A DNA stretch of 64,000 bases from a virus. How positions within the stretch are numbered: position 1 is the first letter of the stretch; every line of letters starts with the position of its first letter. The position numbers were made by a program, and so were the translations under genes. The DNA lies in IMG/VR virus record IMGVR_UViG_3300024999_000030, positions 186,001-250,000 of that record. One strand, given 5' to 3'. Shown here piece by piece: positions 1 through 64,000 of this stretch. The notes beneath the pieces were generated by a model. The model saw only the letters and a program-made list of their open reading frames with translations. It had not been told where the DNA came from and ran no database searches.

Positions 1-556
1 ATTTGGGAGAATCAAAAGTCACAGGAGGGTCCCACAGCTGGGATGTGAGAATGGTAAGGTTCAGTATCAAGTATACTGGCCTCGCCTAGCTGAGACCTCC
101 TGGTGGGATCCTGACGACCTTAAATCAGCTCACGAGTGGAAACACAAAAGGATGTTCATCTTGTGTGACCGAGTTTCGGACTGGCGAGGCAACTTGGGTA
201 CGATTGTTAGAATTAACAATCCTTCCCAAACCACAACTCAAGATAATTCAGATCAAATTCTTACCGTCTTATGGGACGATGGTACGAAAAATCTTATTGC
301 CCCCTGGCACATCCAACTCACAAGCCTTCCTTCTAAAGGAGATAACATGAACCCGAAAGATACCGATTCTTCCTCTTCAAATAGTACAACCCCCACCGCC
401 CATTTAGTTTATGGGAATGGCAAATCCTACTTCTTCTTAACCGAAGCTGCTGCGAGAGTCTTTGCTGAAAAACAAACCGCTGAAACTGGGGTTGATCATC
501 TTCTCTTTGAGAAAAAAGCCAAGTGTTCTCCCCACAGAAATGTAGCCTGGGAATAG
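1..556 (+). CDS. KOW/SH3-like repeat protein, 5' end missing
   Basis: The frame is open from base 2, so the gene starts upstream of the window. The visible part has two beta-rich repeats of the kind that fill the protein at 5687-7366 (a basic turn, GTI/GxI, then a W-D/E-D strand, e.g. LTVLWDDGTKNL). A C-terminal domain follows, ending in a Cys-x-Pro-x-Arg-x-Val-x-Trp motif (CSPHRNVAWE), shared with the genes at 5687 and 18731. This copy lacks the CPxCNN motif of the other two. A strong internal SD and ATG precede the C-terminal domain. Function unknown; a nucleic-acid or protein adaptor role is only inferred from the SH3-like fold. Confidence 0.75.
   Translation, partial: FGRIKSHRRVPQLGCENGKVQYQVYWPRLAETSWWDPDDLKSAHEWKHKRMFILCDRVSDWRGNLGTIVRINNPSQTTTQDNSDQILTVLWDDGTKNLIAPWHIQLTSLPSKGDNMNPKDTDSSSSNSTTPTAHLVYGNGKSYFFLTEAAARVFAEKQTAETGVDHLLFEKKAKCSPHRNVAWE
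335..349 (+). promoter_or_regulatory. Internal SD and in-frame ATG
   Basis: AAAGGAG at 335-341 sits five bases before an in-frame ATG at 347, exactly at the join between the repeat region and the C-terminal domain. Translation from here would give a 69-residue C-terminal product. The same arrangement occurs in both paralogues, near 7145 and 19082. Confidence 0.6.
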
Positions 557-564
557 AAGACCAT

Positions 565-711
565 ATGGACAGAGAAACGGTTACAGAAATTGGACTTTGG
601 ACTGTTCGCATCCTTCTTGTTATTGGAGGAATCGTGGGCGGGATCTTAGGTAGTCCAACAGTTATAGGTTTTTGTGTGGTTGGCCTAATGCTCACCATTT
701 TCTTCTTGTAG
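565..711 (+). CDS. Small single-span membrane protein
   Basis: 48 residues, starting MDRETVTEIGLW. A hydrophobic stretch rich in Ile, Gly, Val and Leu fills residues 13-48 and gives one or two membrane spans. No good SD is visible, so the start is the most plausible ATG rather than a certain one. No family recognised. Confidence 0.55.
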   Translation: MDRETVTEIGLWTVRILLVIGGIVGGILGSPTVIGFCVVGLMLTIFFL

Positions 712-717
712 GCAACT

Positions 718-801
718 ATGAAACAAGTCATAGACACCACTAAAGTTTACGGTGCAATTGCCTTACTCTTGTTCTTTTCATTATGGTTATGGGAGCAATG
801 T
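718..801 (+). CDS. 27-residue hydrophobic peptide, or detached signal sequence
   Basis: ATG at 718 opens a short frame with a basic/polar N-terminus and a hydrophobic core (AIALLLFFSLWLW). It overlaps the next frame, which starts abruptly with a lipobox-like ASVAC. A one-base deletion between them would create a classic lipoprotein signal peptide, so this may be the 5' part of the 783-1016 gene. Confidence 0.35.
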
Positions 802-1016
802 TAGCTTCTGTAGCCTGTAGTAATTCTTCCACTCCCCCGGTTATTATCCCAGACACCTGGACGGTGTTCTATATTGGTGACGATGTACTTTGTAGAGGAA
901 CCCGCATCATTACCTATGAGGGCTGTGAGTATTTGATTACTGGGTTTCATGGTGGGTTTACTCTTTGCCATAAAGGAAACTGTAAAAAACCCCATTCACA
1001 TCTATGCTCCCGTTAA
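783..1016 (+). CDS. Cys-rich small protein, possible lipoprotein
   Basis: 77 residues with seven cysteines. The N-terminus (MLASVACSNSS) resembles the end of a lipoprotein signal with Cys as the lipidation site, but the basic and hydrophobic parts are missing from this frame and lie in the overlapping frame 718-801. No SD precedes 783. A frameshifted lipoprotein is the likeliest reading. Confidence 0.45.
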   Translation: MVMGAMLASVACSNSSTPPVIIPDTWTVFYIGDDVLCRGTRIITYEGCEYLITGFHGGFTLCHKGNCKKPHSHLCSR

Positions 1017-1037
1017 GAGGGAATCGGTAGGGCCATA

Positions 1038-1262
1038 ATGCCAGCCTATTGCATTTGTATAGATAATGGCGTCAGTTGCAAACACCATGAGGGCTCTGGA
1101 TGTAAATTTCTTTCGGGAGATTGTGTTCCGATTGAAATGCAAGTCCCCAGTCAATCGTCTCGTGTTCTTTTGGTTGTTCCCATAGAAAACTGTCATGCAC
1201 CACAATTAGAACAACATGTGGTATTCTTTCATGGGAATGACTGGCATAAATCCATTTCCTAA
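1038..1262 (+). CDS. Cys/His-rich small protein
   Basis: 74 residues, preceded by a TAGGG SD-like site. The N-terminal half holds Cys and His in short spacings (YCICID, CKHHEGSGCK), suggesting a metal-binding knuckle. No family recognised. Confidence 0.55.
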   Translation: MPAYCICIDNGVSCKHHEGSGCKFLSGDCVPIEMQVPSQSSRVLLVVPIENCHAPQLEQHVVFFHGNDWHKSIS

Positions 1263-1282
1263 AATCAGGGAGGATAACCACA

Positions 1283-1668
1283 ATGCCCCTATGTAAAAAA
1301 TGCAGGGAATCTAAGGAACATTGCTTTCACACGACAGCCGACGAATGTACAAGGGTGATGAGACTCGCATACGGATATGGTAAGTGCGATAACCCTCAAG
1401 AACATCATGACTTCATTCCAGAGGAAACTTTGGAAGAAGAAGTTGTTAGACTGAAAAAAGAAGCGTGGGAGATAACAAAACAAAACACCGTTATTCATAA
1501 TCGTTTAACCGCGCTGGGGAAAACAGAAAGCACCTGAGAAAAGCTCTTTCGTTTTATGCTGAGGAGTCCAATTGGTTGGAACAGGAAACGGGTATCGGAA
1601 TGATACCCAGTGATGCTGTTTCTGACTCTGGTAAACATGCTCGTATTGCGCTGAGGGAGAAGCCATGA
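1283..1668 (+). pseudogene. Zn-knuckle/coiled-coil phage protein, frame-shifted
   Basis: The first frame (1283-1537) has a CxxC, Cys/His N-terminus and a Glu-rich coiled coil. After its stop a second frame continues to the TGA at 1666-1668 with clearly coding content (RKALSFYAEESNW, SGKHARIALREKP), typical of small phage proteins built as coiled coil plus a KAL-FYA-NW segment. The second part has no ATG of its own. One extra G in the GGGG run at 1516-1519 would join the two as a protein of about 128 residues. Indel or genuine decay cannot be separated here. Confidence 0.6.
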
Positions 1669-1844
1669 CCAAGTGGGAACACAAAGAAGTGACCTTTACG
1701 ACGGGTAACTTAGCAAACACACTGTCTAATTGGGGACGGCAGGGATGGGAATTGGTATCTGTTGTGAGATCAACAACCGCAGATCCCAATAATCGAGCCT
1801 ATCTCAAGAGGCCAGTCCAAGAAACCGATGAGACTAATTCTTAG
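1665..1844 (+). CDS. DUF4177-like small protein
   Basis: 59 residues. It has the pattern WEHKEVTF, then a loop, then WGRQGWELVSVV and a terminal AYLKRP, matching the short DUF4177 fold (W-E-Y-K start, GWELV centre, hydrophobic-LKRP end). ATG overlaps the previous stop (ATGA). Function of the family is unknown. Confidence 0.65.
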   Translation: MTKWEHKEVTFTTGNLANTLSNWGRQGWELVSVVRSTTADPNNRAYLKRPVQETDETNS

Positions 1845-2142
1845 TCTTCCCTTCGTCGTGTATCTCTACCGTCAGTATCTCTTTGCCAAAGCTTATTTAC
1901 TTTGGGAGATACTGAATGTCCAGGATCGTTGGTTGCTTGTGTGTCCCTTTGAACAGACAATCAACGATGAGTTCTGTGATATCATGGAGAGACTCGACTT
2001 CAAAGATGAGTACGACTGGACCTATGAGGAGTATTGTTCCGCTGCTAACAAGTTCTTAGATATTGGGCAGCAGAGCGATCCACCTACCTACAGGTACTTG
2101 TCAGCTGAGGATTATGAGGAGGAAAACGAAAATGCCATTTGA
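1828..2142 (+). CDS. Hypothetical protein with N-terminal hydrophobic segment
   Basis: 104 residues. Residues 1-25 are hydrophobic and could anchor the protein. The remainder is acidic and Tyr/Glu-rich, ending EEENENAI. It overlaps the previous gene by 17 bases. No family recognised. Confidence 0.6.
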   Translation: MRLILSLPFVVYLYRQYLFAKAYLLWEILNVQDRWLLVCPFEQTINDEFCDIMERLDFKDEYDWTYEEYCSAANKFLDIGQQSDPPTYRYLSAEDYEEENENAI

Positions 2143-2275
2143 CGAGAACACTAAGGTTCACACACACACTGGGTGGATGCCTCAGTGGCTGTACAATTTT
2201 GTGTATTACTCCAACAGTATAGATGAGAGTCTTTCAGAAAGAAAAACTCACAACTCTATAAATGTGGAGGGGTAG
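2132..2275 (+). CDS. Hypothetical 47-residue protein
   Basis: The ATG at 2132 follows a GAGGAGG SD about nine bases upstream. The product is small and rich in Thr, His and Trp. No family recognised. Confidence 0.5.
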   Translation: MPFDENTKVHTHTGWMPQWLYNFVYYSNSIDESLSERKTHNSINVEG

Positions 2276-2276
2276 T

Positions 2277-2486
2277 ATGCGACTAATCGAAGTGGCATAC
2301 TTCCCCATGGAAAATGATTTAAGTTATATGACGAGCTGCTTCATTGCTCCCGTCAATATTGCCAGTATCAGACCTCAATTGATTGATGGGGTTAGATTAT
2401 GGCGGATTCATATGAGCGATAAAGAACCCATCCTCGTTTCACCAACGGAGATGGAAAGAATTAAATTAATAACGAAGGAAACTTGA
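2277..2486 (+). CDS. Hypothetical 69-residue protein
   Basis: The start at 2277 is chosen because GGAGGGG lies four to five bases upstream. The C-terminus (LVSPTEMERI) looks like a short beta-strand plus helix. No family recognised. Confidence 0.6.
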   Translation: MRLIEVAYFPMENDLSYMTSCFIAPVNIASIRPQLIDGVRLWRIHMSDKEPILVSPTEMERIKLITKET

Positions 2487-2493
2487 GGTTACG

Positions 2494-2784
2494 ATGATTG
2501 ATTTAAAAGCAACCTTCGACAAATATGCTGACGAGTACATCAAGTTCGAGAATGTAGAACTAAAACTACATTCAAGGCCTGATGTTTGTGCCTTTCTTTT
2601 ACTGGATAAATTGGTTCCAGGAGAAGGACAGGACATTATTTCCGATGCCCAACGCGATGAGGTTTACCTGGACACGGATTGTGCGAAACTAGCTGAAGTC
2701 GCAACGGAAAGAGACATCTTAACTCTCATCCGATGCGGTGTCCAATACAACAGTAGTGTGGAAAGCCTGTGGATGTTTACTTAA
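2494..2784 (+). CDS. Hypothetical 96-residue protein
   Basis: An acidic, mostly helical protein with a segment (RPDVCAFLLLDKL) seen in small phage proteins of unknown role. Good coding character and tight spacing to both neighbours. Confidence 0.65.
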   Translation: MIDLKATFDKYADEYIKFENVELKLHSRPDVCAFLLLDKLVPGEGQDIISDAQRDEVYLDTDCAKLAEVATERDILTLIRCGVQYNSSVESLWMFT

Positions 2785-2802
2785 TCTTCAGGGAGGGCTA
2801 AA

Positions 2803-3033
2803 GTGAAAGAGCCACAGTGGGTAGAGCTTAGTAAACAAAAACCACCAGATGCAGCAGAGTGGGAACATAAGAGGTATTTGTGTTATCCTGGTTATGAAGT
2901 TTTAGATTATTGGGATGGCACCTTTTGGAGGTGGCACGCGGAAGACAATTCTAATGAGGAATGTAGAGTAACTCATTGGAAAGAGCTAACCCCACCCACG
3001 GACTTGAATAAACCTACCTCTAAGGAGGACTAA
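2803..3033 (+). CDS. DUF551-like small protein
   Basis: 76 residues from a GTG start after GGGAGG. It shows W-V-E-L at the start, a Val-Leu-Asp-Tyr-Trp strand, a W-R-W-H turn and THWKELTPPTD at the end, matching the DUF551 layout of a short phage or prophage protein ending in THWxPLPxPP. Function unknown. Confidence 0.6.
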   Translation: MKEPQWVELSKQKPPDAAEWEHKRYLCYPGYEVLDYWDGTFWRWHAEDNSNEECRVTHWKELTPPTDLNKPTSKED

Positions 3034-3034
3034 A

Positions 3035-3469
3035 GTGGACAAACAAATCGAAGAACTACTAACGGAATTAAACTCGGTTCGTGCTCTACTGGCTCAGTGG
3101 GTGAGCGCCTATGAAAAATATGGTATAATGGCCACCCCTCCAGGTAACCTGATGTATTCTCCTGACACTGTAGATAAATTTTTGTCCACTCTTGGTTATT
3201 CGAGGAGATATCTTGAGCGGGTAGCTTCTTCCACGAAAAAGATTACCTTTGAGGTATTTGATGGGGACAAGCCAGCCAAGTATCCAGACATCAAGGTTCA
3301 TCCATCCTGGAGTAATAACGTATTCTTCAGTTTCGTTGATGCCGAAGCATATGCTTTGAATTGGCTGGGTTGTTATTCTCCTGGAAAAGGAATCATTCAA
3401 CCGAATGTGCCCTATGATTATGATGGATGTGGGGACTGCGTCACAATTAAAACAATTCAAACAGAATAA
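3035..3469 (+). CDS. Hypothetical 144-residue protein
   Basis: GTG start after TAAGGAGG. An N-terminal helix (residues 1-25) is followed by a mixed alpha/beta region and a C-terminal CGDC motif. No family recognised. Confidence 0.65.
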   Translation: MDKQIEELLTELNSVRALLAQWVSAYEKYGIMATPPGNLMYSPDTVDKFLSTLGYSRRYLERVASSTKKITFEVFDGDKPAKYPDIKVHPSWSNNVFFSFVDAEAYALNWLGCYSPGKGIIQPNVPYDYDGCGDCVTIKTIQTE

Positions 3470-3484
3470 ATTGGAGACGAAACG

Positions 3485-3694
3485 ATGCGAGTCCTAATCG
3501 TAGATAAATTCGGAGCGGTGGATTTAAAAGACAATCAAGACGCTGTGCCGAGAGTGGGAGATGCGGTGTATTTGAATTACACGCCTTTTCCTAAGGTTCA
3601 ATCGGTCACATGGTATCCAGAAAGAAAAATGATCCATAGCCTATATCCGACTATTACAGGATCGGATGTGGATGTTATTGTTTTCGTTGGATAA
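3485..3694 (+). CDS. Hypothetical 69-residue beta-rich protein
   Basis: Short beta strands (RVLIVDKFG, DAVYLNYTPFP, KVQSVTWYP) suggest a small barrel. A good ATG follows GGAGACGAAACG. No family recognised. Confidence 0.6.
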   Translation: MRVLIVDKFGAVDLKDNQDAVPRVGDAVYLNYTPFPKVQSVTWYPERKMIHSLYPTITGSDVDVIVFVG

Positions 3695-3722
3695 AACCTA
3701 ACCCCCCCTAAGGAGGTGTAAC

Positions 3723-4184
3723 ATGCTCGAAGTATCAAATGAGAACTCGGCATTCGGAATCATCAAGAAACTCATTAACTCTCCTTTTACTTTTCATCTC
3801 ACTGGCTCCCATTTCTTTGGGACCGCCAACGGAAACTCTGACATTGATTTCTTCGTGGAGCTTCCGTCTCATCTCGATTCCAACCAAGTTCAGTTGAATG
3901 ATTTTTGGTCCTTCTTGGAAGGTGATCTTGGAATGCATCGGGTGAATGGCGAAGGTTCTTATTCGGAAAGAGATCTGGAAGTTGCACATGTTTTTCAAAC
4001 AACTTTCGTGTCTCCTCCCATTCACATTCAAGTTGTTTTGGATGCGGAGATTAAGGTCATCGCTCAGGATATGATGAAGACACTTGGGGTTGTGCCTGAC
4101 AAACGTCGGGGAAGCTACCTTTGGGAAAAAGCTTACGATTATGCTCGAAAGCTTGACTCTCGACCCAAGTTGAAACAGAAGTAG
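3723..4184 (+). CDS. Nucleotidyltransferase-fold protein
   Basis: 153 residues, preceded by AAGGAGG. Residues near 26-48 read LTGSHFFGTANGNSDIDFFV, the Gly-Ser then Asp-x-Asp signature of DNA-polymerase-beta-type nucleotidyltransferases, in which the two Asp bind the catalytic metal. Minimal enzymes of this fold modify nucleotides, RNA or proteins; the substrate cannot be read here. The third acidic residue may be in the IQVVLDAEIK strand. Confidence 0.7.
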   Translation: MLEVSNENSAFGIIKKLINSPFTFHLTGSHFFGTANGNSDIDFFVELPSHLDSNQVQLNDFWSFLEGDLGMHRVNGEGSYSERDLEVAHVFQTTFVSPPIHIQVVLDAEIKVIAQDMMKTLGVVPDKRRGSYLWEKAYDYARKLDSRPKLKQK

Positions 4185-4191
4185 GGCTGTA

Positions 4192-4242
4192 GAAAATTCG
4201 AGAGCCTCGCTTCGCTCGGTAACCTATAGTTTTCCGCCCGAG
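4192..4242 (+). ncRNA. Structured leader with GAGCCTCG element
   Basis: GAAAA 4192-4196 can pair with TTTTC 4230-4234, and CTCGG 4215-4219 with CCGAG 4238-4242, which interleave as an H-type pseudoknot just ahead of the metallophosphoesterase gene. The 18-base block at 4202-4219 recurs at 8474-8491 with 16 matches. Stems are short, so this is tentative. Confidence 0.35.
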
Positions 4243-4251
4243 GAATAGACA

Positions 4252-4974
4252 ATGAAAGCAGGCGTCGTTTCTGATCTGCATTTTGAATTACAACAGGACG
4301 GAGGACTAACTCTACTTAAAGAACTACATAGGAACCTTGGTGGGATTGATATCTTAATCTTAGCTGGAGATGTATCTGAATCCAGGGATATCATTACTCA
4401 CCTTGAGTTCCTATGTGGTTTGTTTAAAGAGGTAGTATTCGTTCTAGGAAATCATGACTTGTTTCATGGGTCATTCTCTTCTGTTAGGAAAGACCTGAAG
4501 GATAGAGCACCCAAGAATCTGCATTTTCTAGACAACGAAGTTTATGAAGTTGGTGGCAGAAGACTTGTGGGGTCCACCATGTTCTATCCCCATCATTGGG
4601 ATAATCAATTCCATCATCGTGACATGGCTGACTTTGAGTGGATTAAGGGATTTGTAAACGATGTCTATGCAGAAAATGCTACGGCACAGTATTTTCTTAA
4701 GACTACTGTTCGTAGAGACGACATCGTTATCACCCATCACTTACCCACTCCACGCAGTATCCTTCCCGCATATTCGGGTCATCCTTTAAATCGATTCTTC
4801 CTCTGTGATATGTCGGATGTGATTGTTAATCAAGAACCGGCTATTTGGATTCATGGACACACTCATAGCAGTTTAAACTATAAACTGTTTGAGACCCAAA
4901 TAATCTGCAACCCCTTCGGGAACCCAGATGGTGTGAACAAGGATTTTGATCCAGGGTTTGTGATAGAAATATAG
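4252..4974 (+). CDS. Calcineurin-like metallophosphoesterase
   Basis: 240 residues with the full metal-binding set of the family: SDLHFE near residue 7, LAGDVSE near 38, GNHDLFHG near 66, HHLPTP near 162 and HGHTHSS near 203. These place Asp, His and Asn around a dinuclear metal centre. Such enzymes hydrolyse phosphodiesters or phosphomonoesters; the substrate is not evident. Length is normal for the single-domain class. A second, unrelated-looking member lies at 50105. Confidence 0.9.
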   Translation: MKAGVVSDLHFELQQDGGLTLLKELHRNLGGIDILILAGDVSESRDIITHLEFLCGLFKEVVFVLGNHDLFHGSFSSVRKDLKDRAPKNLHFLDNEVYEVGGRRLVGSTMFYPHHWDNQFHHRDMADFEWIKGFVNDVYAENATAQYFLKTTVRRDDIVITHHLPTPRSILPAYSGHPLNRFFLCDMSDVIVNQEPAIWIHGHTHSSLNYKLFETQIICNPFGNPDGVNKDFDPGFVIEI

Positions 4975-4983
4975 GAGTCGGCG

Positions 4984-5169
4984 ATGCCTGGGTTTGGTAG
5001 TTTGCTTGCACAACTGAAAGAAGACATGGATATTTTCTTTAACTATCAGATTGATGGCCAATGTCAATCCTGTACTAAAATCGGGGCCGTCAACAACCAA
5101 CACATCTGTAAAAAGTGTAATGATACCGACGCAACAAGATCTACTCCAGTGAGGATGAATAATGGCTGA
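4984..5169 (+). CDS. Small zinc-knuckle protein
   Basis: 61 residues with two CxxC pairs (CQSC and CKKC) about 17 residues apart, a treble-clef or ribbon-like zinc site. Role unknown. Confidence 0.6.
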   Translation: MPGFGSLLAQLKEDMDIFFNYQIDGQCQSCTKIGAVNNQHICKKCNDTDATRSTPVRMNNG

Positions 5170-5350
5170 CGATGCCGTATGGCTTATCTGGAGTATAGAA
5201 CACGATGCTTGGTGGAAGCCTTGCGAGAGAGGGTACACCAAAGATCGTGGCGAAGCTGGCAGATATACCTTTGCTGTTGCATGTAGTATCATGGAACAGG
5301 CTAATAGATATTCTGGTTCTGTTCCCAATGAGGCAATGGTAAAAGAGTAA
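5162..5350 (+). CDS. Small conserved phage protein (WLIWSxEHxAWW type)
   Basis: 62 residues. The WLIWSIEHDAWWKP start, the GYT-D-R-GEAGRYTF centre and the PNEAMV end match a small protein common in phage and prophage genomes. No function is known. It overlaps the previous gene by eight bases. Confidence 0.65.
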   Translation: MADDAVWLIWSIEHDAWWKPCERGYTKDRGEAGRYTFAVACSIMEQANRYSGSVPNEAMVKE

Positions 5351-5378
5351 AACTTTATAACATAGGGAGAAACAAAAA

Positions 5379-5670
5379 ATGCGACTAGAACAATGGGCAA
5401 TCGTGTATGCGAGTGATGACCCCTATACTTCCTCCTGAGCATAGAGGGCAAGCCTTTGACGGTAAGGTTTATGGTCACCCTAGGTTCAATGACGGTGATC
5501 GTATTACCACCTCAAATATTATTGAGGTGAAAAATGGTCGTTTCATTACTCAATCAGGTTCTGAGTATGAGTTAGGTGAAGTAGACCCAGCATACGAAGC
5601 CGCATTTCCTGGTGCGAAACAACGCGCTTTAGATTCACTATGTAAAGGTGTTACGAGTTCAAGTTCATAG
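5379..5670 (+). pseudogene. Conserved small phage protein (VYGHPRF type), frame-shifted
   Basis: An ATG at 5379 with AGGGAG upstream opens MRLEQWAIVYASDDPYT and hits a stop at once. A second frame continues with PPEHRGQ, KVYGHPRFNDGD, TTSNIIEV, TQSGSEYELG and DPAYE, a recognisable small phage protein. Skipping one T near 5430 joins them as about 96 residues. The alternative is that the gene starts at the ATG at 5407, but that start has no SD. Confidence 0.6.
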
Positions 5671-5686
5671 AAAAACAGGAGTAAGA

Positions 5687-7366
5687 ATGGAACTAGAACT
5701 TAAACAGAAAAAAGAACGGGCACATGAAGCTTTGGCGCGATTATCTGGAATTGCCATCAGAGAAACAGTCCGAGGAATTGCTACTATCTCCATTAGGGAA
5801 AAGGTCCTAGAGGAAATTCGTGGCTATGAAGTTGATATTCTAAACTTAATCATAGCCGTGGATACATCAGTTGAATCGAAAACATCTAATGTTAAATTCA
5901 AAATGGGAGATAGAGTAGGCTGTAACTCTGGACCAAAGGGAGGAACCATTTGTAGTGAGGTCTTCTTTATTCGTGGTGAAGAAGCCTACATGGTTCGATG
6001 GCCAAAGGAATATGGAACACAAGGCTGTTTTGCCTTTCAGCTCTACCATTTGTTTAGTTTTAAGGTTGGAGATTGGGTACGGTTCATTGATCGTCCAGGA
6101 GTGTCTGGTACAATTACCAATATCAATACCAATTCATACTTTAGATACGAATTCATACCAAGTGATTCTACACTTAAATGTCCCAAATGGTATGGAGGAG
6201 ATAAAATTGAATTGGTTCCAGAATTCCAAAGCGGGGATATAATTCGGGTTATAGATAAACCCGAAAGAACGGGAACAGTTATTGGCGAGATTTGCCAAAG
6301 AAGCTTAATTCAAGTAAAGTGGGCAGAGGAAACTTCGGCAATTAGAAGAGAGTACATAGAACACACCACCAAATTTCACAAAGGAGACAGGGTCCGTCAT
6401 AATATGGATCCCCGTTTAGTGGGAGTAATTGAGGAAGTTGTTGGGCATTCCCATACAGCTTTTTATAAGATTCTTTGGGACGATAATCGAAGAGAAGCTT
6501 GCTGGGAAAACCAACTCGAAATTTCAATAAAACCTATCCCGATTTTAGTAAAGCCTAACCTGGGATTCAAAGTTGGAGATAAGGTTGCAGAGGTGGGTAG
6601 TTCCGCTGAAGGAGTAATTACCGATGTTGGCTACGGGTATGGCCCAACATACACGGTTGATTGGGACGTCAACTTAAAGAGTGAACATAAAGGTGCAAAA
6701 CACTATACTCATGAATTGCGTCTCTTATCCAAACTTGAAACCAAACCCACTTCAAACAAATTCAAAGTCGGAGATAAAGTATATCGTAACGATATTCCAT
6801 CGGACAGGGGAAAAATTATTACCGACTGTCTAAGCCCAAACAATTTATATCTTATTGAATGGGAAGATAAACGGGGTAACTGGAAAGAACATTGTTATGA
6901 TACAGAAATTAGTCTTCTACCTCCAAGCGAGTTTAAAGTAGGAGACAGAGTAGGTAGTATCGCAAGTAATGCTGAGGGAACAATTTCCTATGTCGACTAT
7001 AGCTCTAACTACGATTATGCCTATATAATCGATTGGGATAATTTAGAGCCCTTCGAAAAAAGTGCCGGGACACTTTATAGCTCTTTTGAGTTACGCCACC
7101 TGTCTAAACCTGACACCAAATCCAACACAAAAGGAGAAGATGAAATGAGGCACACAACATATCCTCCGTTTAACGGCAATGAAATCGATACAAGTAAACC
7201 CTTCTGGATTATTTTCTGTCCTCATTGTAACAATGTTACTTTGAAGCAGACAGAAGCGGATGCGAAGGCAGAAGCCGAGCGTCTCACTCAACTCACGGGG
7301 GAGGCTCACCTTCTCTTTGAGCAAAAGGGAATGTGTTCTCCTCAGAAACAGGTAACCTGGAGTTAA
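5687..7366 (+). CDS. Seven-repeat KOW/SH3-like protein with CPxCNN C-terminal domain
   Basis: 559 residues from ATG 5687 (AGGAG upstream). A helical N-terminus of about 70 residues is followed by seven repeats of 50-60 residues. Each opens FKxGDxV, continues with G-x-I and closes with a strand of type IDWDN or VKWAEE, as in small SH3/KOW/Tudor-like barrels. The last 70 residues form a separate domain with FCPHCNNVTL, a helix, then HLLFEQKGMCSPQKQVTW; its Cys could bind metal. The same two-part build occurs at 1-556 and 18731. A binding or scaffold role is inferred; no catalytic motif is seen. Confidence 0.8.
   Translation: MELELKQKKERAHEALARLSGIAIRETVRGIATISIREKVLEEIRGYEVDILNLIIAVDTSVESKTSNVKFKMGDRVGCNSGPKGGTICSEVFFIRGEEAYMVRWPKEYGTQGCFAFQLYHLFSFKVGDWVRFIDRPGVSGTITNINTNSYFRYEFIPSDSTLKCPKWYGGDKIELVPEFQSGDIIRVIDKPERTGTVIGEICQRSLIQVKWAEETSAIRREYIEHTTKFHKGDRVRHNMDPRLVGVIEEVVGHSHTAFYKILWDDNRREACWENQLEISIKPIPILVKPNLGFKVGDKVAEVGSSAEGVITDVGYGYGPTYTVDWDVNLKSEHKGAKHYTHELRLLSKLETKPTSNKFKVGDKVYRNDIPSDRGKIITDCLSPNNLYLIEWEDKRGNWKEHCYDTEISLLPPSEFKVGDRVGSIASNAEGTISYVDYSSNYDYAYIIDWDNLEPFEKSAGTLYSSFELRHLSKPDTKSNTKGEDEMRHTTYPPFNGNEIDTSKPFWIIFCPHCNNVTLKQTEADAKAEAERLTQLTGEAHLLFEQKGMCSPQKQVTWS
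7129..7147 (+). promoter_or_regulatory. Internal SD and in-frame ATG
   Basis: AAAAGGAG at 7129-7136 lies eight bases before in-frame ATG 7145, where the repeats end and the CPxCNN domain begins. It would make a C-terminal product of about 74 residues. Confidence 0.55.
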
Positions 7367-7384
7367 ATCTTTTCGGGAGAAAAC

Positions 7385-7576
7385 ATGGGACCTTTGCAAT
7401 GTAACATGTTGGAAGGAAGGGATGTTTCCACTCTTTCGGCTGCTATTAATGAATGGCTGAAAGCTCATCCGTATTGCTCCATTGAACATATTTTTCAATC
7501 TCAAAGTCAAACTTCTTTTCCTACAGACGGAAAGGTAGTGGTTTCCATCTGGTATCGAGATCAAAATAAAAAATGA
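7385..7576 (+). CDS. Hypothetical 63-residue protein
   Basis: The start follows TCGGGAG. The sequence has a helix (INEWLKAHP) then strands, the C-terminal one VVVSIWYRD. This resembles small alpha/beta phage proteins; no family named. Confidence 0.6.
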   Translation: MGPLQCNMLEGRDVSTLSAAINEWLKAHPYCSIEHIFQSQSQTSFPTDGKVVVSIWYRDQNKK

Positions 7577-7665
7577 AAGTTGAACAAGAGGAGATACACT
7601 CTCTCCCCATCGGTGTTGTTTTGCTTTTCATTTTACTTGCTATCCTCTGGTTCCTAAAACACTAA
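7573..7665 (+). CDS. 30-residue single-span membrane peptide
   Basis: ATG overlaps the previous TGA. An acidic N-terminus (MKVEQEE) precedes a 19-residue hydrophobic span (PIGVVLLFILLAILWFL). Translational coupling makes it credible. Confidence 0.55.
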   Translation: MKVEQEEIHSLPIGVVLLFILLAILWFLKH

Positions 7666-7685
7666 ACCCACCACAAGGAGATGAC

Positions 7686-7943
7686 ATGAAGAAAGTTGAT
7701 GGAGTTGATCTTTCGGAGCTTGTTAAAGAAACCGCCACCGCAGTACTCAGCGAGAAACGCAAGGGTATTGCCGGGTTAGTGAAAGAGTTGATGCAAAAGT
7801 CAGAATCTCTCGCAAAGGAAATTGAGAAGGGAGAGATTGAACTCAACAAGAAGAAAGCGAATTTAACAGCTGTGAACGACAAGCTGAAGAAGCTTGGTGA
7901 GGGTGACTGGTCTGTTCTTCAAGACATCGCCCCGCCTCAGTAA
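7686..7943 (+). CDS. Coiled-coil protein
   Basis: 85 residues, Lys/Glu-rich and almost wholly helical, after AAGGAG. Role unknown. Confidence 0.65.
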   Translation: MKKVDGVDLSELVKETATAVLSEKRKGIAGLVKELMQKSESLAKEIEKGEIELNKKKANLTAVNDKLKKLGEGDWSVLQDIAPPQ

Positions 7944-7950
7944 AAACAAA

Positions 7951-8042
7951 AGACTTCTGGTTCCGATATGTTCACGAGTTATATACTCCACAGGAAAAAC
8001 GCCGAGTAGCCTGCGATAGAAGTCTCGACATAAGTTTAACTC
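7951..8042 (+). ncRNA. Possible pseudoknotted leader
   Basis: AGACTTC 7951-7957 pairs with GAAGTCT 8019-8025, and GAGTTA 7976-7981 with TAACTC 8037-8042. The helices interleave. The element sits in a 130-base gap before the SD at 8064. Confidence 0.35.
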
Positions 8043-8075
8043 AAAACTCACGAAGTACCTCACAAGGAGATGAAA

Positions 8076-8168
8076 ATGAGAATTTCTCACGTGCCACCCC
8101 AGTTTGTTCCTGGCCGCTTCAATGATGAGTTTGTATTTGTTTCTCCTGTTGTTAAGAGCGGGAGATAA
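8076..8168 (+). CDS. 30-residue peptide
   Basis: ATG 8076 has CAAGGAG upstream and ends one base before the next start. The product (MRISHVPPQFVPGRF...) has normal codon use but no known relative. Confidence 0.5.
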   Translation: MRISHVPPQFVPGRFNDEFVFVSPVVKSGR

Positions 8169-8169
8169 G

Positions 8170-8463
8170 ATGGAAGCAGTGAAGAAACATCTTGATTTAT
8201 TGGGTCATTTGGTTGAGGACAAAGTTACTGGATTTAAAGGCATTGTAGCTTCCATCAATTTTGAACTCTACGGTTGCATTCAAGCGGTGGTAAATCCAGG
8301 GGTTGACAAAGATGGGAACATCAGAGATTCTCGATGGTTTGATGTGAATAGATTGAGGGTGTTGTCCAGTAGTCCAGTAATGAATGTTCCTAATTTCGGT
8401 CAACTCACGACTGCGAATGGCGATCAAGGGGCGGATGAAAAACCACTCTTTGATAAACCTTAA
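8170..8463 (+). CDS. Small beta-rich protein
   Basis: 97 residues. The start at 8170 (GGGAG upstream) is preferred over the earlier in-frame ATG. The segment GHLVEDKVTGFKGIVASI followed by D-SRWFDVNRLRVL matches a small SH3-like phage protein pattern in which a short barrel ends with an R-L-R-V strand. Function unknown. Confidence 0.65.
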   Translation: MEAVKKHLDLLGHLVEDKVTGFKGIVASINFELYGCIQAVVNPGVDKDGNIRDSRWFDVNRLRVLSSSPVMNVPNFGQLTTANGDQGADEKPLFDKP

Positions 8464-8473
8464 ATAGATTTAA

Positions 8474-8491
8474 GAGCCTCGTTCCGCTCGG
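8474..8491 (+). repeat. Second copy of the GAGCCTCG element
   Basis: GAGCCTCGTTCCGCTCGG matches 4202-4219 at 16 of 18 bases. Both copies stand 32-48 bases ahead of a start codon and contain a GAGC/GCTC hairpin. Confidence 0.5.
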
Positions 8492-8538
8492 CACAAACTG
8501 TCTCATCGCCCGGTTGGAAATAACTTAGGAGGATGCCA

Positions 8539-8736
8539 ATGAAACGAATGCCAAGACCGTCTTGGGATCTTCCTGACAAGGTAAGGTTTCCTAAGCCGGG
8601 TGATGAGATAGTTCGATATATCCGTGGTCCGAAACACACTTACTCAGTTAAGGGAGTGGTGATTGGAGTATGGGTAAACGGAGCACTAGAGGTTAAGTGG
8701 GAAGACAAAAAAATACTTATGAAAGGAAGGGAGTAA
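8539..8736 (+). CDS. Small SH3-like protein
   Basis: 65 residues from ATG 8539, six bases after AGGAGG; the ATG at 8533 is too close. FPKPGDEIVRY, GVVIGVW and LEVKWEDKKIL resemble one KOW/SH3-like repeat of the large repeat protein. Confidence 0.6.
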   Translation: MKRMPRPSWDLPDKVRFPKPGDEIVRYIRGPKHTYSVKGVVIGVWVNGALEVKWEDKKILMKGRE

Positions 8737-9173
8737 TGAAAAATAGTATGTGGCAATCGTTTAAGCAATGGTTGTCAAGACAAACTATTGTTGAGCTTCT
8801 TATTTATTTCTGCATCCTCGCCATTGTCTATTTGCTTTTTTTCGTGCCCATTTATCATGGGCAGGGATGGTTTGGAAAGAAAAGCAATGTAGACTGTACC
8901 GTCCAACGACTTTATGTGGATATGAGCGGTAGAAGTTCTCACTATATGGTGGGAACGGACAAGGGGGTATATGAAGTAGGAAACGGCTTTCTTATTGGAA
9001 TCTGGAACGCCGATGAGATTTATGCAGACATTAAAGAAGGTCGGTCTTATCATTTCACCACGCGGGGAAACAAGGCTCTTGGAATGTTCTACCAATATTA
9101 TCCTTTCATTGTAAAGGTGGAACCACTCACAAAGCCTGAAATTCCTTATGGTACTGTACCAGGCAAAGAGTGA
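8736..9173 (+). CDS. Membrane-anchored protein, DUF1523-like
   Basis: 145 residues; start overlaps the previous stop (TAATG). One N-terminal membrane span at about residues 20-40 is followed by an exported domain with a V-C-T-V-Q strand, GTDKGVYEVGN, and a WNADEIYADI-EGRSYHFTTRG stretch. This resembles the DUF1523 arrangement in phages. Function unknown. Confidence 0.6.
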   Translation: MKNSMWQSFKQWLSRQTIVELLIYFCILAIVYLLFFVPIYHGQGWFGKKSNVDCTVQRLYVDMSGRSSHYMVGTDKGVYEVGNGFLIGIWNADEIYADIKEGRSYHFTTRGNKALGMFYQYYPFIVKVEPLTKPEIPYGTVPGKE

Positions 9174-9174
9174 A

Positions 9175-9516
9175 ATGATTAACTCGGCTAAATGTGTATT
9201 TGAAATTACCCAAGAACTTTACTTCAATTGGTCTAAACATAAGAACTTAACTTCCGAACGAGACCAAGAAGATTATTCTCACCTCTATCAAATTCCTCCT
9301 CTTAGTTGCTTGGGAGCTTCGAACGGTTTTATGACCGCAACTAATGAACGGAATTGGAAGCGAATTTCCAAAAAGAAAGATAAAAAATCTGGTCTTTGGA
9401 ATCGTGAATATGAAAATCGGGAGGTGAGGTGGGAGGACTGGGAGAACACTAGTCTTATTGCTGAAGTAATTGACGATGGACAAACCATTCGCAGTATTAC
9501 TTTCCGTGTCTCATAA
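9175..9516 (+). CDS. Hypothetical 113-residue protein
   Basis: Begins after the previous stop. It is rich in Trp and charged residues, with RWEDWEN and a C-terminal SITFRVS strand. No family recognised. Confidence 0.6.
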   Translation: MINSAKCVFEITQELYFNWSKHKNLTSERDQEDYSHLYQIPPLSCLGASNGFMTATNERNWKRISKKKDKKSGLWNREYENREVRWEDWENTSLIAEVIDDGQTIRSITFRVS

Positions 9517-9527
9517 GGAGATGACAG

Positions 9528-9806
9528 ATGCAGTATCTTCACTTTACAATTAAAGGTAAGGTTCCTTTGGAAAATCCTCGGGACTTAGCTGATGCCGGGG
9601 AAATTATTTCTGGCGTAATGGATGACCTTAAACTTGGATCGATTGGTGATTTGAGTATCAATGCATCTCCAGCTAAAGGTTCGGCAACTGTTACTTTTAG
9701 TTTGGCAAACGGCCCAGCACCTAAAAAACCTAAGGGTGTAAAGCCTAGAGCCGTAAAGCCAAAGAAGGCCAAAGCGAAGAAAGTCGCAGTCGCTAATCCT
9801 TCGTAG
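9528..9806 (+). CDS. Protein with Lys/Pro/Ala-rich tail
   Basis: 92 residues. The first 60 form an alpha/beta unit. The last 30 are a basic, H1-like tail of KPK and KAK repeats, likely nucleic-acid binding by charge. SD is AAGGAG. Confidence 0.65.
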   Translation: MQYLHFTIKGKVPLENPRDLADAGEIISGVMDDLKLGSIGDLSINASPAKGSATVTFSLANGPAPKKPKGVKPRAVKPKKAKAKKVAVANPS

Positions 9807-9815
9807 TATTTTTTA

Positions 9816-10034
9816 ATGTCCGATTTTCCGCTTCCAAAAGGAATCTTAAATGACTTAGATGGAATTTCTTTTGTTGGTAAGCTGGACAAAGGCACTATGG
9901 TTAGTGGGTTATCTTTTGTTGTTTCAACCATGACTCAGATAGATTCTATATTTACCGAGGAGTGGTCAACCTACTATAAAGTTGATATTCAATATGTGCC
10001 GATGGGAGTTAAGGTGGTTTTATGGAAAAAATGA
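9816..10034 (+). CDS. Hypothetical 72-residue protein
   Basis: Alternating strands and a helix, ending VKVVLWKK. It overlaps the next gene by 13 bases. No family recognised. Confidence 0.55.
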   Translation: MSDFPLPKGILNDLDGISFVGKLDKGTMVSGLSFVVSTMTQIDSIFTEEWSTYYKVDIQYVPMGVKVVLWKK

Positions 10035-10210
10035 AAGAATTTTTTTGGGTGATTCTATTTTGTTTAACATGGATTAGTGGGATAACCCTTAGCATTGTTT
10101 CAGTTAAGATTTTGGGTTTATCTTTCTCATTCTTTGTTGTTGTTTTAATCATAAGCATTGCTGAGAGTTGGGTTCTTTTGTTTTGTATTAGAAGAGCCAG
10201 CAAGTATTGA
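10022..10210 (+). CDS. Two-span membrane protein
   Basis: 62 residues with hydrophobic segments at about 7-28 and 33-54 and a basic C-terminus. Size and topology would fit a holin or small membrane effector, but nothing specific shows it. Confidence 0.6.
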   Translation: MEKMKEFFWVILFCLTWISGITLSIVSVKILGLSFSFFVVVLIISIAESWVLLFCIRRASKY

Positions 10211-10404
10211 ACGAAGAAACATTCAAGTCTAATTTTATCACGGTCTTTCTTGCAACTTGGGTGGCAAACAATTATCAAGAGGCCATTAATAATGGGGAGC
10301 ATGAAAAGCTCAATCATCCTCCCGTTGAAGATGCTGAGATGCTTGCGAACGAAGCGTGGCGAGAAATCTTGAGCAATTGTGTGTGCCACTTCAAATTAAC
10401 TTAG
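10207..10404 (+). CDS. Small conserved phage protein
   Basis: TTG start overlapping the previous TGA. 65 residues with FLATWVANNY, PPVEDAEMLANEAW, a pattern found in small phage proteins of unknown role. Confidence 0.6.
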   Translation: MNEETFKSNFITVFLATWVANNYQEAINNGEHEKLNHPPVEDAEMLANEAWREILSNCVCHFKLT

Positions 10405-10408
10405 GAAG

Positions 10409-10463
10409 TATCCAGAGCCAGTAAGTCAATGTCGCAGGGCGTTGGCTTACTGTAATGTGGGTA
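10409..10463 (+). ncRNA. Recurrent AGAGC/TAATGT structured RNA motif, copy 1
   Basis: Outer stem TATCC 10409-10413 with GGGTA 10459-10463 (one G-U), then AGAGC, then hairpin CAGTAAG 10419-10425 with CTTACTG 10446-10452, then TAATGT. The order and both conserved strings recur at 22191 and 29333. It lies six bases before the SD of the first CxxCPF gene, so it may be a cis-regulator. Confidence 0.55.
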
Positions 10464-10482
10464 TAACCGGAGGAGGTAAACG

Positions 10483-10773
10483 ATGAATGGATTCACGAAC
10501 CATTATATTTCTGCAATGCAAGACTTCATCGCTAACCCCTGTGTAAAACGATGGCGAGGGGTTGAGAGATTAAGTGATCTTAATTGTAAATGTTTACTTT
10601 TAGGGGTTTCTCAAATAGGCTCCTGTGTCGGCTGTCCATTTTATTCTTTTCATCCGAATGGCAGTGCCTGTCCTCGCTTAAATACAGCCTCCAGAAAAAA
10701 ATTAAATTTGTTTATTCCAAGGTTAGTTCTTGCTTGTTTAGAAGCTATTGCTTATTTACAGGCTAAGGAGTAA
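10483..10773 (+). CDS. CxxCPF family protein 1
   Basis: 96 residues and first of seven tandem paralogues. Shared layout: a start helix ending in FI-x-NP (here MQDFIANP), a variable stretch, a lone Cys, then C-x2-C-P-F, a last Cys, and a closing helix (LACLEAIAYLQ). Cys at 35, 37, 48, 51 and 63; CVGCPF is the core. Four conserved Cys suggest a zinc or iron-sulfur site. Function unknown. Confidence 0.75.
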   Translation: MNGFTNHYISAMQDFIANPCVKRWRGVERLSDLNCKCLLLGVSQIGSCVGCPFYSFHPNGSACPRLNTASRKKLNLFIPRLVLACLEAIAYLQAKE

Positions 10774-10775
10774 AT

Positions 10776-11156
10776 ATGGCAAATTTAAGAAGGGTTACCG
10801 ATCAAAATCGTCAGGAACAAATTAAAGCCTTTGAGGCCTTTATTGATAATCCAACTTTGGAAAATCGGAAACACCTGGCGAAAGTGATGCTTTTTGATAG
10901 TGGGCGAGATGGCAAACGAGGCTTTTGTTCGCTTTCTCGGCGAGAAGATGAAGTCTATCCTATTGTTGAGGCTTGTGAGGGGTGCCCGTTTTTTACAAGT
11001 GGTCTCAAAAGTTATTGTCCAAGAACAGAATGGATAATGGAAGAGGACTTTCCTTCGTTAACCTTAAATCGTCGTGAAGAAATACAACAAGGCCAGGTTG
11101 CTGTTTTTATTCTGGCGTGTGTCCAGGCGATTGCTCACCTTAGGATTAAAGAGTAA
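10776..11156 (+). CDS. CxxCPF family protein 2
   Basis: 126 residues. FEAFIDNP start helix, Cys at 51, 67, 70 and 81 (CEGCPFF, then YCPRTE), and a closing helix ILACVQAIAHLRI. Two bases separate it from copy 1. Confidence 0.75.
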   Translation: MANLRRVTDQNRQEQIKAFEAFIDNPTLENRKHLAKVMLFDSGRDGKRGFCSLSRREDEVYPIVEACEGCPFFTSGLKSYCPRTEWIMEEDFPSLTLNRREEIQQGQVAVFILACVQAIAHLRIKE

Positions 11157-11459
11157 ATGAAAGATATTTTGCAAAACTCTCTAAATGCTTTGCAAAATTT
11201 TATTGATAATCCTAATCCAGAAACCTTTAAACAGGTTTACGAATCTTTTGCAGTCTTTAGAGTATGTCCTCTTGCCACAAAATATGAAAATATAGATATG
11301 TATCATTGTGAAAATTGTCCATTTCCCCGTGTGTTTAATCGTACTCGACTATTACAATGCCTTAGACAATATGGATATAGCTTTGATTCATCGAAATATT
11401 TAGGCCAAATGCTTGTTGCTTGTATTGAAGCAAAGGTTCTTCTGGAGGGCAGTAAATGA
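11157..11459 (+). CDS. CxxCPF family protein 3
   Basis: 100 residues, abutting copy 2. LQNFIDNP helix; Cys at 37, 51, 54 and 68 (CENCPFP, LQCLRQ); closing VACIEAKVLLEG. The motif is complete. Confidence 0.75.
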   Translation: MKDILQNSLNALQNFIDNPNPETFKQVYESFAVFRVCPLATKYENIDMYHCENCPFPRVFNRTRLLQCLRQYGYSFDSSKYLGQMLVACIEAKVLLEGSK

Positions 11460-11809
11460 CGAGAATAGAAATACTTAAATCACAAATCAAAGCTCTTCAA
11501 TCTTTTATTAACAACCCAATTAAAAATAATTGGAATAATATTTCATTAGCTTTTACTCAGGGATCAGCAGGAGGTCAAAAATGTACTCTAGCTGGCCCCG
11601 ATAATTCATATGGAACATGTCGTTCGTGTGTTTGGGCTAAAATAGATTATACCTACCCACGAAGTAAACGGTTTCGTAAGTTGTTACTTGGACACACCAA
11701 TAGAGTAAAATACTGTGGACCAGCATATCCAGAGACCGAACAACTTCCTTCGGTTATCCTAGCCTGTATTGAATCTGTGGCTAAACTGGAGGTTCTTTTG
11801 GAGGAATAA
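11456..11809 (+). CDS. CxxCPF family protein 4, variant core
   Basis: 117 residues, overlapping copy 3 by four bases. LQSFINNP and closing LACIESVAKLEVLLE are typical. The core is CRSCVW instead of CPF, with Cys at 43, 55, 58 and 87, so spacing to the last Cys is longer. Confidence 0.7.
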   Translation: MTRIEILKSQIKALQSFINNPIKNNWNNISLAFTQGSAGGQKCTLAGPDNSYGTCRSCVWAKIDYTYPRSKRFRKLLLGHTNRVKYCGPAYPETEQLPSVILACIESVAKLEVLLEE

Positions 11810-11810
11810 G

Positions 11811-12221
11811 ATGAAAAGAGAGAACATGGTAAGTGCCCACAATCTCAAACAACAGATTAGGGCGCTGGAAAACTTTATTTTTAATCCAATTAAATCCAAC
11901 TGGGCAGTTGTACATCGAGTTTTTTCTTATGATAACTATCAAGCCCATAAAAAATCCAACATAAAAGAAAACAGAAGTTGTTGTTCAGTTGCCTTTCTTT
12001 TATCCAGAAAAACCCTAACTCAAGATCAAGATGATAATTTCGCGTGCTCTACTTGTCCATTTTTCAAATTTCAAAATATTTGTTGCCCAAGAGCCGGCAT
12101 CAATGAAGACAGATGGCTAGAAGCAAAGACTTGGGAAGCCGTTCAAGAAAATCTACCACAAATTATTAAGAATTGTATTGAGTCTCTTGGGCTTATTAAA
12201 ACAGCCGAGGAGGGTCAATGA
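11811..12221 (+). CDS. CxxCPF family protein 5
   Basis: 136 residues from ATG 11811 (GGAGG upstream). LENFIFNP; Cys at 57-58, 79, 82 and 91-92 (CSTCPFF, CCPRAG); closing NCIESLGLIK. The loop between first Cys and core is enlarged. Confidence 0.7.
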   Translation: MKRENMVSAHNLKQQIRALENFIFNPIKSNWAVVHRVFSYDNYQAHKKSNIKENRSCCSVAFLLSRKTLTQDQDDNFACSTCPFFKFQNICCPRAGINEDRWLEAKTWEAVQENLPQIIKNCIESLGLIKTAEEGQ

Positions 12222-12595
12222 GAAAAAGAATTCTTTTAGAGGAAGTGAATCATATTAATAAGGTCATTATTCTTTTAGAAAATTTTATTAATGATCCGAC
12301 AATACCTAAACTTCGGATGATTAGTGATAGTCTTAGAAACTATCCATATAGAGAAAATAAAATTTTTTCTTGTTTTATTAATGCCATCGTATTTACCGGA
12401 AATGAATATGAAAACAAAAGATGTAAACATTGCCCATGTAAGAGTGAACCGCTTATCAGTATGATAAACTGCTATGGTCAGCCTGGACTTTGTTTAGAGG
12501 ATCCAAGTGACGATATATTTTTTTGTAAAGACATTCCCGTTACCATTAAAGCCTTGTTGGAAATTATCGGACTATTAAAAACCAAACTCCCATAA
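12218..12595 (+). CDS. CxxCPF family protein 6
   Basis: 125 residues, ATGA overlap. LENFINDP; Cys at 52, 69, 72, 74 and 85 (CKHCPC). The Phe of the core is replaced by Cys. Closing helix is LLEIIGLLK. Confidence 0.7.
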   Translation: MRKRILLEEVNHINKVIILLENFINDPTIPKLRMISDSLRNYPYRENKIFSCFINAIVFTGNEYENKRCKHCPCKSEPLISMINCYGQPGLCLEDPSDDIFFCKDIPVTIKALLEIIGLLKTKLP

Positions 12596-12611
12596 TATGA
12601 AAGGAGAAGAT

Positions 12612-12947
12612 ATGTTTGAGTTAACTCAAGAATATATGGAACAGCTTGTAATTGACATGGAAACTTTCATATCTTCTCCTACAATAGCAAATTGGAAAAT
12701 CTTAACCTCCCGTATGAGGATAGCAAGTAAATGTCCATTCTCCATAGCAATAGATAATTGCTGTCCGCCTGGGTGGCCACGATCAGCCTGTAGAGCTTGT
12801 GGATTTGATGCACCATCTTCAATAGACCCATGGCTCGATGTTGAGACGGGCTGCAACTATCCGAGAGATGATAATTCTAAAGCTGAGGTTATACATTTAT
12901 TTATTCAGTTTATTGCTATGTATAAAATTTTAATTAAAGGAGATTAG
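12612..12947 (+). CDS. CxxCPF family protein 7
   Basis: 111 residues; ATG 12612 is five bases after AAGGAG. METFISSP; Cys at 41, 50-51, 60, 63 and 81 (CRACGF). Here CPF has moved to the first Cys (KCPF). End of the tandem block. Confidence 0.65.
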   Translation: MFELTQEYMEQLVIDMETFISSPTIANWKILTSRMRIASKCPFSIAIDNCCPPGWPRSACRACGFDAPSSIDPWLDVETGCNYPRDDNSKAEVIHLFIQFIAMYKILIKGD

Positions 12948-12950
12948 AAA

Positions 12951-13271
12951 ATGAGTACGAAGAAAGTCAAACAAGAAATAGAAACTTTAATACGCCTTTC
13001 AAGTTTCGGGCCTCGACCGGATACTCCCGAGGGTGAAGCGTGGGGAAGGGGCGCTCGCTGGGGTTACGAACAGGCCATGAGCAGATCCACCGATAAAAAA
13101 GCAGCCGCTAAGGATGCAGCAAAAACCATTGCTTCGATGGCCGAAGCTAGTATCAAGCAACTCTTTATGTCTAATTTTATTAGACATAACAAACGGGTGG
13201 AACTTCTCAAAGAGCTTTCTGATGCCGTTGCTACTATCGAAGAGGGTCTTGAATATATCAGGGAGGAATAA
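12951..13271 (+). CDS. Hypothetical 106-residue helical protein
   Basis: Ala/Lys-rich, largely helical, with a Gly-rich turn (WGRGARWGYEQAM). It starts after AGGAG and abuts the next gene. No family recognised. Confidence 0.6.
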   Translation: MSTKKVKQEIETLIRLSSFGPRPDTPEGEAWGRGARWGYEQAMSRSTDKKAAAKDAAKTIASMAEASIKQLFMSNFIRHNKRVELLKELSDAVATIEEGLEYIREE

Positions 13272-14060
13272 ATGAAGCGAGATTTCTACGCCGATCTTCA
13301 TGATGACATTATCGATGACGAATACGATAATTCTGAAAACATTTCTACATCTCAAGCTTCTCCCATTCGTCACCCTGAAGTAACGTCCAAATCGGGAACA
13401 AGATATATTTTTTTCCATAACCGCCGGCGCAAACATCATCTTCCGAGTTGGATGATAAAGCTTCAACATTTGGATTGGTGGGGCAAACACGACGGAGAAT
13501 ATTCTTTAGGGCGAATCCAACGAAGGCTTGATGCCCTGTTAATCTGCCCTCCTGTTAAAATTATGTCCCATTACCGTGTATTGGAAATTAATTATTTACA
13601 TGATAGGGGACTGTGGTTGGATTTTTCTAGCGCATATAGTTATGCGTTAGGAGTTTATCCCGACAACTGTTTGCATGATTCTTTTCGTTTTTCATCGTTG
13701 TTTTACTCAGGGCTTTGGGGGCCAGATCTTGAGAGTATAAGAAAAATTAAGTTAAAAGAGTTTCAAGACGCAGTTAAAGAGGCTCTTCCTGAATATGAAG
13801 AATTTTGGCCTAGCAAAATTGAAAGCTTGAAAAGAGCAATTACCTCTGCTCAAAAACAAACCGAAATTTTGCGAATTAAGAGAGAGAAGCGAATCGCCCA
13901 TCTCAAAGAGACCCATGGTAAAACTCCAAGATACTTAGATCATCAGCGCGTTCTATATGGAGTGGATGAGTTTGCTGATCCATATGAAGAAGATTCATCC
14001 AAAGAAGAAAGGGAGGAACATGATCGAGAGAATCGTGGTTTTCTCACGACGACAGATTGA
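13272..14060 (+). CDS. Hypothetical 262-residue protein
   Basis: No recognised family. An acidic N-terminus (DLHDDIIDDEYDN) is followed by a basic patch (FFHNRRRKHH), an aromatic-rich middle and a charged C-terminal helix. The 3' end overlaps the phosphatase-like gene by 41 bases in another frame. Confidence 0.65.
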   Translation: MKRDFYADLHDDIIDDEYDNSENISTSQASPIRHPEVTSKSGTRYIFFHNRRRKHHLPSWMIKLQHLDWWGKHDGEYSLGRIQRRLDALLICPPVKIMSHYRVLEINYLHDRGLWLDFSSAYSYALGVYPDNCLHDSFRFSSLFYSGLWGPDLESIRKIKLKEFQDAVKEALPEYEEFWPSKIESLKRAITSAQKQTEILRIKREKRIAHLKETHGKTPRYLDHQRVLYGVDEFADPYEEDSSKEEREEHDRENRGFLTTTD

Positions 14061-14508
14061 AGAGCTTGCTTACAAGCCCTTACTTGAATTGGAAGAAGTG
14101 CGGGTGTCCACTGGACCATATGCCATTATCAGCATTACCGGTTCAGATGATGACCTTGCTCAGCTACCCCTTAATGCGGACTTCGTTCTTCGCTTAACCT
14201 TCGATGATATTCTTGAAAATATGAACGGTAAAGAAATTGATATCATTGGTGGTGGAACACTTAAACTTAAATTCATTACGCGAGACGACGCTCTTTCGAT
14301 TACTCATTTTTTTGAAGAAATAAAAGATAAGGTTTCTTTACTCGTTGTTCATTGTGGGGCTGGTATTTCCAGAAGCGCAGGCGTCGCTATTGCCATTGCC
14401 GAACAAGTAGATATTTCAATGATGGGTCATCTTATTTCTCAACATGAGTTTTTTAATCGCGATGTCTATGCGTTAATCAAACAAACTTTCAACTCCCATA
14501 AGGAGTAA
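14020..14508 (+). CDS. Dual-specificity-phosphatase-like protein
   Basis: 162 residues from ATG 14020 (GGGAGG upstream). VVHCGAGISRSAGVAIAIA near residue 112 is the Cys-x5-Arg catalytic loop of cysteine phosphatases, with Cys as nucleophile and Arg as phosphate binder. An upstream Asp in ITGSDDDL or the F-D-D-I segment could be the general acid. It may act on phosphoprotein or RNA 5' phosphates; the substrate is not shown. Such a fold is uncommon in phages. Confidence 0.75.
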   Translation: MIERIVVFSRRQIEELAYKPLLELEEVRVSTGPYAIISITGSDDDLAQLPLNADFVLRLTFDDILENMNGKEIDIIGGGTLKLKFITRDDALSITHFFEEIKDKVSLLVVHCGAGISRSAGVAIAIAEQVDISMMGHLISQHEFFNRDVYALIKQTFNSHKE

Positions 14509-14510
14509 CG

Positions 14511-14801
14511 ATGATTAATGTAATTATAACAATCGTGTTGGTATTGGTAATATTGGCCATTTGTGTTGGGTTCTATTATTTCGGGCGGTTCGAGGGTAAG
14601 ACTCTAGCTGAAATGGATTCCCTTAATAAGGCCCGAGAAGAAAATCTCAAAGCCATGAAGTCCTATCAAGACGCCCATAAATTTTATGAAGACACTACAA
14701 TCATGATTGAAAATTGGCGTAGAGAACTGAAGATTAGATGTGAAGACAATCTCAAGGCTGTTAAGCGAATTTCTAGTTTAAGTGAGACTAGATTAGATTA
14801 G
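14511..14801 (+). CDS. Membrane-anchored coiled-coil protein
   Basis: 96 residues: a membrane span at about 4-24, then a long charged helix. Topology resembles small spanin-like or adaptor proteins, but no lysis neighbours support that. Confidence 0.6.
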   Translation: MINVIITIVLVLVILAICVGFYYFGRFEGKTLAEMDSLNKAREENLKAMKSYQDAHKFYEDTTIMIENWRRELKIRCEDNLKAVKRISSLSETRLD

Positions 14802-14823
14802 ATAACTTTGTAAATATAATGAC

Positions 14824-15057
14824 ATGAATAAAAAATGCAACGAATGTAAAGAAGAAAATAGTATTTTTAAAATATCCCTCGCATGTATAAAGTACCGTAA
14901 AAATGGATTAGGTAAACGCGGACACTGTTCTTTTTGTGAACATCTAAAGCGGTATCATAGCAAGAGAGACAAGGGAGAAAGAAATGAAAAAGAAACCGTT
15001 TCAATATCATGCCTCAATGGAAATGATGGGCGACGACACTTGCATGCGCACCACTAA
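14824..15057 (+). CDS. Cys-rich small basic protein
   Basis: 77 residues with CNECKEEN, a mid Cys, and CSFCEH, a likely zinc site. It overlaps the next frame by 74 bases, so its last 25 residues may not be real. No SD is seen. Confidence 0.4.
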   Translation: MNKKCNECKEENSIFKISLACIKYRKNGLGKRGHCSFCEHLKRYHSKRDKGERNEKETVSISCLNGNDGRRHLHAHH

Positions 15058-15151
15058 TATTGAGATGCGTATGAATCAAGATAAAAAGCGTGGTAGTAAT
15101 TCTAAAAAGAAAACCCAAACCAAGAAGCAAAATCCCAAGAGGAGTCGCTGA
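14984..15151 (+). CDS. 55-residue basic Met/Lys-rich protein
   Basis: ATG 14984 follows AAGGGAG and ends TGATG into the next gene. The C-terminus is highly basic (SKKKTQTKKQNPKRSR), suggesting nucleic-acid contact. Confidence 0.5.
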   Translation: MKKKPFQYHASMEMMGDDTCMRTTNIEMRMNQDKKRGSNSKKKTQTKKQNPKRSR

Positions 15152-15363
15152 TGCCTAAGAACGGACAAGGTACCCGAGTATTTTTATCATTTCGTAAATC
15201 TCCTCTCGGTATTATCGAAAGGGAAGAAGATAAGGATTTGAATCGCATGGATGTTTTTAATCCCGCTGCGTCAAAGAAACCAGAGACCGGTAAAGTGGTT
15301 CGTCTTAGTCGTGTGCAAGCAAGCATTCTTCGTAACCTTCATCGTATGAAAAATGGTATTTAA
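15151..15363 (+). CDS. Hypothetical 70-residue basic protein
   Basis: Coupled to the previous stop. It has RVFLSFRKSPLG and a C-terminal helix (VQASILRNLHRM). No family recognised. Confidence 0.55.
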   Translation: MPKNGQGTRVFLSFRKSPLGIIEREEDKDLNRMDVFNPAASKKPETGKVVRLSRVQASILRNLHRMKNGI

Positions 15364-15369
15364 AAAGAT

Positions 15370-15732
15370 ATGTCATACGAAGGCTATGATCAATATCTGT
15401 GTGGGAATGGTCATTATTGGATACAAGATTGTAACAACGATAATGAAGAGTGTCCGGTATGTAAAGGAAAGTTTGTGTGGAGGAACGGTGTAAATGAAAC
15501 TAATTTTGACGGATGGGGTTATATCGACATGGAAAAGTTTCTTGTCACCCCAGCTGTTAATGTTACTTGTCCTACTTGTCACCATGAAAGCGAAAACACT
15601 CCTCCCATTTATCGCGTTCCTACTCAAGATGAAGCTAATGATGCTAAGACTTGTAGGGATGAAAACGGTAATATTATTTCTTGCAGTGAGGAGTTAAAAA
15701 GATTGGAGGCAGAAAATGATCAAGTACACTGA
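15370..15732 (+). CDS. Zinc-ribbon-like phage protein
   Basis: 120 residues. YLCGNGHYWIQDC, then CPVC, then CPTC give several CxxC and Cys/His pairs of a zinc ribbon. The Asn/Asp-rich middle is seen in small phage proteins of unknown role. Confidence 0.65.
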   Translation: MSYEGYDQYLCGNGHYWIQDCNNDNEECPVCKGKFVWRNGVNETNFDGWGYIDMEKFLVTPAVNVTCPTCHHESENTPPIYRVPTQDEANDAKTCRDENGNIISCSEELKRLEAENDQVH

Positions 15733-15994
15733 TTCAAATGGTGAAACTTATGCTGTAGTCACCAATAGCAGAAAATTTGCCATTGCCCGCCTGAATGATG
15801 ACGGTAGTATTAAATATTTTTGTGCGGGTATGGATACTTTTCCAGACGGTGCAAGAATGTTTAAGCGAGGTGCGTTCTTTGTTAATTACTATCCATCACT
15901 TGACTTAGCTCAAAATGAACTGCAAACATATGTTGACTCTGAACAAGTGAAAGAGTGGGAAGTGGTTTCCGAACCGGAGATTAAAAATGATTAA
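15716..15994 (+). CDS. Hypothetical 92-residue protein
   Basis: Beta-rich N-terminal half (ETYAVVTNSRKFAIARL) and acidic C-terminus. It overlaps both neighbours by a few bases. Confidence 0.55.
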   Translation: MIKYTDSNGETYAVVTNSRKFAIARLNDDGSIKYFCAGMDTFPDGARMFKRGAFFVNYYPSLDLAQNELQTYVDSEQVKEWEVVSEPEIKND

Positions 15995-16181
15995 AGTGGT
16001 TAAGACTTTCGGAGAGGTCCCAGTGGGATGGTGGGTTGAAAGTAACGATGGTCAAGTTAAACAGGCTGATGATTTTATGATCAGTCCCTACGGTTGGCCA
16101 TCGTCGCTTCCTGTAAAACATGGCATCTGTTCTAATGTTTCAGATGAACTCAAATATCTTATCAGAAAGGATGGAGCGTGA
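15987..16181 (+). CDS. Hypothetical 64-residue protein
   Basis: KTFGEVPVGWWVESNDG suggests a small beta barrel. Ends two bases before the next start. Confidence 0.55.
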   Translation: MIKVVKTFGEVPVGWWVESNDGQVKQADDFMISPYGWPSSLPVKHGICSNVSDELKYLIRKDGA

Positions 16182-16182
16182 T

Positions 16183-16539
16183 ATGGAAAAAGTCGCGGAA
16201 GTTCTACAGTCTATTGCGGCACAGCTTGGAACAACGGTTGAAAATCTTTGGCCCTATATTGTAAGGCAACAGATCATTGAAGGCTGGAGTGGTATTATTA
16301 CTATTTCCATTCTTTATCTAATTTTCTTGGTTGTTTTCTTAGCGATCAGGAAAAAGGATGGAGGGGTTTGTGGAAATAATCCAAACGCATATGGGGTAGT
16401 AAAAATTGTCCTTGGTATTTTAACTGCAATTTTAACTCTCACTACTCTCTGTTGTATTCATGTTTTAATTTCTAAAATTATCAATCCAGAGTACGGAGCG
16501 TTAAAAGATTTAATGAACATGGTACACGGATATCGTTAA
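16183..16539 (+). CDS. Two-span membrane protein
   Basis: 118 residues from ATG 16183. A helix (VAEVLQSIAAQLG) precedes spans at about 35-55 and 75-98. The pattern, including IVRQQIIEG before the first span, occurs in small phage membrane proteins; a holin-like role is possible but unproven. Confidence 0.6.
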   Translation: MEKVAEVLQSIAAQLGTTVENLWPYIVRQQIIEGWSGIITISILYLIFLVVFLAIRKKDGGVCGNNPNAYGVVKIVLGILTAILTLTTLCCIHVLISKIINPEYGALKDLMNMVHGYR

Positions 16540-16549
16540 GGGTAAATAC

Positions 16550-16990
16550 ATGGAAACTAAACCCTTAACTCTCAGCAAAGGCTTTGCTAAAGTAAGTAAG
16601 GTCATTACGGTTGGAACGACTGGAAGAATTTTTCTAGTCAAAATGAACGAGCCATTGGGAGAAGCTAATTATGTGCTTATCCTTAACAAGTCTCGTGACC
16701 GTGAGGCTGTAAAAGATAAGATGCAAGCGGCTAGAAAAGCAAAAGGAATTGCCTGTAATAGAGGGATGAATAATCAAACTCGTAAGTCTTGGTGGGCTTG
16801 TTGGGGTTTTCCGAATAGGGAAAAAGCAAGTAAGGCTCTTCTTTTTGCTCAGAAGAATTTGTTTAAAGCTTCTGCTAAAGTTGGTAATGCTACTGTTTCC
16901 CTATTTGATGAAGTTCATCAGGACAGGGCGAAAAATTTCTTTATTGCTCATGCCAAATACCAGAAAAACTTTTCTGATAATTTGGATTAA
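16550..16990 (+). CDS. Hypothetical 146-residue protein
   Basis: Beta strands, then a basic stretch with CNRGMNNQTRKSWWACWGF, then helices. No family recognised. Confidence 0.6.
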   Translation: METKPLTLSKGFAKVSKVITVGTTGRIFLVKMNEPLGEANYVLILNKSRDREAVKDKMQAARKAKGIACNRGMNNQTRKSWWACWGFPNREKASKALLFAQKNLFKASAKVGNATVSLFDEVHQDRAKNFFIAHAKYQKNFSDNLD

Positions 16991-16993
16991 ACA

Positions 16994-17536
16994 ATGAAAA
17001 AGAAAATTTCAGAAATCAAAAATCAAATTACCAAAACTATGGGTAATATTATTAAAATAAATGGCAAGTGTCCCAACAGAGAATTATCGCGCCCAGATAC
17101 AATTGAAGAAATGGTATTTGAATTTCCACTCCTCGACGATATGGATGCTATGATTCCTAGTTCAGCCGTTCAAAATATTAAAACAATGATCACTAATTTA
17201 GATAAAGCCCAAGCCACTATAGAAATTAATAAAATTAAATTATCGGCTATGCAGGAAGTAATTAAAAATTTACCCAAAGATAATGAAATTTATTTCGATA
17301 CGGATTGGAATGATGATAACGATATTCAGCGTTGGGATTTTAATATTTCTACTTCTCATATGGAAACAGACGAAGAGTATTTAAAAAGATTAAAAGAACA
17401 TGAAGAGATGTTAAAGGATAGGGCAGCTAAAGCAGCTTTAAAAGCTAAGAGATTGGACACCGTCAGAGGACTTAAGGCTCGGGTTAAAGAAATGGAAGCT
17501 GTTATGGTGCAACACGGTTTGAATGTACCAGAATAA
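16994..17536 (+). CDS. Coiled-coil protein, paralogue A
   Basis: 180 residues. It shares its plan with the next gene: a helix ending NGKCPNRELS, an acidic FDTDWNDDNDIQRWDF region, a second helix with TDEEYLKRL, and an ending helix V-K-x-x-E/A-x-M-x-x-x-NG-L-like. Role unknown. Confidence 0.65.
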   Translation: MKKKISEIKNQITKTMGNIIKINGKCPNRELSRPDTIEEMVFEFPLLDDMDAMIPSSAVQNIKTMITNLDKAQATIEINKIKLSAMQEVIKNLPKDNEIYFDTDWNDDNDIQRWDFNISTSHMETDEEYLKRLKEHEEMLKDRAAKAALKAKRLDTVRGLKARVKEMEAVMVQHGLNVPE

Positions 17537-17547
17537 AAGGTGAAAGA

Positions 17548-18120
17548 ATGAAGAAAATTAAACTCGATAAACAAATCATTGAAATTAAAGAGGCCGAAAA
17601 TAAAATTTTAGAACTTGGGGGTAAAGTTCCTAAGCGTGGCCTTTCTAAATGGAAAAAATTAGATCAATTTAAAATCAAATGTCCCTGCTTTAACGATGGT
17701 GTTACAGGGGTTACTGAGGTCATAAAAGATTTAAAGGATCTTGTTAATTCCATAGACGAAAGTATGTCTTCTATGGAAATAGCTAAGCTTAAAGCCAACG
17801 CTCTAATGGAGACGATAAAAAGTGCCGATGAAGATTCCAGGGTTTCTGTTAAAGTTTTCTGGGACGACGATAGTGATATCAATGGTTCTAGTAATCTCCA
17901 ATGGGATGAATTTCAAATTGAAATTGCTGAACCCAAAACCAATAAAGAATATTTAGAAGCTTTAAATAAATCAATACAAACCCGTACTGAGGCCATGGAA
18001 AAACAACTTAAGAAGAAAAAGAAAAAAGAAACTCTTTCTGATGTTAAAGCTAAACTTAAAATGGCTGAGGATTTTATTAAAGCCAACGGACTTAAGTTAT
18101 CACAAGATAGGAATAATTAA
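17548..18120 (+). CDS. Coiled-coil protein, paralogue B
   Basis: 190 residues. Matches paralogue A in order: GGKVPKRGLS, VFWDDDSDI-LQWDEFQI, TNKEYLEAL, a Lys-rich helix and KANGLKL end. A tandem duplication that has diverged. Confidence 0.65.
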   Translation: MKKIKLDKQIIEIKEAENKILELGGKVPKRGLSKWKKLDQFKIKCPCFNDGVTGVTEVIKDLKDLVNSIDESMSSMEIAKLKANALMETIKSADEDSRVSVKVFWDDDSDINGSSNLQWDEFQIEIAEPKTNKEYLEALNKSIQTRTEAMEKQLKKKKKKETLSDVKAKLKMAEDFIKANGLKLSQDRNN

Positions 18121-18546
18121 TTGCTGGGAAACTTTTTTGCTTTACTAATTCTCGGCCACATGGTAGGTGATTATTTACTACAAAACAAGTGGATGGCAAT
18201 GAATAAATCAGCCAGCCATTTTAAATGTGCGGTACATTGCCTACTGTATACCTTAGCGGTGGTTTGTTTTACATGGCCAGAAATTCATGGTTTATTATGG
18301 ACCTCTATTGTATTTGTTTCTCATTACCCAATTGATAGGTGGGGCCTTGCGGACAAATGGTTGGGAATGATAAATAGCCGTAGTCTAAAAGACTTCATTG
18401 TGTTTGGTAAGTATGATATTCCGATGGAATACGACTATGAAAATTATCACGCTCTTCGTGCTGGATTTACATCTATAGTGTATGTGGCCACCGACAACAC
18501 GATGCACATTGGTTTAATGGTTCTTGGCTGGTACTTAGTGAAGTAG
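18121..18546 (+). CDS. DUF3307-like integral membrane protein
   Basis: 141 residues from a TTG directly after the previous stop. LLILGHMVGDYLLQNKWMA near the start, a His-Cys pair in span 2, SHYPIDRW and a final Trp-rich span fit the DUF3307 plan (H-x3-DYxLQ, four spans). Function of the family is unknown. Confidence 0.7.
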   Translation: MLGNFFALLILGHMVGDYLLQNKWMAMNKSASHFKCAVHCLLYTLAVVCFTWPEIHGLLWTSIVFVSHYPIDRWGLADKWLGMINSRSLKDFIVFGKYDIPMEYDYENYHALRAGFTSIVYVATDNTMHIGLMVLGWYLVK

Positions 18547-18554
18547 GAGCTGAA

Positions 18555-18734
18555 ATGAAATTTAATAAAGGACACATCTTAGAGGCTGGAGATAGACTCC
18601 ATACGATGATTATTTTATCGGAGGAGTTGCTTAGAAATCATCCAGCACTTAAAAAAGCCAAATTAAACAAACGCTTTAAGAAAGTGATTAAAAAACTTAA
18701 TAACATGTATCAAAAAGTTTGGCAATTAAAATGA
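18555..18734 (+). CDS. 59-residue basic helical protein
   Basis: Starts after TAGGAG and ends in ATGA overlap with the next gene. Leu/Lys-rich helices; no family recognised. Confidence 0.5.
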   Translation: MKFNKGHILEAGDRLHTMIILSEELLRNHPALKKAKLNKRFKKVIKKLNNMYQKVWQLK

Positions 18735-19303
18735 AATCTCAGTCACTGAAACATAAATTCACTTACGAATGGATAGCGATATTTGGTTATGTTCCAGTTA
18801 AAAAAGACTTTGTCGCATACAATAGAAATGGTATAATTTTTCAAGGTCGTGTAATTTCTCCTCGCCCCACTTATTATGGAAACATTACCGTTGACCCTGG
18901 CGTTGGTTTAACTGAGCCCTTTCACATAGTCGGCGCGGCTGAGGTAATCTCAATTTTAACTTCAGATGGTAAGCGCTTTGCAAACGAAGAAAATAAATCT
19001 TCAGAAGGAATTTTTCCTGCTGGCTGGCAAATTCCTGTTGGTTGGCGAATTATGGGACCTAAGAAACAAGGAGGAGAAACGATGTGGTCTGATTATCCGA
19101 ATTTTAACCAAAACGGTGTTGACACAAGCGTGAATGATTTTTGGATTATTTTTTGTCCCGTCTGTAACAATGTAACTCTCGCCAAAGACGAGGCGGCGGT
19201 GAAGACCAAAGCAGAAGAGCTTACTGAGAAAAGCGGAAACCCTCATGTAATTTTTCACTCGAAGGGAGTTTGTACTCCAACCCGTAATGTGGTTTGGAGC
19301 TAA
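18731..19303 (+). CDS. CPxCNN-domain protein, single-repeat form
   Basis: 190 residues, coupled to the previous stop. A beta-rich N-terminal region (FVAYNRNGIIFQGRVIS) precedes a C-terminal domain with FWIIFCPVCNNVTL, a helix, HVIFHSKGVCTPTRNVVW. The domain closely matches the end of the 5687-7366 product, and CTPTRNVVW aligns with the end of the gene at 1-556. Two Cys in CPxC plus the later Cys could bind metal. Confidence 0.7.
   Translation: MKSQSLKHKFTYEWIAIFGYVPVKKDFVAYNRNGIIFQGRVISPRPTYYGNITVDPGVGLTEPFHIVGAAEVISILTSDGKRFANEENKSSEGIFPAGWQIPVGWRIMGPKKQGGETMWSDYPNFNQNGVDTSVNDFWIIFCPVCNNVTLAKDEAAVKTKAEELTEKSGNPHVIFHSKGVCTPTRNVVWS
19068..19084 (+). promoter_or_regulatory. Internal SD and in-frame ATG
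   Basis: AAGGAGGAG ends a few bases before in-frame ATG 19082, at the start of the CPxCNN domain. It is the third paralogue with this arrangement. Confidence 0.55.
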
Positions 19304-20048
19304 TATTATCTAGGGCCTCTTTCTGAATTGTAGGCTGAATTGACGAAAGCAGTGTGGACGAGATCAAACGGCTTAAATGAGCGTTTAGTCGCACTGAAAG
19401 GTTAAGGATGCCGAAGCCCTATTACATGGCGTGTCGGAAGAGGTGTCCCAGAAAGAAGGTGACTGTGTTTTATTGTCGCAGCCCTTGACTAATGTTTATA
19501 ATACAAAGTAATTGTATAAAAGAATATAATGAACGAGTAACCTGGGACGTAGGCTCATCCCCTCCTCAGGGCGTGTTAAATTTTTAAAACTGTTGCCTGA
19601 GACATCTTAACTAATGTTGGGTGTTGTAGAAGGGCGATAGTTAATTCTTGGATTAGAAATCATGCGGCCCCCTTATGATGAATTGAAACGTTTAATACCG
19701 CGCCAATCCCATAAGATGTGGTTCGAAAAACAACGCTGCAGCGTTGTAGTGACTCTAATCTAGAAAGGAGAATAACATTGGCCGCTTATATAAACATAAT
19801 GGTCAGATGTAGAAGCTCGGATTAAATAATCCCCATAACTAAAAAATGGAGTCGAGTGCCCGGGAAGTTGAACTGATATCCTTACAGGCTTTTAAAAATT
19901 AAGTCCACTATCCTGTGTTTAAAAATAAACCCAGGATCTGATGGTCAGATGTAAGATGTTATCAGTTTGCCCCGGGGCAAGGTTAATGCAGCCGGATGAT
20001 AATCCGCCAGTCCCAAGCCTGGAAATGCAGAGGGGAATAGGAAATGTT
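19304..20048 (+). ncRNA. 745-base structured non-coding region
   Basis: No convincing gene. Paired segments include CAGTGTG 19350-19356 with CGCACTG 19390-19396 enclosing AAACG/CGTTT, and GATTAGA 19651-19657 with TCTAATC 19754-19760. There is an 18-bp palindrome at 19730-19747 and a 14-bp palindrome at 19967-19980. A 13-base direct repeat (ATGGTCAGATGTA) occurs at 19799 and 19941. AAAGGAG 19764-19770 precedes a TTG that would make a 15-residue peptide (19778-19825). One or more RNAs are likely; no known family could be named. Confidence 0.5.
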
Positions 20049-20360
20049 ATGAAAAAATATTCTATGCAAAATTTTAATGATGCTCTTGATAATTTAATTA
20101 ATAACCCGAGTAAAAAAACTTTCATTGCTTTTTTAAGAATTGCTGGTGAGGCTCCGGGAGATTGTCCACTATGTAGGTACTTAAGTAATGTCCGTAGACT
20201 AGATATACCTTGTTCATTTAAAGATTTGGATTGTCCTATGGGATTAAATTCAAATACCCATGAATTTGTATGTGCGCCATCATCTATAAATCTCATTCCT
20301 TTATCTAGAGTAGTAACCAAAGCAATCGAACTTAAAGCGTTCTTAGAAACAATAAAATAA
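20049..20360 (+). CDS. CxxCPF family protein 8
   Basis: 103 residues. LDNLINNP helix; Cys at 39, 42, 55, 62 and 75 with core variants CPLC and CSFKDLDCPM; closing IELKAFLE. It sits alone between two structured non-coding regions. The start is chosen by family length. Confidence 0.65.
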   Translation: MKKYSMQNFNDALDNLINNPSKKTFIAFLRIAGEAPGDCPLCRYLSNVRRLDIPCSFKDLDCPMGLNSNTHEFVCAPSSINLIPLSRVVTKAIELKAFLETIK

Positions 20361-20975
20361 ATTATGAAGACCACGCTTAATAATTCGAAAGAAAAACATA
20401 AGTGTGGGATGGAGTCAAACGAGCAAGTTAAGTGCTGTCCTGGATTTCACCGAGCAGGAAAATTTAACCCTAGTCGTTTGGCAAAAGAGATTAGCCGCTC
20501 AGCTAATGTAACGTTTAAACCCTTCCTTGGATGTCTAAATAGCCCAAGCGGGTTGGCTGAGGACTGGGCAATCTAAAGTTTCGGGCCGAGAAGGTGCCGG
20601 AATAAATATTTAAGACCACGAGCCGTGCTGGAATCATGAAAGTGATTTGAATCGTGGTATGAAGTTAGACGAGTATGGGCACGTTTATTGGGTAATCAAT
20701 ATCCTCGGCCCATACCCTCCTAAAAAGAGGACTGACTCGGGAGAGCCGAAGTACCAAAGTGCGTCTAGCGAAAGAACAGTCTCTTTGCGTTTTTCACATC
20801 CCCTGCCAGGATGTCTTTTACAGTCCTGTGCGAGCTATTGTGAAGAGGGAAGCACTGTTCCGAGTCTCGGGCCTGGATAGCTGCGGGACAAATATGGGGG
20901 AGCCAGTATCACACAATTAAACTGAAGAATAAGTTACGTTTAATTGTGACTACTGGTCCCCCTTTACTTTTTAAA
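20361..20975 (+). ncRNA. Large structured RNA candidate ending in a terminator
   Basis: The two open frames here have no family features. The strand folds locally throughout: CAAACGA 20416 with TCGTTTG 20474; ACCACGA 20615 with TCGTGGT 20652; TATGGGC 20674 with GCCCATA 20708 enclosing TATTG/CAATA; AAAGAGGACTG 20724 with CAGTCTCTTT 20777; AGCTAT with ATAGCT before 20881. It ends in the strong hairpin at 20896-20962. Size and build recall the large ornate RNAs of phages (GOLLD, ROOL), but no family is assigned. Confidence 0.6.
20896..20968 (+). terminator. 22-bp terminator-like hairpin
   Basis: GGGGG 20896-20900, CCAGTA 20903-20908 and CACAATTAAAC 20912-20922 pair in order with GTTTAATTGTG 20938-20948, TACTGG 20951-20956 and CCCCC 20958-20962. 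TTTACTTTTT follows. It closes the structured region just before the kinase gene at 20986. Confidence 0.75.
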
Positions 20976-20985
20976 TGGAGGAAGT

Positions 20986-21369
20986 ATGCCGAAACTAATT
21001 TTAGTAAGGGGTTTACCTGGCAGTGGAAAATCTACCATTGCAATTCAAAATTACCCTCAGTTTGCACATTGGGAATCGGATATGTTCTTCATTAAAAAGA
21101 ATGGAGAATATATTTTCGACACTCGTTTAATCCATGTGGCTCATAAATGGTGTTTACATAAAGTTGAGACCGATCTTAAGAGTGGTAAAAATGTAATAGT
21201 AAGTAATACATTTATTGCTCGTTCAGATATAAAACCATATATAGAACTTGCTAATAAATTAAACATAGAAATTGAAGTAATTACTGCAAGAGGTGAGTAC
21301 GGAAGTATCCACGGTGTTTCAGAAGATATTATAACAAAAATGAAAATTAGATGGCAGGAGTACCCATGA
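20986..21369 (+). CDS. Polynucleotide-kinase-like P-loop protein
   Basis: 127 residues. RGLPGSGKSTIA near residue 8 is a Walker A motif, HWESDMFF supplies the acidic residue of the Pnk/zeta-type kinases, and HGVSEDIITKMKIRW near the end is the usual lid (N/H-G-V-P-x3-I-x2-M). The length fits the kinase domain alone, without the phosphatase domain of T4 Pnk. It probably transfers phosphate from ATP to a nucleic-acid or small-molecule hydroxyl. GGAGG precedes the start. Confidence 0.75.
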   Translation: MPKLILVRGLPGSGKSTIAIQNYPQFAHWESDMFFIKKNGEYIFDTRLIHVAHKWCLHKVETDLKSGKNVIVSNTFIARSDIKPYIELANKLNIEIEVITARGEYGSIHGVSEDIITKMKIRWQEYP

Positions 21370-21560
21370 GAATTAGTGAAATAATCGCAGGCCTTCAAGT
21401 GGAAATGGAAAAGCGTGGGGATTTAAGAGCATGTGCTTTTGATGCTTATAGCGGAGAGACTTATGAAATTAATTCTATTCTTTTTGTAAAGGGTTGTTCT
21501 GAACTACCAGTTGACAACCTGGAATTTAACGACCACATTCTATTAGGGGAATATACATGA
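21366..21560 (+). CDS. Hypothetical 64-residue protein
   Basis: ATGA overlap with the kinase stop fixes the start. Short helix (EIIAGLQVEMEKRGDL) then strands. No family recognised. Confidence 0.6.
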   Translation: MRISEIIAGLQVEMEKRGDLRACAFDAYSGETYEINSILFVKGCSELPVDNLEFNDHILLGEYT

Positions 21561-21895
21561 GTCGAGAATATAAATGTGTTCGAATTACTTATGGCAGCTT
21601 CAATGTAAGTGGTACACAGGCTTTATGTAAAATGTCAGAGGAAGTCCATGATCATGCCACGGCTGCTACAGGGCCTGTTGTTCCACAGGGTCATAGATTG
21701 CTTACTTCTCCCGTAGTTAAAGTACAAGTGACGCCAGAAGAAATTGCGATATTTACAATGTCTGGAAGTAAATATTGGATGAAAAACGAATCACATGAAA
21801 GTCCGTGTTCTTTTATTGATGTGGTAAGCATTAAAAAATGGCTTGTTGGTCGTGGCCCTGATCCAGATCCATGGCCGTTGAGTGACAATAAATAA
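21557..21895 (+). CDS. Hypothetical 112-residue protein
   Basis: ATGA overlap. A centre with VKVQVTPEEIAIFTMSG and a C-terminal helix. No family recognised. Confidence 0.6.
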   Translation: MSREYKCVRITYGSFNVSGTQALCKMSEEVHDHATAATGPVVPQGHRLLTSPVVKVQVTPEEIAIFTMSGSKYWMKNESHESPCSFIDVVSIKKWLVGRGPDPDPWPLSDNK

Positions 21896-21904
21896 GGAGA
21901 CAAT

Positions 21905-22177
21905 ATGAAACGACCAAAACTAGTAGTGATTATTAGTTTAATCGGAATTTTTGTTTATCTTTGGTTTTTATTTTTCCTCTCCCATCAGAACGACGTCTCA
22001 GCAGCATCTGAATCAAAAAGATTAGTGCCCCAAGAAGAAGGCAGTTTCGTTATGGATAAACGAGAAACAATTAATTATGCCATCGTAGTAGATAGTAAAA
22101 CAAAACGAGAATACTTATTTGTATGTCGAGCCTCTACCGGTTTATCTATTACTCCTCTATTGGAGACTAAACCCTAA
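21905..22177 (+). CDS. Membrane-anchored protein, DUF6440-like tail
   Basis: 90 residues. N-terminal span at about 7-26, then a linker, then a domain with AIVVDSKTKREYLFVCRAS and ITPLLE, resembling the D-x2-T-x-x-x-Y-L ... G-x-TPLL pattern of DUF6440. SD is AAGGAG. Confidence 0.6.
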   Translation: MKRPKLVVIISLIGIFVYLWFLFFLSHQNDVSAASESKRLVPQEEGSFVMDKRETINYAIVVDSKTKREYLFVCRASTGLSITPLLETKP

Positions 22178-22190
22178 GGCTATCACTGTG

Positions 22191-22241
22191 TAGTTCTTAG
22201 AGCTAGCAGGCTAGAAACGGCCTGCTATAATGTGAGAACTA
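22191..22241 (+). ncRNA. Recurrent AGAGC/TAATGT structured RNA motif, copy 2
   Basis: Outer stem TAGTTCT 22191-22197 with AGAACTA 22235-22241; AGAGC; perfect hairpin AGCAGGC 22205-22211 with GCCTGCT 22220-22226; ATAATGTG. The SD AGGAGG begins at 22243, directly after the outer stem, so folding could affect ribosome access. Confidence 0.65.
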
Positions 22242-22253
22242 TAGGAGGTGCTC

Positions 22254-22535
22254 ATGATAGAGCGATACGGTATCAATGAAAATGATTGGATGCTACAGAG
22301 ACAAGACGACGGGCATTTAGTTTCTTATAATGATTGGTTAAGGGTTCGCACACTTTTAAAGAATCTTGAAGTTGCAGCCAACGAGTACTACCATATGGCT
22401 GATATCTCCGTGTCCGTTAATAATGCAGACCCTGAATGTGTTTATGAAAATAATTTACTGGCTGCAAGAAATGAGGCCAGGGGTTTCATAAAGGAGACTA
22501 AAGATGCCGATGAGCAAAAAGGTATTTCGACTTAA
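22254..22535 (+). CDS. Hypothetical 93-residue protein
   Basis: Start at 22254, five bases after AGGAGG. Mostly helical. It lies directly downstream of the structured RNA at 22191. Confidence 0.6.
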   Translation: MIERYGINENDWMLQRQDDGHLVSYNDWLRVRTLLKNLEVAANEYYHMADISVSVNNADPECVYENNLLAARNEARGFIKETKDADEQKGIST

Positions 22536-22725
22536 AACTCTTGCAACTAAACTTCAAATGGAAGTCGATCCACTTATTGATAGTACTGAAAAACTTCTCA
22601 AGACTCTGAAGTTTATAGGTGTTGAATCTTTTGGTGACAGCACCCTTATTTATAATTATGCACAAACCAAAGAGGCCCTACGACAAATCAAAAATAAAAA
22701 ACAAGAACTTAAAGGCCTTATGTAA
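22504..22725 (+). CDS. Hypothetical 73-residue helical protein
   Basis: AAAGGAG within the previous gene precedes ATG 22504; the two overlap by 32 bases in different frames. Leu/Lys-rich helices. Confidence 0.55.
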   Translation: MPMSKKVFRLKTLATKLQMEVDPLIDSTEKLLKTLKFIGVESFGDSTLIYNYAQTKEALRQIKNKKQELKGLM

Positions 22726-22727
22726 AG

Positions 22728-23060
22728 ATGCAACCATTTATTGCAGCACTTCAATCTTTTATCAATGAACCAAATTTAACCTCATGGTTAGATATGGTTG
22801 AAGTTTGGAGACATGAATCCTTACAAAGTAAAAACAAGGATTGCCCGATAAAATTTGAAATCGTCGGGATGAACACATTGATGTGTGGCGATTGTCCATT
22901 TTTAAATGCACATCCATGCCCATGGATAGTCAGTAATTTAGATTCCCCAAAAGGTAAAGAGCATTTTAAAGAAATACAAAGTATTCTTTTAGTCGATAGT
23001 ATTATTTTATTATCTAAATTACAAGCAATGGAAAATATAAATGTCAAAAAGAGAGACTGA
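22728..23060 (+). CDS. CxxCPF family protein 9
   Basis: 110 residues. LQSFINEP, Cys at 39, 53, 56 and 64 (CGDCPF, PCPW), closing IILLSKLQAME. First of a second cluster. Confidence 0.75.
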   Translation: MQPFIAALQSFINEPNLTSWLDMVEVWRHESLQSKNKDCPIKFEIVGMNTLMCGDCPFLNAHPCPWIVSNLDSPKGKEHFKEIQSILLVDSIILLSKLQAMENINVKKRD

Positions 23061-23403
23061 TGCTAAAGTTATTCTTGTTAATTTTGTGAATCACCCAACA
23101 CCTGAAACTTGGGAAGAAGTACACAAATATTGGGAAATTCAAAATGCATGTCCATTTAATATAATGTATGAAGGCAGATGTGGTTGTTGTCCTTTTACAA
23201 GATTTGGAAAAAATCTTCATTTATCGATGCATGATTCAGCATTTGAACATCTTTGTCCATTTTATAAAAATACTCATTTAGATTTGAGTTCTAGGCTTGT
23301 TGCTAGTATTCAAGCCGTTGCTTATATAGAAACATATGAAAACTTAGAGATAGAGCAACTGGTTCCCCTGTGGACAAGGGAAATCAACAAGGGTGGAGGA
23401 TAA
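23041..23403 (+). CDS. CxxCPF family protein 10
   Basis: 120 residues, overlapping copy 9 by 20 bases. LVNFVNHP; Cys at 37, 47, 49, 50 and 72 (CGCCPF, LCPF); closing SIQAVAYIETYE. Confidence 0.75.
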   Translation: MSKRETDAKVILVNFVNHPTPETWEEVHKYWEIQNACPFNIMYEGRCGCCPFTRFGKNLHLSMHDSAFEHLCPFYKNTHLDLSSRLVASIQAVAYIETYENLEIEQLVPLWTREINKGGG

Positions 23404-23410
23404 AAATAAA

Positions 23411-23605
23411 ATGAGAAAAAATAAATTTTTCAAAAACTTTATTGCGTCTCTCAAAGAAGCAATAACAATGAATATCAATCGTAAAGATCCCCCACCTAAA
23501 ACCACATATAGAACTTTAAATGATGGTAGTGTCCTTAGAACTATCACATATTATAGTTCCGATGGTCAAGTTGTGAGAACGGAAACTGACCACTTGCCAA
23601 AGTAA
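23411..23605 (+). CDS. Hypothetical 64-residue basic protein
   Basis: GGAGG lies 12 bases upstream. An in-frame GTG at 23393 is another possible start. The C-terminal part has short strands (SVLRTITYYSSDGQVVRTE), a small beta sheet. Confidence 0.5.
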   Translation: MRKNKFFKNFIASLKEAITMNINRKDPPPKTTYRTLNDGSVLRTITYYSSDGQVVRTETDHLPK

Positions 23606-23929
23606 TGTTATATCAAAAAACAATTAATGCTTTAAGGTTATTTACAGAACAACCTAACCCCCATAATTGGAAAAATATTTCATTAGCATTAATTGATGAA
23701 TCTAATGAACTACTACAACAATGTTTATTGGGCTCTCCTGGACCAACCAAGGGATCTCCAGCCCATTGTTGTGATTGTCCATTTTGGCAAATATAAACAA
23801 ACTAATACATTTTGCCCTAGGTTTATATACAGAAGGCCTTCTATCGAAAGATTTGGAGAGGCAGTTTCCGTTGTTATGGCCATTCAAGCTATTGCTAGAT
23901 TAGAAATGTTAGCTGAAGAACATGAGTGA
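23605..23929 (+). pseudogene. CxxCPF family protein 11, frame-shifted
   Basis: The first frame has LRLFTEQP and HCCDCPF, then stops; the next frame carries NTFCPRF and the closing VVMAIQAIARLEMLAEE. Removing one T from TTTT 23782-23785 restores a full 107-residue member (CPFGKYKQ). Confidence 0.6.
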
Positions 23930-24221
23930 ATATATAAAAGATTATTCTTTTATTATTAACAGAATATTATTTAAAAAGGCATTGGAAGAATTTATATCTA
24001 ATGTTAACGAGGATTCATTCCAACTTTTGAAAAGATTTGCCTTGTCTGGTATATCATGTAGGGTATTGGCCCCCACTCGTTATCAAAATCCATATTGTTA
24101 TGGGTGTTGTTTCCAATCTGAGCGCGGGTGTATATTGAGCACAAATACCGCCGAAACAGTTCTTGGTAGTATACAGGCTTTAGCTTTTATTCTTTCGGAG
24201 GAGGAAGATGGCAGAACCTAG
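23922..24221 (+). CDS. CxxCPF family protein 12
   Basis: 99 residues. LEEFISNV; Cys at 46, 59, 62-63 and 70 (CYGCCF); closing SIQALAFIL. The CPF Pro is replaced by Cys. Confidence 0.7.
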   Translation: MSEYIKDYSFIINRILFKKALEEFISNVNEDSFQLLKRFALSGISCRVLAPTRYQNPYCYGCCFQSERGCILSTNTAETVLGSIQALAFILSEEEDGRT

Positions 24222-24474
24222 TAATATAAAATACCTTAAGAGGTTTATTGCGTGCCCCTCTTCTGAAAATTGGGAAGAGGTAAAAATTCATGCGGTAAGA
24301 GATTGTTATTTTGGGTCTGAATGCCCATTAATAAATATCAACAATGGGTGTTGTCCACTTTTAACTAGTGTACCGTCCGAAAACTATCCCACTTCAGATG
24401 ACTTACCTAAGCTCACCGTCATTGCTATTCAATATTTGGCGCTACTGGAATCTAGGGGAACAAAAAACTACTAA
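24208..24474 (+). CDS. CxxCPF family protein 13, short form
   Basis: 88 residues. LKRFIACPSSENW; Cys at 33, 39, 48 and 49 (ECPL, CCPL); closing AIQYLALLE. The CxxC pair is compressed to CC. Confidence 0.65.
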   Translation: MAEPSNIKYLKRFIACPSSENWEEVKIHAVRDCYFGSECPLININNGCCPLLTSVPSENYPTSDDLPKLTVIAIQYLALLESRGTKNY

Positions 24475-24488
24475 CTAAGGAGATAGAA

Positions 24489-24800
24489 TTGGATAAGCAT
24501 AGTAAACTTGGTATCGTTTCATTTATTATCTCTGTTTTTTCTATCGTAACTTTCTTTATGACCTTGGTTCTTGGAATAGTTATCACAAGCGGAAGAATGG
24601 AACCTCAATCTGGTATTGCCGTTTTTTCTGGATTGATTTATTGTTTTGATATGGTTGCATCTATTGTTGGTGTTGGTTTAGCTATCGGGGGTTTTTGTAC
24701 ACAGAGTAAACATCTTTTCTGCTGGTTAGGCGGGGTGATGAATGTATTGTTTCTTATTGGAGTAATGCTTCTTCTTGTTATTGGCACAATGGTTTCGTAG
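24489..24800 (+). CDS. Three-span membrane protein
   Basis: 103 residues from TTG 24489 (AAGGAG upstream). Hydrophobic segments at about 7-30, 43-67 and 78-101. No family recognised. Confidence 0.6.
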   Translation: MDKHSKLGIVSFIISVFSIVTFFMTLVLGIVITSGRMEPQSGIAVFSGLIYCFDMVASIVGVGLAIGGFCTQSKHLFCWLGGVMNVLFLIGVMLLLVIGTMVS

Positions 24801-24968
24801 TTGTTACTCCGTCCCTGGAGAAAAAGCATTTCCATAGAGAGGATCTGGACACGGGACAACCCCGGCTCTCTATGGCGTGTTGACTTCCCCGACCCTCGAA
24901 AGGTCCGGCCTGATCCTCAGGCAGGAAGTACGGTGGGGCTGGGGCAGCTGGCCCCGGCCCCTTGATAT
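24801..24968 (+). ncRNA. GC-rich structured RNA with terminator
   Basis: CCATAGAGAG 24832-24841 pairs perfectly with CTCTCTATGG 24866-24875. ACTTCC 24883-24888 pairs with GGAAGT 24924-24929 and encloses two hairpins, one of them GCCTGA/TCAGGC. A final 11-bp GC hairpin follows. The region is much richer in GC than its neighbours and has no gene; it looks like a discrete small RNA of about 150 nt. Confidence 0.6.
24935..24968 (+). terminator. Terminator-like hairpin
   Basis: GGGGCTGGGGC 24935-24945 pairs with GCCCCGGCCCC 24951-24961 (one G-U), followed by TTGATATTTT. Confidence 0.65.
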
Positions 24969-24991
24969 TTTAAAAAACTTTGGAGGTTCAT

Positions 24992-25480
24992 ATGAAATAT
25001 TACAGAGTAAATAATCTTAAAGAAAATCACATGGGCCTTCAATATAAAACTGGTTTAGTGGAAGATTATCGACGATGTGGGATTGGTTTTCTAGGTGGTA
25101 TTCATTTTGCTAGTGTAGATATTCTTGCATTCATTAATTTTGGACCATGGATTAGGGAAGTAACTATTCCCTCCAACACTATTATTCATAAGGCCGGATA
25201 CAACGCTAAAGAGTTTAAGGCTCAACGAGTTATTCTTGGTGAACGAAGGAAAATTACACTATCAGTAATTAAAGAATTAGTTTCTGAGGGGGCAGATGTC
25301 AACGCCGTTAATGGGACTCCCCTTATCAATGCCACCTGTCTTAGAAATTTTGGGCTTGTGAAGACACTGTTGGACTGTGGTGCAAATCCCATGGTGTCTG
25401 ATGCTGAGGCTCTGAAAATAGCAAGTAAGATTAATCGCTATGATATTTTAAACCTTTTAACTGGGACCACGAATGAGTAA
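24992..25480 (+). CDS. Ankyrin-repeat-like protein
   Basis: 162 residues from ATG 24992 (GGAGG upstream). The C-terminal half has VSEGADVNAVNGTPLI and LLDCGANPMVSDAEALKIA, about two ankyrin repeats. The N-terminal 80 residues are unrecognised. A protein-binding role is likely. Confidence 0.65.
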   Translation: MKYYRVNNLKENHMGLQYKTGLVEDYRRCGIGFLGGIHFASVDILAFINFGPWIREVTIPSNTIIHKAGYNAKEFKAQRVILGERRKITLSVIKELVSEGADVNAVNGTPLINATCLRNFGLVKTLLDCGANPMVSDAEALKIASKINRYDILNLLTGTTNE

Positions 25481-25793
25481 ACCTAAAAAATCATCTAAAT
25501 TTAACGATGATGAAATTGTTGTTTTCGTTTATAATTTAATGAAAGAATTTATTAGTAATCCAAATATTAAATTATGGGAAGACATTCTTGAAGGCTTTCC
25601 ATGTCGATTTGATGATTGTGAAAATTGTCCCATGAGTCGAATCAATTGTTTTGATATTGATAGTGAGGGGTGGGAAAAAACAACAGGCATGTGTGTAACT
25701 TGCTCTATAGAAATTATAGCTATGTGTGAGTCTGAGATTTTTCCATTCAGACCTTCTACATGTAACTCAAAAGAAAAGTGGAGAATGGAATGA
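25473..25793 (+). CDS. CxxCPF family protein 14
   Basis: 106 residues. MKEFISNP; Cys at 44, 49, 52 and 59 (CENCPM, NCFD). The C-terminal helix is diverged and followed by an extra Cys-containing tail. Confidence 0.65.
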   Translation: MSKPKKSSKFNDDEIVVFVYNLMKEFISNPNIKLWEDILEGFPCRFDDCENCPMSRINCFDIDSEGWEKTTGMCVTCSIEIIAMCESEIFPFRPSTCNSKEKWRME

Positions 25794-26386
25794 TTTTATC
25801 AATCGTGGCGACTAAAACAAATATATCATATAAAGAACAAGAAATAAGATTGCGAAAAAAATATAAAGAAATCGGGTCAGGCCGGGATGCAGAAATATAT
25901 AAAGTTTCAAGTAATCGAGTTATTAAGCTTCATAGAATGTTTACTGGGACCCATCACAATGATCCCTACTGGAATTTTCTTCGTATTATGCCAGAAAATA
26001 ATATTTATTTTCCTAGGATTTTTGATATAAAACTATACCGCTTTAAGTCCTTAGATCGGGTAGAGGAATATACAATAATAAAAATGGAACATCTAATCAA
26101 ACTGAATGACTTTTCCAATCGAGGACAGGTTCTAAGAGCTGCTATTCAAGATTTTGGTTTTCCAAAATGTGCTGAGGATAAATTTATTTCACGACTGGCA
26201 AATTGGGCGCTAGGTTGGAAAAGAAAACAAAAGAACATGCAACTAAATCCTCAAACTCAAATGGCAATGGATGTATTAGATACTTTGAAATCCTTGTCAT
26301 GCGGCGACCCAGATTTACACGAAGGTAATTTTATGGTTAGAAAAAAAGAACACAGCCAGTTAGTAATTATCGATCCAATGGCATAA
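25790..26386 (+). CDS. Protein-kinase-fold protein
   Basis: 198 residues, ATGA overlap. EIGSGRDAEIYKVSSNRVIK looks like the glycine-rich loop and the ATP-binding Lys, and CGDPDLHEGNFMVR with VIIDPMA matches the catalytic loop (D-x-H-x-GN) and metal-binding Asp of small phage kinase-like proteins. It may phosphorylate a host protein or small molecule. Confidence 0.7.
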   Translation: MILSIVATKTNISYKEQEIRLRKKYKEIGSGRDAEIYKVSSNRVIKLHRMFTGTHHNDPYWNFLRIMPENNIYFPRIFDIKLYRFKSLDRVEEYTIIKMEHLIKLNDFSNRGQVLRAAIQDFGFPKCAEDKFISRLANWALGWKRKQKNMQLNPQTQMAMDVLDTLKSLSCGDPDLHEGNFMVRKKEHSQLVIIDPMA

Positions 26387-26412
26387 ACTATGGAGTCTCT
26401 TAGGAGAAAACA

Positions 26413-26625
26413 ATGAAAAAGAAAAAGCCCAATTGGTTTAGGATTGCTACTAAGATTAACTCCATTATTATAGAAGATATAGTATCTAGAATACAAACCG
26501 TAGATAATCTTGGACACATTACAGAAGAGGCTACGGCGATTCAAAATGAATTGATGAAGATTAGAAAGCGCTGTATCCAACTTAATCTTCTTCAAAACGC
26601 CCTTCCAGATAAAAGTGAAACATGA
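26413..26625 (+). CDS. Hypothetical 70-residue helical protein
   Basis: AGGAG precedes the start. Basic N-terminus and helices; ends in ATGA overlap with the acetyltransferase gene. Confidence 0.6.
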   Translation: MKKKKPNWFRIATKINSIIIEDIVSRIQTVDNLGHITEEATAIQNELMKIRKRCIQLNLLQNALPDKSET

Positions 26626-27029
26626 AGTTTGAAAATATTAAAACTTCAGTTGATATTTATATGATCGCTAAGGAAGCCTTGCGCAATCGTCTCTATATTG
26701 ACAATGAGAGCGCATTTTGGGTTTGGTTACACAACCCATGTGATATTAAAAAAATAACTACCTGCCGAGATGATGGTAAGTTAATTGGCGTGGCCGTTAT
26801 GATGAAGCACCCGGACATTCGTTTTGCTAATGGGGTTAACATTGGTGTGTATGTTAAATATACATACCGTTGTCGTGGTATAGGTTCAAAATTAATTAAA
26901 ATGTTGCCCAATGGTAAAAGCAACAAGCGATTATTTTGGGGAACAGGAATTAAAGATTCTGATAAGTTTTTCAAAAGTCTCCCTAAAAGTCGTAAAACAT
27001 TTAATCTTATACGTGCGGATGGTGAATGA
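26622..27029 (+). CDS. GNAT-family acetyltransferase
   Basis: 135 residues. GVYVKYTYRCRGIGSKLIKM near residue 73 is motif A of the fold, with R-x-x-G-I-G holding the acyl-CoA pyrophosphate. VAVMMKHP forms the preceding strand. The enzyme probably transfers acetyl from acetyl-CoA to an amine; the substrate is unknown. Confidence 0.75.
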   Translation: MKFENIKTSVDIYMIAKEALRNRLYIDNESAFWVWLHNPCDIKKITTCRDDGKLIGVAVMMKHPDIRFANGVNIGVYVKYTYRCRGIGSKLIKMLPNGKSNKRLFWGTGIKDSDKFFKSLPKSRKTFNLIRADGE

Positions 27030-27196
27030 TGATTAATGATGATTCTCCTCTATATAGCGGTAAGAGTTTACTAATGAAAGAAATAGCGATGGAGCGTGGT
27101 ATTAGATATATAGATGTTCCAGTTTCCCCTGCTCCAGCCTCAAAAGACTTTCTTGGATTATTAATGGGAGATGTTCATGCCTTCCTTAAGATGTGA
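27026..27196 (+). CDS. 56-residue protein of unknown type
   Basis: ATGA overlap with the previous stop. YSGKSLLMKEIAMERG and YIDVPVSPA loosely recall the start of a P-loop ATPase, but too little remains to support that. It overlaps the next gene by 20 bases. Confidence 0.45.
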   Translation: MMINDDSPLYSGKSLLMKEIAMERGIRYIDVPVSPAPASKDFLGLLMGDVHAFLKM

Positions 27197-27434
27197 AAAA
27201 TGTCAATATCGAATTGAATTTGAGGGAGAAATAGTTATTCACTCCCGACGGGCTGATGGTTCTTGTTATCATTATTATATCTGTTCTGAGTGTTTTGATA
27301 TTAGAGCATATAAGGATATTAAGAACTGCCCTAAGTGCTTCGTTTGGCACGATGATAATGATCACTGCCCAAAGTGTGGAGTGGGGCCAGTAAATGTAAA
27401 TAGAATTATTCATGAATTTGGGAGAGTAACATGA
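27177..27434 (+). CDS. Zinc-ribbon protein
   Basis: 85 residues from ATG 27177, chosen by GGGAG spacing. CEKC, then CSEC, CPKC and CPKC form a double zinc ribbon. A nucleic-acid or protein contact role is inferred. Confidence 0.65.
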   Translation: MPSLRCEKCQYRIEFEGEIVIHSRRADGSCYHYYICSECFDIRAYKDIKNCPKCFVWHDDNDHCPKCGVGPVNVNRIIHEFGRVT

Positions 27435-27787
27435 TTCCACATAGGGAGTGGATAAATTCTATGGAAAATTTTATCCGCGATCCTAGTTTTGAAAACATGT
27501 TGATGGTAAGAAAAATTAGAGACGATTACGGTTGCTCCAGCTACTCTCGTGATGGACAGCAGGGAAGGGGACCGCTTTGGCCTAGAGATGGTAGAAGCAT
27601 ATCCAGTTTATGTAAGGAGTGTCCATTCCAAACACATGTGGGCGCGGTTGGAGGATGGTGTTTATTACAAGAGTTAAGAGATAAAAAACATTTTATTACT
27701 TACTCTGGTTTATTAATTGAGCGATCAAAAAAAGCTGTAAATGATTTACGTGGAATGTGGTCAGATTCCCGAGGAAATCAATTCTGA
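27431..27787 (+). CDS. CxxCPF family protein 15
   Basis: 118 residues, ATGA overlap. MENFIRDP; Cys at 35, 61, 64 and 77 (CKECPF, WCLL); a 25-residue insert separates the first Cys from the core. Confidence 0.7.
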   Translation: MIPHREWINSMENFIRDPSFENMLMVRKIRDDYGCSSYSRDGQQGRGPLWPRDGRSISSLCKECPFQTHVGAVGGWCLLQELRDKKHFITYSGLLIERSKKAVNDLRGMWSDSRGNQF

Positions 27788-27835
27788 TTTTACTTGGGAA
27801 ATTAAACCTGATTCTCGATAGAGAAGGAGAAGGTT

Positions 27836-28039
27836 ATGAAAGAGTATAATGGTAAGTTTGCCAATGAGGTTTGTAATATCAAGCGAAACGAAGCTGAAGA
27901 ACGCCAGAGGTTATCTGATCTCCGTAGTCCTCAGGATAGGCTTCAACGACTTGATACTAGATTTGGGGTAGGTCTGGGAGCTATTAAGGAACGCGCTCGT
28001 TTAAATGGCCTGTTGGAACAAAATAAAGTAAACGCGTAA
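27836..28039 (+). CDS. Hypothetical 67-residue charged protein
   Basis: Strong AAGGAGAAGG SD. Arg/Glu-rich helices (ERQRLSDLRSPQDRLQRL). No family recognised. Confidence 0.6.
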   Translation: MKEYNGKFANEVCNIKRNEAEERQRLSDLRSPQDRLQRLDTRFGVGLGAIKERARLNGLLEQNKVNA

Positions 28040-28291
28040 TTCAAACGAAAAGGAGGCCACTACTAAGTCTTGGTGGATTTAACAGGCACGCTTCGCCCGA
28101 AAGCTCGTTGAATAACCAGAGGTGAATCTGGGATGTTCCCGTAACGACTACTGATACAGGCTAAGAGTGAAAAGGGTTGTGTCCTGAGTAGTTTCTTAGC
28201 ACTGACCAAACCAATAGTAGACGGGCCACTATAATGTGTTGTGGCTATAATTTGTGGCTATCTAACATTAATCTACAATAGGAGAATAAAA
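28040..28291 (+). ncRNA. Structured intergenic region with interleaved helices
   Basis: 252 bases without a gene. ACTACT 28147-28152 pairs with AGTAGT 28187-28192, and GCTAAGA 28160-28166 with TCTTAGC 28194-28200; the helices interleave, so they are a pseudoknot or alternatives. GCCAC/GTGGC forms a later hairpin around a TATAATGTG string. SD AGGAG precedes the next gene. Confidence 0.45.
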
Positions 28292-28684
28292 ATGGATTGG
28301 ATCGTAAATCTTATCACCGAATGGAAGTGGAATGGATTTATGTCACTTTTACTTTATTGGCTCCCGCTTTCGTTCTGTGTAGTCGGTTATACTTTACGTA
28401 CCGCCCGAAATTATATTAGAGATAAAAGAAGACTCGCGGAATATTTAAGCAGCAGGGGCAATAAGGTTGCTAAATCTAAAGAAATTATTTATCCAAGACA
28501 AGAATATTATCCTACCGACACCATAGGAACCCTTATTGGTAGATCGATTGTTTCCATTGTTCCTATCGGAAATCTTTGGGCTGCATTGTTTGACCTTGCC
28601 CCCGAAGTCTTTCGTAAGTTTTTTAAGTGGCTCGGCAAAGTATTTGATTTTCCGCTTGTGCCTGGACCGAAAGAAGATGCCTAA
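28292..28684 (+). CDS. Phage membrane protein
   Basis: 130 residues from ATG 28292. WIVNLITEWKWNGFMSLLLYW leads into a span at about 15-35, and TDTIGTLIGRSIVSIVPIGN with AALFDLAPEVF forms a second membrane-associated stretch. This layout is common in small phage membrane proteins; role unknown. Confidence 0.65.
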   Translation: MDWIVNLITEWKWNGFMSLLLYWLPLSFCVVGYTLRTARNYIRDKRRLAEYLSSRGNKVAKSKEIIYPRQEYYPTDTIGTLIGRSIVSIVPIGNLWAALFDLAPEVFRKFFKWLGKVFDFPLVPGPKEDA

Positions 28685-28928
28685 AGTAGACATTGACGCT
28701 CTAGAAAAACTTTACAATGAATCTACTCCGGGGCCATGGATAGTTAGGGATATGAAATTTGTTCATGCCCCATGCCCCTGTTGTGGAGATGTTGCTGAGT
28801 GCGTGCAGTATGGCCCAGGAAATGATAAGGAAAACTACAATACAGAAATTATCGTGGCGATGCACACAGCCCTACCGCACCTCATTACTGAACTAAGAGC
28901 CGCAAGAAGAAAGAATAGGAAAAAGTAA
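28677..28928 (+). CDS. Ead/Ea22-like protein
   Basis: 83 residues, overlapping the previous gene by eight bases. ALEKLYNESTPGPW at the start, a Cys-rich CPCCGD centre, and IVAMHTALPHLITELRAAR at the end match the Ead/Ea22 pattern of small phage proteins. Function unknown. Confidence 0.6.
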   Translation: MPKVDIDALEKLYNESTPGPWIVRDMKFVHAPCPCCGDVAECVQYGPGNDKENYNTEIIVAMHTALPHLITELRAARRKNRKK

Positions 28929-29120
28929 ATGGAAAATAAATACAAACAAGTGTTGGAGACTTATAGATGCTTATTGAGTTGCAGAAAAAATCTTCCAGGA
29001 CTTAGCCTAGAAAGCGCATTTAATGAAGATGCCGTTAGGGATTTGGAAGAAGAATATGCTTGGCTGCAACAACAAAAACAATATGAAAGCCATACCGGGA
29101 TTAATTGTCCTCCTCCATAA
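28929..29120 (+). CDS. Hypothetical 63-residue protein
   Basis: Abuts the previous stop. Helical, acidic, ending NCPPP. No family recognised. Confidence 0.55.
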   Translation: MENKYKQVLETYRCLLSCRKNLPGLSLESAFNEDAVRDLEEEYAWLQQQKQYESHTGINCPPP

Positions 29121-29332
29121 TTTAAAAGTGGACCTCGCCAGTGTGTAAGTAGGCACTCCCAGAATCATTTACAAGGGGGAGACACCGACGGCTGGAAGGT
29201 AGTATAATATTTATACTATCATCTGGTGAGATGCCCCATTGGAGGCCTAGCTTCGTCAAATCTCCATCGCGGTAAGGTGGAAATGATGGGCGGACTAGAA
29301 GCCCTCTGTCGCCACCGCTCTAGTGAAGATTG
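29121..29332 (+). ncRNA. Structured non-coding region
   Basis: No gene. GGTAGTATAA near 29196 pairs with TTATACTATC as a 10-bp hairpin with a TAT loop. TGTAA 29144/TTACA 29169 and CTCCC 29156/GGGAG 29177 interleave weakly. The stretch is continuous with the motif at 29333. Confidence 0.4.
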
Positions 29333-29381
29333 TTCCTAGAGCCGGCTCGTCGATGTAAGTCGGCGAGTCGTAATGTAGGAA
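29333..29381 (+). ncRNA. Recurrent AGAGC/TAATGT structured RNA motif, copy 3
   Basis: Outer stem TTCCTA 29333-29338 with TAGGAA 29376-29381; AGAGCC spanning the stem end; hairpin CTCGTCG 29346-29352 with CGGCGAG 29361-29367 (one G-U); TAATG. It matches copies 1 and 2 in order and conserved strings but not in stem sequence. The next start is 32 bases on. Confidence 0.6.
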
Positions 29382-29412
29382 TAAATCTAACTTAACTTAT
29401 ATCGGAGATAAC

Positions 29413-29589
29413 ATGGCCAACAAACGGTGGGAAGAATACGGTCACGTGGTTGAAGAAGTTAGAAGTGAGTGGCATAAGGTGATTTATGTAGATGGTGTTC
29501 AGGTTAATGAGACTTTCAGTGAGGCTATTGGAAGAATTATGGCCGAGGAAAGTTTAAAGAAATTAATGAATCCAAATCCTAAACAGTAA
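29413..29589 (+). CDS. 58-residue acidic protein
   Basis: CGGAG precedes ATG 29413. Helix-rich with EEYGHVVEEVRSEWHK. It is downstream of structured RNA copy 3 and upstream of another structured gap. Confidence 0.5.
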   Translation: MANKRWEEYGHVVEEVRSEWHKVIYVDGVQVNETFSEAIGRIMAEESLKKLMNPNPKQ

Positions 29590-29858
29590 CACCACATTAA
29601 CGCGGGAAGTAGGCTTAAGGGCAGCCATCTTTTAAAGAGTGAGGGCTGGCCATGTGCAGATAATATCGTCTTCGTTCGCAGGGTAGCATAAGAAGACCGA
29701 AGGATAGATTTTTAAAAATTCACAATCTATCTGGGGACGGCCATGGGCACCACTTGCAGCAAACAGAGGATTGTCAAGGACAATCTGTACTGTTCCTCTC
29801 TGGCGTAAAAGCACACCTCGTTAATGTGTTTTAAATATTTGATAATGGGAGAGATAAA
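29590..29858 (+). ncRNA. Structured non-coding region
   Basis: No gene in 269 bases. GATAGAT pairs with ATCTATC near 29703-29740, GATTGTC with GACAATC near 29770-29786 (loop AAG), and GTCTTC with GAAGAC near 29669-29697. Probably a leader or small RNA for the gene at 29859. Confidence 0.4.
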
Positions 29859-30071
29859 ATGCCCACAAATAAAGTAGAAGTATTAATGGGGTCTTATGAA
29901 TCACCTAGGCCAGTAAAATGTTGTATTTGCCATTGCCCCATGTATTACATAGGGGATATTAGATATGAAGCAGAGATAAAAATGGAATTAACAAGTCATG
30001 AAATACCTTCAGTTGATCATGAAATTTTTTATGCTCATGCCAGATGTTTAATGCCATTGATCGGAGGTTGA
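29859..30071 (+). CDS. Cys-rich small protein
   Basis: 70 residues with VKCCICHCPMYY and a later HARC, a likely metal site. GGGAGAG precedes the start. Confidence 0.55.
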   Translation: MPTNKVEVLMGSYESPRPVKCCICHCPMYYIGDIRYEAEIKMELTSHEIPSVDHEIFYAHARCLMPLIGG

Positions 30072-30072
30072 A

Positions 30073-30303
30073 ATGAGAACAATTGCCATTGTGTTGTGTG
30101 ATAATGATTATCATTATACTTTTCCTTCTCTTTTGAAATCAGTATATGAAGCGATAAAGAGTTGGGATGGTTGTTTAAAAGACGAGCAATTAAACGAAGA
30201 TGACATTCGAGCCCTAATTAGATCTGGATTGGAATTTTTTTATCGAGGGTTCCAACAGGAGGTAGAGGTCATGGTCCGTGTGCTAGTGGATTTTTGCCAG
30301 TAG
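30073..30303 (+). CDS. Hypothetical 76-residue protein
   Basis: Helical with an acidic centre (EQLNEDDIRALIRSGLEFF). The 3' end reads into a slippery GATTTTTGC and stops early compared with the coding-looking frame that follows. Confidence 0.55.
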   Translation: MRTIAIVLCDNDYHYTFPSLLKSVYEAIKSWDGCLKDEQLNEDDIRALIRSGLEFFYRGFQQEVEVMVRVLVDFCQ

Positions 30304-30440
30304 AGCACAGGGTTGAATATCTGCGCAAAGAAATAAAAATTCTTTTCGATGAAAAAGCTGAAAAACACATCCAATAACATGATCATGATGGTGGTTCATG
30401 GTATTTAGAAATAGCTACTGGAAAGGTTTATAGTTATTAA
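30276..30440 (+). pseudogene. Remnant of a small gene in shifted frame
   Basis: In the -1 frame relative to the previous gene the sequence reads VEHRVEYLRKEIKILFDEK, then TAA, then HDHDGGSWYLEIATGKVYSY and TAA. Both parts look coding but there is no start codon and one internal stop. It is either a decayed gene or the frame-shifted end of 30073-30303. Confidence 0.4.
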
Positions 30441-30543
30441 TTTTTAATTCAATATTGAAAACTACAAGAGACGATGCTTGGCGCCGAAGTGATCGTCAGG
30501 GTGTAAAAACCTAAGCCCTGCCATTCTGGTTCAAGTAGAGGTG

Positions 30544-30597
30544 ACTGTATAGCCGTGGTGCATCTATTACAGTTTAAAGGGCTTGCACCAAAAGGAG
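30544..30597 (+). ncRNA. SD-proximal pseudoknot candidate
   Basis: ACTGTA 30544-30549 pairs with TACAGT 30568-30573, and GGTGCA 30557-30562 with TGCACC 30584-30589. The helices interleave with workable loop lengths, and the second ends exactly at the AAAAGGAG SD of the next gene. Confidence 0.45.
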
Positions 30598-30602
30598 AAT
30601 AC

Positions 30603-30947
30603 ATGGCCAATAAACAAGAGTCTTCGATTTACGGTAAAACTTTTGCTGGTGTTAAAATTACTCGCAAGACGCTGCGCGAACCTGAGACGGGTAAGTTTGG
30701 TATTTACGAAGTCCAGGTTGGCAAAGTGAAGTCAGCTACTCTCTTTGGTGCCAGGAAAGCTTTTCAGGCTGTGCTTGCTATTGCTAAGACTGAGTATCCT
30801 AAAGCCTATACGGCTATTGTGGCTCAGCTCAATACTAACAAGCCTGAACCTAAACCCAAGAAAGAGAAGGGAAAGTTGACCGTTAAGGAGACTACCACTC
30901 TTGGTCGTCTTCTTAAGAAGGCTGGCGTTAAGCTCGTTAGCCGGTAA
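30603..30947 (+). CDS. Hypothetical basic protein
   Basis: 114 residues from ATG 30603. A beta/alpha N-terminal half and a Lys/Pro-rich hinge (PEPKPKKEKG) before a short basic C-terminal helix. Codon use differs from the AT-rich neighbours and resembles the better-expressed genes at 35547 and 59819. Confidence 0.6.
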   Translation: MANKQESSIYGKTFAGVKITRKTLREPETGKFGIYEVQVGKVKSATLFGARKAFQAVLAIAKTEYPKAYTAIVAQLNTNKPEPKPKKEKGKLTVKETTTLGRLLKKAGVKLVSR

Positions 30948-30954
30948 AATTTTC

Positions 30955-30994
30955 AAAGCCCATTGGGCAATCGGAGGCTTTGTATCCGATTGCC
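30955..30994 (+). ncRNA. Compact pseudoknot or hairpin
   Basis: GGCAATCGGA 30966-30975 pairs with TCCGATTGCC 30985-30994 (10 bp). AAAGCC 30955-30960 pairs with GGCTTT 30976-30981, lying in the loop of the first. A compact H-type pseudoknot is geometrically possible; a plain hairpin is the alternative. It lies between 30947 and the SD at 31019. Confidence 0.5.
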
Positions 30995-31028
30995 TCCAAT
31001 TCAATTATCTAAACATTAAGGAGATTAT

Positions 31029-31400
31029 ATGACGCGAGTTACAAAAGCTTCAGTTGTAATTTCTTGGAACGGAAAAAATTATGCATCCGCTAAGCCCATT
31101 AGTATTTTTTCTAACTGGGGGCTTAATTGTTTTAAGAAGCTACCAGCACCAACTCAAGGTCTTTTAGTTAGGGCCCTTAATGATGGAGCTAGTAGTAAGT
31201 CAATTTGTTTGTCTTTAATTGCTGAATTTCCAAAAGATAAGGCCTTTCATTATAATGTTCACACCATCAACATGATTGCTGCGGGACTTAAGACTGTTGG
31301 AATCATGAATGATGTTCATCGTGCTCAGGGTCGAGTGGTGACGGCAAGAGTTGACAGTAATAATAGCAAGTCCTTCGATAGTCTTTTATCTGTAAAGTAG
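31029..31400 (+). CDS. Hypothetical 123-residue protein
   Basis: AAGGAG upstream. A strand-rich start and a helical centre (GLLVRALNDGASSKSICLSLI) that recalls a small DNA-binding helical unit, though no family is recognised. Confidence 0.6.
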   Translation: MTRVTKASVVISWNGKNYASAKPISIFSNWGLNCFKKLPAPTQGLLVRALNDGASSKSICLSLIAEFPKDKAFHYNVHTINMIAAGLKTVGIMNDVHRAQGRVVTARVDSNNSKSFDSLLSVK

Positions 31401-31455
31401 TATATAGACTCAGCATATCAGCGCTGAGTCGTTGATATGTTGAAGTGTATATACT
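31399..31455 (+). ncRNA. Bistable leader abutting the SD
   Basis: Outer stem AGTATATA 31399-31406 with TATATACT 31448-31455. Inside, GACTCAGC 31407-31414 can pair with GCTGAGTC 31423-31430, or ATATCA 31415-31420 with TGATAT 31433-31438. Loops are too short for both at once, so two mutually exclusive folds are likely. AGGAG starts at 31456. Confidence 0.5.
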
Positions 31456-31468
31456 AGGAGGATAAAAT

Positions 31469-31804
31469 ATGGAAAATTTTTCTTCATATATATATGAGCT
31501 TTATAGTGCTTCTAAGTCTTTTATTGAGGGTCCAAATGAAACAACTTGGAATGAACTTTCGTTAGCAACGGTCACGTGTCAGCTCTACAAATATAAAAAA
31601 GATAAAACTGAGGAATCCTATAAACATCATTGTGAGGATTGTCCTTTTTGGCCTATTTTACATTCACATAGTCATATTAATAATCCTGGGTGTCGTCACG
31701 ATTCCAGATCTAAATTACCAATAGCCGTTAGGTTAAGTAAAATTATAGAACTCATGGCTCTATTGGAAACTGAGTTTAGCTGGGTGGGTAAATATGGGAG
31801 ATGA
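31469..31804 (+). CDS. CxxCPF family protein 16
   Basis: 111 residues. SKSFIEGP; Cys at 37, 55, 58 and 75 (CEDCPFW, GCRHD); closing LSKIIELMALLE. It follows the bistable leader. Confidence 0.75.
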   Translation: MENFSSYIYELYSASKSFIEGPNETTWNELSLATVTCQLYKYKKDKTEESYKHHCEDCPFWPILHSHSHINNPGCRHDSRSKLPIAVRLSKIIELMALLETEFSWVGKYGR

Positions 31805-32081
31805 AGGAAAAGTAGGACAAATGTATGACATGCGTACTATAAAACAACTTACAAATTTTATTAATCAACCTACTCAGGTAAATTGGGAAAAAATAAACTT
31901 TACTCATGATAGTTGCTATATATCTGACGAAGCTAATTGTTGTCATAATTGCCCATTTTTAAATTCATCAAATGGAGTTTGTTTAGCAATACATGGAAAT
32001 TTAGAAATAGGAAAAAAATTAGCATTGAGCATTGCGTTACGCGCAAAGCTGCAAGCTATTTGGGGTGAATATGAGCTATAG
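31794..32081 (+). CDS. CxxCPF family protein 17
   Basis: 95 residues; start aligned with copy 18. LTNFINQP; Cys at 41, 49-50, 53 and 63 (CCHNCPF, VCLAI). A recent duplicate of copy 18, sharing WEKI-FT-D-CYIS and KLALSI. Confidence 0.75.
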   Translation: MGDEGKVGQMYDMRTIKQLTNFINQPTQVNWEKINFTHDSCYISDEANCCHNCPFLNSSNGVCLAIHGNLEIGKKLALSIALRAKLQAIWGEYEL

Positions 32082-32349
32082 CGGAAAATGGGGCAGAGAA
32101 TATGACATGCGCATAATGAAACAGCTTAAAATTTTTATTGATAAACCTACACAAAATAATTGGGAAAAAATACCCTTCACTTCCGATGGTTGCTATATAT
32201 CTATCGAAGCTGGATGTTGTCATGAATGCCCATTTGACAATGAAGAGAGTTGTAAAGCTGTAAAATCTGGATTAGACATTGGAAAAAGATTAGCATTAAG
32301 CATTGAATTACTTGCAAAATTACAAGTTGTTTGGGGTGAAGATGGGTAG
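32071..32349 (+). CDS. CxxCPF family protein 18
   Basis: 92 residues, overlapping copy 17 by 11 bases. LKIFIDKP; Cys at 41, 49-50, 53 and 61 (CCHECPF, SCKAV); closing ELLAKLQVVWGE. Confidence 0.75.
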   Translation: MSYSGKWGREYDMRIMKQLKIFIDKPTQNNWEKIPFTSDGCYISIEAGCCHECPFDNEESCKAVKSGLDIGKRLALSIELLAKLQVVWGEDG

Positions 32350-32640
32350 ATTAGATGATATGATAAAAGCTTTACAAGATTTTATTCGTGATCCCAACAC
32401 ACAAAATTGGCTTAATATTAATAAAGTAAGGGTCGATGTTATTAGAGGCGGATGTTTTTTCTCTTATAGTGTCTCAACCAGCGATGAGTGTCGAGATTGT
32501 CCATATGGACGAAAAAATACAACAGACCCATTTTTTTGTACTTCAGCTCTTTGGAAAAAAAGGCGGAAGAAGGAAATACAGCTAGAAAATTACTTGGGGC
32601 AATAGAAATTTTGGCCAAACTAGAGGCCGTGAAAGGATAA
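32342..32640 (+). pseudogene. CxxCPF family protein 19, frame-shifted
   Basis: LQDFIRDP and Cys at 38, 50, 53 and 66 (CRDCPY, FCTSA) are intact. The frame then shifts in the A7 run 32555-32561. One added or two removed A would restore the closing helix ARKLLGAIEILAKLEAVKG, which ends at TAA 32638. Confidence 0.6.
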
Positions 32641-32641
32641 C

Positions 32642-33001
32642 ATGAAATATAAATCCAGTACCATCAATATTTTAATTTTTCTATCTTTTATTTCTCTTGG
32701 TGGAGCATGCTTCGTTTCACCCCCATTCAATCATCTTTTGCTCGCCGTGTCTTTAATTTGTTTATTTGTAGCCATAACCCTTCGTAATCATTATCCAGAA
32801 ATCAAAGAAGACAATGACGAAGATATGGTTGAATTCCAAGTAGATTTACCAGATGATCTTTATAATTTTTTGGATGAAGAGGCAAAGAAAAAAGGCATTA
32901 CAGCAGATGAATTCGCTAGTCAAATCGTTATTGATTATGTTAAATATCATTGTAACGAAGATGGTAGTTTAAAGGATGAAGCATGTCACAAGAAGTTTTA
33001 G
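32642..33001 (+). CDS. Membrane protein with ribbon-helix-helix-like tail
   Basis: 119 residues. Two spans at about 7-25 and 30-47, an acidic linker, then VEFQVDLPDDLYNFLDEEAK and ITADEFASQIVIDYV, the strand-helix-helix plan of RHH domains. A membrane-tethered DNA-binding or oligomerising protein is inferred. Confidence 0.6.
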   Translation: MKYKSSTINILIFLSFISLGGACFVSPPFNHLLLAVSLICLFVAITLRNHYPEIKEDNDEDMVEFQVDLPDDLYNFLDEEAKKKGITADEFASQIVIDYVKYHCNEDGSLKDEACHKKF

Positions 33002-33216
33002 AAAAATGGCTAAATCGACATAGAACATTAATGGCTGATATGGCTATTAAATTAACCGATGATGAGTATGGTATGGTTTTAGATGAATGTGAAAGACTAT
33101 GGACAATGCTTACTCAGGAAGAACAAAATGAGGCATTGAAAATAGTTAGTGATAGAATTAAAGAGAGTAGAAATTCTACCCCATTACCGATTGAAATGAA
33201 TGAAGGTGTCTCATGA
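32983..33216 (+). CDS. Hypothetical 77-residue helical protein
   Basis: Overlaps the previous gene by 19 bases. Helices with KLTDDEYGMVLDECERLW. Ends in ATGA overlap. Confidence 0.55.
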   Translation: MSQEVLEKWLNRHRTLMADMAIKLTDDEYGMVLDECERLWTMLTQEEQNEALKIVSDRIKESRNSTPLPIEMNEGVS

Positions 33217-33722
33217 ATCGTCGCTATCGAAAAAAGAATTGTTTATATGAATATCAACGATTCTGTATAGTTTGGCAAGCTCCAGACGCAGAGTATGTTA
33301 AGTGGCGTACTAGATTTGTGCCTGCTAATCCAGCCAACATAGAAGCAGAACAAGATAGCGAAATTAAAGTATTTGGTGAGTTTCTAAATTTTCTAGAATC
33401 TTGTGATATGGGTCTGGGAGGTTGGGTAGGTAAAGCAGGAATACAAAAAACTCATCCTTATTCTAACCGTTTGATTTCTTGTACTCAAAAAGACTTAGAT
33501 CTTATTGTTGGATGGTTATGTTCCCATGAGGGGTGGGAAGGTCTATCTATTGGTTTATCGCTAGTGGACGATTGGTATCCCACTAACACTGATGAACCCT
33601 GGTCTCGAATGCGGCCAGATGGTACGGTTGATAGGTATGGGTGGTACAGAGGTGTTTTTAGAAAAAATAAAGAACGGCGAGTTATGAATGAGATTAAATT
33701 CACAGGAGGCGGTAATGGCTGA
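33213..33722 (+). CDS. Hypothetical 169-residue protein
   Basis: Trp-rich (FCIVWQAP, GGWVGKAG, DRYGWYRGVF). No family recognised. ATGA overlap with the previous gene. Confidence 0.6.
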   Translation: MNRRYRKKNCLYEYQRFCIVWQAPDAEYVKWRTRFVPANPANIEAEQDSEIKVFGEFLNFLESCDMGLGGWVGKAGIQKTHPYSNRLISCTQKDLDLIVGWLCSHEGWEGLSIGLSLVDDWYPTNTDEPWSRMRPDGTVDRYGWYRGVFRKNKERRVMNEIKFTGGGNG

Positions 33723-34407
33723 AAGGAAAATTATAAGCAGTATTTTTAAATTAACTGATGCTATTGGTATCACTGAAACTCAAGGAGATAATGACACTGC
33801 CGTTGAATCTTCTGTGCCGGATTCTTTAGTTCCTGCTATAGAAGATGATAGCGACCACACTAACACGATTACAGCGACTTCGGTTTCAGGTGGAGACCCA
33901 AAAATTAAGAAACAAATCTTGGATGAGTTAGCCAAATCTGAGCCCTCTGCATATACAGCATTTGCCTCGATGATGTCTGAGTTGGCAGAGGATGTGCCTG
34001 AGGAATCCAGGAGAGCTAAGATTGTATTTAAAAGCCTTAAAGCACAAGGTATTAAATTAACCGATGTTCTTAGTGCTTTTGAAGACAAGCTTGCTTCGGT
34101 TGATGAATACGAATCGGCTTTCAAAGCAAATGTCAAGAGCAGAACTGAAACAGATGTATCTGCTCATGAAAAAGAAGCGGCTAAAACCGAAAAATTAATT
34201 TCAGATAAGGAAACAGAAATTGAACAATTAAGGGAGGAAATTAATACACTAAATGATGTCCGCGCCAAACATCTGGAAACAGCTAAGAGCGCTATTCAAA
34301 AAATTAACATCGCTACAAAACGGGTTGCCAGTGAACTTAGTTCTATTCGTGGTTCCATTCGTAAAGAAAAGGACATGGTGTCCGACTTAACCAAGGAGGG
34401 TAAATAA
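33715..34407 (+). CDS. Coiled-coil protein at head of transporter operon
   Basis: 230 residues from ATG 33715 (GGAGG upstream). An acidic, Thr/Ser-rich N-terminal third precedes a helical domain and a long C-terminal coiled coil (about 140-225). Its stop overlaps the PspA-like gene start (TAATG), so the two are probably co-translated. Function unknown; a partner of the PspA-like protein is inferred. Confidence 0.65.
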   Translation: MAERKIISSIFKLTDAIGITETQGDNDTAVESSVPDSLVPAIEDDSDHTNTITATSVSGGDPKIKKQILDELAKSEPSAYTAFASMMSELAEDVPEESRRAKIVFKSLKAQGIKLTDVLSAFEDKLASVDEYESAFKANVKSRTETDVSAHEKEAAKTEKLISDKETEIEQLREEINTLNDVRAKHLETAKSAIQKINIATKRVASELSSIRGSIRKEKDMVSDLTKEGK

Positions 34408-35525
34408 TGGATACGACAAACGGTTTAGATAGTTTTATGCAAGACCCCAAGGGAGCTATTAAAAGCTTTTGGGATAAACCAGAGGGCGCGGCTGGCAAAG
34501 TGGCTATGGTTGGTTTGCTAGTTTTGTTTGGTCTCGGTATTTATAAAGCGCTCCCTTATATTGTTCTTGGCTTACAAAGCGCCCTCACTGCCACTTTACT
34601 TGGGGTTGGCCTTTTTGGTATTCTGTATGTGATTTTAAATAAACAATTCCAAACGGCAGTTTGGTATCTTTTCCAGATTGCCATGAAGAAGTTTACGGGC
34701 TTTATTATTGAATTGGACCCCATCAATATTCTCAAGAGTTATCTTGAAAGCCTTAAGCGTTCCTTGGGCGATATGGAACGAAGCATCAGCAAGCTCAATG
34801 GACAGATCCGGTCCCTTGATCAAATCATTCACAAGAATGAAGAGGATCGTAAAGAGAGCTTATCTATTGCCGGTAAAGCCCGAGAGACCGGTAAGAAGCA
34901 GGCCTTGGTTTTAAATGCTAGGAGGGCAGGGCGGCTTCAGAAATCCAATTTTACTTTACAAGTTCTACGAGATAAGTTATCAAAGCTTTTGACTGTTTTG
35001 GAAAAAATGTATGAAGTTTCTGAATTTCTTTATCAAGACACCGCCGATGAGGTTAAAGTTCAATCTCAACAATATGAAGCTACTAAAACCGCATGGTCTG
35101 CTTTTAAGTCTGCCCTAAGTGTAATTAAGGGTGATCCAGATAAACGAGCTATGTTTGATCAGACCATGGAATATATGGCTGATGATTTTGCCATGAAGAT
35201 TGGTGAGATTGAAGAATTCATGAAAATGAGTTCTGGGGTAATCGAAGGCGTAGATTTGCAAAATATGGTTTATGAAGAAGACGCTCTTAATGAACTCGAC
35301 ATGTGGTCTCAAAAAGCTGATAGCCTTCTTCTTTCTCCTGGTGAAAAACAGGAACTTATGCGACCCAGCTCTATGTATGATCCCGAAGTTCTAAAAGCTA
35401 GAAAAAATAATAGCACTGATTCTGTGTTGGAAGCTGCGTCAAAACAACCCGCTACCCCCGCTGTCTCTAGACATGAGAAAAAATCTTTGGAAGACTTTGA
35501 CTCGTTTTTTGATTCATCTAAATAA
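34407..35525 (+). CDS. PspA-like membrane coiled-coil protein
   Basis: 372 residues. Two membrane spans at about 31-52 and 56-78, then a long coiled-coil domain (about 105-290) whose heptads, A-x-x-A/G-x-x-x-A spacing and central helical hairpin resemble PspA/IM30-type proteins. The end is a disordered, Ser/Asp-rich tail. PspA proteins guard inner-membrane integrity, but the fusion to two spans is not typical. It sits directly before the solute-binding gene. Confidence 0.55.
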   Translation: MDTTNGLDSFMQDPKGAIKSFWDKPEGAAGKVAMVGLLVLFGLGIYKALPYIVLGLQSALTATLLGVGLFGILYVILNKQFQTAVWYLFQIAMKKFTGFIIELDPINILKSYLESLKRSLGDMERSISKLNGQIRSLDQIIHKNEEDRKESLSIAGKARETGKKQALVLNARRAGRLQKSNFTLQVLRDKLSKLLTVLEKMYEVSEFLYQDTADEVKVQSQQYEATKTAWSAFKSALSVIKGDPDKRAMFDQTMEYMADDFAMKIGEIEEFMKMSSGVIEGVDLQNMVYEEDALNELDMWSQKADSLLLSPGEKQELMRPSSMYDPEVLKARKNNSTDSVLEAASKQPATPAVSRHEKKSLEDFDSFFDSSK

Positions 35526-35546
35526 CTAACGCAAGGAGGAAAAGAA

Positions 35547-37079
35547 ATGGAACGTAAAGTAAAAACTGGTCCAAAAATTATTGGTCTCGCTTTACTTGTT
35601 ATTGGCCTTATCTTCGGTGGAAAGTGGGTGTTGAACAACACTAATATTATTCCGAAGGGATCTAGTGGTACAAGCAAATCTTTCTTTAAACACGCTAAGG
35701 AACCTCTTAAGGTTTGTGTGGTTACCTGGGGAGGTTATGCTGGTGGTCAGTATTATAATCGTGGTTTCAAACCGAATGACGACTCTCAGTATCTGAAGAA
35801 GTATGATCTTCCTGTAGAGTTTGTTGTTATCGACGATTATAACGCATCCAGAGAGGCGTGGAAGGCCGATGCAGTCCAGGTGCTGTGGACTACTGCTGAC
35901 TCGTTTCCGACCGAAGCTGGGGCACTACAGCGCGCCGGATACAAACCTAAAATCATTTTTCAGTCTGACTGGTCCCGTGGTGGAGATGTCATTGTTAGTA
36001 CCCGAGTTATTAACTCCATTCAGGATCTCAAGGGTAAGCGAGTTAGTGTTGCTTTCGGCACCCCATCCCACACCTTCCTGCTGCGTTCGTTAGAGGCGGT
36101 AGGTATGACGGTTAAAGACCTCAAACTTATTGAGGTTCCGTCTGCTGTTGATTCTGCCACGGCCTTTAAGGCTGGACAGGTTGAGGCGGCGGTGGTGTGG
36201 TCCCCTGACGATGAAGACTGCATTAGTAAGGTTTCAGGAGCTAAGGCTCTCGCTTCCACTAAACAAGCTACCCATATCATCGCCGATGTTTTCTATGCTA
36301 AGGAAGAAATTATTGAGAAGCGTAGAGACGACATCAAGGCTTTGGTAGAAGGTTGGATGATTGGTGCGGCGGAAGTTAACTCTAGCCCCACTGCCCGCTC
36401 TCAGGCTGTTAAGATTCTGGCCGAGGGTTTGAATCAACCTGATGGTTTCATTGATCAGGCAATTAACAATGTTCGCTTAAACACCTACGGAGACAATGTG
36501 AACTTCTTTAATCTTCGTGGAAGTTTTACTGGTGTAACTGGCGAACAGCTTTATCTTGAGACCGGTAGATTGTATCAGGAAAATACCAACCTGGTTCCAG
36601 ATGGTATGCCTTCCTGGAGAGTTATTAGCGATGCCAGTATTCTTCGTGATATCAATCTCACTGGCGTTAATGATGGTGCTGAATCTGACTTTAAGTTCTC
36701 TCAGCCCACCAAGTCTCTTGAAACCGCTCCAGCTCTTAGCACTAAGCGTTTATCTGTGAGCTTCGCCACGGGCTCAGCCTCTCTCGATGCCAACGCTAAG
36801 ACGATTATTGACCTTGGGTTTGTTCCCACGGCTAAGTCGTTTGCTAGTGCCCGCATCAGAATCGAAGGTAACACAGATAGTACGGGTAGTGCCTCGACCA
36901 ACGAGCGTCTTTCCTATCTTCGCGCTAAAGCTGTTGCTGGATATCTTTCCGAGCAGTATGGATTTGACAGCAATCGTTTCGTCATCGTTGGTAATGGTCC
37001 CAATAAACCAATAGCTGACAATGACACCGAAGAGGGCCGTTCTGCTAATCGTCGCACCGATTTTGAGTTGGTGCGGTAA
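35547..37079 (+). CDS. Solute-binding protein fused to OmpA domain
   Basis: 510 residues. A membrane anchor or uncleaved signal at about 12-30 is followed by a NitT/TauT-type (NMT1/SsuA-like) substrate-binding domain at about 52-350, including VSVAFGTPSHTFLLRSLEAV and SAVDSATAFKA-Q-EAAVVWSP. The C-terminal 115 residues are an OmpA/MotB-type domain with NTDSTGSASTNERLSYLRAK and GRSANRRTDFEL, which binds peptidoglycan. The binding protein is thus tied to both membrane and wall. Substrate unknown; relatives bind nitrate, taurine, sulfonates or thiamine precursors. Confidence 0.8.
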   Translation: MERKVKTGPKIIGLALLVIGLIFGGKWVLNNTNIIPKGSSGTSKSFFKHAKEPLKVCVVTWGGYAGGQYYNRGFKPNDDSQYLKKYDLPVEFVVIDDYNASREAWKADAVQVLWTTADSFPTEAGALQRAGYKPKIIFQSDWSRGGDVIVSTRVINSIQDLKGKRVSVAFGTPSHTFLLRSLEAVGMTVKDLKLIEVPSAVDSATAFKAGQVEAAVVWSPDDEDCISKVSGAKALASTKQATHIIADVFYAKEEIIEKRRDDIKALVEGWMIGAAEVNSSPTARSQAVKILAEGLNQPDGFIDQAINNVRLNTYGDNVNFFNLRGSFTGVTGEQLYLETGRLYQENTNLVPDGMPSWRVISDASILRDINLTGVNDGAESDFKFSQPTKSLETAPALSTKRLSVSFATGSASLDANAKTIIDLGFVPTAKSFASARIRIEGNTDSTGSASTNERLSYLRAKAVAGYLSEQYGFDSNRFVIVGNGPNKPIADNDTEEGRSANRRTDFELVR

Positions 37080-37094
37080 ACTAAATTTTATAAT

Positions 37095-37115
37095 GGGGGC
37101 CCATATTGGGCCCCC
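37095..37115 (+). terminator. GC-rich hairpin between operon genes
   Basis: GGGGGCCC 37095-37102 pairs with GGGCCCCC 37108-37115 around ATATT. No U-tract follows, so it may be an attenuator or mRNA-stabilising hairpin. Confidence 0.5.
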
Positions 37116-37129
37116 TCTATGGAGGTCAT

Positions 37130-37759
37130 ATGAAAAAGTTTCTGATTACTATGGCGTTGTCGATTTTCTGTGTTACAAACTGGGCCACTTTTACTGGGCT
37201 CACACTTATTCCTACTAGTGATTACATTGGTAAGGATGTGTGGTCTATTGGTGGGCAGGCCTGCTATACTAAGTTCCACACCGATCAGTTTCTTATTACT
37301 GAGTTTGGTTTGGGAGATAGATGTGAAGTGGGGTTTGACTTCTACGCCAATCCACAACAAGTTGAGCATCGTGAATATTTTAACTTTAAATACATGGTGC
37401 TTAAAAGCGACAGCCATAAGTTTTTTGTCAGCGTTGGGTTTTACAACATGATGGTTACTGGAAATTCCGTTCCGTTTCTTGTGGCCACTAAGGACTTGGG
37501 TTTGATTAGAGTCCACGGTGGGGTTCAATATGAAGGACTAACGGACACTAAAAGTAATTGTATGATTGGCATTGATCGTATATTTACTAATGGTTGACAA
37601 GTGTCTGCCGATTATACACATGGTCAACAGAACTTTTCTTCAATCGGCGTTGGTCGTATTGGTAAGCGTTGGCAAACTTTTGCTGGTGCCATGTATCCTA
37701 ATGCTGGCGGGCGGCCCCTTGTTATGTTGAGGATAATTTTTACTGGCAAGGGGAAGTAA
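37130..37759 (+). pseudogene. Beta-barrel-like exported protein with in-frame TGA
   Basis: From ATG 37130 (GGAGG upstream) the product has a signal peptide (KKFLITMALSIFCVTNWA) and then alternating strands typical of a small outer-membrane beta barrel. TGA 37595-37597 is codon 156, yet the same frame continues QVSADYTHGQQNFSS to a TAA at 37757, directly before the next gene, with strand-like, conserved-looking sequence. Trp (TGG) would fit there. It may be nonsense-mutated, read through, or a sequence error. Confidence 0.6.
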
Positions 37760-37972
37760 ATGTTTGAAATTTTAATCAGGGGTTTTAAAACTAAAGCACA
37801 AGCAGAGGCATTTTATAGCTGGTATGAAGGACAAGGAGAACAAGACGCTTGTATATGGTTTGAGTGTAGAAAAGAAGAAGGCGACATAGATGTTGATTCT
37901 ATGTTGACTGATGTCAATGTTGGGAATAAGTGGGTAGGAGATTGTTTGACCTTTGAAGTAACCCCTAATTAA
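37760..37972 (+). CDS. Hypothetical 70-residue protein
   Basis: Small alpha/beta protein (FEILIRGFKTKAQAEAFYSWYE). Lies between the barrel and permease genes. Confidence 0.6.
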   Translation: MFEILIRGFKTKAQAEAFYSWYEGQGEQDACIWFECRKEEGDIDVDSMLTDVNVGNKWVGDCLTFEVTPN

Positions 37973-37983
37973 ACGGAGATCGC

Positions 37984-38781
37984 ATGGATAGTTTGTTTAC
38001 TTTGCGTGGAACACTGTCCAATAGAAATAAACTCATCGTAGAAATTCTTGGAGCAATGTTACTACTTGTTATTTGGTGGACGGTAGTTAGTACTGGACTT
38101 GTTCGTTCCAGCATTCTTCCTTCCCCAGTAAGCGTTATTACTTCCGTGCCAGAGTTGCATTATCAAGACGCTCTTATTATGAATTGTTTGTATTCCCTAA
38201 AACTTAATATTATGGGATACATCGAAGCAATTCTCATTGCTATTCCCCTTGGGTTTTTTATTGGTCTCATTCCAGTATGTAGGGGAATGACAGAGAGATA
38301 TATTACCGCCTTGAGATACCTTCCACTCACTGCCGTCATTGGCTTATTTATTCTGTGGTTTGGTATCGGCGATGCGATGAAGATTCAATTTTTAACTCTG
38401 GGAATTGTTGTGTATTTATTACCAGTAGTAGTGCAAAGAATCGATGAAGTCCAGCAAGTTTATCTGGACACCATTAAAACTTTAGGAGCTACTAACTGGC
38501 AAACAATTTTTAGGGTTTATATTCCCAGCGTTGTTTCTAGGATATCGGATGATATCCGTGTGCTTGTTGCTATCTCTTGGACTTATATTATCATTGCTGA
38601 AGTAGTGAACAAACAGGACGGTGGCATCGGGGCTCTTATTTTTACAGTAGCGAGACAAAGTAGGGTAGATAAGGTGTTTGCCCTTTTGGCTGTTATTATT
38701 GTAATTGGATTCACTCAAGATAAGTTATTCATGTGGTTAGATAAAATTGCGTTTCCATTTAAATATAAAGGAGGTCGATAA
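37984..38781 (+). CDS. ABC transporter permease, NitT/TauT type
   Basis: 265 residues with about six spans. DTIKTLGATNWQTIFRVYIP near 160 is the EAA loop that docks on the ATPase. The GFFIGLIPVCRG and LPLTAVIGLFILWFGIG segments fit the SsuC/TauC/NrtB class. It overlaps the ATPase gene by one base. Length is normal. Confidence 0.85.
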   Translation: MDSLFTLRGTLSNRNKLIVEILGAMLLLVIWWTVVSTGLVRSSILPSPVSVITSVPELHYQDALIMNCLYSLKLNIMGYIEAILIAIPLGFFIGLIPVCRGMTERYITALRYLPLTAVIGLFILWFGIGDAMKIQFLTLGIVVYLLPVVVQRIDEVQQVYLDTIKTLGATNWQTIFRVYIPSVVSRISDDIRVLVAISWTYIIIAEVVNKQDGGIGALIFTVARQSRVDKVFALLAVIIVIGFTQDKLFMWLDKIAFPFKYKGGR

Positions 38782-39647
38782 TGGCACGTAGCGTTGGAGA
38801 AGAAATCATCGAGGCCGCCATTAATAATACCTCCGATGGTGTTACTTTTGAGAACACCAAATACCCAGACATAATTGAGTTAAAAGATATCTGCCAGACT
38901 TATGATGGCGGAAAAAATTACACTATTAAGAACTGCAATTTACTTATTGAAAACAAACCGGATCAGGGACAGTTTGTGGTACTACTCGGTATGTCTGGAT
39001 GTGGTAAATCCACATTGTTAAAATATATTGCTGGCCTACAGCAGCCCACATCTGGACAAGTTTTAATTGGTGGAAAACTTCGTTCCGATAAAGATATTGT
39101 CAGTATGGTATTCCAACAATATTCTTCTTTCCCATGGCTCTCTGTGCTTAAAAATGTGATGTTACCCCTAGAGCTTAAGGGCGTATCATCTAAAGAGTGC
39201 AGAGATAAGGCTATGGAAATGTTAAAACTTGTTGGGCTTGTGGAACACAAAGACAAATATGCAATGTATGGACCGTTATCCGGCGGTCAGTTACAGCGCG
39301 TTGCTATTGCCCGTAGTCTTGTTTCCAACCCTAACATCATTTTAATGGACGAGCCCTTTGGTGCTCTTGATGGGGTAACTCGTTATCAAATGCAAGTTCT
39401 TTTATCAAAGATTTGGGAGGCTCTTAAGTCAACCATTATTTTTGTTACTCATGACATTAGAGAGGCTGTATTTTTGGGAGATGATATTTATATTATGGCT
39501 CCTCATGGTGGTAAAATTCTTAAGCATTTCTTTGTAAATTTACCACTACATCGAGATTTAGATATCATGCAGGATCCAATCTTTATTGAGACCGTTCGCC
39601 AGATTGATATAGAAATGAGATCTGCTGCAGAAAAATATTTGAAATAG
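38781..39647 (+). CDS. ABC transporter ATP-binding protein, NitT/TauT type
   Basis: 288 residues. Walker A GMSGCGKST near 70, Q-loop FQQYSSFPWL near 113, signature LSGGQLQRVAIARS near 165, Walker B IILMDEPFGALD near 186 and H-loop FVTHDIREAVFL near 217 are all intact. It energises the permease at 37984. A 30-residue N-terminal extension is unusual. Confidence 0.9.
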   Translation: MARSVGEEIIEAAINNTSDGVTFENTKYPDIIELKDICQTYDGGKNYTIKNCNLLIENKPDQGQFVVLLGMSGCGKSTLLKYIAGLQQPTSGQVLIGGKLRSDKDIVSMVFQQYSSFPWLSVLKNVMLPLELKGVSSKECRDKAMEMLKLVGLVEHKDKYAMYGPLSGGQLQRVAIARSLVSNPNIILMDEPFGALDGVTRYQMQVLLSKIWEALKSTIIFVTHDIREAVFLGDDIYIMAPHGGKILKHFFVNLPLHRDLDIMQDPIFIETVRQIDIEMRSAAEKYLK

Positions 39648-39667
39648 AGTAACAATGGAATTAAATC

Positions 39668-39847
39668 ATGTATAAGCCTTACATACCAGAGCGTGACAAA
39701 AACATCAAGCTTTATAATGATGGGCATTCCTGTCATTTGAAACCATTACCTCTCGACATGGAGGAGAAAGAGAAGGAACGAAATGTTCTTCACCGACTAT
39801 GGACAAATATTAGAAAGCTCATTTCCCTGCGGAGAGAAAAATGTTAA
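39668..39847 (+). CDS. 59-residue protein overlapping PRPP-synthetase-like gene
   Basis: ATG 39668 opens MYKPYIPERDKN and runs 65 bases into the next gene in another frame. The first 40 residues look coding; SD is weak. Confidence 0.4.
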   Translation: MYKPYIPERDKNIKLYNDGHSCHLKPLPLDMEEKEKERNVLHRLWTNIRKLISLRREKC

Positions 39848-40601
39848 TGATTTTAAAGTCATGGGACATTCACTTTTGGCAGCGAGTAACATCAAATGGA
39901 AGTGGGAATCTGATTCAGAACTAATCACGCTCATGTTGATAAAAAAGCTCTATCCAAATATTTTAACTCTTACAATTTTTTACCTCCCATATGGAAGAGC
40001 TGACAGGAACGAAAAAGGTGGAAGTTCGTGCTCGCTAAGATATGTCGGAGATTTTATTCAATCACTTGGATTCGAGAAAATTACAGTTCTCGATCCCCAT
40101 TCCGATTTATCGATTGCATACCTTGGCGAATCTGCGTGCTCATATTATCCAAAATCTGAACTGCTTACAGGGCTTGGCGTTAACTACACGCCAAAAAATT
40201 CAGTAGTAATGTTTCCTGATTCTGGAGCACAAAAGCGTTATGGCAAAGCCTGGTATGGATATCTGCATGTCTTAGGTTCAAAGACCAGGGATTTTCGAGA
40301 CGGTAAGCTCACTGGTTATTCTATCGCGGATGGGGTTCCAGCAGAAGGCAAGCATGTTATTATAGTTGACGACATTTGTTCGTATGGTGGTACATTTATA
40401 CTTGCCTCAAACGCTATCAGAAAATTCAATCCGTTGTCAGTGGCACTTGTTGTAACTCACTGTGAAGACAGCATTTTCAATGGTGATGTTTTAAAGGCTG
40501 GTAGCCCAATCGATCTTGTCGTCACAACAAATTCCCTAATTACTAAAGAGGGATCTTCTAAACTTAAAATCGTAGATGTTATAAAAACAGGAGGGAACTA
40601 A
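39783..40601 (+). CDS. PRPP-synthetase-like enzyme (candidate Adps of NARP1)
   Basis: 272 residues. LPYGRADRNEKG near 65 is the flexible-loop region, DPHSDLS near 99 the metal/ATP site, and HVIIVDDICSYGGTF near 191 the PRPP-type loop. Classical Prs makes PRPP from ribose-5-phosphate and ATP. In the phage NARP1 pathway a Prs-like enzyme (Adps) instead pyrophosphorylates ADP-ribose, and its NAMPT-like partner (Namat) rebuilds NAD+. The pairing with the next gene supports that reading; sequence alone cannot prove the substrate. Confidence 0.8.
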   Translation: MFFTDYGQILESSFPCGEKNVNDFKVMGHSLLAASNIKWKWESDSELITLMLIKKLYPNILTLTIFYLPYGRADRNEKGGSSCSLRYVGDFIQSLGFEKITVLDPHSDLSIAYLGESACSYYPKSELLTGLGVNYTPKNSVVMFPDSGAQKRYGKAWYGYLHVLGSKTRDFRDGKLTGYSIADGVPAEGKHVIIVDDICSYGGTFILASNAIRKFNPLSVALVVTHCEDSIFNGDVLKAGSPIDLVVTTNSLITKEGSSKLKIVDVIKTGGN

Positions 40602-42071
40602 TGCCCAGAATCCCAATGCTTATGGCCGACTTCTATAAAATAGGCCATAGAGAACAGTATCCAGATGGAACACAAACCGTGTATTCAACTTGGACGCCGA
40701 GAGCAAGTAGGGTCGAACCAATAAAACATGTAGTTGCCTTTGGGTTCCAAGCCTTTATTAAGAAGTATCTCATTCAGTTTTTCAATGAGAACTTTTTTGA
40801 AAGACCGAAGGCCGATGTGGTTTCTGAATACAAGAGGGTAATTTCTTCAACTCTTGGGATAGGGAACCCGCATACCCAACATATCGAAAGGCTTCATGAT
40901 CTCGGATATCTTCCAATTAAAATTATGGCTGTGCCAGAAGGCACCAGAGTCCCACTTCGAGTTCCGATGCTCACAATAGAAAACACAGGCTCGGAGTTTT
41001 TCTGGCTCACAAATTTTCTTGAAACACTTATGTCTTGTGAAATTTGGCTGGCAAGCACGAGCGCAACAACCGCAGCCGAGTACAGAAAAATCCTGGATCA
41101 CTATGCAAAGTTGACTGGTGATCCAGAGTTTGTTAAATTCCAAGGGCATGATTTCAGTTTTAGGGGCATGGCGTGCTTAGAGGCTGCTGAAATGAGTGGA
41201 GCGGGACATCTTCTCAGTTTTGTTGGAACAGATTCAATTCCAGCCATCACATATCTAGAGGAATATTATCACGGGAATGTAGAGAAAGAATTAATTGGAT
41301 GTTCAGTGAACGCTACTGAGCATTCTGTTATGTGTGCTGGGGGGGGCTAACAACGAATTTGAAACATATAAGCGACTGATGTTCGATGTTTATCCAACAG
41401 GGATACTTTCAATTGTCTCTGACACTTGGGACTTCTGGAATGTCTTATCTAATATTATTTTTCCACTAAAGGATGGAATAATCAAGCGTGATGGAAAGAT
41501 TGTCATTAGACCAGATAGTGGTGACCCAACTAAAATAATTTGTGGGGATCATGATGCTAACAACCTCCTCGCATATAAGGGGGCCATCGAAGTTCTTTGG
41601 GACATATTTGGAGGTACCGTTAACGATAAAGGATATAAATGTTTGGACCCACACATTGGTCTGATTTATGGTGATGCCATCACCCTTGATCGATGTAGGG
41701 AAATTTGCAGCGGGCTCGAAGCAAAGGGCTTCGCATCCACAAATGTCGTCTTTGGTATTGGGTCATATACATATCAATGTGTAACACGTGATACATTTGG
41801 CTTCGCTTTAAAATCAACCCATGTTACAATTAATGGAGAAGATGTAAACATCTTTAAGAATCCACTAACTGACTCCGGGTCCATAAAGAAGTCGGCAATT
41901 GGAAGGGTGGCTGTCCTACAGAAAGACGATGGGGAACTTTATTTGTCCGATGGACATGGCCGGGAAGAAGTTCCTGGAAATCTCTTATCTCCTATTTTTG
42001 TGAATGGTGTATTAGTTAAAGAACAAACACTTGCAGAAATTCGCGAAAGACTTACTTCTGTAAAAACTTAA
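40601..42071 (+). pseudogene. Nicotinamide-phosphoribosyltransferase-like enzyme (candidate Namat), frame-shifted
   Basis: The start overlaps the previous stop by one base. DFYKIGHREQYPDG at the start, VPEGTRVPLRVPML, FSFRGMACLEAAEMSG, then FETYKRLMFDVYP, IVSDTWDFWNV, VIRPDSGDP, YGDAITLDR and FGIGSYTYQC cover the whole NAMPT fold. The two halves are in different frames, joined at G8 41339-41346; seven G would give CAGGANNEF and a normal product of about 489 residues. Either phase variation, a programmed shift or an indel. Confidence 0.75.
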
Positions 42072-42083
42072 ATTAGAAATATA

Positions 42084-42515
42084 ATGCCAGATAAAATTAA
42101 AGTTACATATTCATCTGGAGTTATTAAAGAAGTAACGGCGACTACCGCAGCTAAGATTTACAGAAGGCAAGCCAGACAAGCTATTGAACGGGCTATGGCA
42201 CATGATATAGAATATTATGAATTGTTTAACATTTTAAAACATCCCGTAAATGACTATAGATGTCTTATTTCCGAATGTCTTACTGGAAAAAAGGGTTCAT
42301 ATTCTTTTTCTACTTGTGAAGAATGTTTTTTTGAAAGTAAATATGGTTGTGTTCTTAAGCTTATTACTAGTGAGCTAATGACGGAAGATACAGCTAGTTC
42401 CTATATTAAAAAATTACTGGACCTGAAGGGCATCGGCACATTAGAACTTTTTATTATTAAAGTTCATGCGGGGTTGCAAGCCACTGGACTTGGAAACAAA
42501 TCCCAAAAGAGGTGA
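42084..42515 (+). CDS. CxxCPF family protein 20, divergent
   Basis: 143 residues. ILKHPVNDY stands in for the NP motif; Cys at 60, 65, 78, 81 and 89 (CEECFF, GCVL). Longer N- and C-terminal helices than usual. Confidence 0.55.
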   Translation: MPDKIKVTYSSGVIKEVTATTAAKIYRRQARQAIERAMAHDIEYYELFNILKHPVNDYRCLISECLTGKKGSYSFSTCEECFFESKYGCVLKLITSELMTEDTASSYIKKLLDLKGIGTLELFIIKVHAGLQATGLGNKSQKR

Positions 42516-42552
42516 TTTGTGAGACAACTCACGAGAGCGCCTTAATGTTGAT

Positions 42553-42596
42553 GGCATTATTTTAACCCGTCGGAATAATGCCAACTTAAATGACGG
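42553..42596 (+). ncRNA. H-type pseudoknot candidate
   Basis: GGCATTATT 42553-42561 pairs perfectly with AATAATGCC 42574-42582. Loop bases CCGTC 42567-42571 pair with GACGG 42592-42596. Loop lengths of 5, 2 and 9 suit a classical pseudoknot. It lies in the leader of the gene at 42632. Confidence 0.5.
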
Positions 42597-42631
42597 CCTT
42601 AATTATCCACAATTAGAAAGGAGTTCCTCAA

Positions 42632-42856
42632 ATGGAACAGACCATGGTTAAGTATCGAGTTGTACTTCTCAAAGTTGTTGAGGGCAGTAAAGACAAGATG
42701 ATTCATAGTTTCACTCGCCCCTGTACTCAAAGTAAAGCTGAGAAGATTTTCAATCAGCTTTTGCTGGATTGGGGATTGAAGTACGATAAGGATACGGGCT
42801 TTGATCCCCCGCCTGCCAATGATGCGGTATATCCCGCTATTGTAGCAGTTGAGTAA
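42632..42856 (+). CDS. Hypothetical 74-residue protein
   Basis: AAAGGAG precedes the start. An alpha/beta product (VKYRVVLLKVV, then a helix). No family recognised. Confidence 0.6.
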   Translation: MEQTMVKYRVVLLKVVEGSKDKMIHSFTRPCTQSKAEKIFNQLLLDWGLKYDKDTGFDPPPANDAVYPAIVAVE

Positions 42857-42959
42857 GTAATAACAAAATTTCTTTCTTCATTCAAACTATTCCCCACATA
42901 AAGAACCATCTCCCTTCCCTCCTAATTATAGGTGAATGAAGGAGTAATGTTCTAGGAAA

Positions 42960-43208
42960 TTGAATTTGATAGAAGAAAGAAAACTCCAATTAGGCCGATG
43001 GCGATTGTTTGAACGCTCAACTCTCGTTTGCGTGAAGACCCACTCAGATCGATTGGCCAGGCGTTTACATGGAAGAGTAGACATGGCTAGAGATATCTCT
43101 CTTGTTTATTCTTTCTTTTATGAGTGTGTTACTCTATTGGGGCGGTTTCGATACCAATCCACAGTATGCGTCCATGATAAGTTATGGAATAGAGATGGCA
43201 TACTCTAG
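42960..43208 (+). CDS. Weakly supported 82-residue ORF
   Basis: TTG start with only AGGA upstream. Basic, with a hydrophobic stretch near the middle. It ends exactly at the base of a 10-bp hairpin. Could be non-coding, since it adjoins a region of structured RNA. Confidence 0.3.
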   Translation: MNLIEERKLQLGRWRLFERSTLVCVKTHSDRLARRLHGRVDMARDISLVYSFFYECVTLLGRFRYQSTVCVHDKLWNRDGIL

Positions 43209-43233
43209 AAGGCGGACGGTCGTGTCCGCCTTC
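43208..43233 (+). terminator. 10-bp hairpin
   Basis: GAAGGCGGAC 43208-43217 pairs perfectly with GTCCGCCTTC 43224-43233. No U-tract follows, so termination is uncertain. Confidence 0.5.
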
Positions 43234-43305
43234 GCCAAACACCTGTATTACTGAGAGGGTGTATGGTTCCTAAAGTTGGAACCATTTACTACATCGTCGG
43301 TTCTT

Positions 43306-43409
43306 TTGCAGAGAAAAAGGTCAATGGCATGACGCCGCAAAGATTGTTGTGCTTCGGCACACCTTTGAGTCTGGGCAGGCTTATTATATAAGCCCAGCCG
43401 GTTCTGCAA
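43306..43409 (+). ncRNA. 104-nt multibranched RNA
   Basis: TTGCAGA 43306-43312 and TCTGCAA 43403-43409 close the fold. Inside are AAAGG/CCTTT enclosing GGC-ATGAC-GCC and the UUCG-capped hairpin TGTGC-TTCG-GCACA, then GGCTTAT/ATAAGCC. A UUCG tetraloop strongly suggests a selected RNA structure. It is not a tRNA: there is no T arm before the closing stem. Confidence 0.6.
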
Positions 43410-43545
43410 TTCCCAACTCGCGCTTATGAATCACAAATCAACGTTGCTACGTGAGTGCAGTCAGGCAGCTGACCAGTAATACTTATTGAATTGACTACCG
43501 GTAGTGGTCATTCAATCGGGGTCATCATGGTGATGACCCCACAAT
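43410..43545 (+). ncRNA. Further hairpins in the same gap
   Basis: GGGGTCATC 43518-43526 pairs with GATGACCCC 43532-43540. TGACCA 43470-43475/TGGTCA 43505-43510 and ATTGAA 43485-43490/TTCAAT 43511-43516 are interleaved alternatives. No gene is present. Confidence 0.45.
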
Positions 43546-43603
43546 CCGGCTAAAACTAATCTTCTGGTGGAGCCGGGGAAGAGCATGTGCTCAGGAAGAT
43601 TAG
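43546..43603 (+). promoter_or_regulatory. Riboswitch-like pseudoknot before a PRTase-like gene
   Basis: CCGGCT 43546-43551 pairs with AGCCGG 43571-43576, and CTAATCTTC 43556-43564, inside that loop, pairs with GAAGATTAG 43595-43603. A small GAGC-ATGT-GCTC hairpin fills the third loop. The fold ends six bases before AGGAG of a phosphoribosyltransferase-like gene. Ligand, if any, is unknown. Confidence 0.5.
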
Positions 43604-43620
43604 GGAATAGGAGATAACTA

Positions 43621-44145
43621 ATGTCATATATGGATAGTATTTTTGAAGCAAGTAGTTATAAAAATATTGTTTCTAAAACAGCATTAGTAATTGATAAGAT
43701 TTCCGAAAAACATAATAAACTTTCTATTGTTCATACGGGATTAAGTGGTGGTTTAATTGGCCATCCCGTTGCAATGGCTCTAAAACTTAATAGCATGCAC
43801 ATTAGAAAGAATGATCAGAGTCATGGAGATCCAATAGAGGCTGGATATAGTTCACCCGATAAGCAAATTAAGTTTCCATATGCTATCGTTGATGATTTTA
43901 TGGATAGTGGTGATACCATTAAGAAAATAATTAAGAAAATGAAAAACTTTTTTCCCAAATGTTTTCCGGTTGGAATTGTATTATATGATGAAATCTCTTT
44001 TGATGTGTGGGACCATAAAGTGATTAACTCCGTAGTAAAGGGAGATTTTTCTGTCTATACCTTTTGGCATAAAGCTAAAGGATATAGAGTACACACCTTC
44101 GATGGCAAAGAATGGCATGAATCTAAAACTCTTAAAAAGTTTTGA
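43621..44145 (+). CDS. Type I phosphoribosyltransferase-like protein
   Basis: 174 residues. HTGLSGGLIGHPVAMAL forms the first strand-loop, KNDQSHGD recalls the flexible loop, and YAIVDDFMDSGDTIKKI near 100 is the 13-residue PRPP-binding motif with two acidic residues and DSGDT. These enzymes move phosphoribosyl between PRPP and a base. The base is not evident, but it suits a phage that handles PRPP and NAD+. Confidence 0.75.
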   Translation: MSYMDSIFEASSYKNIVSKTALVIDKISEKHNKLSIVHTGLSGGLIGHPVAMALKLNSMHIRKNDQSHGDPIEAGYSSPDKQIKFPYAIVDDFMDSGDTIKKIIKKMKNFFPKCFPVGIVLYDEISFDVWDHKVINSVVKGDFSVYTFWHKAKGYRVHTFDGKEWHESKTLKKF

Positions 44146-44152
44146 GGCATAA

Positions 44153-44665
44153 ATGTTTCCAATGTATAATATCAATGAATTTATTAATTTGATAGATAAG
44201 TTTTTATCAAACCCGACTATTAATTCCGCTCATTCTTTCTTAACTAATCCCTATATGTTTGGTGGTTTTGGAGCTGCTCCTGGAAGAGTAAGTGCCAAGG
44301 CTATATATTATGATTGTCAATTTCATCATCATGTTCTTGGGGGGCAGGAGAGAAGTCAACAGTATTGTGATCGATGTCCATTTGCTCATAAAGGCAATTT
44401 AGTAACCAAGAATCAAGCCTTCTATTCAAACTGTTCTCTTGTACATTCATTTGTATTATTTGAAGTACCTCCACATTATTCTGATGTTACATGTCTCGAC
44501 ACAAATGAACAATATGGATTATCTAAGTGTTCTCTTGTTAATTTAATTCCAAAGTTAATTATGGGGTTAATAACCATGAAAGCTATTTGTGAAATTAAAA
44601 AAGAAAAACTCCGACAAGTTAATGAAAAAAGGAGAATGTCCCGTGGTAAATCCCAAAACCCGTAG
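44153..44665 (+). CDS. CxxCPF family protein 21, long form
   Basis: 170 residues. IDKFLSNP; Cys at 55, 72, 75 and 94 (CDRCPF, NCSL), plus C112 and C125. Closing LIMGLITMKAICEI is followed by a charged tail that overlaps the next gene. Confidence 0.65.
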   Translation: MFPMYNINEFINLIDKFLSNPTINSAHSFLTNPYMFGGFGAAPGRVSAKAIYYDCQFHHHVLGGQERSQQYCDRCPFAHKGNLVTKNQAFYSNCSLVHSFVLFEVPPHYSDVTCLDTNEQYGLSKCSLVNLIPKLIMGLITMKAICEIKKEKLRQVNEKRRMSRGKSQNP

Positions 44666-44819
44666 GGAATACCTCAATACTAAAACTAAACTTTATGCCA
44701 TCTTATTGAGATTTGATGAAAGTGATCTTAGTCCCAATGAACTCAATCTCATGCAGGCGTTAATAAAAGATACGGACATTCAGGCTATTCTGGAAAGATC
44801 GGCTTTTCAGGATAAATAA
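44643..44819 (+). CDS. Hypothetical 58-residue protein
   Basis: GTG 44643 lies eight bases after AAAGGAG; an in-frame ATG at 44622 is the alternative. Helical, with ESDLSPNELNLMQALI. Confidence 0.5.
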   Translation: MVNPKTRREYLNTKTKLYAILLRFDESDLSPNELNLMQALIKDTDIQAILERSAFQDK

Positions 44820-44829
44820 ACGCGAGGAG

Positions 44830-44871
44830 CACCCTGCGTGGAAATGGGTGTCAACTAGTTGAAAGACTAGT
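44830..44871 (+). promoter_or_regulatory. Two hairpins ahead of an SD
   Basis: CACCC 44830-44834/GGGTG 44846-44850 and ACTAGT 44854-44859/ACTAGT 44866-44871; AAGGAG starts two bases later. Confidence 0.35.
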
Positions 44872-44884
44872 CAAGGAGTTTCAC

Positions 44885-45163
44885 ATGTCTAATCTCGAAC
44901 AGCGTGCAGCGAATCTTATTAGCAAAACCTGTCACACTAACCCCCTTGTACCTGGTAAATTTGCAGGACCCTGGACTGGAATGCCTCTTGATAAAGCTAT
45001 GGCTAAGCTCAATAAAATTGACGAAGAATTGAAGGCCGAGCGAGACGAAATTACTAAAGCCATTAATAATGAGGATGCAAAAGCAAGAGCGAATTATCCC
45101 AAGCGCACAGCTTCCGATTGGGCTTATATTCGGCGCCTGAAGAAGCTTGGTGTAATTGGTTAA
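44885..45163 (+). CDS. Hypothetical 92-residue protein
   Basis: Helical and charged (MAKLNKIDEELKAERDEITK), ending in a basic segment. No family recognised. Confidence 0.6.
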   Translation: MSNLEQRAANLISKTCHTNPLVPGKFAGPWTGMPLDKAMAKLNKIDEELKAERDEITKAINNEDAKARANYPKRTASDWAYIRRLKKLGVIG

Positions 45164-45186
45164 TGAATAAGGCTCAAGGAGAAACT

Positions 45187-45444
45187 ATGAAGAAAATTTT
45201 AGTTTGTTTTCTATTTACGGTTTTGGTAATTGGTTTTATGGGTTGTAGCATTAGCCCAACCAAAAGTCGACAAGCAGTCGTATCAAAATATGGTCCTGAG
45301 GTTCAGAGTTTACCAGAGTTTAGCTATATATTTATAGCTAGGAAAACTAACGGAGAAGTTTGGTATGTATCCTGTTTGAACTCTAATGATAATAATATCT
45401 CTGAAGAGACCCTATTATTTGGTCCAATTAAAAATCAGCAATAA
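45187..45444 (+). CDS. Small lipoprotein
   Basis: 85 residues from ATG 45187 (AAGGAG upstream). MKKILVCFLFTVLVIGFMGC is a signal peptide ending in a lipobox-like FMGC; cleavage before Cys20 would leave a 66-residue lipidated product. Role unknown. Confidence 0.7.
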   Translation: MKKILVCFLFTVLVIGFMGCSISPTKSRQAVVSKYGPEVQSLPEFSYIFIARKTNGEVWYVSCLNSNDNNISEETLLFGPIKNQQ

Positions 45445-45446
45445 AC

Positions 45447-45647
45447 ATGTTTAAGTTATTTAATCTTTTAAAATTATGCTTTAAAGATTTATTTTCTAAT
45501 AGACCGATGACTGAGACCGATATGAAATCAGCCTTAGCAATGTGCGGTATTCGTTTTTACTCTTGTCCGTATTGCGGTAAGGAACTCACCGAGTATGAAC
45601 TTAAACATGGGCTTCGTGAAGACCAAGATGATACCGGACCTATGTAG
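45447..45647 (+). CDS. Small zinc-finger protein
   Basis: 66 residues with SCPYCGKELTEYELKHG, a CxxC plus a distal His. No family recognised. Confidence 0.55.
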   Translation: MFKLFNLLKLCFKDLFSNRPMTETDMKSALAMCGIRFYSCPYCGKELTEYELKHGLREDQDDTGPM

Positions 45648-45656
45648 GAGGTGCAA

Positions 45657-45899
45657 TTGGACGATTACGATGAAGCTGAATCAAATAATTCAAGTATAGA
45701 AAATGGAGTGTGGTACGCATTTAAATGTCCAGTATGTCTCGTTGAACAGTCGGCGTGGTGGCTTAGGGGATATATCGAAATGAAACAACATGAGCCACTT
45801 GAAACTATACGCCTCTGTCCTAAATGTAACGCAGAATTGAAATTTACCGTAGACAGACATACCAAAGGCATTTGTACCGTTGAAAGGAACAGGAGATGA
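45657..45899 (+). CDS. Zinc-ribbon protein
   Basis: 80 residues from TTG 45657, five bases after AGGAGG. CPVC and CPKC pairs 41 residues apart make a ribbon. ATGA overlap with the next gene. Confidence 0.6.
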   Translation: MDDYDEAESNNSSIENGVWYAFKCPVCLVEQSAWWLRGYIEMKQHEPLETIRLCPKCNAELKFTVDRHTKGICTVERNRR

Positions 45900-46147
45900 G
45901 GCTTCAACAAGTAGAATCATATCCTAAAGCTAACGATGAATACTGGACAGAAATAAGTCTAGGAAATGCGATTGCCATTTCATTTACAGTTAATGAAAAT
46001 GGGGAGTGTAACAAAGCTCTTATATCTGATATGCGGGATGGCATTCAATTTGAAATAGATTTTTTAGCTAAAACAAGTTGGTATGACAGAGCTGTTATGA
46101 AAGCGAAAGAGGTAAAATTATGTCTGCACAAAATAATTTCATCTTAA
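45896..46147 (+). CDS. Hypothetical 83-residue protein
   Basis: Beta-rich start (ISLGNAIAISFTVNENGEC). Overlaps the L7/L12-like gene by 28 bases. Confidence 0.5.
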   Translation: MRLQQVESYPKANDEYWTEISLGNAIAISFTVNENGECNKALISDMRDGIQFEIDFLAKTSWYDRAVMKAKEVKLCLHKIISS

Positions 46148-46482
46148 CAGTAAAGTCTTTAATCAGCGCTGGTAAAAAAATTGAAGCCATTAAGGAAGTG
46201 AGAGAGGTTTTACTTCTTGGTTTAAGGGATGCTAAGGATTTAATTGATGCCTGTGAGGCTGAGAAGAGTATGGAACCGCTCACTAGAGTCGCTAGAAACA
46301 TTGCCTCGCAAACTGTCAAAGGTTCTCCAAGTATTGTATTAGTTGTTTTTGACGGAGAGGATTCTAGTGTATCTTGTCGGCTCTCTATTGGCACCTTTTC
46401 CTGTAAGGATGTGACTGAAGTTCAAATCAAGCGGGCCATTGCTATGATAGGGGCTGCTCAAAATTGCGATGTCCAAGAATAA
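46120..46482 (+). CDS. Protein with ribosomal L7/L12 C-terminal-like helix motif
   Basis: 120 residues. KKIEAIKEVREVLLLGLRDA followed by KDLIDA matches the K-I-x-x-I-K-x-x-R-x-x-x-x-x-GL-x-x-AK-x-L pattern of the L7/L12 C-terminal domain, which contacts translation factors. The remaining half is unlike L7/L12. A mimic that targets translation GTPases is possible. Confidence 0.6.
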   Translation: MSAQNNFILTVKSLISAGKKIEAIKEVREVLLLGLRDAKDLIDACEAEKSMEPLTRVARNIASQTVKGSPSIVLVVFDGEDSSVSCRLSIGTFSCKDVTEVQIKRAIAMIGAAQNCDVQE

Positions 46483-46714
46483 TTTAGATTCAAGTCTTCA
46501 GAAATTTTTAAGTGAAATTCCATCTGCACCAACAATACCAAATCCACCAGAAGTTCTTTTTACGGCTGAAGAACAAGATAAGGACTTAGAGGCTTGGCTT
46601 AAAACGCTTCCAGTTTCAAACGCCCCAAACGATGAAGCGGCGACATGGCTGAGTACCTTTGAGGCTAGTCTGGGTGAAAGATGGAAGCGAATGAAAAGAG
46701 ACAGGAGTAATTAA
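46469..46714 (+). CDS. Hypothetical 81-residue acidic protein
   Basis: Ser/Pro-rich with two WL-containing repeats (LEAWLKTLP and AATWLSTFE). No family recognised. Confidence 0.55.
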   Translation: MSKNNLDSSLQKFLSEIPSAPTIPNPPEVLFTAEEQDKDLEAWLKTLPVSNAPNDEAATWLSTFEASLGERWKRMKRDRSN

Positions 46715-47054
46715 ATGAGGCCCGTGGACATGATGTTGGAAGAATTTTCTATTTTTGTAGCTCATCCAACTAAGCGAACAGCGACAAGTGCTATTAATTC
46801 CTTAGTTGGACTTAATAACACAAGGACTAAATGTGATGCAGTATTTTTCAACTGTATGGAGTGTCCCCTTTTTTTTAAAGGAACCATATACAGAAACTCG
46901 ATATGGAGGCACATACCCAACACTAAAAAGCATTTATTGTTTGGCCGTTAAAATGAATATGAAATTACACTTACATAATTTTGAAACAGAAATCATGTCG
47001 GAATTTGTAAAAAAGGGTCTTGAGTTTGTAGCTGCCCTTCAGATGAAGGTGTGA
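46715..47054 (+). pseudogene. CxxCPF family protein 22, frame-shifted
   Basis: EEFSIFVAHP, a lone Cys and NCMECPLF are in one frame, and the closing helix GLEFVAALQM in the next. The break is in T8 46869-46876; seven T would restore the frame. Confidence 0.55.
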
Positions 47055-47057
47055 TAA

Positions 47058-47498
47058 ATGCAACAAGACTTAAACAAAAAAGATTTCGTAAGTCCGCTTA
47101 GCACCCTACAAACTAAGTACGGATGGACTTTTGGTAAAGCTAAATCCATTACCGACATTAAGGGTAAAGACATTAAGGGTCAATTTTGTCAAACAATTAA
47201 ACATAAGTTTTGGGGTGAAAGCCTACCAATGAAATTGTTGATTCATGCGGCGGTTTCCGCAATACAATTTTGCGTAGCTTATGCTATTTTTGTTTGGTTG
47301 ATTGGTGCGGATGCCCCTACGATAATTACTATTTGGATTGTTATGAGTTTTCTTGATACAACTTCTGCAATTAAAGACGCCTGGGGTAATGCATTTTTTC
47401 AAACAATGTTGATTTATGCTCCAGATGGAGTGGTTCTATCTGGAGAAGATGTAAAAACCAGCATCAAAGGTGGAGATGCCCCGAAAGGAGATCTATGA
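47058..47498 (+). CDS. Two-span membrane protein
   Basis: 146 residues. A soluble N-terminus, then spans at about 68-87 and 92-108 or so, and a C-terminal tail. ATGA overlap with the next gene. No family recognised. Confidence 0.6.
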   Translation: MQQDLNKKDFVSPLSTLQTKYGWTFGKAKSITDIKGKDIKGQFCQTIKHKFWGESLPMKLLIHAAVSAIQFCVAYAIFVWLIGADAPTIITIWIVMSFLDTTSAIKDAWGNAFFQTMLIYAPDGVVLSGEDVKTSIKGGDAPKGDL

Positions 47499-47968
47499 TT
47501 CGCACGATAGAAGAGTTTTTTGTTGAGTCCGAGGCAATTGGTAAACAACTTTTAGCTGGAGAGGAGGGACATAAGATTGATGTCTCTCCAGAAATATTAG
47601 CAAAGATAGTCAGTAATTTTAATGATTCATTAAAAACCCTAGACCACTTAAAGACGTGGGTTGCGGATCTTGAGAATGCTGAGCCCGAAGATGACGAAGA
47701 AGCGGAACTTATGTCTCGTCTTTTAGCTGGGCAGGTGTTGGGTATTCGCGCTCATTTTAGATTATTTGAATATCTAGATAAATATGAACCTGGATTTAAA
47801 AATGGATACACAGCACCACTTAAAGAAGTTATGACTACAATGTATGAAACTATCAAAGCTAAATTTCCATCAGCCCTTAATTTGGCAGACGAAATTGAGA
47901 ATGGTAATGAAAGCGCTGGCTGTGCTCATGACTGCAAGGGATGTCATGGAGGGTGTGGTGGCGACTAA
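47495..47968 (+). CDS. Helical protein with Cys/Gly-rich tail
   Basis: 157 residues. Acidic helices end in CAHDCKGCHGGCGG, a likely metal-binding tail. The next CxxCPF gene starts nearby. Confidence 0.6.
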   Translation: MIRTIEEFFVESEAIGKQLLAGEEGHKIDVSPEILAKIVSNFNDSLKTLDHLKTWVADLENAEPEDDEEAELMSRLLAGQVLGIRAHFRLFEYLDKYEPGFKNGYTAPLKEVMTTMYETIKAKFPSALNLADEIENGNESAGCAHDCKGCHGGCGGD

Positions 47969-47987
47969 AGATGTTATTCTTATTAGA

Positions 47988-48503
47988 ATGGAAGGATTTA
48001 GAAACGCAATTGATGCGTTTTTAACTGATCCCGGCGAGATTCCATTACTGAAAATTAGAAAGGAATATTTAAAAAGAAATCAATGTCCCTTGCAAGTGGG
48101 GCTTGGAGCGGGTACAAAGAGTTGGAACAATGTAAGTAATCCAATTATGAGTCCGCTGACTGACACCAACCCCATGGTAAAAGATTTTCATGACAGGATG
48201 CAGGAGACTTTGAAGGGTGGCTCTTCTTATTATAATTGTAATTTCTGTTCCATTTGCCCCGTGTCGATTCTCAATAAACAGCGATGTGGCATAGACGAAT
48301 ACTATGCTAAGGCTAGAGCTAGAATGGCTTTTCAGCAAGGCCTGAAGAAAAACCATGAAAAATTAGATAGCAGAACTAAAGAAGTTTTAGATGATCACCG
48401 TTCTGGTTGCTCTGATCTTATGAGCGTTTGTCTCGCTGGTTTTATCGAACTTTCGGCAGTATTAACTTCTATTCTTCATGGAGAGGAATGCACCAATGCC
48501 TAA
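47988..48503 (+). CDS. CxxCPF family protein 23, long form
   Basis: 171 residues. IDAFLTDP; Cys at 33, 84, 87, 90 and 100 (CNFCSICPV, RCGID). A 50-residue insert lies between the first Cys and the core. In-frame upstream starts (ATG 47946, GTG 47955 or 47958) are possible. Confidence 0.6.
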   Translation: MEGFRNAIDAFLTDPGEIPLLKIRKEYLKRNQCPLQVGLGAGTKSWNNVSNPIMSPLTDTNPMVKDFHDRMQETLKGGSSYYNCNFCSICPVSILNKQRCGIDEYYAKARARMAFQQGLKKNHEKLDSRTKEVLDDHRSGCSDLMSVCLAGFIELSAVLTSILHGEECTNA

Positions 48504-48693
48504 TTGCACCTGTGGACATTCTCATAAAAAACATACGGAACACATTTGTTCAGACCTTAGACGCGGATGTACAGAATGTGACTGTGTGGCCTTCTTCCCC
48601 GTAGATAAGGACAAGCCTTGTTCCTGCGGTCACAATTTGAGTGACCACGATGCTTTTGGTTGTGTGAATTGCGAATGTGACATCAAGGTTTAA
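48496..48693 (+). CDS. Double zinc-knuckle protein
   Basis: 65 residues. Two copies of a CxCGHxxxxH then GCxxCxC unit (CTCGHSHKKH, CSCGHNLSDH). Such small proteins are common in phages. Confidence 0.65.
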   Translation: MPNCTCGHSHKKHTEHICSDLRRGCTECDCVAFFPVDKDKPCSCGHNLSDHDAFGCVNCECDIKV

Positions 48694-48694
48694 T

Positions 48695-48889
48695 ATGTCA
48701 GCATTTAGATCGGGAGACTTAGTTACCGTCTCCCCCTTTGACGACGACTTCTTCTTTCCGTTTGTCGGGACAATAGTCCAAGTGACAAGGGATACAGATA
48801 GGGAACTATATTTAGTTACCTGCTGCGAAGGAGAAGTATATACTGTTGTCGAGGAGCAACTGACATTTGCAGAGCCTAGGGAGAAATGA
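48695..48889 (+). CDS. Small SH3-like protein
   Basis: 64 residues from ATG 48695. FRSGDLVTVSPF, GTIVQVTRD and LYLVTCCEGE follow the KOW/SH3-like repeat pattern. Confidence 0.6.
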   Translation: MSAFRSGDLVTVSPFDDDFFFPFVGTIVQVTRDTDRELYLVTCCEGEVYTVVEEQLTFAEPREK

Positions 48890-49020
48890 TGGACCTCAAG
48901 TGCCTTATTTGTGGTGCTGCTATTTCTTGTATAATTCCAGAAGAGTGGCCGTACCAAAATATTTTTCCCGTAAATTGCACATCTTGTCACAAACAACAGC
49001 TCATTACTATTAAGGACTAA
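48889..49020 (+). CDS. 43-residue zinc-knuckle protein
   Basis: ATG 48889 (or 48886) with GGGAG upstream. CLIC and CTSC pairs 23 residues apart. Ends in a one-base overlap with the next gene. Confidence 0.55.
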   Translation: MDLKCLICGAAISCIIPEEWPYQNIFPVNCTSCHKQQLITIKD

Positions 49021-49220
49021 TGGAATGGGGAGAAGTGTTAGACATTCTTAATCTAGCTTTTACTGATAAAGGTGTGGCTCTTCGAGATATTAGGAACGCA
49101 TCGTCTCTTTCCCCTCCCGCTGAAACGGTATATAGAGAAGAGGGGGAAAATAATACTGTTGCCCCATCTAATGTTGGCGTGACTAACATAGCTGACTGGA
49201 AAAAGAGGAAAAACAAATGA
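49020..49220 (+). CDS. Hypothetical 66-residue protein
   Basis: A helical start and a disordered Glu/Asn-rich middle, ending WKKRKNK. Coupled at both ends. Confidence 0.5.
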   Translation: MEWGEVLDILNLAFTDKGVALRDIRNASSLSPPAETVYREEGENNTVAPSNVGVTNIADWKKRKNK

Positions 49221-49297
49221 AATGGTTAAAAATTGTAATCATTGACTTCTGGTTTAATGGTTTTGAATATTGGCGAGAAAAATTTTTGAGACGGTAA
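49217..49297 (+). CDS. 26-residue peptide
   Basis: ATGA overlap with the previous gene and direct abutment to the next start. Trp/Phe-rich amphipathic helix with a basic end. Confidence 0.4.
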   Translation: MKWLKIVIIDFWFNGFEYWREKFLRR

Positions 49298-49690
49298 ATG
49301 TTATCAAGGGCCGTTGCTTTACGCCAAATTGAATTGTTTATAAAAACTCAAGATATTAATATAATTATCCAATTGACTGAAAACATCATGAGTGACTCAG
49401 GAAATCATTTTAAATTTTCTTTATTAAAAGAGTGTCCATTTGTTAATAGTAATATAACCTGTAGAAGCTTTTTAAAAAATTGTCCATTGTACATGTCATG
49501 GAGAAAAAGATTTCCATATTCTTATTGCAGTTGTGCCTTCTCTGAAATATCAATGTTAGTACATGGCGGTGGGCCGACTGCAATAAAATTTATTATGAGC
49601 GAATTACTTTTAGCTTTAATAATAATGGTTGGAACTGTTAAAGCGGACATGACCGCCATAGAGGAAAAATGGCCAAATCGGTTACCCTAG
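49298..49690 (+). CDS. CxxCPF family protein 24, divergent
   Basis: 130 residues. LRQIELFIK helix; Cys at 46, 55, 62, 77 and 79 (ECPF, NCPL, CSC). The CxxC is absent but CPF and NCP are kept. Closing LLLALIIMVG. Confidence 0.55.
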   Translation: MLSRAVALRQIELFIKTQDINIIIQLTENIMSDSGNHFKFSLLKECPFVNSNITCRSFLKNCPLYMSWRKRFPYSYCSCAFSEISMLVHGGGPTAIKFIMSELLLALIIMVGTVKADMTAIEEKWPNRLP

Positions 49691-50112
49691 TCCTTACTGA
49701 GAGATTTGTAGAATCCCTCAATAATTTTATTGCTAGTCCGTCTGGATCTACCTATTCTATTCTAGCTGACACCTGGAAGGTTAATAGGGTCTCGTGGATA
49801 AAAAACAAGAACGAATATAAATTGGGACTAGGGGCGCGAACGGCAAACAAAACTCTACCAATTCTTATGTGTCAAGCTAGAGCGATTCCAGCGCAAGGTT
49901 CATGTTTTGGTTGTGACTTCTATTCTCATAGTGGGTGTCTTATATATAGTGTTAGGCATAAAAGCACCATTAGTAAGCGCCTCTTAGCTGCGATGGAAAT
50001 ACAAGCAGCATTAAATACTGTGGAGTATTCCACTTCAGATGATGCTTTTGTTGCTAAGTGTGCAGGTGAAGAAAGAATGAAAAAACTTATTGAAGAACAA
50101 GACGATGAATGA
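49669..50112 (+). CDS. CxxCPF family protein 25
   Basis: 147 residues. LNNFIASP; Cys at 68, 79, 82 and 90 (CFGCDF, GCLI); closing MEIQAALNTVE and an acidic tail. Last member in the window. Confidence 0.65.
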   Translation: MAKSVTLVLTERFVESLNNFIASPSGSTYSILADTWKVNRVSWIKNKNEYKLGLGARTANKTLPILMCQARAIPAQGSCFGCDFYSHSGCLIYSVRHKSTISKRLLAAMEIQAALNTVEYSTSDDAFVAKCAGEERMKKLIEEQDDE

Positions 50113-50704
50113 TACTTGGGTGTTTGCTGATTCGCATTTTGATCATGAGGGTATTATTAAACATGCAAAGCGTCCTTTTTCTTCTGTGTCTGATATGAAT
50201 AAAACCCTCATTGATAACTGTAAGGTAATTTCTCCAAGAGACACCCTTATCATCGTTGGAGACTTTGCATGGAAGAACCATGGACATTGGATCCAAGCCG
50301 TTAAGGGTAAAAAGATATTAGTCTGTGGTAACCATGACAAAATGAACGCTCTGTGTTTATCACAATTCACTGAGGTTCATGATATTTTAGAACGAAATAT
50401 TCACGGTCAGTTCACAGTTTTTTGTCACTACGCTATGCGCGCTTGGGATCGTAAACATCATGGGGCTTGGCATCTTTATGGTCATAGTCACGGTGCATTA
50501 CCCGAGTATGCTGATGATATGAGCTTTGATGTCGGAATGGATGTTTGGCAACTGCGGCCCGTTCATTGGGATATCATAGTTAAAAAGATGGCATGGAAAA
50601 AATTACCTAATGTAAAATTTGCCGTCAATACTGACAGTCGGGACACACAGGAGGTAATACGAAAAAACAAAGAATTGAATCTTTTATTGTATCCCACAAG
50701 TTAA
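50105..50704 (+). CDS. Phage-type metallophosphoesterase
   Basis: 199 residues. FADSHFDHEG near 6, VGDFAWKNHG near 50, CGNHDKMNA near 74, FCHYAMRAWD near 105 and YGHSHGALPE near 124 give the metal-binding set. It resembles the small phosphoesterases of phages and phosphohydrolases with GDF. Substrate unknown. Confidence 0.85.
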   Translation: MNDTWVFADSHFDHEGIIKHAKRPFSSVSDMNKTLIDNCKVISPRDTLIIVGDFAWKNHGHWIQAVKGKKILVCGNHDKMNALCLSQFTEVHDILERNIHGQFTVFCHYAMRAWDRKHHGAWHLYGHSHGALPEYADDMSFDVGMDVWQLRPVHWDIIVKKMAWKKLPNVKFAVNTDSRDTQEVIRKNKELNLLLYPTS

Positions 50705-50713
50705 GGAGTTAAG

Positions 50714-51265
50714 ATGAAAACATTCATCTTTGATATGGATGGCGTTCTGGTTGACCTTGAGGGAGCACTAGTCTCCCTAGCTGACCGCCTTGGTTTATCG
50801 TTGCCCCCTGGGCCAGCTAAGGGACTGCACATCTGGCGCGACCTCAAGTATCGGCGCGTTATGCAGTACATTTCTATGAGCAGCGATTTTTGGATTAATT
50901 TAGAGCCACTACCATCTGGACTACAAGCATTTAAAACCCTTAAGTCCGAAGGAAACACTACCCTTATATGTACTTGCCCATTTGACGCCAGTTGTATTTC
51001 TCAAAAAATTACATGGTGTGAACATTACTTAGATATCGGCTTAGATGATATAACAGTAATGAGGCGGAAGGAATTAATGGCCGCCCCACGAAGAATTTTG
51101 ATTGACGATAAAATAGATAATTGTAATGCCTTCGATGCTGCGGGCGGAACATCTATTTTAGTTAATCAGCCGTGGAGTCCGTATGAATCTTTTTCAAATA
51201 AACCAGCTAGTGGCGTTATTGTGGCTGATCCAAATCATATTCTGGAGGTGTTAAGGCAACTATGA
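50714..51265 (+). CDS. 5'(3')-deoxyribonucleotidase-like HAD protein
   Basis: 183 residues. FIFDMDGVLVDLEGALV holds the nucleophile and acid Asp; TLICTCPF is motif II; RILIDDKIDNCNAFDAAGG is motif IV. This layout fits NT5C-type deoxyribonucleotidases, which remove phosphate from dNMPs. A role in nucleotide pool control is inferred. Confidence 0.75.
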   Translation: MKTFIFDMDGVLVDLEGALVSLADRLGLSLPPGPAKGLHIWRDLKYRRVMQYISMSSDFWINLEPLPSGLQAFKTLKSEGNTTLICTCPFDASCISQKITWCEHYLDIGLDDITVMRRKELMAAPRRILIDDKIDNCNAFDAAGGTSILVNQPWSPYESFSNKPASGVIVADPNHILEVLRQL

Positions 51266-51927
51266 AAACCTCAAAGCGATTTCTAAAAGAAGCGCTTGAT
51301 GGGGCTGGATTACCAAGTGTCATACCCAACACAAATGACTATGTGCAGAGGGGTGATGCTTTAGTTATTATTGATATGCAGCGTATGTATTTTGATTTGG
51401 GAGAAGCTCGATGGAGAAACGATAAAAATACATCTGCATTTTCACTCAATAATATCGGATGGTTATCCAGAGATATGATTAAAAGACAAATTAAAGTTAT
51501 TCAGTCATTTAGGAAAGCTCAAAAGCCAATCATTGTTGTAGAGTTTACAACGGATAGTGGACCATGGGATGCAACTTTACCGCCAATTCTCAGGGCATTA
51601 GATGGCTATAATAAATTTGTCACAATAAAAAAGAGACAGATAGATGGTTCCACTCATGTAAAACGGGCCATTAATAAATTTTTGCCAAAGCCAACTAAGG
51701 TATTAGTTATGGGTATTTATTTATCCTGTTGTGTTAAAGAAACTGTTGCTGGTTTAATTAAAAAGAATATAGACGCTTCCGCTATAATTTCCTGCTCATA
51801 TCACACTGATTTACTAGCTGATTTAAATCACAATCCAACTTCTCATAACTATAGAAAAGCATTCTTAAGAGGTGATGTCTTGAATAGGTCCTTCACTTAT
51901 GATATAGAAATGAGGTTAGTTCCATGA
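51262..51927 (+). CDS. Isochorismatase-fold cysteine hydrolase
   Basis: 221 residues, ATGA overlap. ALVIIDMQRMYFD holds the catalytic Asp, FVTIKKRQIDGS the Lys, and VMGIYLSCCVKETV the nucleophilic Cys. The fold includes nicotinamidases and isochorismatases. A nicotinamidase role would connect with the NAMPT-like gene, but substrate residues cannot be judged. Confidence 0.7.
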   Translation: MKTSKRFLKEALDGAGLPSVIPNTNDYVQRGDALVIIDMQRMYFDLGEARWRNDKNTSAFSLNNIGWLSRDMIKRQIKVIQSFRKAQKPIIVVEFTTDSGPWDATLPPILRALDGYNKFVTIKKRQIDGSTHVKRAINKFLPKPTKVLVMGIYLSCCVKETVAGLIKKNIDASAIISCSYHTDLLADLNHNPTSHNYRKAFLRGDVLNRSFTYDIEMRLVP

Positions 51928-52208
51928 CAGATAGAAATTCATCTACAAAGAATTCTAAGAAAACCGCCACGAAGAAATCGGTTAAAAGTAAAAAAGTTCC
52001 CCGTAATAATTTTCCAGCTTTAAAAACGGCATTAGATCAGATACATATTGAAGTAGACAGGTCTTTGTTTCTTAATGAAAGAGAGGATATTGCAAGTAAA
52101 GAGGAGGCTATATCAGTAAGACGAGAAATTTCTATTAGGTTATTAAAGTCTATCGAGTGGATTAGTCGTGTTGAACAACTACTTAGTGGCATCACTACCC
52201 TTAGTTAA
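51924..52208 (+). CDS. Hypothetical basic-N-terminus protein
   Basis: 94 residues. A Lys/Ser/Thr-rich disordered start and a helical rest. ATGA overlap. Confidence 0.55.
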   Translation: MTDRNSSTKNSKKTATKKSVKSKKVPRNNFPALKTALDQIHIEVDRSLFLNEREDIASKEEAISVRREISIRLLKSIEWISRVEQLLSGITTLS

Positions 52209-52229
52209 TTCAAACACAAGGAGATTAAA

Positions 52230-52676
52230 ATGAAGATCGGAAAAAATATTTACGAAGTGAAGGCTTTTAGGTATGCTGAACAGTTTTCTTCCAAGGGCGG
52301 AACGGCTGCTCTTATTCGCGTGAAGGGATATCATGATGAGGAAACGCCTACTGACGCCAGTCTTTCTAAACTAGAAAACGCTATTAACCGCAGCAAGCGC
52401 CAGAATGGCAGACTTCCCCGGTGGGTTGCTATTACTGAACTTTGGTTGAACAATGATCTTGTTAGCACCGGAATTTCTGCTTGTGTTGTTACGGACAAAA
52501 CCAACAAGCACGAGGGTGCAACTCGTTCATTGGTTCGAGCTATGAAGGAAGCTAAGTTGGATTGTCATATTGAAGAGATTCTTTCTGAGCGTCGTAAGAA
52601 TCGTCAATACGCTCGCCGGATGGCAGCCATTGATTCTGCCCGACGCCTTCTGGAGAAGTATGGCCAGACGGCATAA
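52230..52676 (+). CDS. Hypothetical 148-residue protein
   Basis: AAGGAG upstream. Strand-rich N-terminal half and Arg-rich C-terminal helices (ERRKNRQYARRM). Codon use is less AT-biased than its neighbours, suggesting higher expression. No family recognised. Confidence 0.6.
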   Translation: MKIGKNIYEVKAFRYAEQFSSKGGTAALIRVKGYHDEETPTDASLSKLENAINRSKRQNGRLPRWVAITELWLNNDLVSTGISACVVTDKTNKHEGATRSLVRAMKEAKLDCHIEEILSERRKNRQYARRMAAIDSARRLLEKYGQTA

Positions 52677-52679
52677 GTA

Positions 52680-52892
52680 ATGGCTAAAATTCAAAAAGTA
52701 AAAATAGTTAAAACCCAGATTAAACCTGAGGTTAAAAGTATTACTTGTCCTTTATGTAAGGCTATTTTTCTGTGTGCTTCACAATATTCTTGCGTTGATC
52801 TTTACGGTAAATGCGCCAGTTGCGTAGCAGATGACGGCAGTCTTACCAAACTAACTGAACCAGCATCTAACAAAACTATGAGGAGAAAATAA
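52680..52892 (+). CDS. Small zinc-finger protein
   Basis: 70 residues with [10 protein letters not shown], then CASC, flanked by basic ends. Lies between unknown and ClpP genes. Confidence 0.55.
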
Positions 52893-52893
52893 C

Positions 52894-53490
52894 ATGGCTG
52901 GACTTATTCCTATCGTGGTTGAACAAACTGGGCGGGGCGAACGAGCATATGATATTTATTCGCGCCTACTGAAAGATCGCATTGTATTTCTCGATGGAGA
53001 AATTCACGATGAAGACGCGAATCTTATTATTGCTCAGCTTTTATTTCTAGAGGCAGAAGATCCATCGAAAGACATTTGGCTCTATATCAATAGCCCTGGT
53101 GGCTCGGTGACGGCTGGATTAGCTATCGTTGATACGATGCAATACATTCGTCCCGATATCAATACTATTTGTATTGGGCAAGCGGCTTCCATGGGAGCCG
53201 TCATCCTCGCCTGCGGAACTAAGGGTAAGCGCTACGCCCTTCCTCGTTCCAGAGTATTGATTCATCAGCCTAGTGGTGGAGCAGGCGGACAGTCTATCGA
53301 TATTAAAATTGCAGCAAACGAAATTGAAAGAATGGCTCAGCAACTTTATACCATTCTTAGTGAGCAGACTGGTCAGAAGCTCGCTAAAGTTGAAAAGGAT
53401 TGCGATCGTGACTTCATCATGGTCCCCGAAGTAGCTAAGAAGTATGGGGTTATTGATGGAGTGCTTAATAAGCGACCGCTCACGAAGTAA
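52894..53490 (+). CDS. clpP: ClpP-type serine protease
   Basis: 198 residues, the usual length without a long propeptide. IQ-like [11 protein letters not shown] carries the Ser, [14 protein letters not shown] the His, and DCDRDFIM the Asp of the triad; [15 protein letters not shown] lines the chamber. The family forms a 14-mer that degrades proteins fed by an AAA partner. AAA genes lie downstream, but no ClpX/A signature is seen. It may process phage proteins or redirect host ClpX. Confidence 0.9.
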
Positions 53491-54150
53491 ATGAAACGAA
53501 TTAAAGCTTACATTGCTTTGGCCTTGCGAGCCACCTGGGGAGTATTGGTGGCTCGCTGGCCAGAACGTGTTGCTGTCCCCACAGTACGTATTCTATTTGT
53601 CTTATGCGGTATTGTGGTTCTGTTGGGGGCCTCTGCAATTGGAAATAGACCAACCCTAGAAAGTGAAGCAGAACTCCGTAGTACCACAGCAATAATTCCC
53701 ATTGGAGAAGATGGGGTGGTTAGAGTTTTATCTGTTGACACTAAACTTAGTTCTCACTATATGTCCTACATATATAAATTAACAAAAAAACACTCTGCTG
53801 ATTATAACTTAGATCCCCTTCTTGTAATGTCTATCATGTCCACGGAGAGCACTTTTCGTGTTAGCGCTACGTCCGAAAAGGAATGTGCTGGACTAATGCA
53901 AATTAATTGGGCTTCGTGGGGAACTAAACTTCAACGACTTGGAATTGCTAGAGATGCCGCTGATATATATAATCCAGATGTTAACATTGAAGCGGGATGT
54001 TATGTATATAGCACATTACTGGAAGAAAACCATGGCTCTCATGACGCGGCCCTTAACAGATATTTAGGAACAAGTAATGAAACATATAGGCGAAATGTGT
54101 ATGCTATATATGGTAGATTAAAACTAGTAGCATCACAGAGAGGAGACTAA
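53491..54150 (+). CDS. Membrane-anchored lytic transglycosylase
   Basis: 219 residues, abutting clpP. A span at about 28-50 is followed by an SLT domain: SIMSTESTFRVSAT with the catalytic Glu, CAGLMQINWASWG, NIEAGCYVYSTLL and ALNRYLG. It cleaves the glycan strand of peptidoglycan, probably in the periplasm. Could aid lysis or local wall opening. Confidence 0.85.
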   Translation: MKRIKAYIALALRATWGVLVARWPERVAVPTVRILFVLCGIVVLLGASAIGNRPTLESEAELRSTTAIIPIGEDGVVRVLSVDTKLSSHYMSYIYKLTKKHSADYNLDPLLVMSIMSTESTFRVSATSEKECAGLMQINWASWGTKLQRLGIARDAADIYNPDVNIEAGCYVYSTLLEENHGSHDAALNRYLGTSNETYRRNVYAIYGRLKLVASQRGD

Positions 54151-54374
54151 TGTTTGTCTTTGTGGCGATGCACAATGGAAGAGTAGAGAGCGCCAGTATT
54201 GCCGCTACGATGGAGGCATTATATGAGTCATTCAAACTGCACACTAGCATGGAGTGGGAAGCATATCAACAGTTTCCAGACAGTTTGGATCCAGATTTAT
54301 ATGGTTCTACTATTGTAGCGGCGGAGGAGTGTGATGATTCCCTGGTCCACGAGCACGAACTTGGCAACAGCTAA
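54150..54374 (+). CDS. Hypothetical 74-residue acidic protein
   Basis: Start overlaps the transglycosylase stop. A small alpha/beta unit. It overlaps the next gene by 41 bases. Confidence 0.5.
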   Translation: MFVFVAMHNGRVESASIAATMEALYESFKLHTSMEWEAYQQFPDSLDPDLYGSTIVAAEECDDSLVHEHELGNS

Positions 54375-55638
54375 AAATCCAAACCGTCCGGTGAACGGGG
54401 TACTATCGGAAGATTTATTTGCTTGTAATCCTAATCCAAGTTTTAGTCTTTCGTCAAGTGTTATTCAGGAAGCTAAAAGAAAAAAACAAGACTACTCCCA
54501 TATATTAGAAAGAAATTTAAGTGGTAAAATATTTCCGTTTAAAGATATAGCAACTAGATATTGCCCCGAGCTTTTTGACGCCTTATCTATGTTAGTTGTT
54601 TTTGCTAGACATCCTGGTAAGCTCTGGGTGGCCGGTGGATCACTACTTGCTAATAAACTTGGAAAACCTATTAAGGATGTAGATTTTTTCTTTTCCGATA
54701 GAAATACAAGATTAGAGGTATTAGATTATTTATTGTGGAAAGGATATGTTATCGATTTTGTAAGTTCAAATGCCACCACAATGAGTAAAAATGGACAGCC
54801 TCCGATTCAACTTATCAATAATCACTATTATAATGACATGTTAGATTGTTTGATGGGGTTTGATATTTGTGCTAGCCAATTTGGCTTAAGAGTTATGAAC
54901 GGATCTCTTAACGAAATCCGTCCTAATAATACTTTATTTGATATGGATACAAAAAGATTTATGTTAAATGATATGGCAGTTGGAGATCCAAGAGTTACAA
55001 TTAGAAGATTAATTAAATATGCAAAACAATATAATCTTACTCCCGTATATGATCAAACCACATATCGTGTGTTTGGTGCAGCAGCAGAAGCGGGAGCTAG
55101 AGACTATGATAGTCTTAACAACAAAGAATATAAAAAAGAAGATTACACTTTTCCTAGAGATTTATCTTCTCTTTGGACAGCACCAACGGTAGACATTGTT
55201 AAAGGCAATTTACGTGATGTATTGGGCGATATGACCGATTGTTATGGAAGTTCTTATGATTTATGGTTGGGCTTTAAAAAAAGCATTGATAGGCGCCTTG
55301 GGGGCGAATGGAGTCTAGAGCATTGTGCAAAGATTGCTATAGATTTAACTAATCAATGTAATACTTTTCCATTTATTCGATCACATATGGACTATGGAAA
55401 CTGGCCTAGCTTTCAAGACTTTGCTAATATGGCGCCTGCTATTGACCATTATCTTAAAAAAGGATTCTTAAGCAATTGGCAAGATTTTGGAAATGCTTTA
55501 TATGTTTCCGATGAACAAGATCTAGGAATTTCTTTGAATGTTGTCATGCAACTGTCTGTGTTTTTAGAAACAAAATTGCCGGGGATGCGAGATAATCCGT
55601 GGCCTGGAAAAACAGAAGGAGATAACGGTGATTACTAA
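54334..55638 (+). CDS. Nucleotidyltransferase-fold protein
   Basis: 434 residues from ATG 54334 (GGAGGAG upstream). LWVAGGSLLANKLG followed by IKDVDFFFSD near 110 is the G-G then D-x-D signature of the polymerase-beta superfamily, as in CCA-adding enzymes. The VTIRRLIKYAKQYNL segment recalls their helical second domain. Target unknown. First gene of the AAA/VWA module. Confidence 0.6.
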   Translation: MIPWSTSTNLATAKNPNRPVNGVLSEDLFACNPNPSFSLSSSVIQEAKRKKQDYSHILERNLSGKIFPFKDIATRYCPELFDALSMLVVFARHPGKLWVAGGSLLANKLGKPIKDVDFFFSDRNTRLEVLDYLLWKGYVIDFVSSNATTMSKNGQPPIQLINNHYYNDMLDCLMGFDICASQFGLRVMNGSLNEIRPNNTLFDMDTKRFMLNDMAVGDPRVTIRRLIKYAKQYNLTPVYDQTTYRVFGAAAEAGARDYDSLNNKEYKKEDYTFPRDLSSLWTAPTVDIVKGNLRDVLGDMTDCYGSSYDLWLGFKKSIDRRLGGEWSLEHCAKIAIDLTNQCNTFPFIRSHMDYGNWPSFQDFANMAPAIDHYLKKGFLSNWQDFGNALYVSDEQDLGISLNVVMQLSVFLETKLPGMRDNPWPGKTEGDNGDY

Positions 55639-56101
55639 AGATTTAGATGTTTTAAAATCTTCCCTGGAAGAAGAATTAAAAAAGCTAAATATAGAAAAAA
55701 TGCCAATAATTAGAATGGGAGCCACTGTAAGGCTTAATCAACGCATTACTAATGCTGGCATTAACACTGTTTTAATTGGTATGGAATTCCCTGAGTTTTA
55801 TACTCAAATTACCATTGATGAGATGGAGCGCAGTGGTAATGCATGCAACGCTAAGATTGTATCTTGGCCAATGGAGTTTTCTACAAAACAAGAAACTCTT
55901 GATCTTAGTGAAATTGTTGGATTTAAACTTACCTTTTCTTCTCCGATATATTGTCTTAAAGATATTAGACTACAAAGCCTTACTCATTCTGTATCTATTT
56001 CTCTAATAGCTGATACTATTCAAAGGCAAATAGAAATGCTACAAGCAGTTGAACAATTACAACATATTATTAAGAGTATTATCCCAACAAAGGGTAAATG
56101 A
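55628..56101 (+). CDS. Hypothetical 157-residue protein
   Basis: GTG start inside the end of the previous gene. Beta-rich middle between helices. No family recognised; part of the AAA/VWA module by position. Confidence 0.55.
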   Translation: MITKDLDVLKSSLEEELKKLNIEKMPIIRMGATVRLNQRITNAGINTVLIGMEFPEFYTQITIDEMERSGNACNAKIVSWPMEFSTKQETLDLSEIVGFKLTFSSPIYCLKDIRLQSLTHSVSISLIADTIQRQIEMLQAVEQLQHIIKSIIPTKGK

Positions 56102-56102
56102 C

Positions 56103-56999
56103 ATGACGGCCAAGAAAATTAATAAGGTTAGTCTGTTTGTTAAAAAGGGCCTTCGTAATTTAAGCAAGGTTGTTATTGACGACAATGTTCTTAGATGGGA
56201 TTCGGAATTTACTCGTATCTTCTCTGATAAAACATTAACGGATAACTGGTCTAAAGTAATAAAAACCTTTGGAGAAAACTTTAAAGGTCAATTGTTTAAT
56301 CCATCTAATTATTATTTAGCGACCACTGAGGAGATTGAGGTTGCTGGATCATTTTTATTTTCTGGTCTGGAATATATTATCATTGCTTTTAATTTAAATA
56401 AAGATGAAATTTCTAAAATAAACACATCTTGTTATTCTCGTAGATGGAGGGCTGGTCAAAATTTACCTCTTCAATGGACGATGGAAATTCATTTTTCAGA
56501 GAATGGAATAGAGGCCAATGCAGAGGAAATTAGACCGTACCTCGTTGCACAAATCATTTATCACCAAAGGAAAAATAAAGTTTGTTTAGAAAAAGTTAAC
56601 ATGTCTTGTAATATGAACTTCTCTATTCCAGATTTTCTAGGTTGCAAAATTGAATTAATGGTAAATGGCAAACCATATGTTTCCCCTAAGAGTGGAATTG
56701 ATGGTAATTTTGATGGCTCACTTATTTCCACTGTGGGAGATCCATTAATTGAGAATTATAAAAATACTATTATTGCTTCTCGTTTTTGTAATGGAGTTGC
56801 TGTTAATAAGATTTTCCGAGGCTTCTCTTCTAGTATGGGTAATACCCAAATGTCTCTAGTAAAGGGAACTCTTCTTGGTTTGTCTGGTATTAAAAGTAAG
56901 TCTGCCGATGTTACGATGAATGGTAATCAGGCTCAAGTCGGAATTCCTGGGAGTTATAGCGCCCGGGGTGATGTATTTATAATTTCATTTGAAGATTAG
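56103..56999 (+). CDS. Hypothetical 298-residue protein
   Basis: Start chosen at ATG 56103. A mixed alpha/beta protein with a Gly/Ser-rich C-terminal region. No family recognised. AAA gene follows 14 bases later. Confidence 0.6.
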   Translation: MTAKKINKVSLFVKKGLRNLSKVVIDDNVLRWDSEFTRIFSDKTLTDNWSKVIKTFGENFKGQLFNPSNYYLATTEEIEVAGSFLFSGLEYIIIAFNLNKDEISKINTSCYSRRWRAGQNLPLQWTMEIHFSENGIEANAEEIRPYLVAQIIYHQRKNKVCLEKVNMSCNMNFSIPDFLGCKIELMVNGKPYVSPKSGIDGNFDGSLISTVGDPLIENYKNTIIASRFCNGVAVNKIFRGFSSSMGNTQMSLVKGTLLGLSGIKSKSADVTMNGNQAQVGIPGSYSARGDVFIISFED

Positions 57000-57013
57000 G
57001 TACAGGAGGTAAC

Positions 57014-58318
57014 ATGGCGAATACTAATAAGGCTAGAACTAGATATATTATCGTCCTTCCCAGAAACTCTGGCTCTACGCAATATGTCGCAATGAACGCT
57101 ATCGTAGGCACTATTTTCTCTAGTGGTAGTAACGATGGAGTTTATGATTCTCTTCAACTTATGTTCCCTGGTGTTTATGATATTTTCCCAGATAAGCGTA
57201 TGTTGGTAGCTGAGGCCGTCATTGAATCATTGTCTTACGCTGCTAATGTTTCCATTAAAAATATTGATTGCCAAGCAACACCAGATGAACGCCCCAGAGT
57301 ATTGCTTCTAACTGTTGCAAGTAGTGAAAAGAGTAAAGATATTTCTCACTTAATTGTTTTGGAGAAGTATCTGCCTGAGAATGATATTCTTGACTTACCC
57401 TCGGCTGATGGCTCTGGTCACCCAGCATCAAGTGCGACGAACATGGCTGGTGGTAAGGTCGCTGGGCCTGGACAGCAAGAACAAAAATCCGCTGGGTATA
57501 TTTATATGCCAAAGCATAATGTTCCCTTGATTCTCGGAGAACATGAAGCTAATGTACTACAGGATGTCCTTGATGCTATTGTTAACCGTAAGAAGATTTT
57601 TGAAGATTATGGTCTCGATGAGGTTATGGACACCAATAGTATGTGTTTTCTATTTCATGGTGCTCCTGGGACAGGCAAAACACAAGCCGCCAAATATGTT
57701 GCTAAGAAACTCAACACGCCTCTTCTTATCGTTGACCACAGTCAAATTGTAGATAAATATGTGGGAGAGACTGAAAAGCGTATTGCTGAAGTGTTTAAAC
57801 GCGCCGAAACCGAAAAGTGCATCATCTTCTTTGATGAAGCTGACTCTTTGCTTGGAGCGAGGAATGGAGCGGAGCACTCTTGGGAAATCAGCAAAGTTAA
57901 TGCGTTGCTTCAGTCTATGGAAAATTTTAATGGCGTAGCAATTTTTGCAACGAACTATGCTTCTCAGCTTGATCAGGCTGTTAATAGACGACTTCTTATG
58001 AAGATTACTTTTGATCTTCCTGATCAGGAGAGCCGTGCTAAAATTTGGGAGGCTTTGCTGCCCACCAAGGCCCCTAAAGATGCGCTCGATTTTAAGGAAT
58101 TAAGCAAACATCTTATGACTGGCGGCGAAATTAAGAATGCAGTTATCTCTGCAACAGTTGAAGTTGCTAAGACTGATGCAAAGATTAACATGGACTCTCT
58201 TAATCGAATGGCGGCTAAAGTTATTGAGGAGCGCCTCTTTGATCCATATAAGGAATCGGATAAGGAGAAATCCAAGAAGAATATGGGGTTCGGACCCCCG
58301 ATGATGGAATTGAAATAA
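57014..58318 (+). CDS. Classical AAA ATPase
   Basis: 434 residues after AGGAGG. A 200-residue unrecognised N-terminal region, then FLFHGAPGTGKTQAAKYVAK (Walker A), KCIIFFDEADSLLGAR (Walker B), AIFATNYASQLDQAVNRRL (sensor 1 and arginine finger) and a C-terminal helical lid. It resembles substrate-remodelling AAA proteins of the FtsH/Vps4 type without a protease domain. Confidence 0.85.
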   Translation: MANTNKARTRYIIVLPRNSGSTQYVAMNAIVGTIFSSGSNDGVYDSLQLMFPGVYDIFPDKRMLVAEAVIESLSYAANVSIKNIDCQATPDERPRVLLLTVASSEKSKDISHLIVLEKYLPENDILDLPSADGSGHPASSATNMAGGKVAGPGQQEQKSAGYIYMPKHNVPLILGEHEANVLQDVLDAIVNRKKIFEDYGLDEVMDTNSMCFLFHGAPGTGKTQAAKYVAKKLNTPLLIVDHSQIVDKYVGETEKRIAEVFKRAETEKCIIFFDEADSLLGARNGAEHSWEISKVNALLQSMENFNGVAIFATNYASQLDQAVNRRLLMKITFDLPDQESRAKIWEALLPTKAPKDALDFKELSKHLMTGGEIKNAVISATVEVAKTDAKINMDSLNRMAAKVIEERLFDPYKESDKEKSKKNMGFGPPMMELK

Positions 58319-58746
58319 TGGTTAAAAGGGGACAGGCTGTTCCTGGAGCCAGGGTAGTAGTCAAAGACATGTTAAGAAAAAGTATTTTTACATGGGAACC
58401 ACCCCAACCTAATAAATTTCCAGTTCTTAAAGGAGCTGCAGATGCCTTTGGGGGTGGGTGGGAAGTTTCCGCTGGAGATGTTCTTGAAATTTTAGATCCA
58501 GTTTCTAAAATTACATCTGGTGAATGGAGCGTTAGTAGTCGCAATGGATGTTGGTATAAAGATTCTATTCAAGTGGTTCCCGTTAGAATTATATCTCATC
58601 TTAACGAGACCCTTCCTGTTTTTCATGATGGATTTGCATATTGGCAGGACATATATAGAGGAACCGACTTAATATTTTCACCACCTAACTGTTCGGTTGA
58701 AACCAACTGTCCGATTGAAACTAATGGAAAGGATAGAAATGATTGA
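58318..58746 (+). CDS. Hypothetical 142-residue protein
   Basis: TAATG coupling. Beta-rich with VVVKDMLRKSIFTW and GDVLEILDPVSK, possibly an SH3-like fold. No family recognised. Confidence 0.55.
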   Translation: MVKRGQAVPGARVVVKDMLRKSIFTWEPPQPNKFPVLKGAADAFGGGWEVSAGDVLEILDPVSKITSGEWSVSSRNGCWYKDSIQVVPVRIISHLNETLPVFHDGFAYWQDIYRGTDLIFSPPNCSVETNCPIETNGKDRND

Positions 58747-59392
58747 AAAAAACTGGTCCTTAGATAAGACCACTACGGTTAAAAAAGTTATCGCTGAAAT
58801 TTCCACAACTATCTTCAACGAAGTTAATACTTTTATTGCGGATGATAACGGGCTTAATACTAAAAAGAAAATCATTGATTTTATTACTAACGCCCTAAAG
58901 GAAGAGGACTTTGTTACCGTAGAATATGTGAGGGCTGGTTGTACCGTAGCCTATAACATTTCTAAAACCTATGGTAATAGAATTACTTTTAGTAGTGCTT
59001 TTGATTTTCCCGTATCTCAAACGCTAGAGAATGCTGGGTCCTATTCTCTGAAGTTTGATTTGGATGAACAATCTATTTGCGTTGATACTTCCAAGGCCAA
59101 TGGGGTCATTCAACTGTACGGGGCCATCAATGGTATGATTGAAAGTATGTCTTCTTTTAACTCTGGAACATCAGCCCCAGCCAAGGTTAGTGAACTCTAT
59201 AAAATTATGGAGGGCGGCGGGTTTGCTCTTGAAGGAGATAAAACCTGGGCAAAGAAATGGAAGACTGAATACGGACCCATCACCCTTCATCTCGATTATA
59301 AAAATGATTTAAGTTCTCTCACAGAACAAGATGTATCTGCTGCACAGTTAATCACCACTATTCTTGAAACATTGGGGAATAACAATGGGTAA
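58739..59392 (+). CDS. Hypothetical 217-residue protein
   Basis: Start overlaps the previous stop. Helical N-terminus, strands in the middle (SYSLKFDLDEQSICVD), and a mixed C-terminus. It matches its neighbours in codon use. Confidence 0.55.
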   Translation: MIEKNWSLDKTTTVKKVIAEISTTIFNEVNTFIADDNGLNTKKKIIDFITNALKEEDFVTVEYVRAGCTVAYNISKTYGNRITFSSAFDFPVSQTLENAGSYSLKFDLDEQSICVDTSKANGVIQLYGAINGMIESMSSFNSGTSAPAKVSELYKIMEGGGFALEGDKTWAKKWKTEYGPITLHLDYKNDLSSLTEQDVSAAQLITTILETLGNNNG

Positions 59393-59693
59393 GAAAAATG
59401 AAATCAAACCCCTAGACGAAGAGAAAACTACAGTTAATGGAGTTGAAATTATTTTTCAAAAGTTTCAAGACATTTCTAATATATATTTTTGTAGTGAATG
59501 TTCCACTTTCATTCGTCCCGATGTTGAAGCTGGCGAATTCTTTTGGTACTCCCCAATGACCGGCGGAGTATTATGCGGAAGCGGAGACTGCAAAGAAAAA
59601 CACATGGAAAAGATTATAGAAAAAGCTAAAGAGGCTGAAGAAATTGATCTTACTAAAGAAGATGATGAAGCTTCGGAGGATGATGATAAGTAA
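59385..59693 (+). CDS. Zinc-ribbon protein with acidic tail
   Basis: 102 residues. FCSECSTF and a later LCGSGDC form a metal site, and the last 25 residues are nearly all Asp/Glu. Confidence 0.6.
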   Translation: MGKKNEIKPLDEEKTTVNGVEIIFQKFQDISNIYFCSECSTFIRPDVEAGEFFWYSPMTGGVLCGSGDCKEKHMEKIIEKAKEAEEIDLTKEDDEASEDDDK

Positions 59694-59818
59694 ATAAATT
59701 ATATCTCACTTATCTTTTTGTAGTTAATCCATTAAAAATTCACAAATCGGTTTACATAATCGTTTCAACCAACCCTAACAAATGTAACTGTCCGGTAACA
59801 CTCAAAGGAGAAAAACCA

Positions 59819-60919
59819 ATGAAGATGAATATTGAAGACGCCAAGGCCGCTATTAAATCTCTCGACATCACTATCCCTGTATTCTTGTGGGGGCCTCCTG
59901 GTGTTGGTAAGTCGTCCCTCGTTCACCAGCTCGCACAAGAGGTGGGTATGGGCTTTAAGGATGTTCGTCTCACCACTATTGATCCAACTGATCTTCGTGG
60001 TTTGCCTTACATTCATGAAGGGCGAGCTTATTGGGCTAACCCCGTAATTCTTCCTCAGCGCGCTGACAAGGAGCACGGTATTAAAGGAGATGAGGAGTGC
60101 GGTTATTTGCTTCTGGATGAATTGAACTCTGCTCATACCACGATTCAGGCTGGCGCTTATCAGCTTGTTCTTGATCGTAAAGTTGGTGAGTATGTTCTTC
60201 CTGACGGCTGGCGTATTATTGCTGCTGGTAACCGAGAGGAAGATCGTGGTGTTACTTTCCAAATGCCCCGTCCTCTTCAAAATCGTTTCGTGCACATTGA
60301 GATTGAAGTTGATAAGAAGGTGTGGACTAACTGGGCTATGAAGGCCGGAGTGTCTCCTACTGTTATTGCTTTCATTGAGTCTCAGCCTGGTATGCTCAAC
60401 CCTTCCGATAAGGACAAAACGAAGAAGTCTTTCCCCACCCCGCGAACTTGGGAGTACACTAGCAAAATCATCAACACCGTAAAGAATGAAGACCTTCTTA
60501 TTCCGTTGCTTCAGGGCACCATTGGTGATGCTGCTTCTCATCAGTTTGTGAGCTTCTTGAAGTTGCGCCATAAGCTTCCTAACCTCGATAAGATTTTTGC
60601 CGGTAAACAGGAGCCTCTGCCCAGTGAAACTTCCTTGCAGTATGCTTTCTATGCTGCCCTGTGTGGTAAGGTTGATGACCTGGTGAAAGAACGCGGTATT
60701 GCTAAGCTCACGAAGGATGATAAGTTCATCGGTGGGCTTGTTTATTGTATCACTAAGCTGGAACGTGAGTTCGTTGAACTTATCGTTCGCCATCTGTCCG
60801 AGAGACAGGGCCAGTTGTTTGTGGCTCTCATCAAGGCGGCTCCCGACCTGGCCAAAGAACTCACCAAGATGTACGGTGAAATCATGACCGTGTCCATGAA
60901 ATTCGGTGGTGGAAAATAA
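59819..60919 (+). CDS. MoxR-type AAA ATPase
   Basis: 366 residues after AAAGGAG. WGPPGVGKSSLVHQLA (Walker A), GYLLLDELNSAHTTIQAGAY (Walker B), WRIIAAGNREEDRG (sensor 1) and MPRPLQNRFVHIEI (arginine finger region) define the class. MoxR ATPases remodel or load cofactors into proteins, usually with a VWA partner; the next gene supplies one. Codon use is GC-richer than average, suggesting strong expression. Confidence 0.9.
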   Translation: MKMNIEDAKAAIKSLDITIPVFLWGPPGVGKSSLVHQLAQEVGMGFKDVRLTTIDPTDLRGLPYIHEGRAYWANPVILPQRADKEHGIKGDEECGYLLLDELNSAHTTIQAGAYQLVLDRKVGEYVLPDGWRIIAAGNREEDRGVTFQMPRPLQNRFVHIEIEVDKKVWTNWAMKAGVSPTVIAFIESQPGMLNPSDKDKTKKSFPTPRTWEYTSKIINTVKNEDLLIPLLQGTIGDAASHQFVSFLKLRHKLPNLDKIFAGKQEPLPSETSLQYAFYAALCGKVDDLVKERGIAKLTKDDKFIGGLVYCITKLEREFVELIVRHLSERQGQLFVALIKAAPDLAKELTKMYGEIMTVSMKFGGGK

Positions 60920-60951
60920 TCTAATTAGGTGTTATATTTATCATGTGGGGT

Positions 60952-60969
60952 GGGCGAGAGTGGCTCGCC
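60952..60969 (+). terminator. Intergenic hairpin
   Basis: GGCGAG 60953-60958 pairs with CTCGCC 60964-60969 around AGTGG. No U-tract; attenuator or mRNA structure between the MoxR and VWA genes. Confidence 0.4.
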
Positions 60970-61011
60970 TATCCCAGTTATGTTTCAACTAAGTAGATAA
61001 GGAGGATTTAA

Positions 61012-62232
61012 ATGGCAGATTTTCTAGCTGGCAAGAGCGATTCAGAAATTGCGAAGATTAAGATTGCAGCTGCAAAACGTGAGGCGCATTCTAAATGTCC
61101 GTTCTTCGCCTTTCTTTTGTTTGCTCCCAACTATAAGGAAGCTCCAGATGAAATGTGGACTTCTGCTGGTGGGTCTCCAACGATGGCGACTGACGGAGAA
61201 AACATTTTCTATTCCGTTCAGTTCATTAAGGACATTCCGATTGATCAGTTAATCGGAGTTTTAGTCCACGAGGTTATGCATTGCGCTTTACTTCACATTG
61301 TTCGTAAGGGTGTGCGTGACCCACTCAAATGGAACATTGCTATTGACTATGCAACCAACGCTATTCTTCATAAGAACAATCTCAAGCTTCCCGCTGGCAC
61401 TTTGTTTGATGCAAAGTATAACGATAGAAGCGCTGAAGAGATTTATGTTGATGTCTCTAAGAACCCACCTGACATGAAAAAGGTTAAGATGTTTGATATG
61501 CATATGTTTGGCGAGGGGGATGGTGGCAACAATAAGAAAAATAATGGCGGAGGTCAGAACTCCAGTGAAAAATTTAAAGAGCAAATGTGGAAATCACATC
61601 TTGCTAACGCTGCTGTTCAGGCCCGCCAGCAGGGTAAGTTGCCCGCTGGGATGGAGCGTATTATTGAGGATGTTCTGGAAGATAAGGTTCCGTGGCAGCA
61701 AATGCTTTCCAGATATCTGAGCCCGTTTGCACTGAAGACTGATTTCACCTGGACTAAGCCCAATAAGAAGATGCTTCAGTTTGGTATTATTCTCCCTGGG
61801 TTCCAGTCTGAAAGCCTTGAAGTTGCTGTTGGTGTAGATACTTCCGGTTCCATTGGACCCAACGAGATTCAAACTTTCCTTAGTGAAGTTCAAGGCATCA
61901 TGAGTGTGTCTAAGAACTATACGATTCACATCGTTGGTTGTGATGCTCAAGTTGATGAGAAGGATTATCATATCATCACTGAGTGTAACTCCACTCTTCC
62001 CACAAAGCTCGGTGGTGGTGGTGGCACGGACTTTCGGCCCGTGTTTGATTTCTATGAGAAGAAGAATGTGCGCCCGGCCTGTTTAGTTTACTTTACTGAC
62101 GGCTATGGGACCTTCCCGAAGGAGCCTCCCGACTACGATGTTATCTGGTGCGTGGTTCCTGGTGGGGTTGGCCCCGACCAGGTTCCTTGGGGTGTTTACG
62201 TCCGGACTGAATTCGACAAGGACGAAGAGTAA
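61012..62232 (+). CDS. Zincin/VWA protein partner of MoxR (DUF2201-like)
   Basis: 406 residues after AAGGAGG. VLVHEVMHCALLH near 87 is a His-Glu-x-x-His zinc site, followed by WNIAIDYATNAIL. The C-terminal half is a VWA-like domain with VGVDTSGSIG (metal-dependent adhesion site), a Gly-rich GGGGGTDFRP and FTDGYG. This two-part build matches DUF2201 proteins, which are paired with MoxR ATPases in bacteria. Target unknown. Confidence 0.85.
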   Translation: MADFLAGKSDSEIAKIKIAAAKREAHSKCPFFAFLLFAPNYKEAPDEMWTSAGGSPTMATDGENIFYSVQFIKDIPIDQLIGVLVHEVMHCALLHIVRKGVRDPLKWNIAIDYATNAILHKNNLKLPAGTLFDAKYNDRSAEEIYVDVSKNPPDMKKVKMFDMHMFGEGDGGNNKKNNGGGQNSSEKFKEQMWKSHLANAAVQARQQGKLPAGMERIIEDVLEDKVPWQQMLSRYLSPFALKTDFTWTKPNKKMLQFGIILPGFQSESLEVAVGVDTSGSIGPNEIQTFLSEVQGIMSVSKNYTIHIVGCDAQVDEKDYHIITECNSTLPTKLGGGGGTDFRPVFDFYEKKNVRPACLVYFTDGYGTFPKEPPDYDVIWCVVPGGVGPDQVPWGVYVRTEFDKDEE

Positions 62233-62239
62233 GGAGATG

Positions 62240-62267
62240 AAAGAGGCCCCAGAAATGGGGCCTCTTT
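62240..62267 (+). terminator. Rho-independent terminator
   Basis: AAAGAGGCCCC 62240-62250 pairs perfectly with GGGGCCTCTTT 62257-62267 around AGAAAT. It closes the MoxR/VWA unit. Confidence 0.8.
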
Positions 62268-62280
62268 ACTGTTCCAAGAA

Positions 62281-62511
62281 ATGAATATTAAAAATAATTG
62301 GGCAACTAGATGTGGATATATACTTGAAATACCCTGGTATAAACATATATATTATTCTTTGAAAATACCCGCTACGATTGATTATGGATTTGTTTCTAAG
62401 TCTACCTGGCCCGGAAACCATAATATTGGATTTTATACAGTATATTATGATGGCTGGCATTGGACTTTTCATATTTTGAATTTTTATATTTCAGCGAGTG
62501 GATACGACTGA
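62281..62511 (+). CDS. Hypothetical 76-residue aromatic-rich protein
   Basis: Tyr/Trp/Phe-rich beta sequence with no SD. Its 3' end overlaps a minus-strand fragment by 21 bases. No family recognised. Confidence 0.45.
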   Translation: MNIKNNWATRCGYILEIPWYKHIYYSLKIPATIDYGFVSKSTWPGNHNIGFYTVYYDGWHWTFHILNFYISASGYD

Positions 62512-62673
62512 ATTGTCTGTTAGCCGGTCCATTAACCAGAAGATGGCTATGGGGATCGCGTAGACAAAGAGGAGTCCGTTAAAGACAGGGGCGCCCCCGA
62601 GGTCCTCGGACCAACCGAGCGGGTTCCGAAGCGCCAGGTCCACAAGAACGATATCCCCAGTAATGTTTAAATT
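62491..62673 (-). pseudogene. GC-rich fragment of a DUF2339-like membrane protein
   Basis: On the minus strand the frame reads GDIVLVDLALRNPLGW, then GGAPVFNGLLFVYAIPIAIF and MDRLTDN before a stop at 62493-62491. The NPL...G-x-P-x-x-N-x-LL-x-Y-x-x-P pattern resembles the repeated membrane segments of DUF2339 proteins. No start codon is present and the piece is far richer in GC than its surroundings, so it looks like a captured scrap of a cellular gene. On the + strand it is a gap without a gene. Confidence 0.5.
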
Positions 62674-62693
62674 TTAGAAAGGAAAAATAAAAC

Positions 62694-62882
62694 ATGTCTG
62701 ACCGGTTTATTTATAGTTCCACAGGAGCGGTTCGATACCGCGTTTCGGACCAAGGGGGTAGTATCTTTATATACAACGCTCAAGGTCAATTGGCGTACAG
62801 ATATGATAGAGCCACTGACACCACTTATGATGAGACAGGTAAGATAGCTATGCGTGGTTCTATTTTACCAGACCTAACATGA
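62694..62882 (+). CDS. Small beta-rich phage protein
   Basis: 62 residues with short strand repeats (AVRYRVSDQGGSIFIYNAQG, LAYRYDRATDTTYDETG). GAAAGGA upstream. Resembles small phage proteins of unknown role. Confidence 0.6.
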   Translation: MSDRFIYSSTGAVRYRVSDQGGSIFIYNAQGQLAYRYDRATDTTYDETGKIAMRGSILPDLT

Positions 62883-63076
62883 GAGCGATGTGGTGGGGGT
62901 ATCTTCATGAAAATGGAACCATCCAAGTGAAAAGATGGTTTGGTGATAATGCGGATTATACTAAAGATTGCCAAAACAATTCCTTTGTTAAGATAGTCAT
63001 ATCTCCATTTGTGGCAGAGAGCCGAGAGAAGGCTATACAGATTGTCATTGAAAAATTAGGATTGGAGAAAAAATAA
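62879..63076 (+). CDS. Small conserved phage protein
   Basis: 65 residues, ATGA overlap. MWWGYLHENGTIQVKRWFG and the SPFVAESREKA segment match a small protein found in many phages. Function unknown. Confidence 0.65.
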   Translation: MRAMWWGYLHENGTIQVKRWFGDNADYTKDCQNNSFVKIVISPFVAESREKAIQIVIEKLGLEKK

Positions 63077-64000
63077 TGCCTAAAACAGTAACCTGTTTTG
63101 CCTGCAAAGAATGTTTAGAAAACTATACAACTTTTAGAAAGGCAGCTAACTGTGAGAAAAAACACGCCACACAAAAAATAGCCGAACAATCTATAGAACA
63201 AGCATATAAAAATAAGCTGGCTATATCGGATGAGGTTAGACTTAATTCTTCTAGCCTTTGTGAAATAGAAATTAATTTAATTAAATGGATGGAAAAACAC
63301 CATAATCTTCGTTTATCTTTTAAACAAGGAATTGAATCCCTAACTATGGGATGGATAAGTAATTCTCATAATTTCCCCATCAATGGAAAAACTAATTGGT
63401 GCGGTGGGGAGGGGGGACCTAATGGCTACATTGGTTGGAACGGAGAAATCCGGGGTACTTTAAAATCTTTAAGTGGGAAACAATTCGAAAAATATGGTAT
63501 ATATGATATTCTTAGTGATCGTTTTGGTAACAACGAGGAAGCAACACTTAGGGGAATTAATTTAGGTTCCGGGGGCGGGTACAACGAATCTTTTACTTAT
63601 AATTGTAAAATATTTGTTGATGATTTTCCCATTTTAAAAGAAAAGGCTTCTTTAGTTATTACCCAATGGAAACTTAGAAAAAATTATAACAATGAGGTCA
63701 AAAGATTAGATGAAAGCTATCAATGTGGGGTGAAGGATTTATGTAAAATTAATCCTGATCATATGATAGCTGCAAATAGATTGGACAAAGTTGTTTATGA
63801 ACAAAAATTACTAGCCGACGAAAGAGAAAAATTGATAAATAAACTCGCTAATATTAAAGAAAATATTAAGAAACAAGTTCTTGCCGAAAATGAAAATATT
63901 TTACAACCTGACCCCAATAAATTTAAATTTCAATCAAAATTATTTGATGAACTAACTTATGACCTTAATTGTAATTATAATGTGGACTCGGCGTTGTCCG
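63076..64000 (+). CDS. Hypothetical protein, 3' end outside window
   Basis: Starts in TAATG overlap and stays open to the window edge (at least 308 residues). The N-terminus has CFACKECLENYTTFRKAANC, a Cys-rich zinc-like knuckle. A Gly-rich WCGGEGGPNGYIGW loop and long charged helices follow. No family recognised. Confidence 0.65.
   Translation, partial: MPKTVTCFACKECLENYTTFRKAANCEKKHATQKIAEQSIEQAYKNKLAISDEVRLNSSSLCEIEINLIKWMEKHHNLRLSFKQGIESLTMGWISNSHNFPINGKTNWCGGEGGPNGYIGWNGEIRGTLKSLSGKQFEKYGIYDILSDRFGNNEEATLRGINLGSGGGYNESFTYNCKIFVDDFPILKEKASLVITQWKLRKNYNNEVKRLDESYQCGVKDLCKINPDHMIAANRLDKVVYEQKLLADEREKLINKLANIKENIKKQVLAENENILQPDPNKFKFQSKLFDELTYDLNCNYNVDSALS

Follow-up and report, generated by a model that had tools for sequence, protein, structure and literature searches.

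Seven copies of an intercistronic RNA hairpin in a giant phage: a probable RNase III-type processing signal whose loop sequence differs from those of T7 and SPO1

The window analysed here is a stretch of 64,000 nucleotides, positions 186001-250000 of the 332,730-base virus record IMGVR_UViG_3300024999_000030. The capsid protein of this phage has 54% identity to the Bacillus phage G capsid over 73% of its length. A host search with the capsid protein in GTDB genomes gave only an uninformative match, 29%, in a Ferruginibacter MAG. In the genome stretches read, nearly all long ORFs lie on the + strand, the exception being a minus-strand block before about 168.4 kb of the record. Directly after this divergent gene switch, near 168 kb, begins a region with many ORFs of 60-150 aa. 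From its gene size and the divergent switch, it looks like an early, host-takeover region. It carries a structured RNA element in seven copies, at 169.94, 170.86, 177.99, 196.40, 208.19, 215.33 and 217.40 kb of the record, all on the + strand. The copies within the window, their predicted cuts and the ORFs downstream of them are listed below in window coordinates.

10408..10464 (+), copy 1: outer stem 10408-10414/10458-10464; GAGC 10415-10418; inner hairpin 10419-10452; UAAUG 10453-10457
10455^10456 (+), predicted cut in copy 1, placed to correspond to that of T7 R1.1
10483..10773 (+), ORF downstream of copy 1, 96 aa, small cysteine-containing protein
22189..22243 (+), copy 2: outer stem 22189-22199/22233-22243; GAGC 22200-22203; inner hairpin 22204-22227; UAAUG 22228-22232
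22230^22231 (+), predicted cut in copy 2
22254..22535 (+), ORF downstream of copy 2, 93 aa
29330..29384 (+), copy 3: outer stem 29330-29338/29376-29384; GAGC 29339-29342; inner hairpin 29343-29370; UAAUG 29371-29375
29373^29374 (+), predicted cut in copy 3
29413..29589 (+), ORF downstream of copy 3, 58 aa, from sequence
31398..31456 (+), variant copy with loop GACU/AAGUG: outer stem 31398-31406/31448-31456; loop 31407-31410 and 31443-31447; inner hairpin 31411-31442
31445^31446 (+), predicted cut in the variant copy
31469..31804 (+), ORF downstream of the variant copy, 111 aa

The seven copies are spread over 47 kb, in gaps between small genes and usually directly before a Shine-Dalgarno (SD) sequence. 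The sequence-only reading of this DNA had reported three copies, each just upstream of a gene. All three are real, lie where it had placed them (copies 1-3) and are followed by the ORFs starting at 10483, 22254 and 29413, but the record holds seven copies and not three. Copy 1 starts 4 nt past the end of the upstream ORF (10404) and ends 4 nt before the SD GGAGGAGG. Copy 2 begins 12 nt after the stop of its upstream ORF, which ends at 22177, and its stem abuts the SD AGGAGG of the ORF with ATG at 22254, as the same reading had noticed. The variant copy at 31398 overlaps the stop codon of ORF 31029-31400 and touches the SD AGGAGG of ORF 31469, and the 177.99-kb copy starts 6 nt past its upstream ORF. 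The remaining copies are in longer gaps. Copy 3 lies 210 nt past the upstream ORF end, in a gap whose folding was no better than that of shuffles (z -1.1), and 28 nt ahead of the 58-aa ORF. These positions relative to stops and SDs suit a unit lying between the cistrons of a single transcript rather than a leader next to a promoter. The ORFs after copies 1 and 2 had no Pfam match.

Each copy is one long hairpin, with an outer helix of 7-11 bp and an inner helix of 9-19 bp, broken by an asymmetric 4-nt/5-nt internal loop that reads GAGC/UAAUG in the exact-core copies. In copy 2 the order is TGTAGTTCTTA-gagc-[TAGCAGGC...GCCTGCTA]-taatg-TGAGAACTATA. The strings AGAGC and TAATGT had been described as kept throughout. 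They are kept in five exact-core copies (copies 1-3 and those at 169.9 and 178.0 kb) but not in two variant cores, and the A that opens AGAGC pairs with the T that closes TAATGT, which leaves the 4-nt/5-nt loop GAGC/TAATG as the unpaired core. The variant loops are GAGA/CACUG at 170.86 kb and GACU/AAGUG at window 31398. Constant in 7/7 copies are the closing A-U pair and G1, A2, A2', U4' and G5' of the core. Within GAGC/UAAUG, a further pair can form between A2 and U4'; what is then left is a G-G mismatch at 1/5' and a loop GC/UAA. Folded on its own, each of the three first-noted copies takes the described form, with MFE z-scores from -5.6 to -7.5, and RNAfold assigned the GAGC/UAAUG core to 5/5 exact copies (z-scores -5.6 to -9.7).

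The stems differ in sequence and keep pairing, as the sequence-only reading had claimed from three copies. Among the five exact-core copies, 97% of cells were paired and 13/20 pairs showed compensatory change, a level reached by 0/500 shuffles. With all seven copies, 97.8% of paired cells were standard pairs, 13/20 pairs were changed on both sides and again 0/500 shuffles were equal. Two covariance models were built, R1 from the five exact-core copies and R3 from all seven, and both found exactly seven members when the whole record was searched. R3 gave its seven matches at E 1e-13 to 1e-19, values that describe fit only, the seven copies being its training set; independent support comes from R1, whose training on five copies was enough to recover the other two.

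The architecture alone also singles out the element. A general scan of 124 kb accepted every pair of stacked helices whose internal loop measured 1-7 by 1-8 nt, and a score of 42 or more was taken as high. Six high scorers had a 4/5 loop with a 2-4' pair, and 6/6 were this motif; the 31398 copy scored 49.6 and was drawn as 3/4 because one loop pair can form. Twelve Markov resamples gave about one high score each, none of them with a 4/5 loop; such a loop occurred in only 0.4% of all two-helix structures arising by chance. In a second scan, defined by structure only (inner stem, 4/5 loop with a 2-4' pair, outer stem), all seven copies ranked first in the 124 kb of phage. The element is a real, multi-copy structured RNA. 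A DNA-level element, such as a cruciform or a replication or recombination site, would suit the palindromic form and the copies at 169.9, 170.9 and 178.0 kb, which use a CAGTATC word enriched nearby. We consider it extremely unlikely, since 7/7 copies are in transcript orientation and intercistronic, their stems include G-U pairs, and R3 scores were 58-76 bits on the + strand versus at most 19 bits on the minus strand.

The suggestion that the motif is a new cis-regulatory RNA stands in one sense, as a genuine cis-acting, covarying element in the 5' gaps of genes without an Rfam match, but finds no support where it hints at a riboswitch-like regulator. A riboswitch or other ligand-sensing leader would explain covarying structure ahead of genes. 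However, no alternative fold, terminator or SD sequestration was seen, the downstream genes are unrelated small ORFs, and several copies lie within an operon directly after a stop codon, which leaves this explanation with scarcely any probability. The architecture is instead that of the T7 RNase III signals.

The identical 4/5-loop scan was run on T7 (NC_001604). Its first four sites were at 36816, 18502, 13854 and 1428, and lower in the list were 857 and 5854; the loops of all six are of the ACUC/UAUGA type. The site at 5854 is R1.1, as named in the papers, and we take those at 36816, 18502, 13854, 1428 and 857 to be R18.5, R6.5, R4.7, R0.5 and R0.3, respectively. R1.1 belongs to the early region of T7, and its internal loop is asymmetric, with 4 nt against 5 nt (PMC6121014). 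It is cut once, at nt 5887; in a variant with full complementarity, both strands are cut (PMC8708148). On the T7 sequence, nt 5887 falls on the third position of the 5-nt loop, UAU^GA, so that the matching cut in the present element would be UAA^UG.

Like T7, phage SPO1 has hairpins of this kind. A two-helix scan placed three of them, with loops GCUA/NAUGG, in the gaps between early genes 59, 58, 57 and 56. Panganiban and Whiteley in 1983 reportedly described B. subtilis RNase III sites in the early mRNA of SP82, a relative of SPO1, and we infer that the SPO1 hairpins are the same sites as those of SP82. A third model, R2, was built from five T7 and three SPO1 sites. Besides its eight training sites, R2 found three on which it had not been trained: R6.5 and R1 of T7 and, in the gap between genes 60 and 59, a fourth site of SPO1. 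When searched against the phage, R2 matched 0/7 copies, and R1 and R3 matched no T7 or SPO1 sites in those two genomes. We therefore claim no common descent or sequence-level homology; the likeness is architectural only.

This likeness extends into the core, whose predicted fold is alike in R1.1, two SPO1 sites and the five exact-core copies. The loops compared were ACUC/UAUGA, CCUC/CAUGA, ACUC/UAUGG and ACUC/UACGA from T7, GCUA/(A,C,U)AUGG from SPO1, and GAGC/UAAUG, GAGA/CACUG and GACU/AAGUG from this phage. All of them have a pair between nucleotide 2 and 4' and an A at 2'. At 1/5', most T7 sites have an A-A mismatch, and SPO1 and this phage have G-G. The T7 signals R0.3, R0.5, R1.1, R4.7, R6.5 and R18.5 share with the present element the irregular intercistronic hairpin, the 4/5 asymmetric internal loop with its 2-4' pair, a like-purine mismatch 1/5' in most, the A at 2', and several copies per genome with a constant loop. 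They differ in the loop ACUC/UAUGA and in the adjoining AAGG/CCUU, which is also constant, whereas the stems around GAGC/UAAUG vary freely. The SPO1 hairpins between genes 60-56 likewise have the 4/5 architecture, the G-G mismatch 1/5' and the A at 2', with one hairpin per intercistronic gap; they differ in the loop GCUA/NAUGG, in constant GGUU/AGCC outer pairs and in a 2-4' pair that is C-G rather than A-U. What is new here is the loop sequence, unmatched by the model of T7 and SPO1 sites; the 4/5 processing-signal architecture is already known.

By analogy with these signals, the element is most likely an RNase III-type processing signal, and the copies are probably cut by host RNase III in the mRNA. 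RNase III needs a double helix of at least 12 bp (PMC8708148), and the copies reach this length of about 12 bp or more. They also agree with such signals in lying on the sense strand, between cistrons and in a presumably early region. A Pfam search of the phage genome found neither RNase III catalytic nor dsRNA-binding domains (PF00035, PF00636), so a host enzyme would act. From the likeness to T7 we infer cleavage, its enzyme, position and timing, and its effect on expression or translation, as follows. Host RNase III would act on a long, probably early, polycistronic transcript, at an irregular hairpin lying between two of its genes, the outer and inner stems jointly giving the double helix that the enzyme needs. 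The asymmetric loop GAGC/UAAUG would confine the enzyme to a single nick in its 3' strand, placed behind the third nucleotide of that strand (UAA^UG, as in T7 R1.1). The upstream mRNA would then keep a protective 3' hairpin, and the downstream gene would get a new 5' end ahead of its SD.

If this is true, a giant phage that is no close relative of T7 or SPO1 uses their 4/5-loop design, with another loop sequence, to have its presumed early mRNA cut, and the 4/5 loop would be a general single-nick code for bacterial RNase III, reached repeatedly by phages. Architecture could then reveal processing sites in uncultivated phages that sequence and Rfam miss, and the role of the loop sequence could be tested by comparing the three natural loops.

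Several observations count against cleavage by RNase III. The failure of R2 to match the copies, and of R1 and R3 to match T7 or SPO1 sites, limits the likeness to architecture. The enzyme requires little loop sequence, yet the 11-nt core is invariant in five copies while the stems vary; and host RNase III is nearly universal, yet 50 capsid-gene relatives lack the motif. If the element were processed instead by another endoribonuclease, specific for the loop and supplied by phage or host, this would explain a constant, lineage-restricted core; the motif is absent from phage G, Rctr197k and Tunturi_5 as well as from the capsid relatives. We found no candidate nuclease, and the RNase III-type sites of T7 and SPO1 likewise keep their own loop constant within one phage, so that we regard such a nuclease as unlikely. 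The element may also bind a phage or host RNA-binding protein that steers translation or mRNA stability without cutting; an internal loop within a helix is a typical protein site, and the copies adjoin SD sequences. This too is improbable, as the spacing between stem and SD ranges from none to roughly 20 nt or more and the exact 4/5 architecture is that of processing signals. More broadly, there is a modest chance that the GAGC/UAAUG core is read by a dedicated lineage-specific factor, either a phage or host endoribonuclease other than RNase III or a regulator, and would then be an undescribed phage RNA-processing code with an origin separate from that of T7 and SPO1.

A constant loop between two free helices, without an Rfam match, could also form the active site of a small self-cleaving ribozyme (AGAGC/UAAUGU). 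Structure and location are, however, preserved in the two copies with the altered cores GAGA/CACUG and GACU/AAGUG, changes that the core of a ribozyme would be unlikely to withstand, and one loop in a two-helix rod is smaller than the small ribozymes known so far. A ribozyme is therefore very unlikely, and we retain host RNase III as the probable agent.

The comparison with Rfam and the covariance-model search that the sequence-only reading had proposed were both carried out. In Rfam 15, no family matched at gathering score, and permissive searches below it gave nothing beyond chance. In T7, too, none of the processing signals matched an Rfam family, so that the Rfam blank does not show novelty, and for this reason the proposal of a new regulatory class holds only in part. 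The model search yielded further copies in the same record but none in other phages apart from a near-identical contig. It gave 0 copies in the 50 capsid-gene relatives (many of which are fragments that may lack the region), phage G, Rctr197k and Tunturi_5, and a 4/5-loop scan on parts of two relatives (340 and 316 kb) showed no recurrent loop. When 2.9 million viral contigs were scanned for the pattern, with three different choices of flanks, well-paired copies elsewhere were present only in the near-identical contig IMGVR_UViG_3300025015_000017, and the remaining matches fit chance. The variant appears confined to this lineage. Separately, the model search returned one match at E 0.01 in an unrelated 171-kb record.

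In the 20 kb just upstream of the window (L076, positions 166,001-186,000 of the record), a 7-mer count gave 43 occurrences of CAGTATC or its complement, compared with about 2.6 expected. The word occurs there on both strands, in genic as well as intergenic sequence and predominantly as CCAGTATC, and its density is high at 168.4-171 kb, adjoining the divergent gene switch. Within the window it is found at 62, 1873 and 1908. CAGTATC may be a protein-binding site or an origin feature. The same 20 kb also carries, downstream of the exact-core hairpin at 169.9 kb, two occurrences of a repeated hairpin unit, ATATAGTGGTGTG...CACATATAGACAGAAAGATGGGTTTTGAGAAAAA (L076:4000-4250).

The covariance model built from T7 and SPO1 processing sites weakly matched window 31143-31192 (22.9 bits, E 0.004, ACTCAAGG...CCCTTAATGA). 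This match, which has a poor outer stem and sits within an ORF (31029-31400), is probably due to chance. A 210-nt stretch with an AT-rich hairpin inside (window 29121-29329) separates copy 3 of the probable processing hairpins from a gene. It contained no ORF of at least 60 aa, folded no better than its shuffles (z -1.1) and matched no family in an Rfam search.

Several small proteins of the window, some in tandem, have a CxxCPF motif in common and often a similar N-terminal stretch; the over-represented 9-mer TGTCCATTT codes for part of this stretch or motif. They are encoded at:

window 10483-12221
window 22713-23796
window 44153-44665
window 49298-49690

At least 16 tRNA genes are located in the first 20,000 bases of the record (L078) and at 179.8-180.5 kb (L076). 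One of them, with anticodon CUA and called as tRNA-Pyl (14708-14783), is possibly an amber suppressor. The standard code leaves the late genes of the phage open.

Other phage genes of the record, in L081, L082, L077 and the window, were as follows:

L081:1585-4647, ribonucleotide reductase, interrupted by an intein
L081:14297-17443, gyrase-B-like protein, interrupted by an intein
L082:16738-20000, a single ORF with domains of poly(A) polymerase as well as topoisomerase I
L077:14037-15230, RtcB RNA ligase
window 35547-37079, NMT1/phosphonate-type substrate-binding domain combined with an OmpA domain
window 38781-39647, product with a match to a PHROG annotated as ABC transporter

What the first reader, a model, noticed from the sequence alone, without database searches (positions are those of the whole stretch)
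10483..50112. A 25-member expansion of small four-cysteine CxxCPF proteins
About 25 genes (21 intact, four diverged or shortened in core, including frame-shifted ones) share one plan: a helix ending FI-x-NP, a lone Cys, C-x2-C-P-F, a last Cys, and a closing helix of the type AI-x-x-LA-x-LE. Seven are in tandem at 10483-12947, five at 22728-24474, four at 31469-32640, and the rest are scattered. Seeing this many copies of one unknown family in 40 kb of a phage is unusual. Four Cys suggest a zinc or Fe-S site. A diversified set of anti-host or anti-defence effectors, or subunits of an assembly, are both possible (inference).
Basis: partly seen in the sequence, partly recalled or inferred. Interest (0 to 1): 0.92.

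Follow-up and report, generated by a model that had tools for sequence, protein, structure and literature searches.

The report
Phage family of four-cysteine helical proteins
A 333-kb uncultivated phage carries about 45 copies, 25 of them in this window, of a previously undescribed small protein whose four cysteines probably hold a metal ion and whose two loops differ in every copy; it looks like a diversified kit for binding many targets in the infected cell, but what the copies do has not been tested.

Summary
The window is bases 186001-250000 of a 332,730-bp IMG/VR phage contig. Exactly 25 family loci lie in the window (22 unbroken, 3 broken by frameshift). An iterated profile finds about 45 in 126 kb of the contig (40 unbroken, 5 broken); five of these rest on weak profile scores.

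They are true homologues, not just look-alike cysteines. With each member and its near relatives left out, and every Cys masked, most core members still score E 1e-5 to 1e-10. The plan is N-helix, C-x(3-54)-C-x2-C-P-x(6-51)-C, C-helix. Helices and knuckle are conserved (21-47% identity); the two loops are near-random (8-9%) and vary several-fold in length. AlphaFold gives helix, Cys core, helix for two divergent members. Nothing matches in Pfam, PHROGs, NCBIfam, PDB or Foldseek.

The family was found only in this phage lineage; a relative has 4 copies, 3 orthologous. Neighbouring copies cluster on the tree: tandem duplication with decay. It lies in an accessory region with NARP1-type NAD+ genes and a T7 gp0.7-like kinase, away from the terminase.

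Best reading: metal-stapled scaffolds diversified as intracellular host-takeover or counter-defence binders. Metal binding is likely, targets unknown, assembly subunits less likely.

The parts
10483..10773 (+). family copy 1 (96 aa), head of tandem block B
   Evidence: leave-one-out E 5e-12
10776..11156 (+). family copy 2 (126 aa), block B
   Evidence: 1.5e-14
11157..11459 (+). family copy 3 (100 aa), block B
11456..11809 (+). family copy 4 (117 aa), block B
11811..12221 (+). family copy 5 (136 aa, start tentative), block B
12218..12595 (+). family copy 6 (125 aa), block B
12612..12947 (+). family copy 7 (111 aa, or 116 aa from 12597), block B
19941..20360 (+). family copy 8, lone (139 aa; start may lie further in)
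22728..23060 (+). family copy 9 (110 aa), block C
23041..23403 (+). family copy 10 (120 aa), block C
23605..23929 (+). family copy 11, broken by frameshift after CxxCPF (23605-23796 plus 23693-23929)
23922..24221 (+). family copy 12 (99 aa), block C
24208..24474 (+). family copy 13 (88 aa), block C, shortened Cys core
25473..25793 (+). family copy 14 (106 aa); overlaps the start of a T7 gp0.7-like kinase gene
27431..27787 (+). family copy 15 (118 aa)
31469..31804 (+). family copy 16 (111 aa), block D
31794..32081 (+). family copy 17 (95 aa; alternative start 31821), block D; 61% identical to copy 18; AlphaFold target
32071..32349 (+). family copy 18 (92 aa), block D, recent duplicate of copy 17
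32342..32640 (+). family copy 19, block D, broken by frameshift before the closing helix (32342-32605 plus 32488-32640)
42084..42515 (+). family copy 20 (143 aa), diverged; directly follows the NARP1-like genes
   Evidence: leave-one-out E 0.004, weaker
44153..44665 (+). family copy 21 (170 aa)
46715..47054 (+). family copy 22, broken by frameshift (46715-46951 plus 46806-47054)
   Evidence: (0.012, weak alone)
47946..48503 (+). family copy 23 (185 aa, long C1-C2 loop); orthologue in relative G002 (44% identity)
49298..49690 (+). family copy 24 (130 aa); no orthologue in G002
49669..50112 (+). family copy 25 (147 aa); orthologue in G002 (42%); second AlphaFold target
39783..42071 (+). context: NARP1-like genes: PRPP-synthetase/Adps-like (39783-40601) and Nampt/Namat-like split in two frames at a G7 run near 41341 (40601-41350, 41334-42071), with the Namat-type stretch GSYTYQCVTRD
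   Evidence: PMC12774641
25790..26386 (+). context: weak match to T7 gp0.7-like kinase / host transcription inhibitor
   Evidence: phrog_15752, E 2.4e-5

Best explanation
The copies are small cytoplasmic metalloproteins with one shared scaffold. Two flanking helices are stapled by a metal (Zn2+ or [4Fe-4S]) held by a lone Cys, a CxxC(P-F/L) knuckle and a last Cys. The scaffold presents two loops (C1-C2 and C3-C4) that differ in length and sequence in every copy. Early in infection each copy probably binds a different host or defence component (a protein, or possibly nucleic acid) and alters or blocks it. The set arose by repeated tandem duplication, divergence and loss in one phage lineage, as expected under an arms race or a changing host range. 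Shown: homology, scaffold and loop pattern, tandem growth, decay, restriction to this lineage in the collections searched, accessory location. Inferred: metal binding (likely), early cytoplasmic expression, target binding, anti-host or counter-defence role.
For: Homology beyond Cys. Four Cys kept in 42 of 50 aligned rows, with spacing 3-54 / 2 / 6-51. Loop identity 8-9% against 21-25% for helices and 47% for the knuckle; loop length CV about 0.78. AlphaFold pLDDT 78, pTM 0.72 for copy 17, same helix order for copy 25. No hydrophobic stretch typical of a membrane span in most copies (max KD19 2.14). Neighbouring copies cluster on the tree, 15 changes against 22.4 shuffled, 0 of 200 as low. Five broken copies. 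The G002 relative shares 3 of 11 loci in the syntenic block. Neighbours include NARP1-type genes with a mostly Namat-like motif (PMC12774641) and a gp0.7-like kinase. Family span 140-266 kb, terminase at 325 kb.
Against: No target, expression or metal data. Loops may vary simply because they are unconstrained: the one measurable recent pair has dN/dS 0.47 and one orthologue pair 0.12, so positive selection is not shown. Two family orthologues at 42-44% are below the quartile range of other genes (50-72%) but not outside their full range, and the third is at 64%. The second AlphaFold model is poor in the loops (pLDDT 65). NARP1 proximity could be coincidence in a long region of small unknown genes.
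Confidence: 0.5

Rival explanations
1. Small transcription reprogrammers: the copies bind host or phage RNA polymerase or sigma factor (working like Wbl or TraR proteins) and different copies tune different promoters or stages.
For: Size, helix-C4-helix layout and several paralogues per genome resemble Wbl [4Fe-4S] proteins that bind sigma region 4 (PMC6282962) and phage TraR homologues with a C4 zinc finger that bind RNA polymerase (PMC9239242). CxxCP followed by a hydrophobic residue also occurs in the WhiB of phage TM4.
Against: Not homologous: no GVWGG motif, no WhiB Pfam match, hhalign to TM4 WhiB probability 1.7%; no DxxDxA, and no TraR-type CxxC-x17-CxxC. One polymerase target does not by itself call for about 40 copies.
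Confidence: 0.2
2. Virion or assembly subunits, or injected internal head proteins, encoded as a paralogous set.
Against: Copies are scattered over 126 kb of accessory genes; the terminase lies about 59 kb away. Sequence and loop length are too divergent for a repeated lattice, and copy number changes sharply between relatives. Proteomics not available.
Confidence: 0.1
3. Largely neutral multigene family: tandem duplication bias and weak selection keep many redundant metal-binding copies of one function (for example metal or redox buffering, or an RNA-binding knuckle).
For: Five broken copies; loops near random; no sign of positive selection in the few pairs that can be measured.
Against: About 40 copies stay open, most with ribosome-binding-like sites and all four Cys. 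Three orthologues persist in a relative. No other gene family is comparably expanded in the 164 kb compared, so duplication bias alone is insufficient.
Confidence: 0.2

Closest known systems
WhiB-like (Wbl) [4Fe-4S] proteins, including actinophage WhiB
   Same: 80-140 aa, helical, four invariant Cys in C-n-C-x2-C-n-C order, CxxCP knuckle, several paralogues per genome
   Different: No G[V/I]WGG motif, no Pfam PF02467 match, hhalign probability 1.7% against TM4 WhiB; C1-C2 and C3-C4 spacings far more variable
TraR/DksA C4 zinc-finger proteins (phage lambda Orf73)
   Same: Small phage protein with N-helix, C4 metal site and C-helix
   Different: Cys pattern CxxC-x17-CxxC and DxxDxA motif absent
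Viral multigene families of host-response modulators (for example the MGFs of African swine fever virus; own knowledge)
   Same: Tandem, diverged, lineage-specific copies of a protein family in an accessory region
   Different: Unrelated proteins, eukaryotic virus; function here untested
NARP1 NAD+ reconstitution genes (Adps/Namat)
   Same: Probable counter-defence genes lying inside the same region, directly before copy 20
   Different: Enzymes, not related to the family; context only

Membership tests
WhiB-like (Wbl) | Four invariant Cys, lone C then CxxC then C | tested here: met
   42 rows hold all four; middle pair CxxC in nearly all
WhiB-like (Wbl) | G[V/I]WGG motif after the last Cys | tested here: not met
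   absent from every member; motif as defined in PMC6282962
WhiB-like (Wbl) | Profile match to PF02467 or to a phage WhiB | tested here: not met
   no match in members or in the contig; hhalign probability 1.7%, 14 columns
WhiB-like (Wbl) | [4Fe-4S] cluster bound | not testable with these tools
   needs purified protein; contig has no A-type Fe-S carrier (PF01521), which is uninformative
TraR/DksA | CxxC-x17-CxxC zinc finger | tested here: not met
   a CxxC...CxxC pair occurs only in 77582, its orthologue and 25473, with other spacing
TraR/DksA | DxxDxA motif in N-terminal helix | tested here: not met
   none; defining features from PMC9239242
Known Pfam / PHROGs / NCBIfam / PDB family | Profile or fold match | tested here: not met
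   nothing significant; scattered single-member hits at E 0.01 or worse
Shared new family | Alignable flanking helices beyond the Cys | tested here: met
   Cys-masked leave-one-out E 1e-5 to 1e-10 for most core members
Shared new family | Same predicted fold in divergent members | tested here: inconclusive
   searches give the same helix order, but the second model has mean pLDDT 65

The most novel reading that the evidence does not exclude
A phage-encoded repertoire: one metal-stapled scaffold with two hypervariable loops, duplicated about 45 times, each copy recognising a different host or immune component, so that one phage carries a whole panel of binders.
Probability: 0.3. Interest if true: 0.85.

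Novelty: new variant of a known kind. Interest (0 to 1): 0.68.

Why it matters
The family has no detectable relative outside this phage lineage, and its copy number is far above anything else in the stretch of this genome that was compared. If the copies bind different host targets, they are a ready-made panel for finding host factors and defence systems of an uncultivated host, and a case of multigene-family warfare in a phage. Even if not, they define a new, probably metal-binding, protein family.

Tried and rejected
The search for related loci with the family alignment (no stretch conserved enough). Single-copy and orthologue-pair scans of viral contigs found only G001 and G002. tblastn in phages and plasmids gave nothing or chance hits. 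Profile search of 16 terminase-related contigs, 49 contigs with a related ClpP, five phage records (an uncultured 735-kb phage, Lak-A2, Bacillus phage G, Sinorhizobium phage Phosso, Salmonella phage Arash) and 20 bacterial genomes gave nothing below E 0.009 (the positive control G001 rang, none was included in 39 and 73). WhiB and TraR membership tested and rejected. An A-type Fe-S carrier was sought as a hint for Fe-S (none). A hairpin plus TAATGTG element precedes copy 1 and the gene at 22254 but is too rare to call. G001 is base-identical to the contig over 68 kb, probably the same sample, so it cannot serve as an independent check of the frameshifts. Literature searches found no description of such a family.

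Full report
What the window is. It is bases 186001-250000 of a 332,730-bp IMG/VR virus contig, with nearly all convincing genes on the + strand. A second contig, G001 (112 kb), is base-identical over the 68 kb compared. G002 (70.7 kb) is a relative with 79-92% identical proteins for the conserved MoxR-vWA genes and a median of 63% overall. The terminase at 325 kb is only distantly related to SPO1-like and other phages, and 83%, 57% and about 35% relatives exist on other contigs. The host is unknown.

Observation. The Cys scan and an iterated profile search over all six-frame ORFs of the window recover 25 loci at the reported places. Three are broken by frameshift. Leave-one-out profiles that also drop every BLAST-detectable relative give E 1e-5 to 1e-14 for most members, against 0.005-0.5 for the best non-family ORF. 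With all Cys masked, most core members still score 1e-5 to 1e-10. The flanking helices are therefore homologous. Some outlying members are weaker: 42084 at 0.004, 46715 at 0.012, and outside the window -33942, -31756 and -42431 at 0.01-0.07. The iterated E-values include each member in its own model and should not be read as independent.

Extent. Further members lie outside the window (window coordinates): -46307, -42431, a group at -33942 to -31000, seven at -11068 to -8016 (one broken), five long ones at 65472-68918, 77582, and a broken one at 79802. The total is about 45 loci in 126 kb, 40 unbroken. The next largest paralogue cluster in the 164 kb compared has three members.

Anatomy. The four Cys run C-x(3-54)-C-x2-C-x(6-51)-C (two members have x6 in the middle), with Pro after the third Cys in 28 of 42 rows, followed mostly by F, L, Y or W. 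Pairwise identity is about 25% in the N-helix, 47% in the knuckle, 21% in the C-helix, and 8-9% in the two loops, whose length CV is about 0.78. AlphaFold predicts helix, short helix, Cys core, helix for copy 17 (pLDDT 78, pTM 0.72). The same helix order appears for the divergent copy 25, with low-confidence loops. Foldseek finds no match for copy 17 in the PDB or viral models. Most copies have no membrane-like stretch.

Evolution. Copies in one block tend to be each other's relatives: 15 label changes on the tree against 22.4 shuffled, 0 of 200 as low. Deep branches are unresolved. Orthologous pairs with G002 are much closer than most paralogues, so most duplications probably predate that split. 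In the block shared with G002, the contig has 11 loci and G002 has 4; three are shared, at 42%, 44% and 64% identity. Copies 17 and 18 are the most recent pair (61%, dN/dS 0.47). Positive selection is not shown.

Distribution. No match in Pfam, PHROGs, NCBIfam or the PDB. None in phage or plasmid collections by tblastn, and none by profile in about 70 other phage records or contigs and 20 bacterial genomes. Many of those contigs are fragments, and the family diverges fast, so absence beyond this lineage could partly be missing data or loss of detectability.

Context and mechanism. The region holds many small unknown genes, plus an Adps-like PRPP synthetase and a Nampt-family enzyme whose stretch GSYTYQCVTRD largely fits the Namat signature reported in PMC12774641. 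One of the two adenine-stacking positions is Cys instead of aromatic, so ADPR-PP specificity is unproven, and the gene is split at a G7 run. A weak T7 gp0.7-like kinase match follows copy 14. I therefore favour metal-stapled scaffolds with diversified loops that bind different host or defence components. The homology, scaffold, loops, tandem growth and location are shown; metal, timing, targets and effect are inferred.

Comparison. The nearest working analogues are Wbl proteins (PMC6282962) and TraR homologues (PMC9239242). Both are small C4 proteins acting on transcription; neither membership test is met. The family is new; the kind (lineage-specific viral multigene family, probably of host-interaction proteins) has precedents mainly in eukaryotic viruses (own knowledge).

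Noticed in passing
39783-42071: NARP1-like pair: Adps/PRPP-synthetase-like gene followed by a Nampt-family gene with a largely Namat-type motif (GSYTYQCVTRD), split into two frames at a run of seven G near 41341; assembly error, phase variation or decay cannot be told apart.
   Followed up: partly
34407-39647: OmpA-fused NMT1/phosphonate-type substrate-binding protein (35547-37079) with an ABC permease and ATPase; relatives of the fusion occur in Lak megaphages, a 735-kb phage and Bacteroidetes, Nitrospirota and other MAGs.
   Followed up: partly
52894-53490: Strong ClpP homologue (Pfam E 6e-80), 84% identical in G002, next to an SLT transglycosylase-domain gene (53491-54150).
   Followed up: partly
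46120-46482: Protein with a ribosomal L7/L12 C-terminal-like segment (Pfam E 4.5e-7).
   Followed up: no
59819-62232: MoxR-type AAA ATPase followed by a DUF2201 metallopeptidase/vWA protein, a well-conserved pair with relative G002 (92% and 79%).
   Followed up: no
L036:1472-4918 (window 65472-68918): Five tandem long members (about 210-290 aa) carry an extra N-terminal domain before the four-Cys domain.
   Followed up: partly
10405-10482 and 22178-22253: Hairpin followed by TAATGTG just upstream of tandem block B and of gene 22254; also at window -7939 in L035. Possible shared promoter or processing element.
   Followed up: partly
1-556, 5633-7366, 18704-19303: Three proteins share similar stretches (SH3-like repeats in 5633-7366), the only other paralogue set of three found.
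   Followed up: no
43621-44145 and window -7924 to -7232 (L035): Two paralogous phosphoribosyltransferase-like genes, each next to four-Cys family members.
   Followed up: no
51262-51927 and 50714-51265: Isochorismatase-family hydrolase and a 5' nucleotidase (NT5C); with 39783-42071 they may form an NAD/nucleotide set.
   Followed up: no

Follow-up and report, generated by a model that had tools for sequence, protein, structure and literature searches.

The locus described here is very probably the adps-namat operon of NARP1 in a large phage; its Namat gene loses the reading frame within a stretch of eight consecutive Gs. This assignment is made from sequence comparison and concerns the window, i.e. 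the whole 64-kb stretch of DNA that was analysed, which covers positions 186001-250000 of a 332,730-bp virus record. The sequence-only reading had proposed a NARP1-type pair. This proposal is supported by the Adps lineage of the first protein in our tree and by the second protein, in which most of the published selectivity-clamp signature of Namats, missing from true Nampts, is present (PMC12774641). NARP1 would hereby gain a distant phage lineage.

Organisation of the locus

The features of the adps-namat pair given below lie on the plus strand. The first gene (39783..40601) is intact and encodes a 272-aa protein of Prs fold, which by homology, tree position and AlphaFold2 model is a putative ADP-ribose pyrophosphate synthetase (Adps) homologue; it matches PHROG 619, 'ribose-phosphate pyrophosphokinase' (E 2.7e-55). 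Its stop codon and the Namat start at 40601 have one base in common (TAATG), an AGGAGG Shine-Dalgarno sequence (40589..40594) lies 6 nt 5' of this start, and adps directly adjoins namat, as in the NARP1 layout. The one-base overlap of a Prs-like and a NAMPT-like gene, claimed earlier, is borne out by this junction. Namat comes in two parts, an N-terminal one of 249 aa (40601..41350; 68.7% identity to the Namat of Bacillus phage SPbetaL1), whose stop codon TAA stands right after the G run, and a C-terminal one of 245 aa (41334..42071; 59% identity to the same Namat), whose own frame is open throughout. Both parts match PHROG 448 (NAMPT), with E values of 3e-103 and 5e-90. The pair had been placed at 39783-42071, and these coordinates are correct; the single NAMPT ORF assumed to reach 42071, however, turned out to be two ORFs in different frames.

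Homology suggests how the two enzymes would act. Adps would transfer pyrophosphate from ATP onto C1 of ADP-ribose to give ADPR-PP, and Namat would exchange the pyrophosphate of ADPR-PP for nicotinamide to give NAD+. The products of defence NADases (TIR, SIR2, SEFIR) would in this way be turned back into NAD+ by two reactions, with no need for an NMN adenylyltransferase, and the adps-namat pair may counter NAD+-depleting defences.

The Prs-like protein groups with Adps

The window protein is 35% identical to SPbetaL1 Adps (E 1e-37), which is of equal length and among its best phage matches, and it scores 161 bits against SPbetaL1 Adps versus 47 against E. coli Prs. The input for the tree consisted of Prs-like proteins adjoining Namat-like genes on viral contigs, phages and plasmids, together with 10 Prs. 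All 51 Adps-like Namat partners split from the 10 Prs (branch support 100/99), and the window protein, which sits on a long branch (1.5), is placed within the clade of SPbetaL1 Adps (support 99/96). Grouping of the window protein with Prs was rejected in a reduced 25-row tree (AU p = 0.0034). A tree of Adps versus Prs had been named as the check on the sequence-only reading, and its outcome speaks for Adps.

The two families differ in three loops. Prs carry DLHA, PDxGG and DDMIDTGGT, whereas most Adps carry PHS(D/P), PDxGA and DD(I/L)(C/S)(D/S)xGxTF, a signature derived in the present analysis from 51 sequences. With PHSD, PDxGA and DDICSYGGTF, the loops of the window protein are of the Adps type. 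The first belongs to the motif DPHSDL (40092..40109; DLHA in Prs), whose H106 and S107 are invariant in our alignment A1, and the last is the substrate loop (40368..40397), which aligns with DDMIDTGGTL of E. coli Prs. In Prs, the DDMIDTGGT-type loop binds the 5'-phosphate of ribose-5-phosphate. Since this 5'-phosphate is part of the pyrophosphate bridge in ADP-ribose, a change of the substrate loop would be expected in Adps. The catalytic R/D/H/K/DD residues are retained. The AlphaFold2 model of the window protein (pLDDT 83.6) shows the Prs fold and matches PRPP synthetases; according to PMC12774641, no structure of an Adps has been published. Judged by these comparisons, the Prs-like protein is an Adps homologue. 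As a simple sequence signature, these loops tell Adps from Prs, which is useful because most phage Adps genes still carry a PRPP synthetase annotation.

Most Namat clamp residues are kept in the NAMPT-like protein

Over its length, the NAMPT-like protein is ~64% identical to the crystallised SPbetaL1 Namat. Overall identity alone is no proof of ADPR-PP use, since H. ducreyi NadV, which has GAQTYQRNTRD without the clamp aromatics and no adjoining adps, is still ~53% identical. The residues with which SPbetaL1 Namat contacts NAD+ (PMC12774641) were read from an alignment of about 60 sequences, and 18 of the 20 are kept in the window Namat: D13, Y15, R40, F189, S190, R192, D215, A242, R306, D308, G360, D361, A362, G390, S391, T398, R399 and D400. 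R40, the adenine-stacking residue of the selectivity-clamp loop (alignment; PMC12774641), is encoded at 40709..40711, and the catalytic histidine (EHSVM) at 41321..41323. The two changes are F392 to Tyr, which is conservative, and Y396 to Cys. The motif of the selectivity-clamp helix, GSYTYQCVTRD (41760..41792), was compared with the Namat consensus GSx(T/S)x(Q/N)x(N/V)TRD, in which positions 3 and 7 are aromatic (PMC12774641); it agrees throughout except at position 7, which is Cys. Cys in place of Y396 also occurs in no fewer than seven phage Namats besides this one (Pakpunavirus YS35 and Adele; L028, L047, L055, L058 and L059), each of which has the surrounding motif complete. Activity of the double mutant R40A/F392G was down 16.6-fold, that of single clamp mutants 1.3-1.7-fold (PMC12774641); given these mild single-mutant losses, use of ADPR-PP may survive the change of a single clamp residue. 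In the Nampts of L021, phT4A, D525 and a Rhodococcus plasmid, GG(G/K) replaces the GS-aromatic of the clamp motif, and these four true Nampts form an outgroup to the Namats (support 100/100). On its sequence, the NAMPT-like protein is a Namat. As a side observation, L058 encodes Adps and Namat as a fusion in a single 803-aa ORF (6327-8738).

The tree and the AU test, the Adps loops and the clamp motif all speak against classical nicotinamide salvage, in which Prs makes PRPP, Nampt makes NMN and the host NadD completes the pathway, and it is highly improbable that the pair serves this purpose. The viral contig L021, a carrier of real Prs and Nampt, differs at both the Adps loops and the clamp. 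What speaks for such salvage is the fold common to both families, the Cys at Y396 of the window Namat and the finding that published Namat retains some NMN-forming activity with PRPP (PMC12774641).

NMN adenylyltransferase and neighbouring genes

The window had been said to lack an NMN adenylyltransferase. This holds across the whole 332,730-bp record, which may be incomplete (PF01467, E <= 1); all 14 control genomes gave matches in this search. The absence had been counted in favour of NARP1 over classical salvage. It fits NARP1 but does not discriminate. Bacterial hosts have their own NadD, and because they supply it the absence is weak as evidence. NARP2 (Nampt plus NMN adenylyltransferase) was considered and set aside, as this possibly incomplete record holds no phage-encoded NMN adenylyltransferase. 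Nudix and macro-domain genes are absent from the record as well. A hydrolase of isochorismatase fold (PF00857), possibly with a D-K-C triad, is encoded at 51262-51927. It could be a nicotinamidase and would then compete with Namat for nicotinamide; no PncA model matches it.

Upstream of adps lies a complete ABC importer (35547-39647), composed of an NMT1/TauA-like binding protein with a C-terminal OmpA domain fusion, a TauC-like permease and an ATPase. Its best phage relatives are found in huge phages, namely the 735-kb LR756501, Prevotella Lak phages and Bacillus phage G. A tie of this importer to NAD metabolism found no support; the relative in Prevotella phage Lak-B8 lies ~87 kb from Namat. 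A type I phosphoribosyltransferase-like ORF with a weak PF00156 match (43621-44145) is situated 1.5 kb 3' of Namat. Further downstream, the best NCBIfam match of an AAA ATPase (57014-58318) is the anti-phage ATPase IteA, far below cut-off; ClpP (52894-53490) and a pair of AAA and VWA-metallopeptidase genes (59819-62232) are encoded near it.

The Namat frame is broken at a run of eight Gs

Eight consecutive Gs (41339..41346) mark the place of the frame loss (+1); they form the sole G run of at least seven in the 64-kb window. Namat residues 1-249 are encoded in one frame (40601-41350) and the remainder in a second one (41334-42071); put together, they correspond to the N- and C-terminal halves of a single Namat (69% and 59% identity to SPbetaL1 Namat). 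The break falls at about Namat residue 252, within a loop (~250-255) that follows the catalytic histidine. In the alignment, relatives have mixed glycine codons and remain in frame across this stretch. No Rfam intron was detected at gathering score in the window and ten relatives. The Namat reading frame is not intact, which bears on a working pathway and not on ancestry; since the gene is frameshifted, activity in the window phage is not assured.

We consider it rather unlikely that the frameshift is a homopolymer sequencing or assembly error. Homopolymers are prone to errors, but the neighbouring long genes are intact with runs up to T8 and A7. A single further contig with this site was found, IMGVR_UViG_3300025015_000017. 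It is a 100% match over about 112 kb and, being identical over this length, is not independent but probably derives from the same sample or reads. It was consequently rejected as independent confirmation of the G8 run, and its probable origin in the same reads speaks for the error reading. The frameshift probably reflects an actual insertion or deletion in the phage genotype that was assembled. Full-length Namat would then be made at a low level by slippage on the G run, be replaced by two chains or be absent.

Both Namat halves are otherwise clean, which fits a recent or a tolerated break. Namat may be dead through a recent inactivating indel, perhaps the scar of homing-endonuclease cleavage or of intron loss, an explanation that we hold tentatively and at somewhat less than an even chance: the break lies within a loop that is hit by homing elements in Pectobacterium phage CB7, L004 and L039, but neither half has decayed elsewhere. 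More doubtful is a slippery or phase-variable G8, by which a fraction of transcripts or phages would give full-length Namat. No other G run of at least seven occurs in the window, GGG is the rarest Gly codon, both halves are clean, a 12-bp hairpin is found just upstream of G8, and other interrupted genes are known to be rescued at homopolymers (PMC4256274, PMC5009743). However, the G8 run is found in no relative, and the hairpin is not convincing as a stimulatory RNA (p = 0.03 versus synonymous shuffles), an equally strong one being present in the intact relative L006.

One loop is a recurrent split point in phage Namats

In phage CB7 the NAMPT-like enzyme is encoded by CB7_244/246 with an HNH gene in between, which is not spliced in RT-PCR, and a two-peptide enzyme comparable to Aeh1 NrdA was proposed in the same study (PMC7344957). 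The CB7 ORFs end and resume at Namat residues 251 and 255. The viral contig L039 has its Namat divided at 249/255, with an HNH-like ORF on the opposite strand. At the same loop the L004 Namat is interrupted, a GIY-YIG-like ORF coming after it, and in-frame inserts occur in L051 and CR9. These splits, interruption and inserts mark the loop as a recurrent target that is tolerant of length change. The interrupted Namats of L004 (1900-2736) and L039 (7148-8001) break after EHS-C-M. At this place, AGTTGCATG is common to L004, L039 and the uninterrupted L007; most other Namats have EHSVM. This sharing is possibly due to co-conversion by homing.

The two-ORF splits of CB7 and L039 and the inserts accepted by L051 and CR9 are also the main points for a two-chain Namat, in which the C-terminal half would be made by reinitiation at GTG 41334 and assemble with the N-terminal half. 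This possible start overlaps the N-terminal part by 17 nt, so that coupled translation is possible, but its Shine-Dalgarno sequence is poor (only GAG, 13 nt upstream), and we regard the two-chain form as unlikely. We know of no assembly test of any split Namat. With one Namat loop as a repeated split point, the two-chain question becomes testable. It is a speculative proposal, and one to which we give little weight, that Namat is split or slippage-controlled and that the phage uses G8 at this recurrent split point to keep NAD+ reconstitution low or to make its dose switchable.

Comparison with known systems

NadV/Nampt (H. ducreyi pNAD1; T4-like phage Nampt) have the same fold and catalytic core as Namat without the clamp aromatics. 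CB7_244/246 is split at the same loop as the window Namat, in CB7 by an HNH endonuclease gene and in the window by frame loss with no insert. Adps-Namat of Pakpunavirus Adele/YS35 shows the same Y..C clamp variant (GSYTYQCNTRD), but its Namat is intact and longer, and a small gene lies between adps and namat. NARP1 of Mycobacterium phage DyoEdafos and NrsAB of Vibrio phage ICP1 consist of the same two enzymes and are more distant; in vitro, the DyoEdafos enzymes convert ADPR to NAD+ (PMC13232231, PMC11559045). DyoEdafos has a RyR-domain gene between adps and namat, which the window does not have. Among the closest known systems, too, is NARP1 of Bacillus phage SPbetaL1 (OQ921341; PDB 9w5w/9w5x), which was shown to work. 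SPbetaL1 differs in its intact Namat, in Y396, which is Cys in the window, and in size (134 kb versus 333 kb for the window record). Gene order and one-base overlap are the same, Adps likewise has 272 aa and belongs to the same Adps clade, and the Namats are about 64% identical, with the clamp present.
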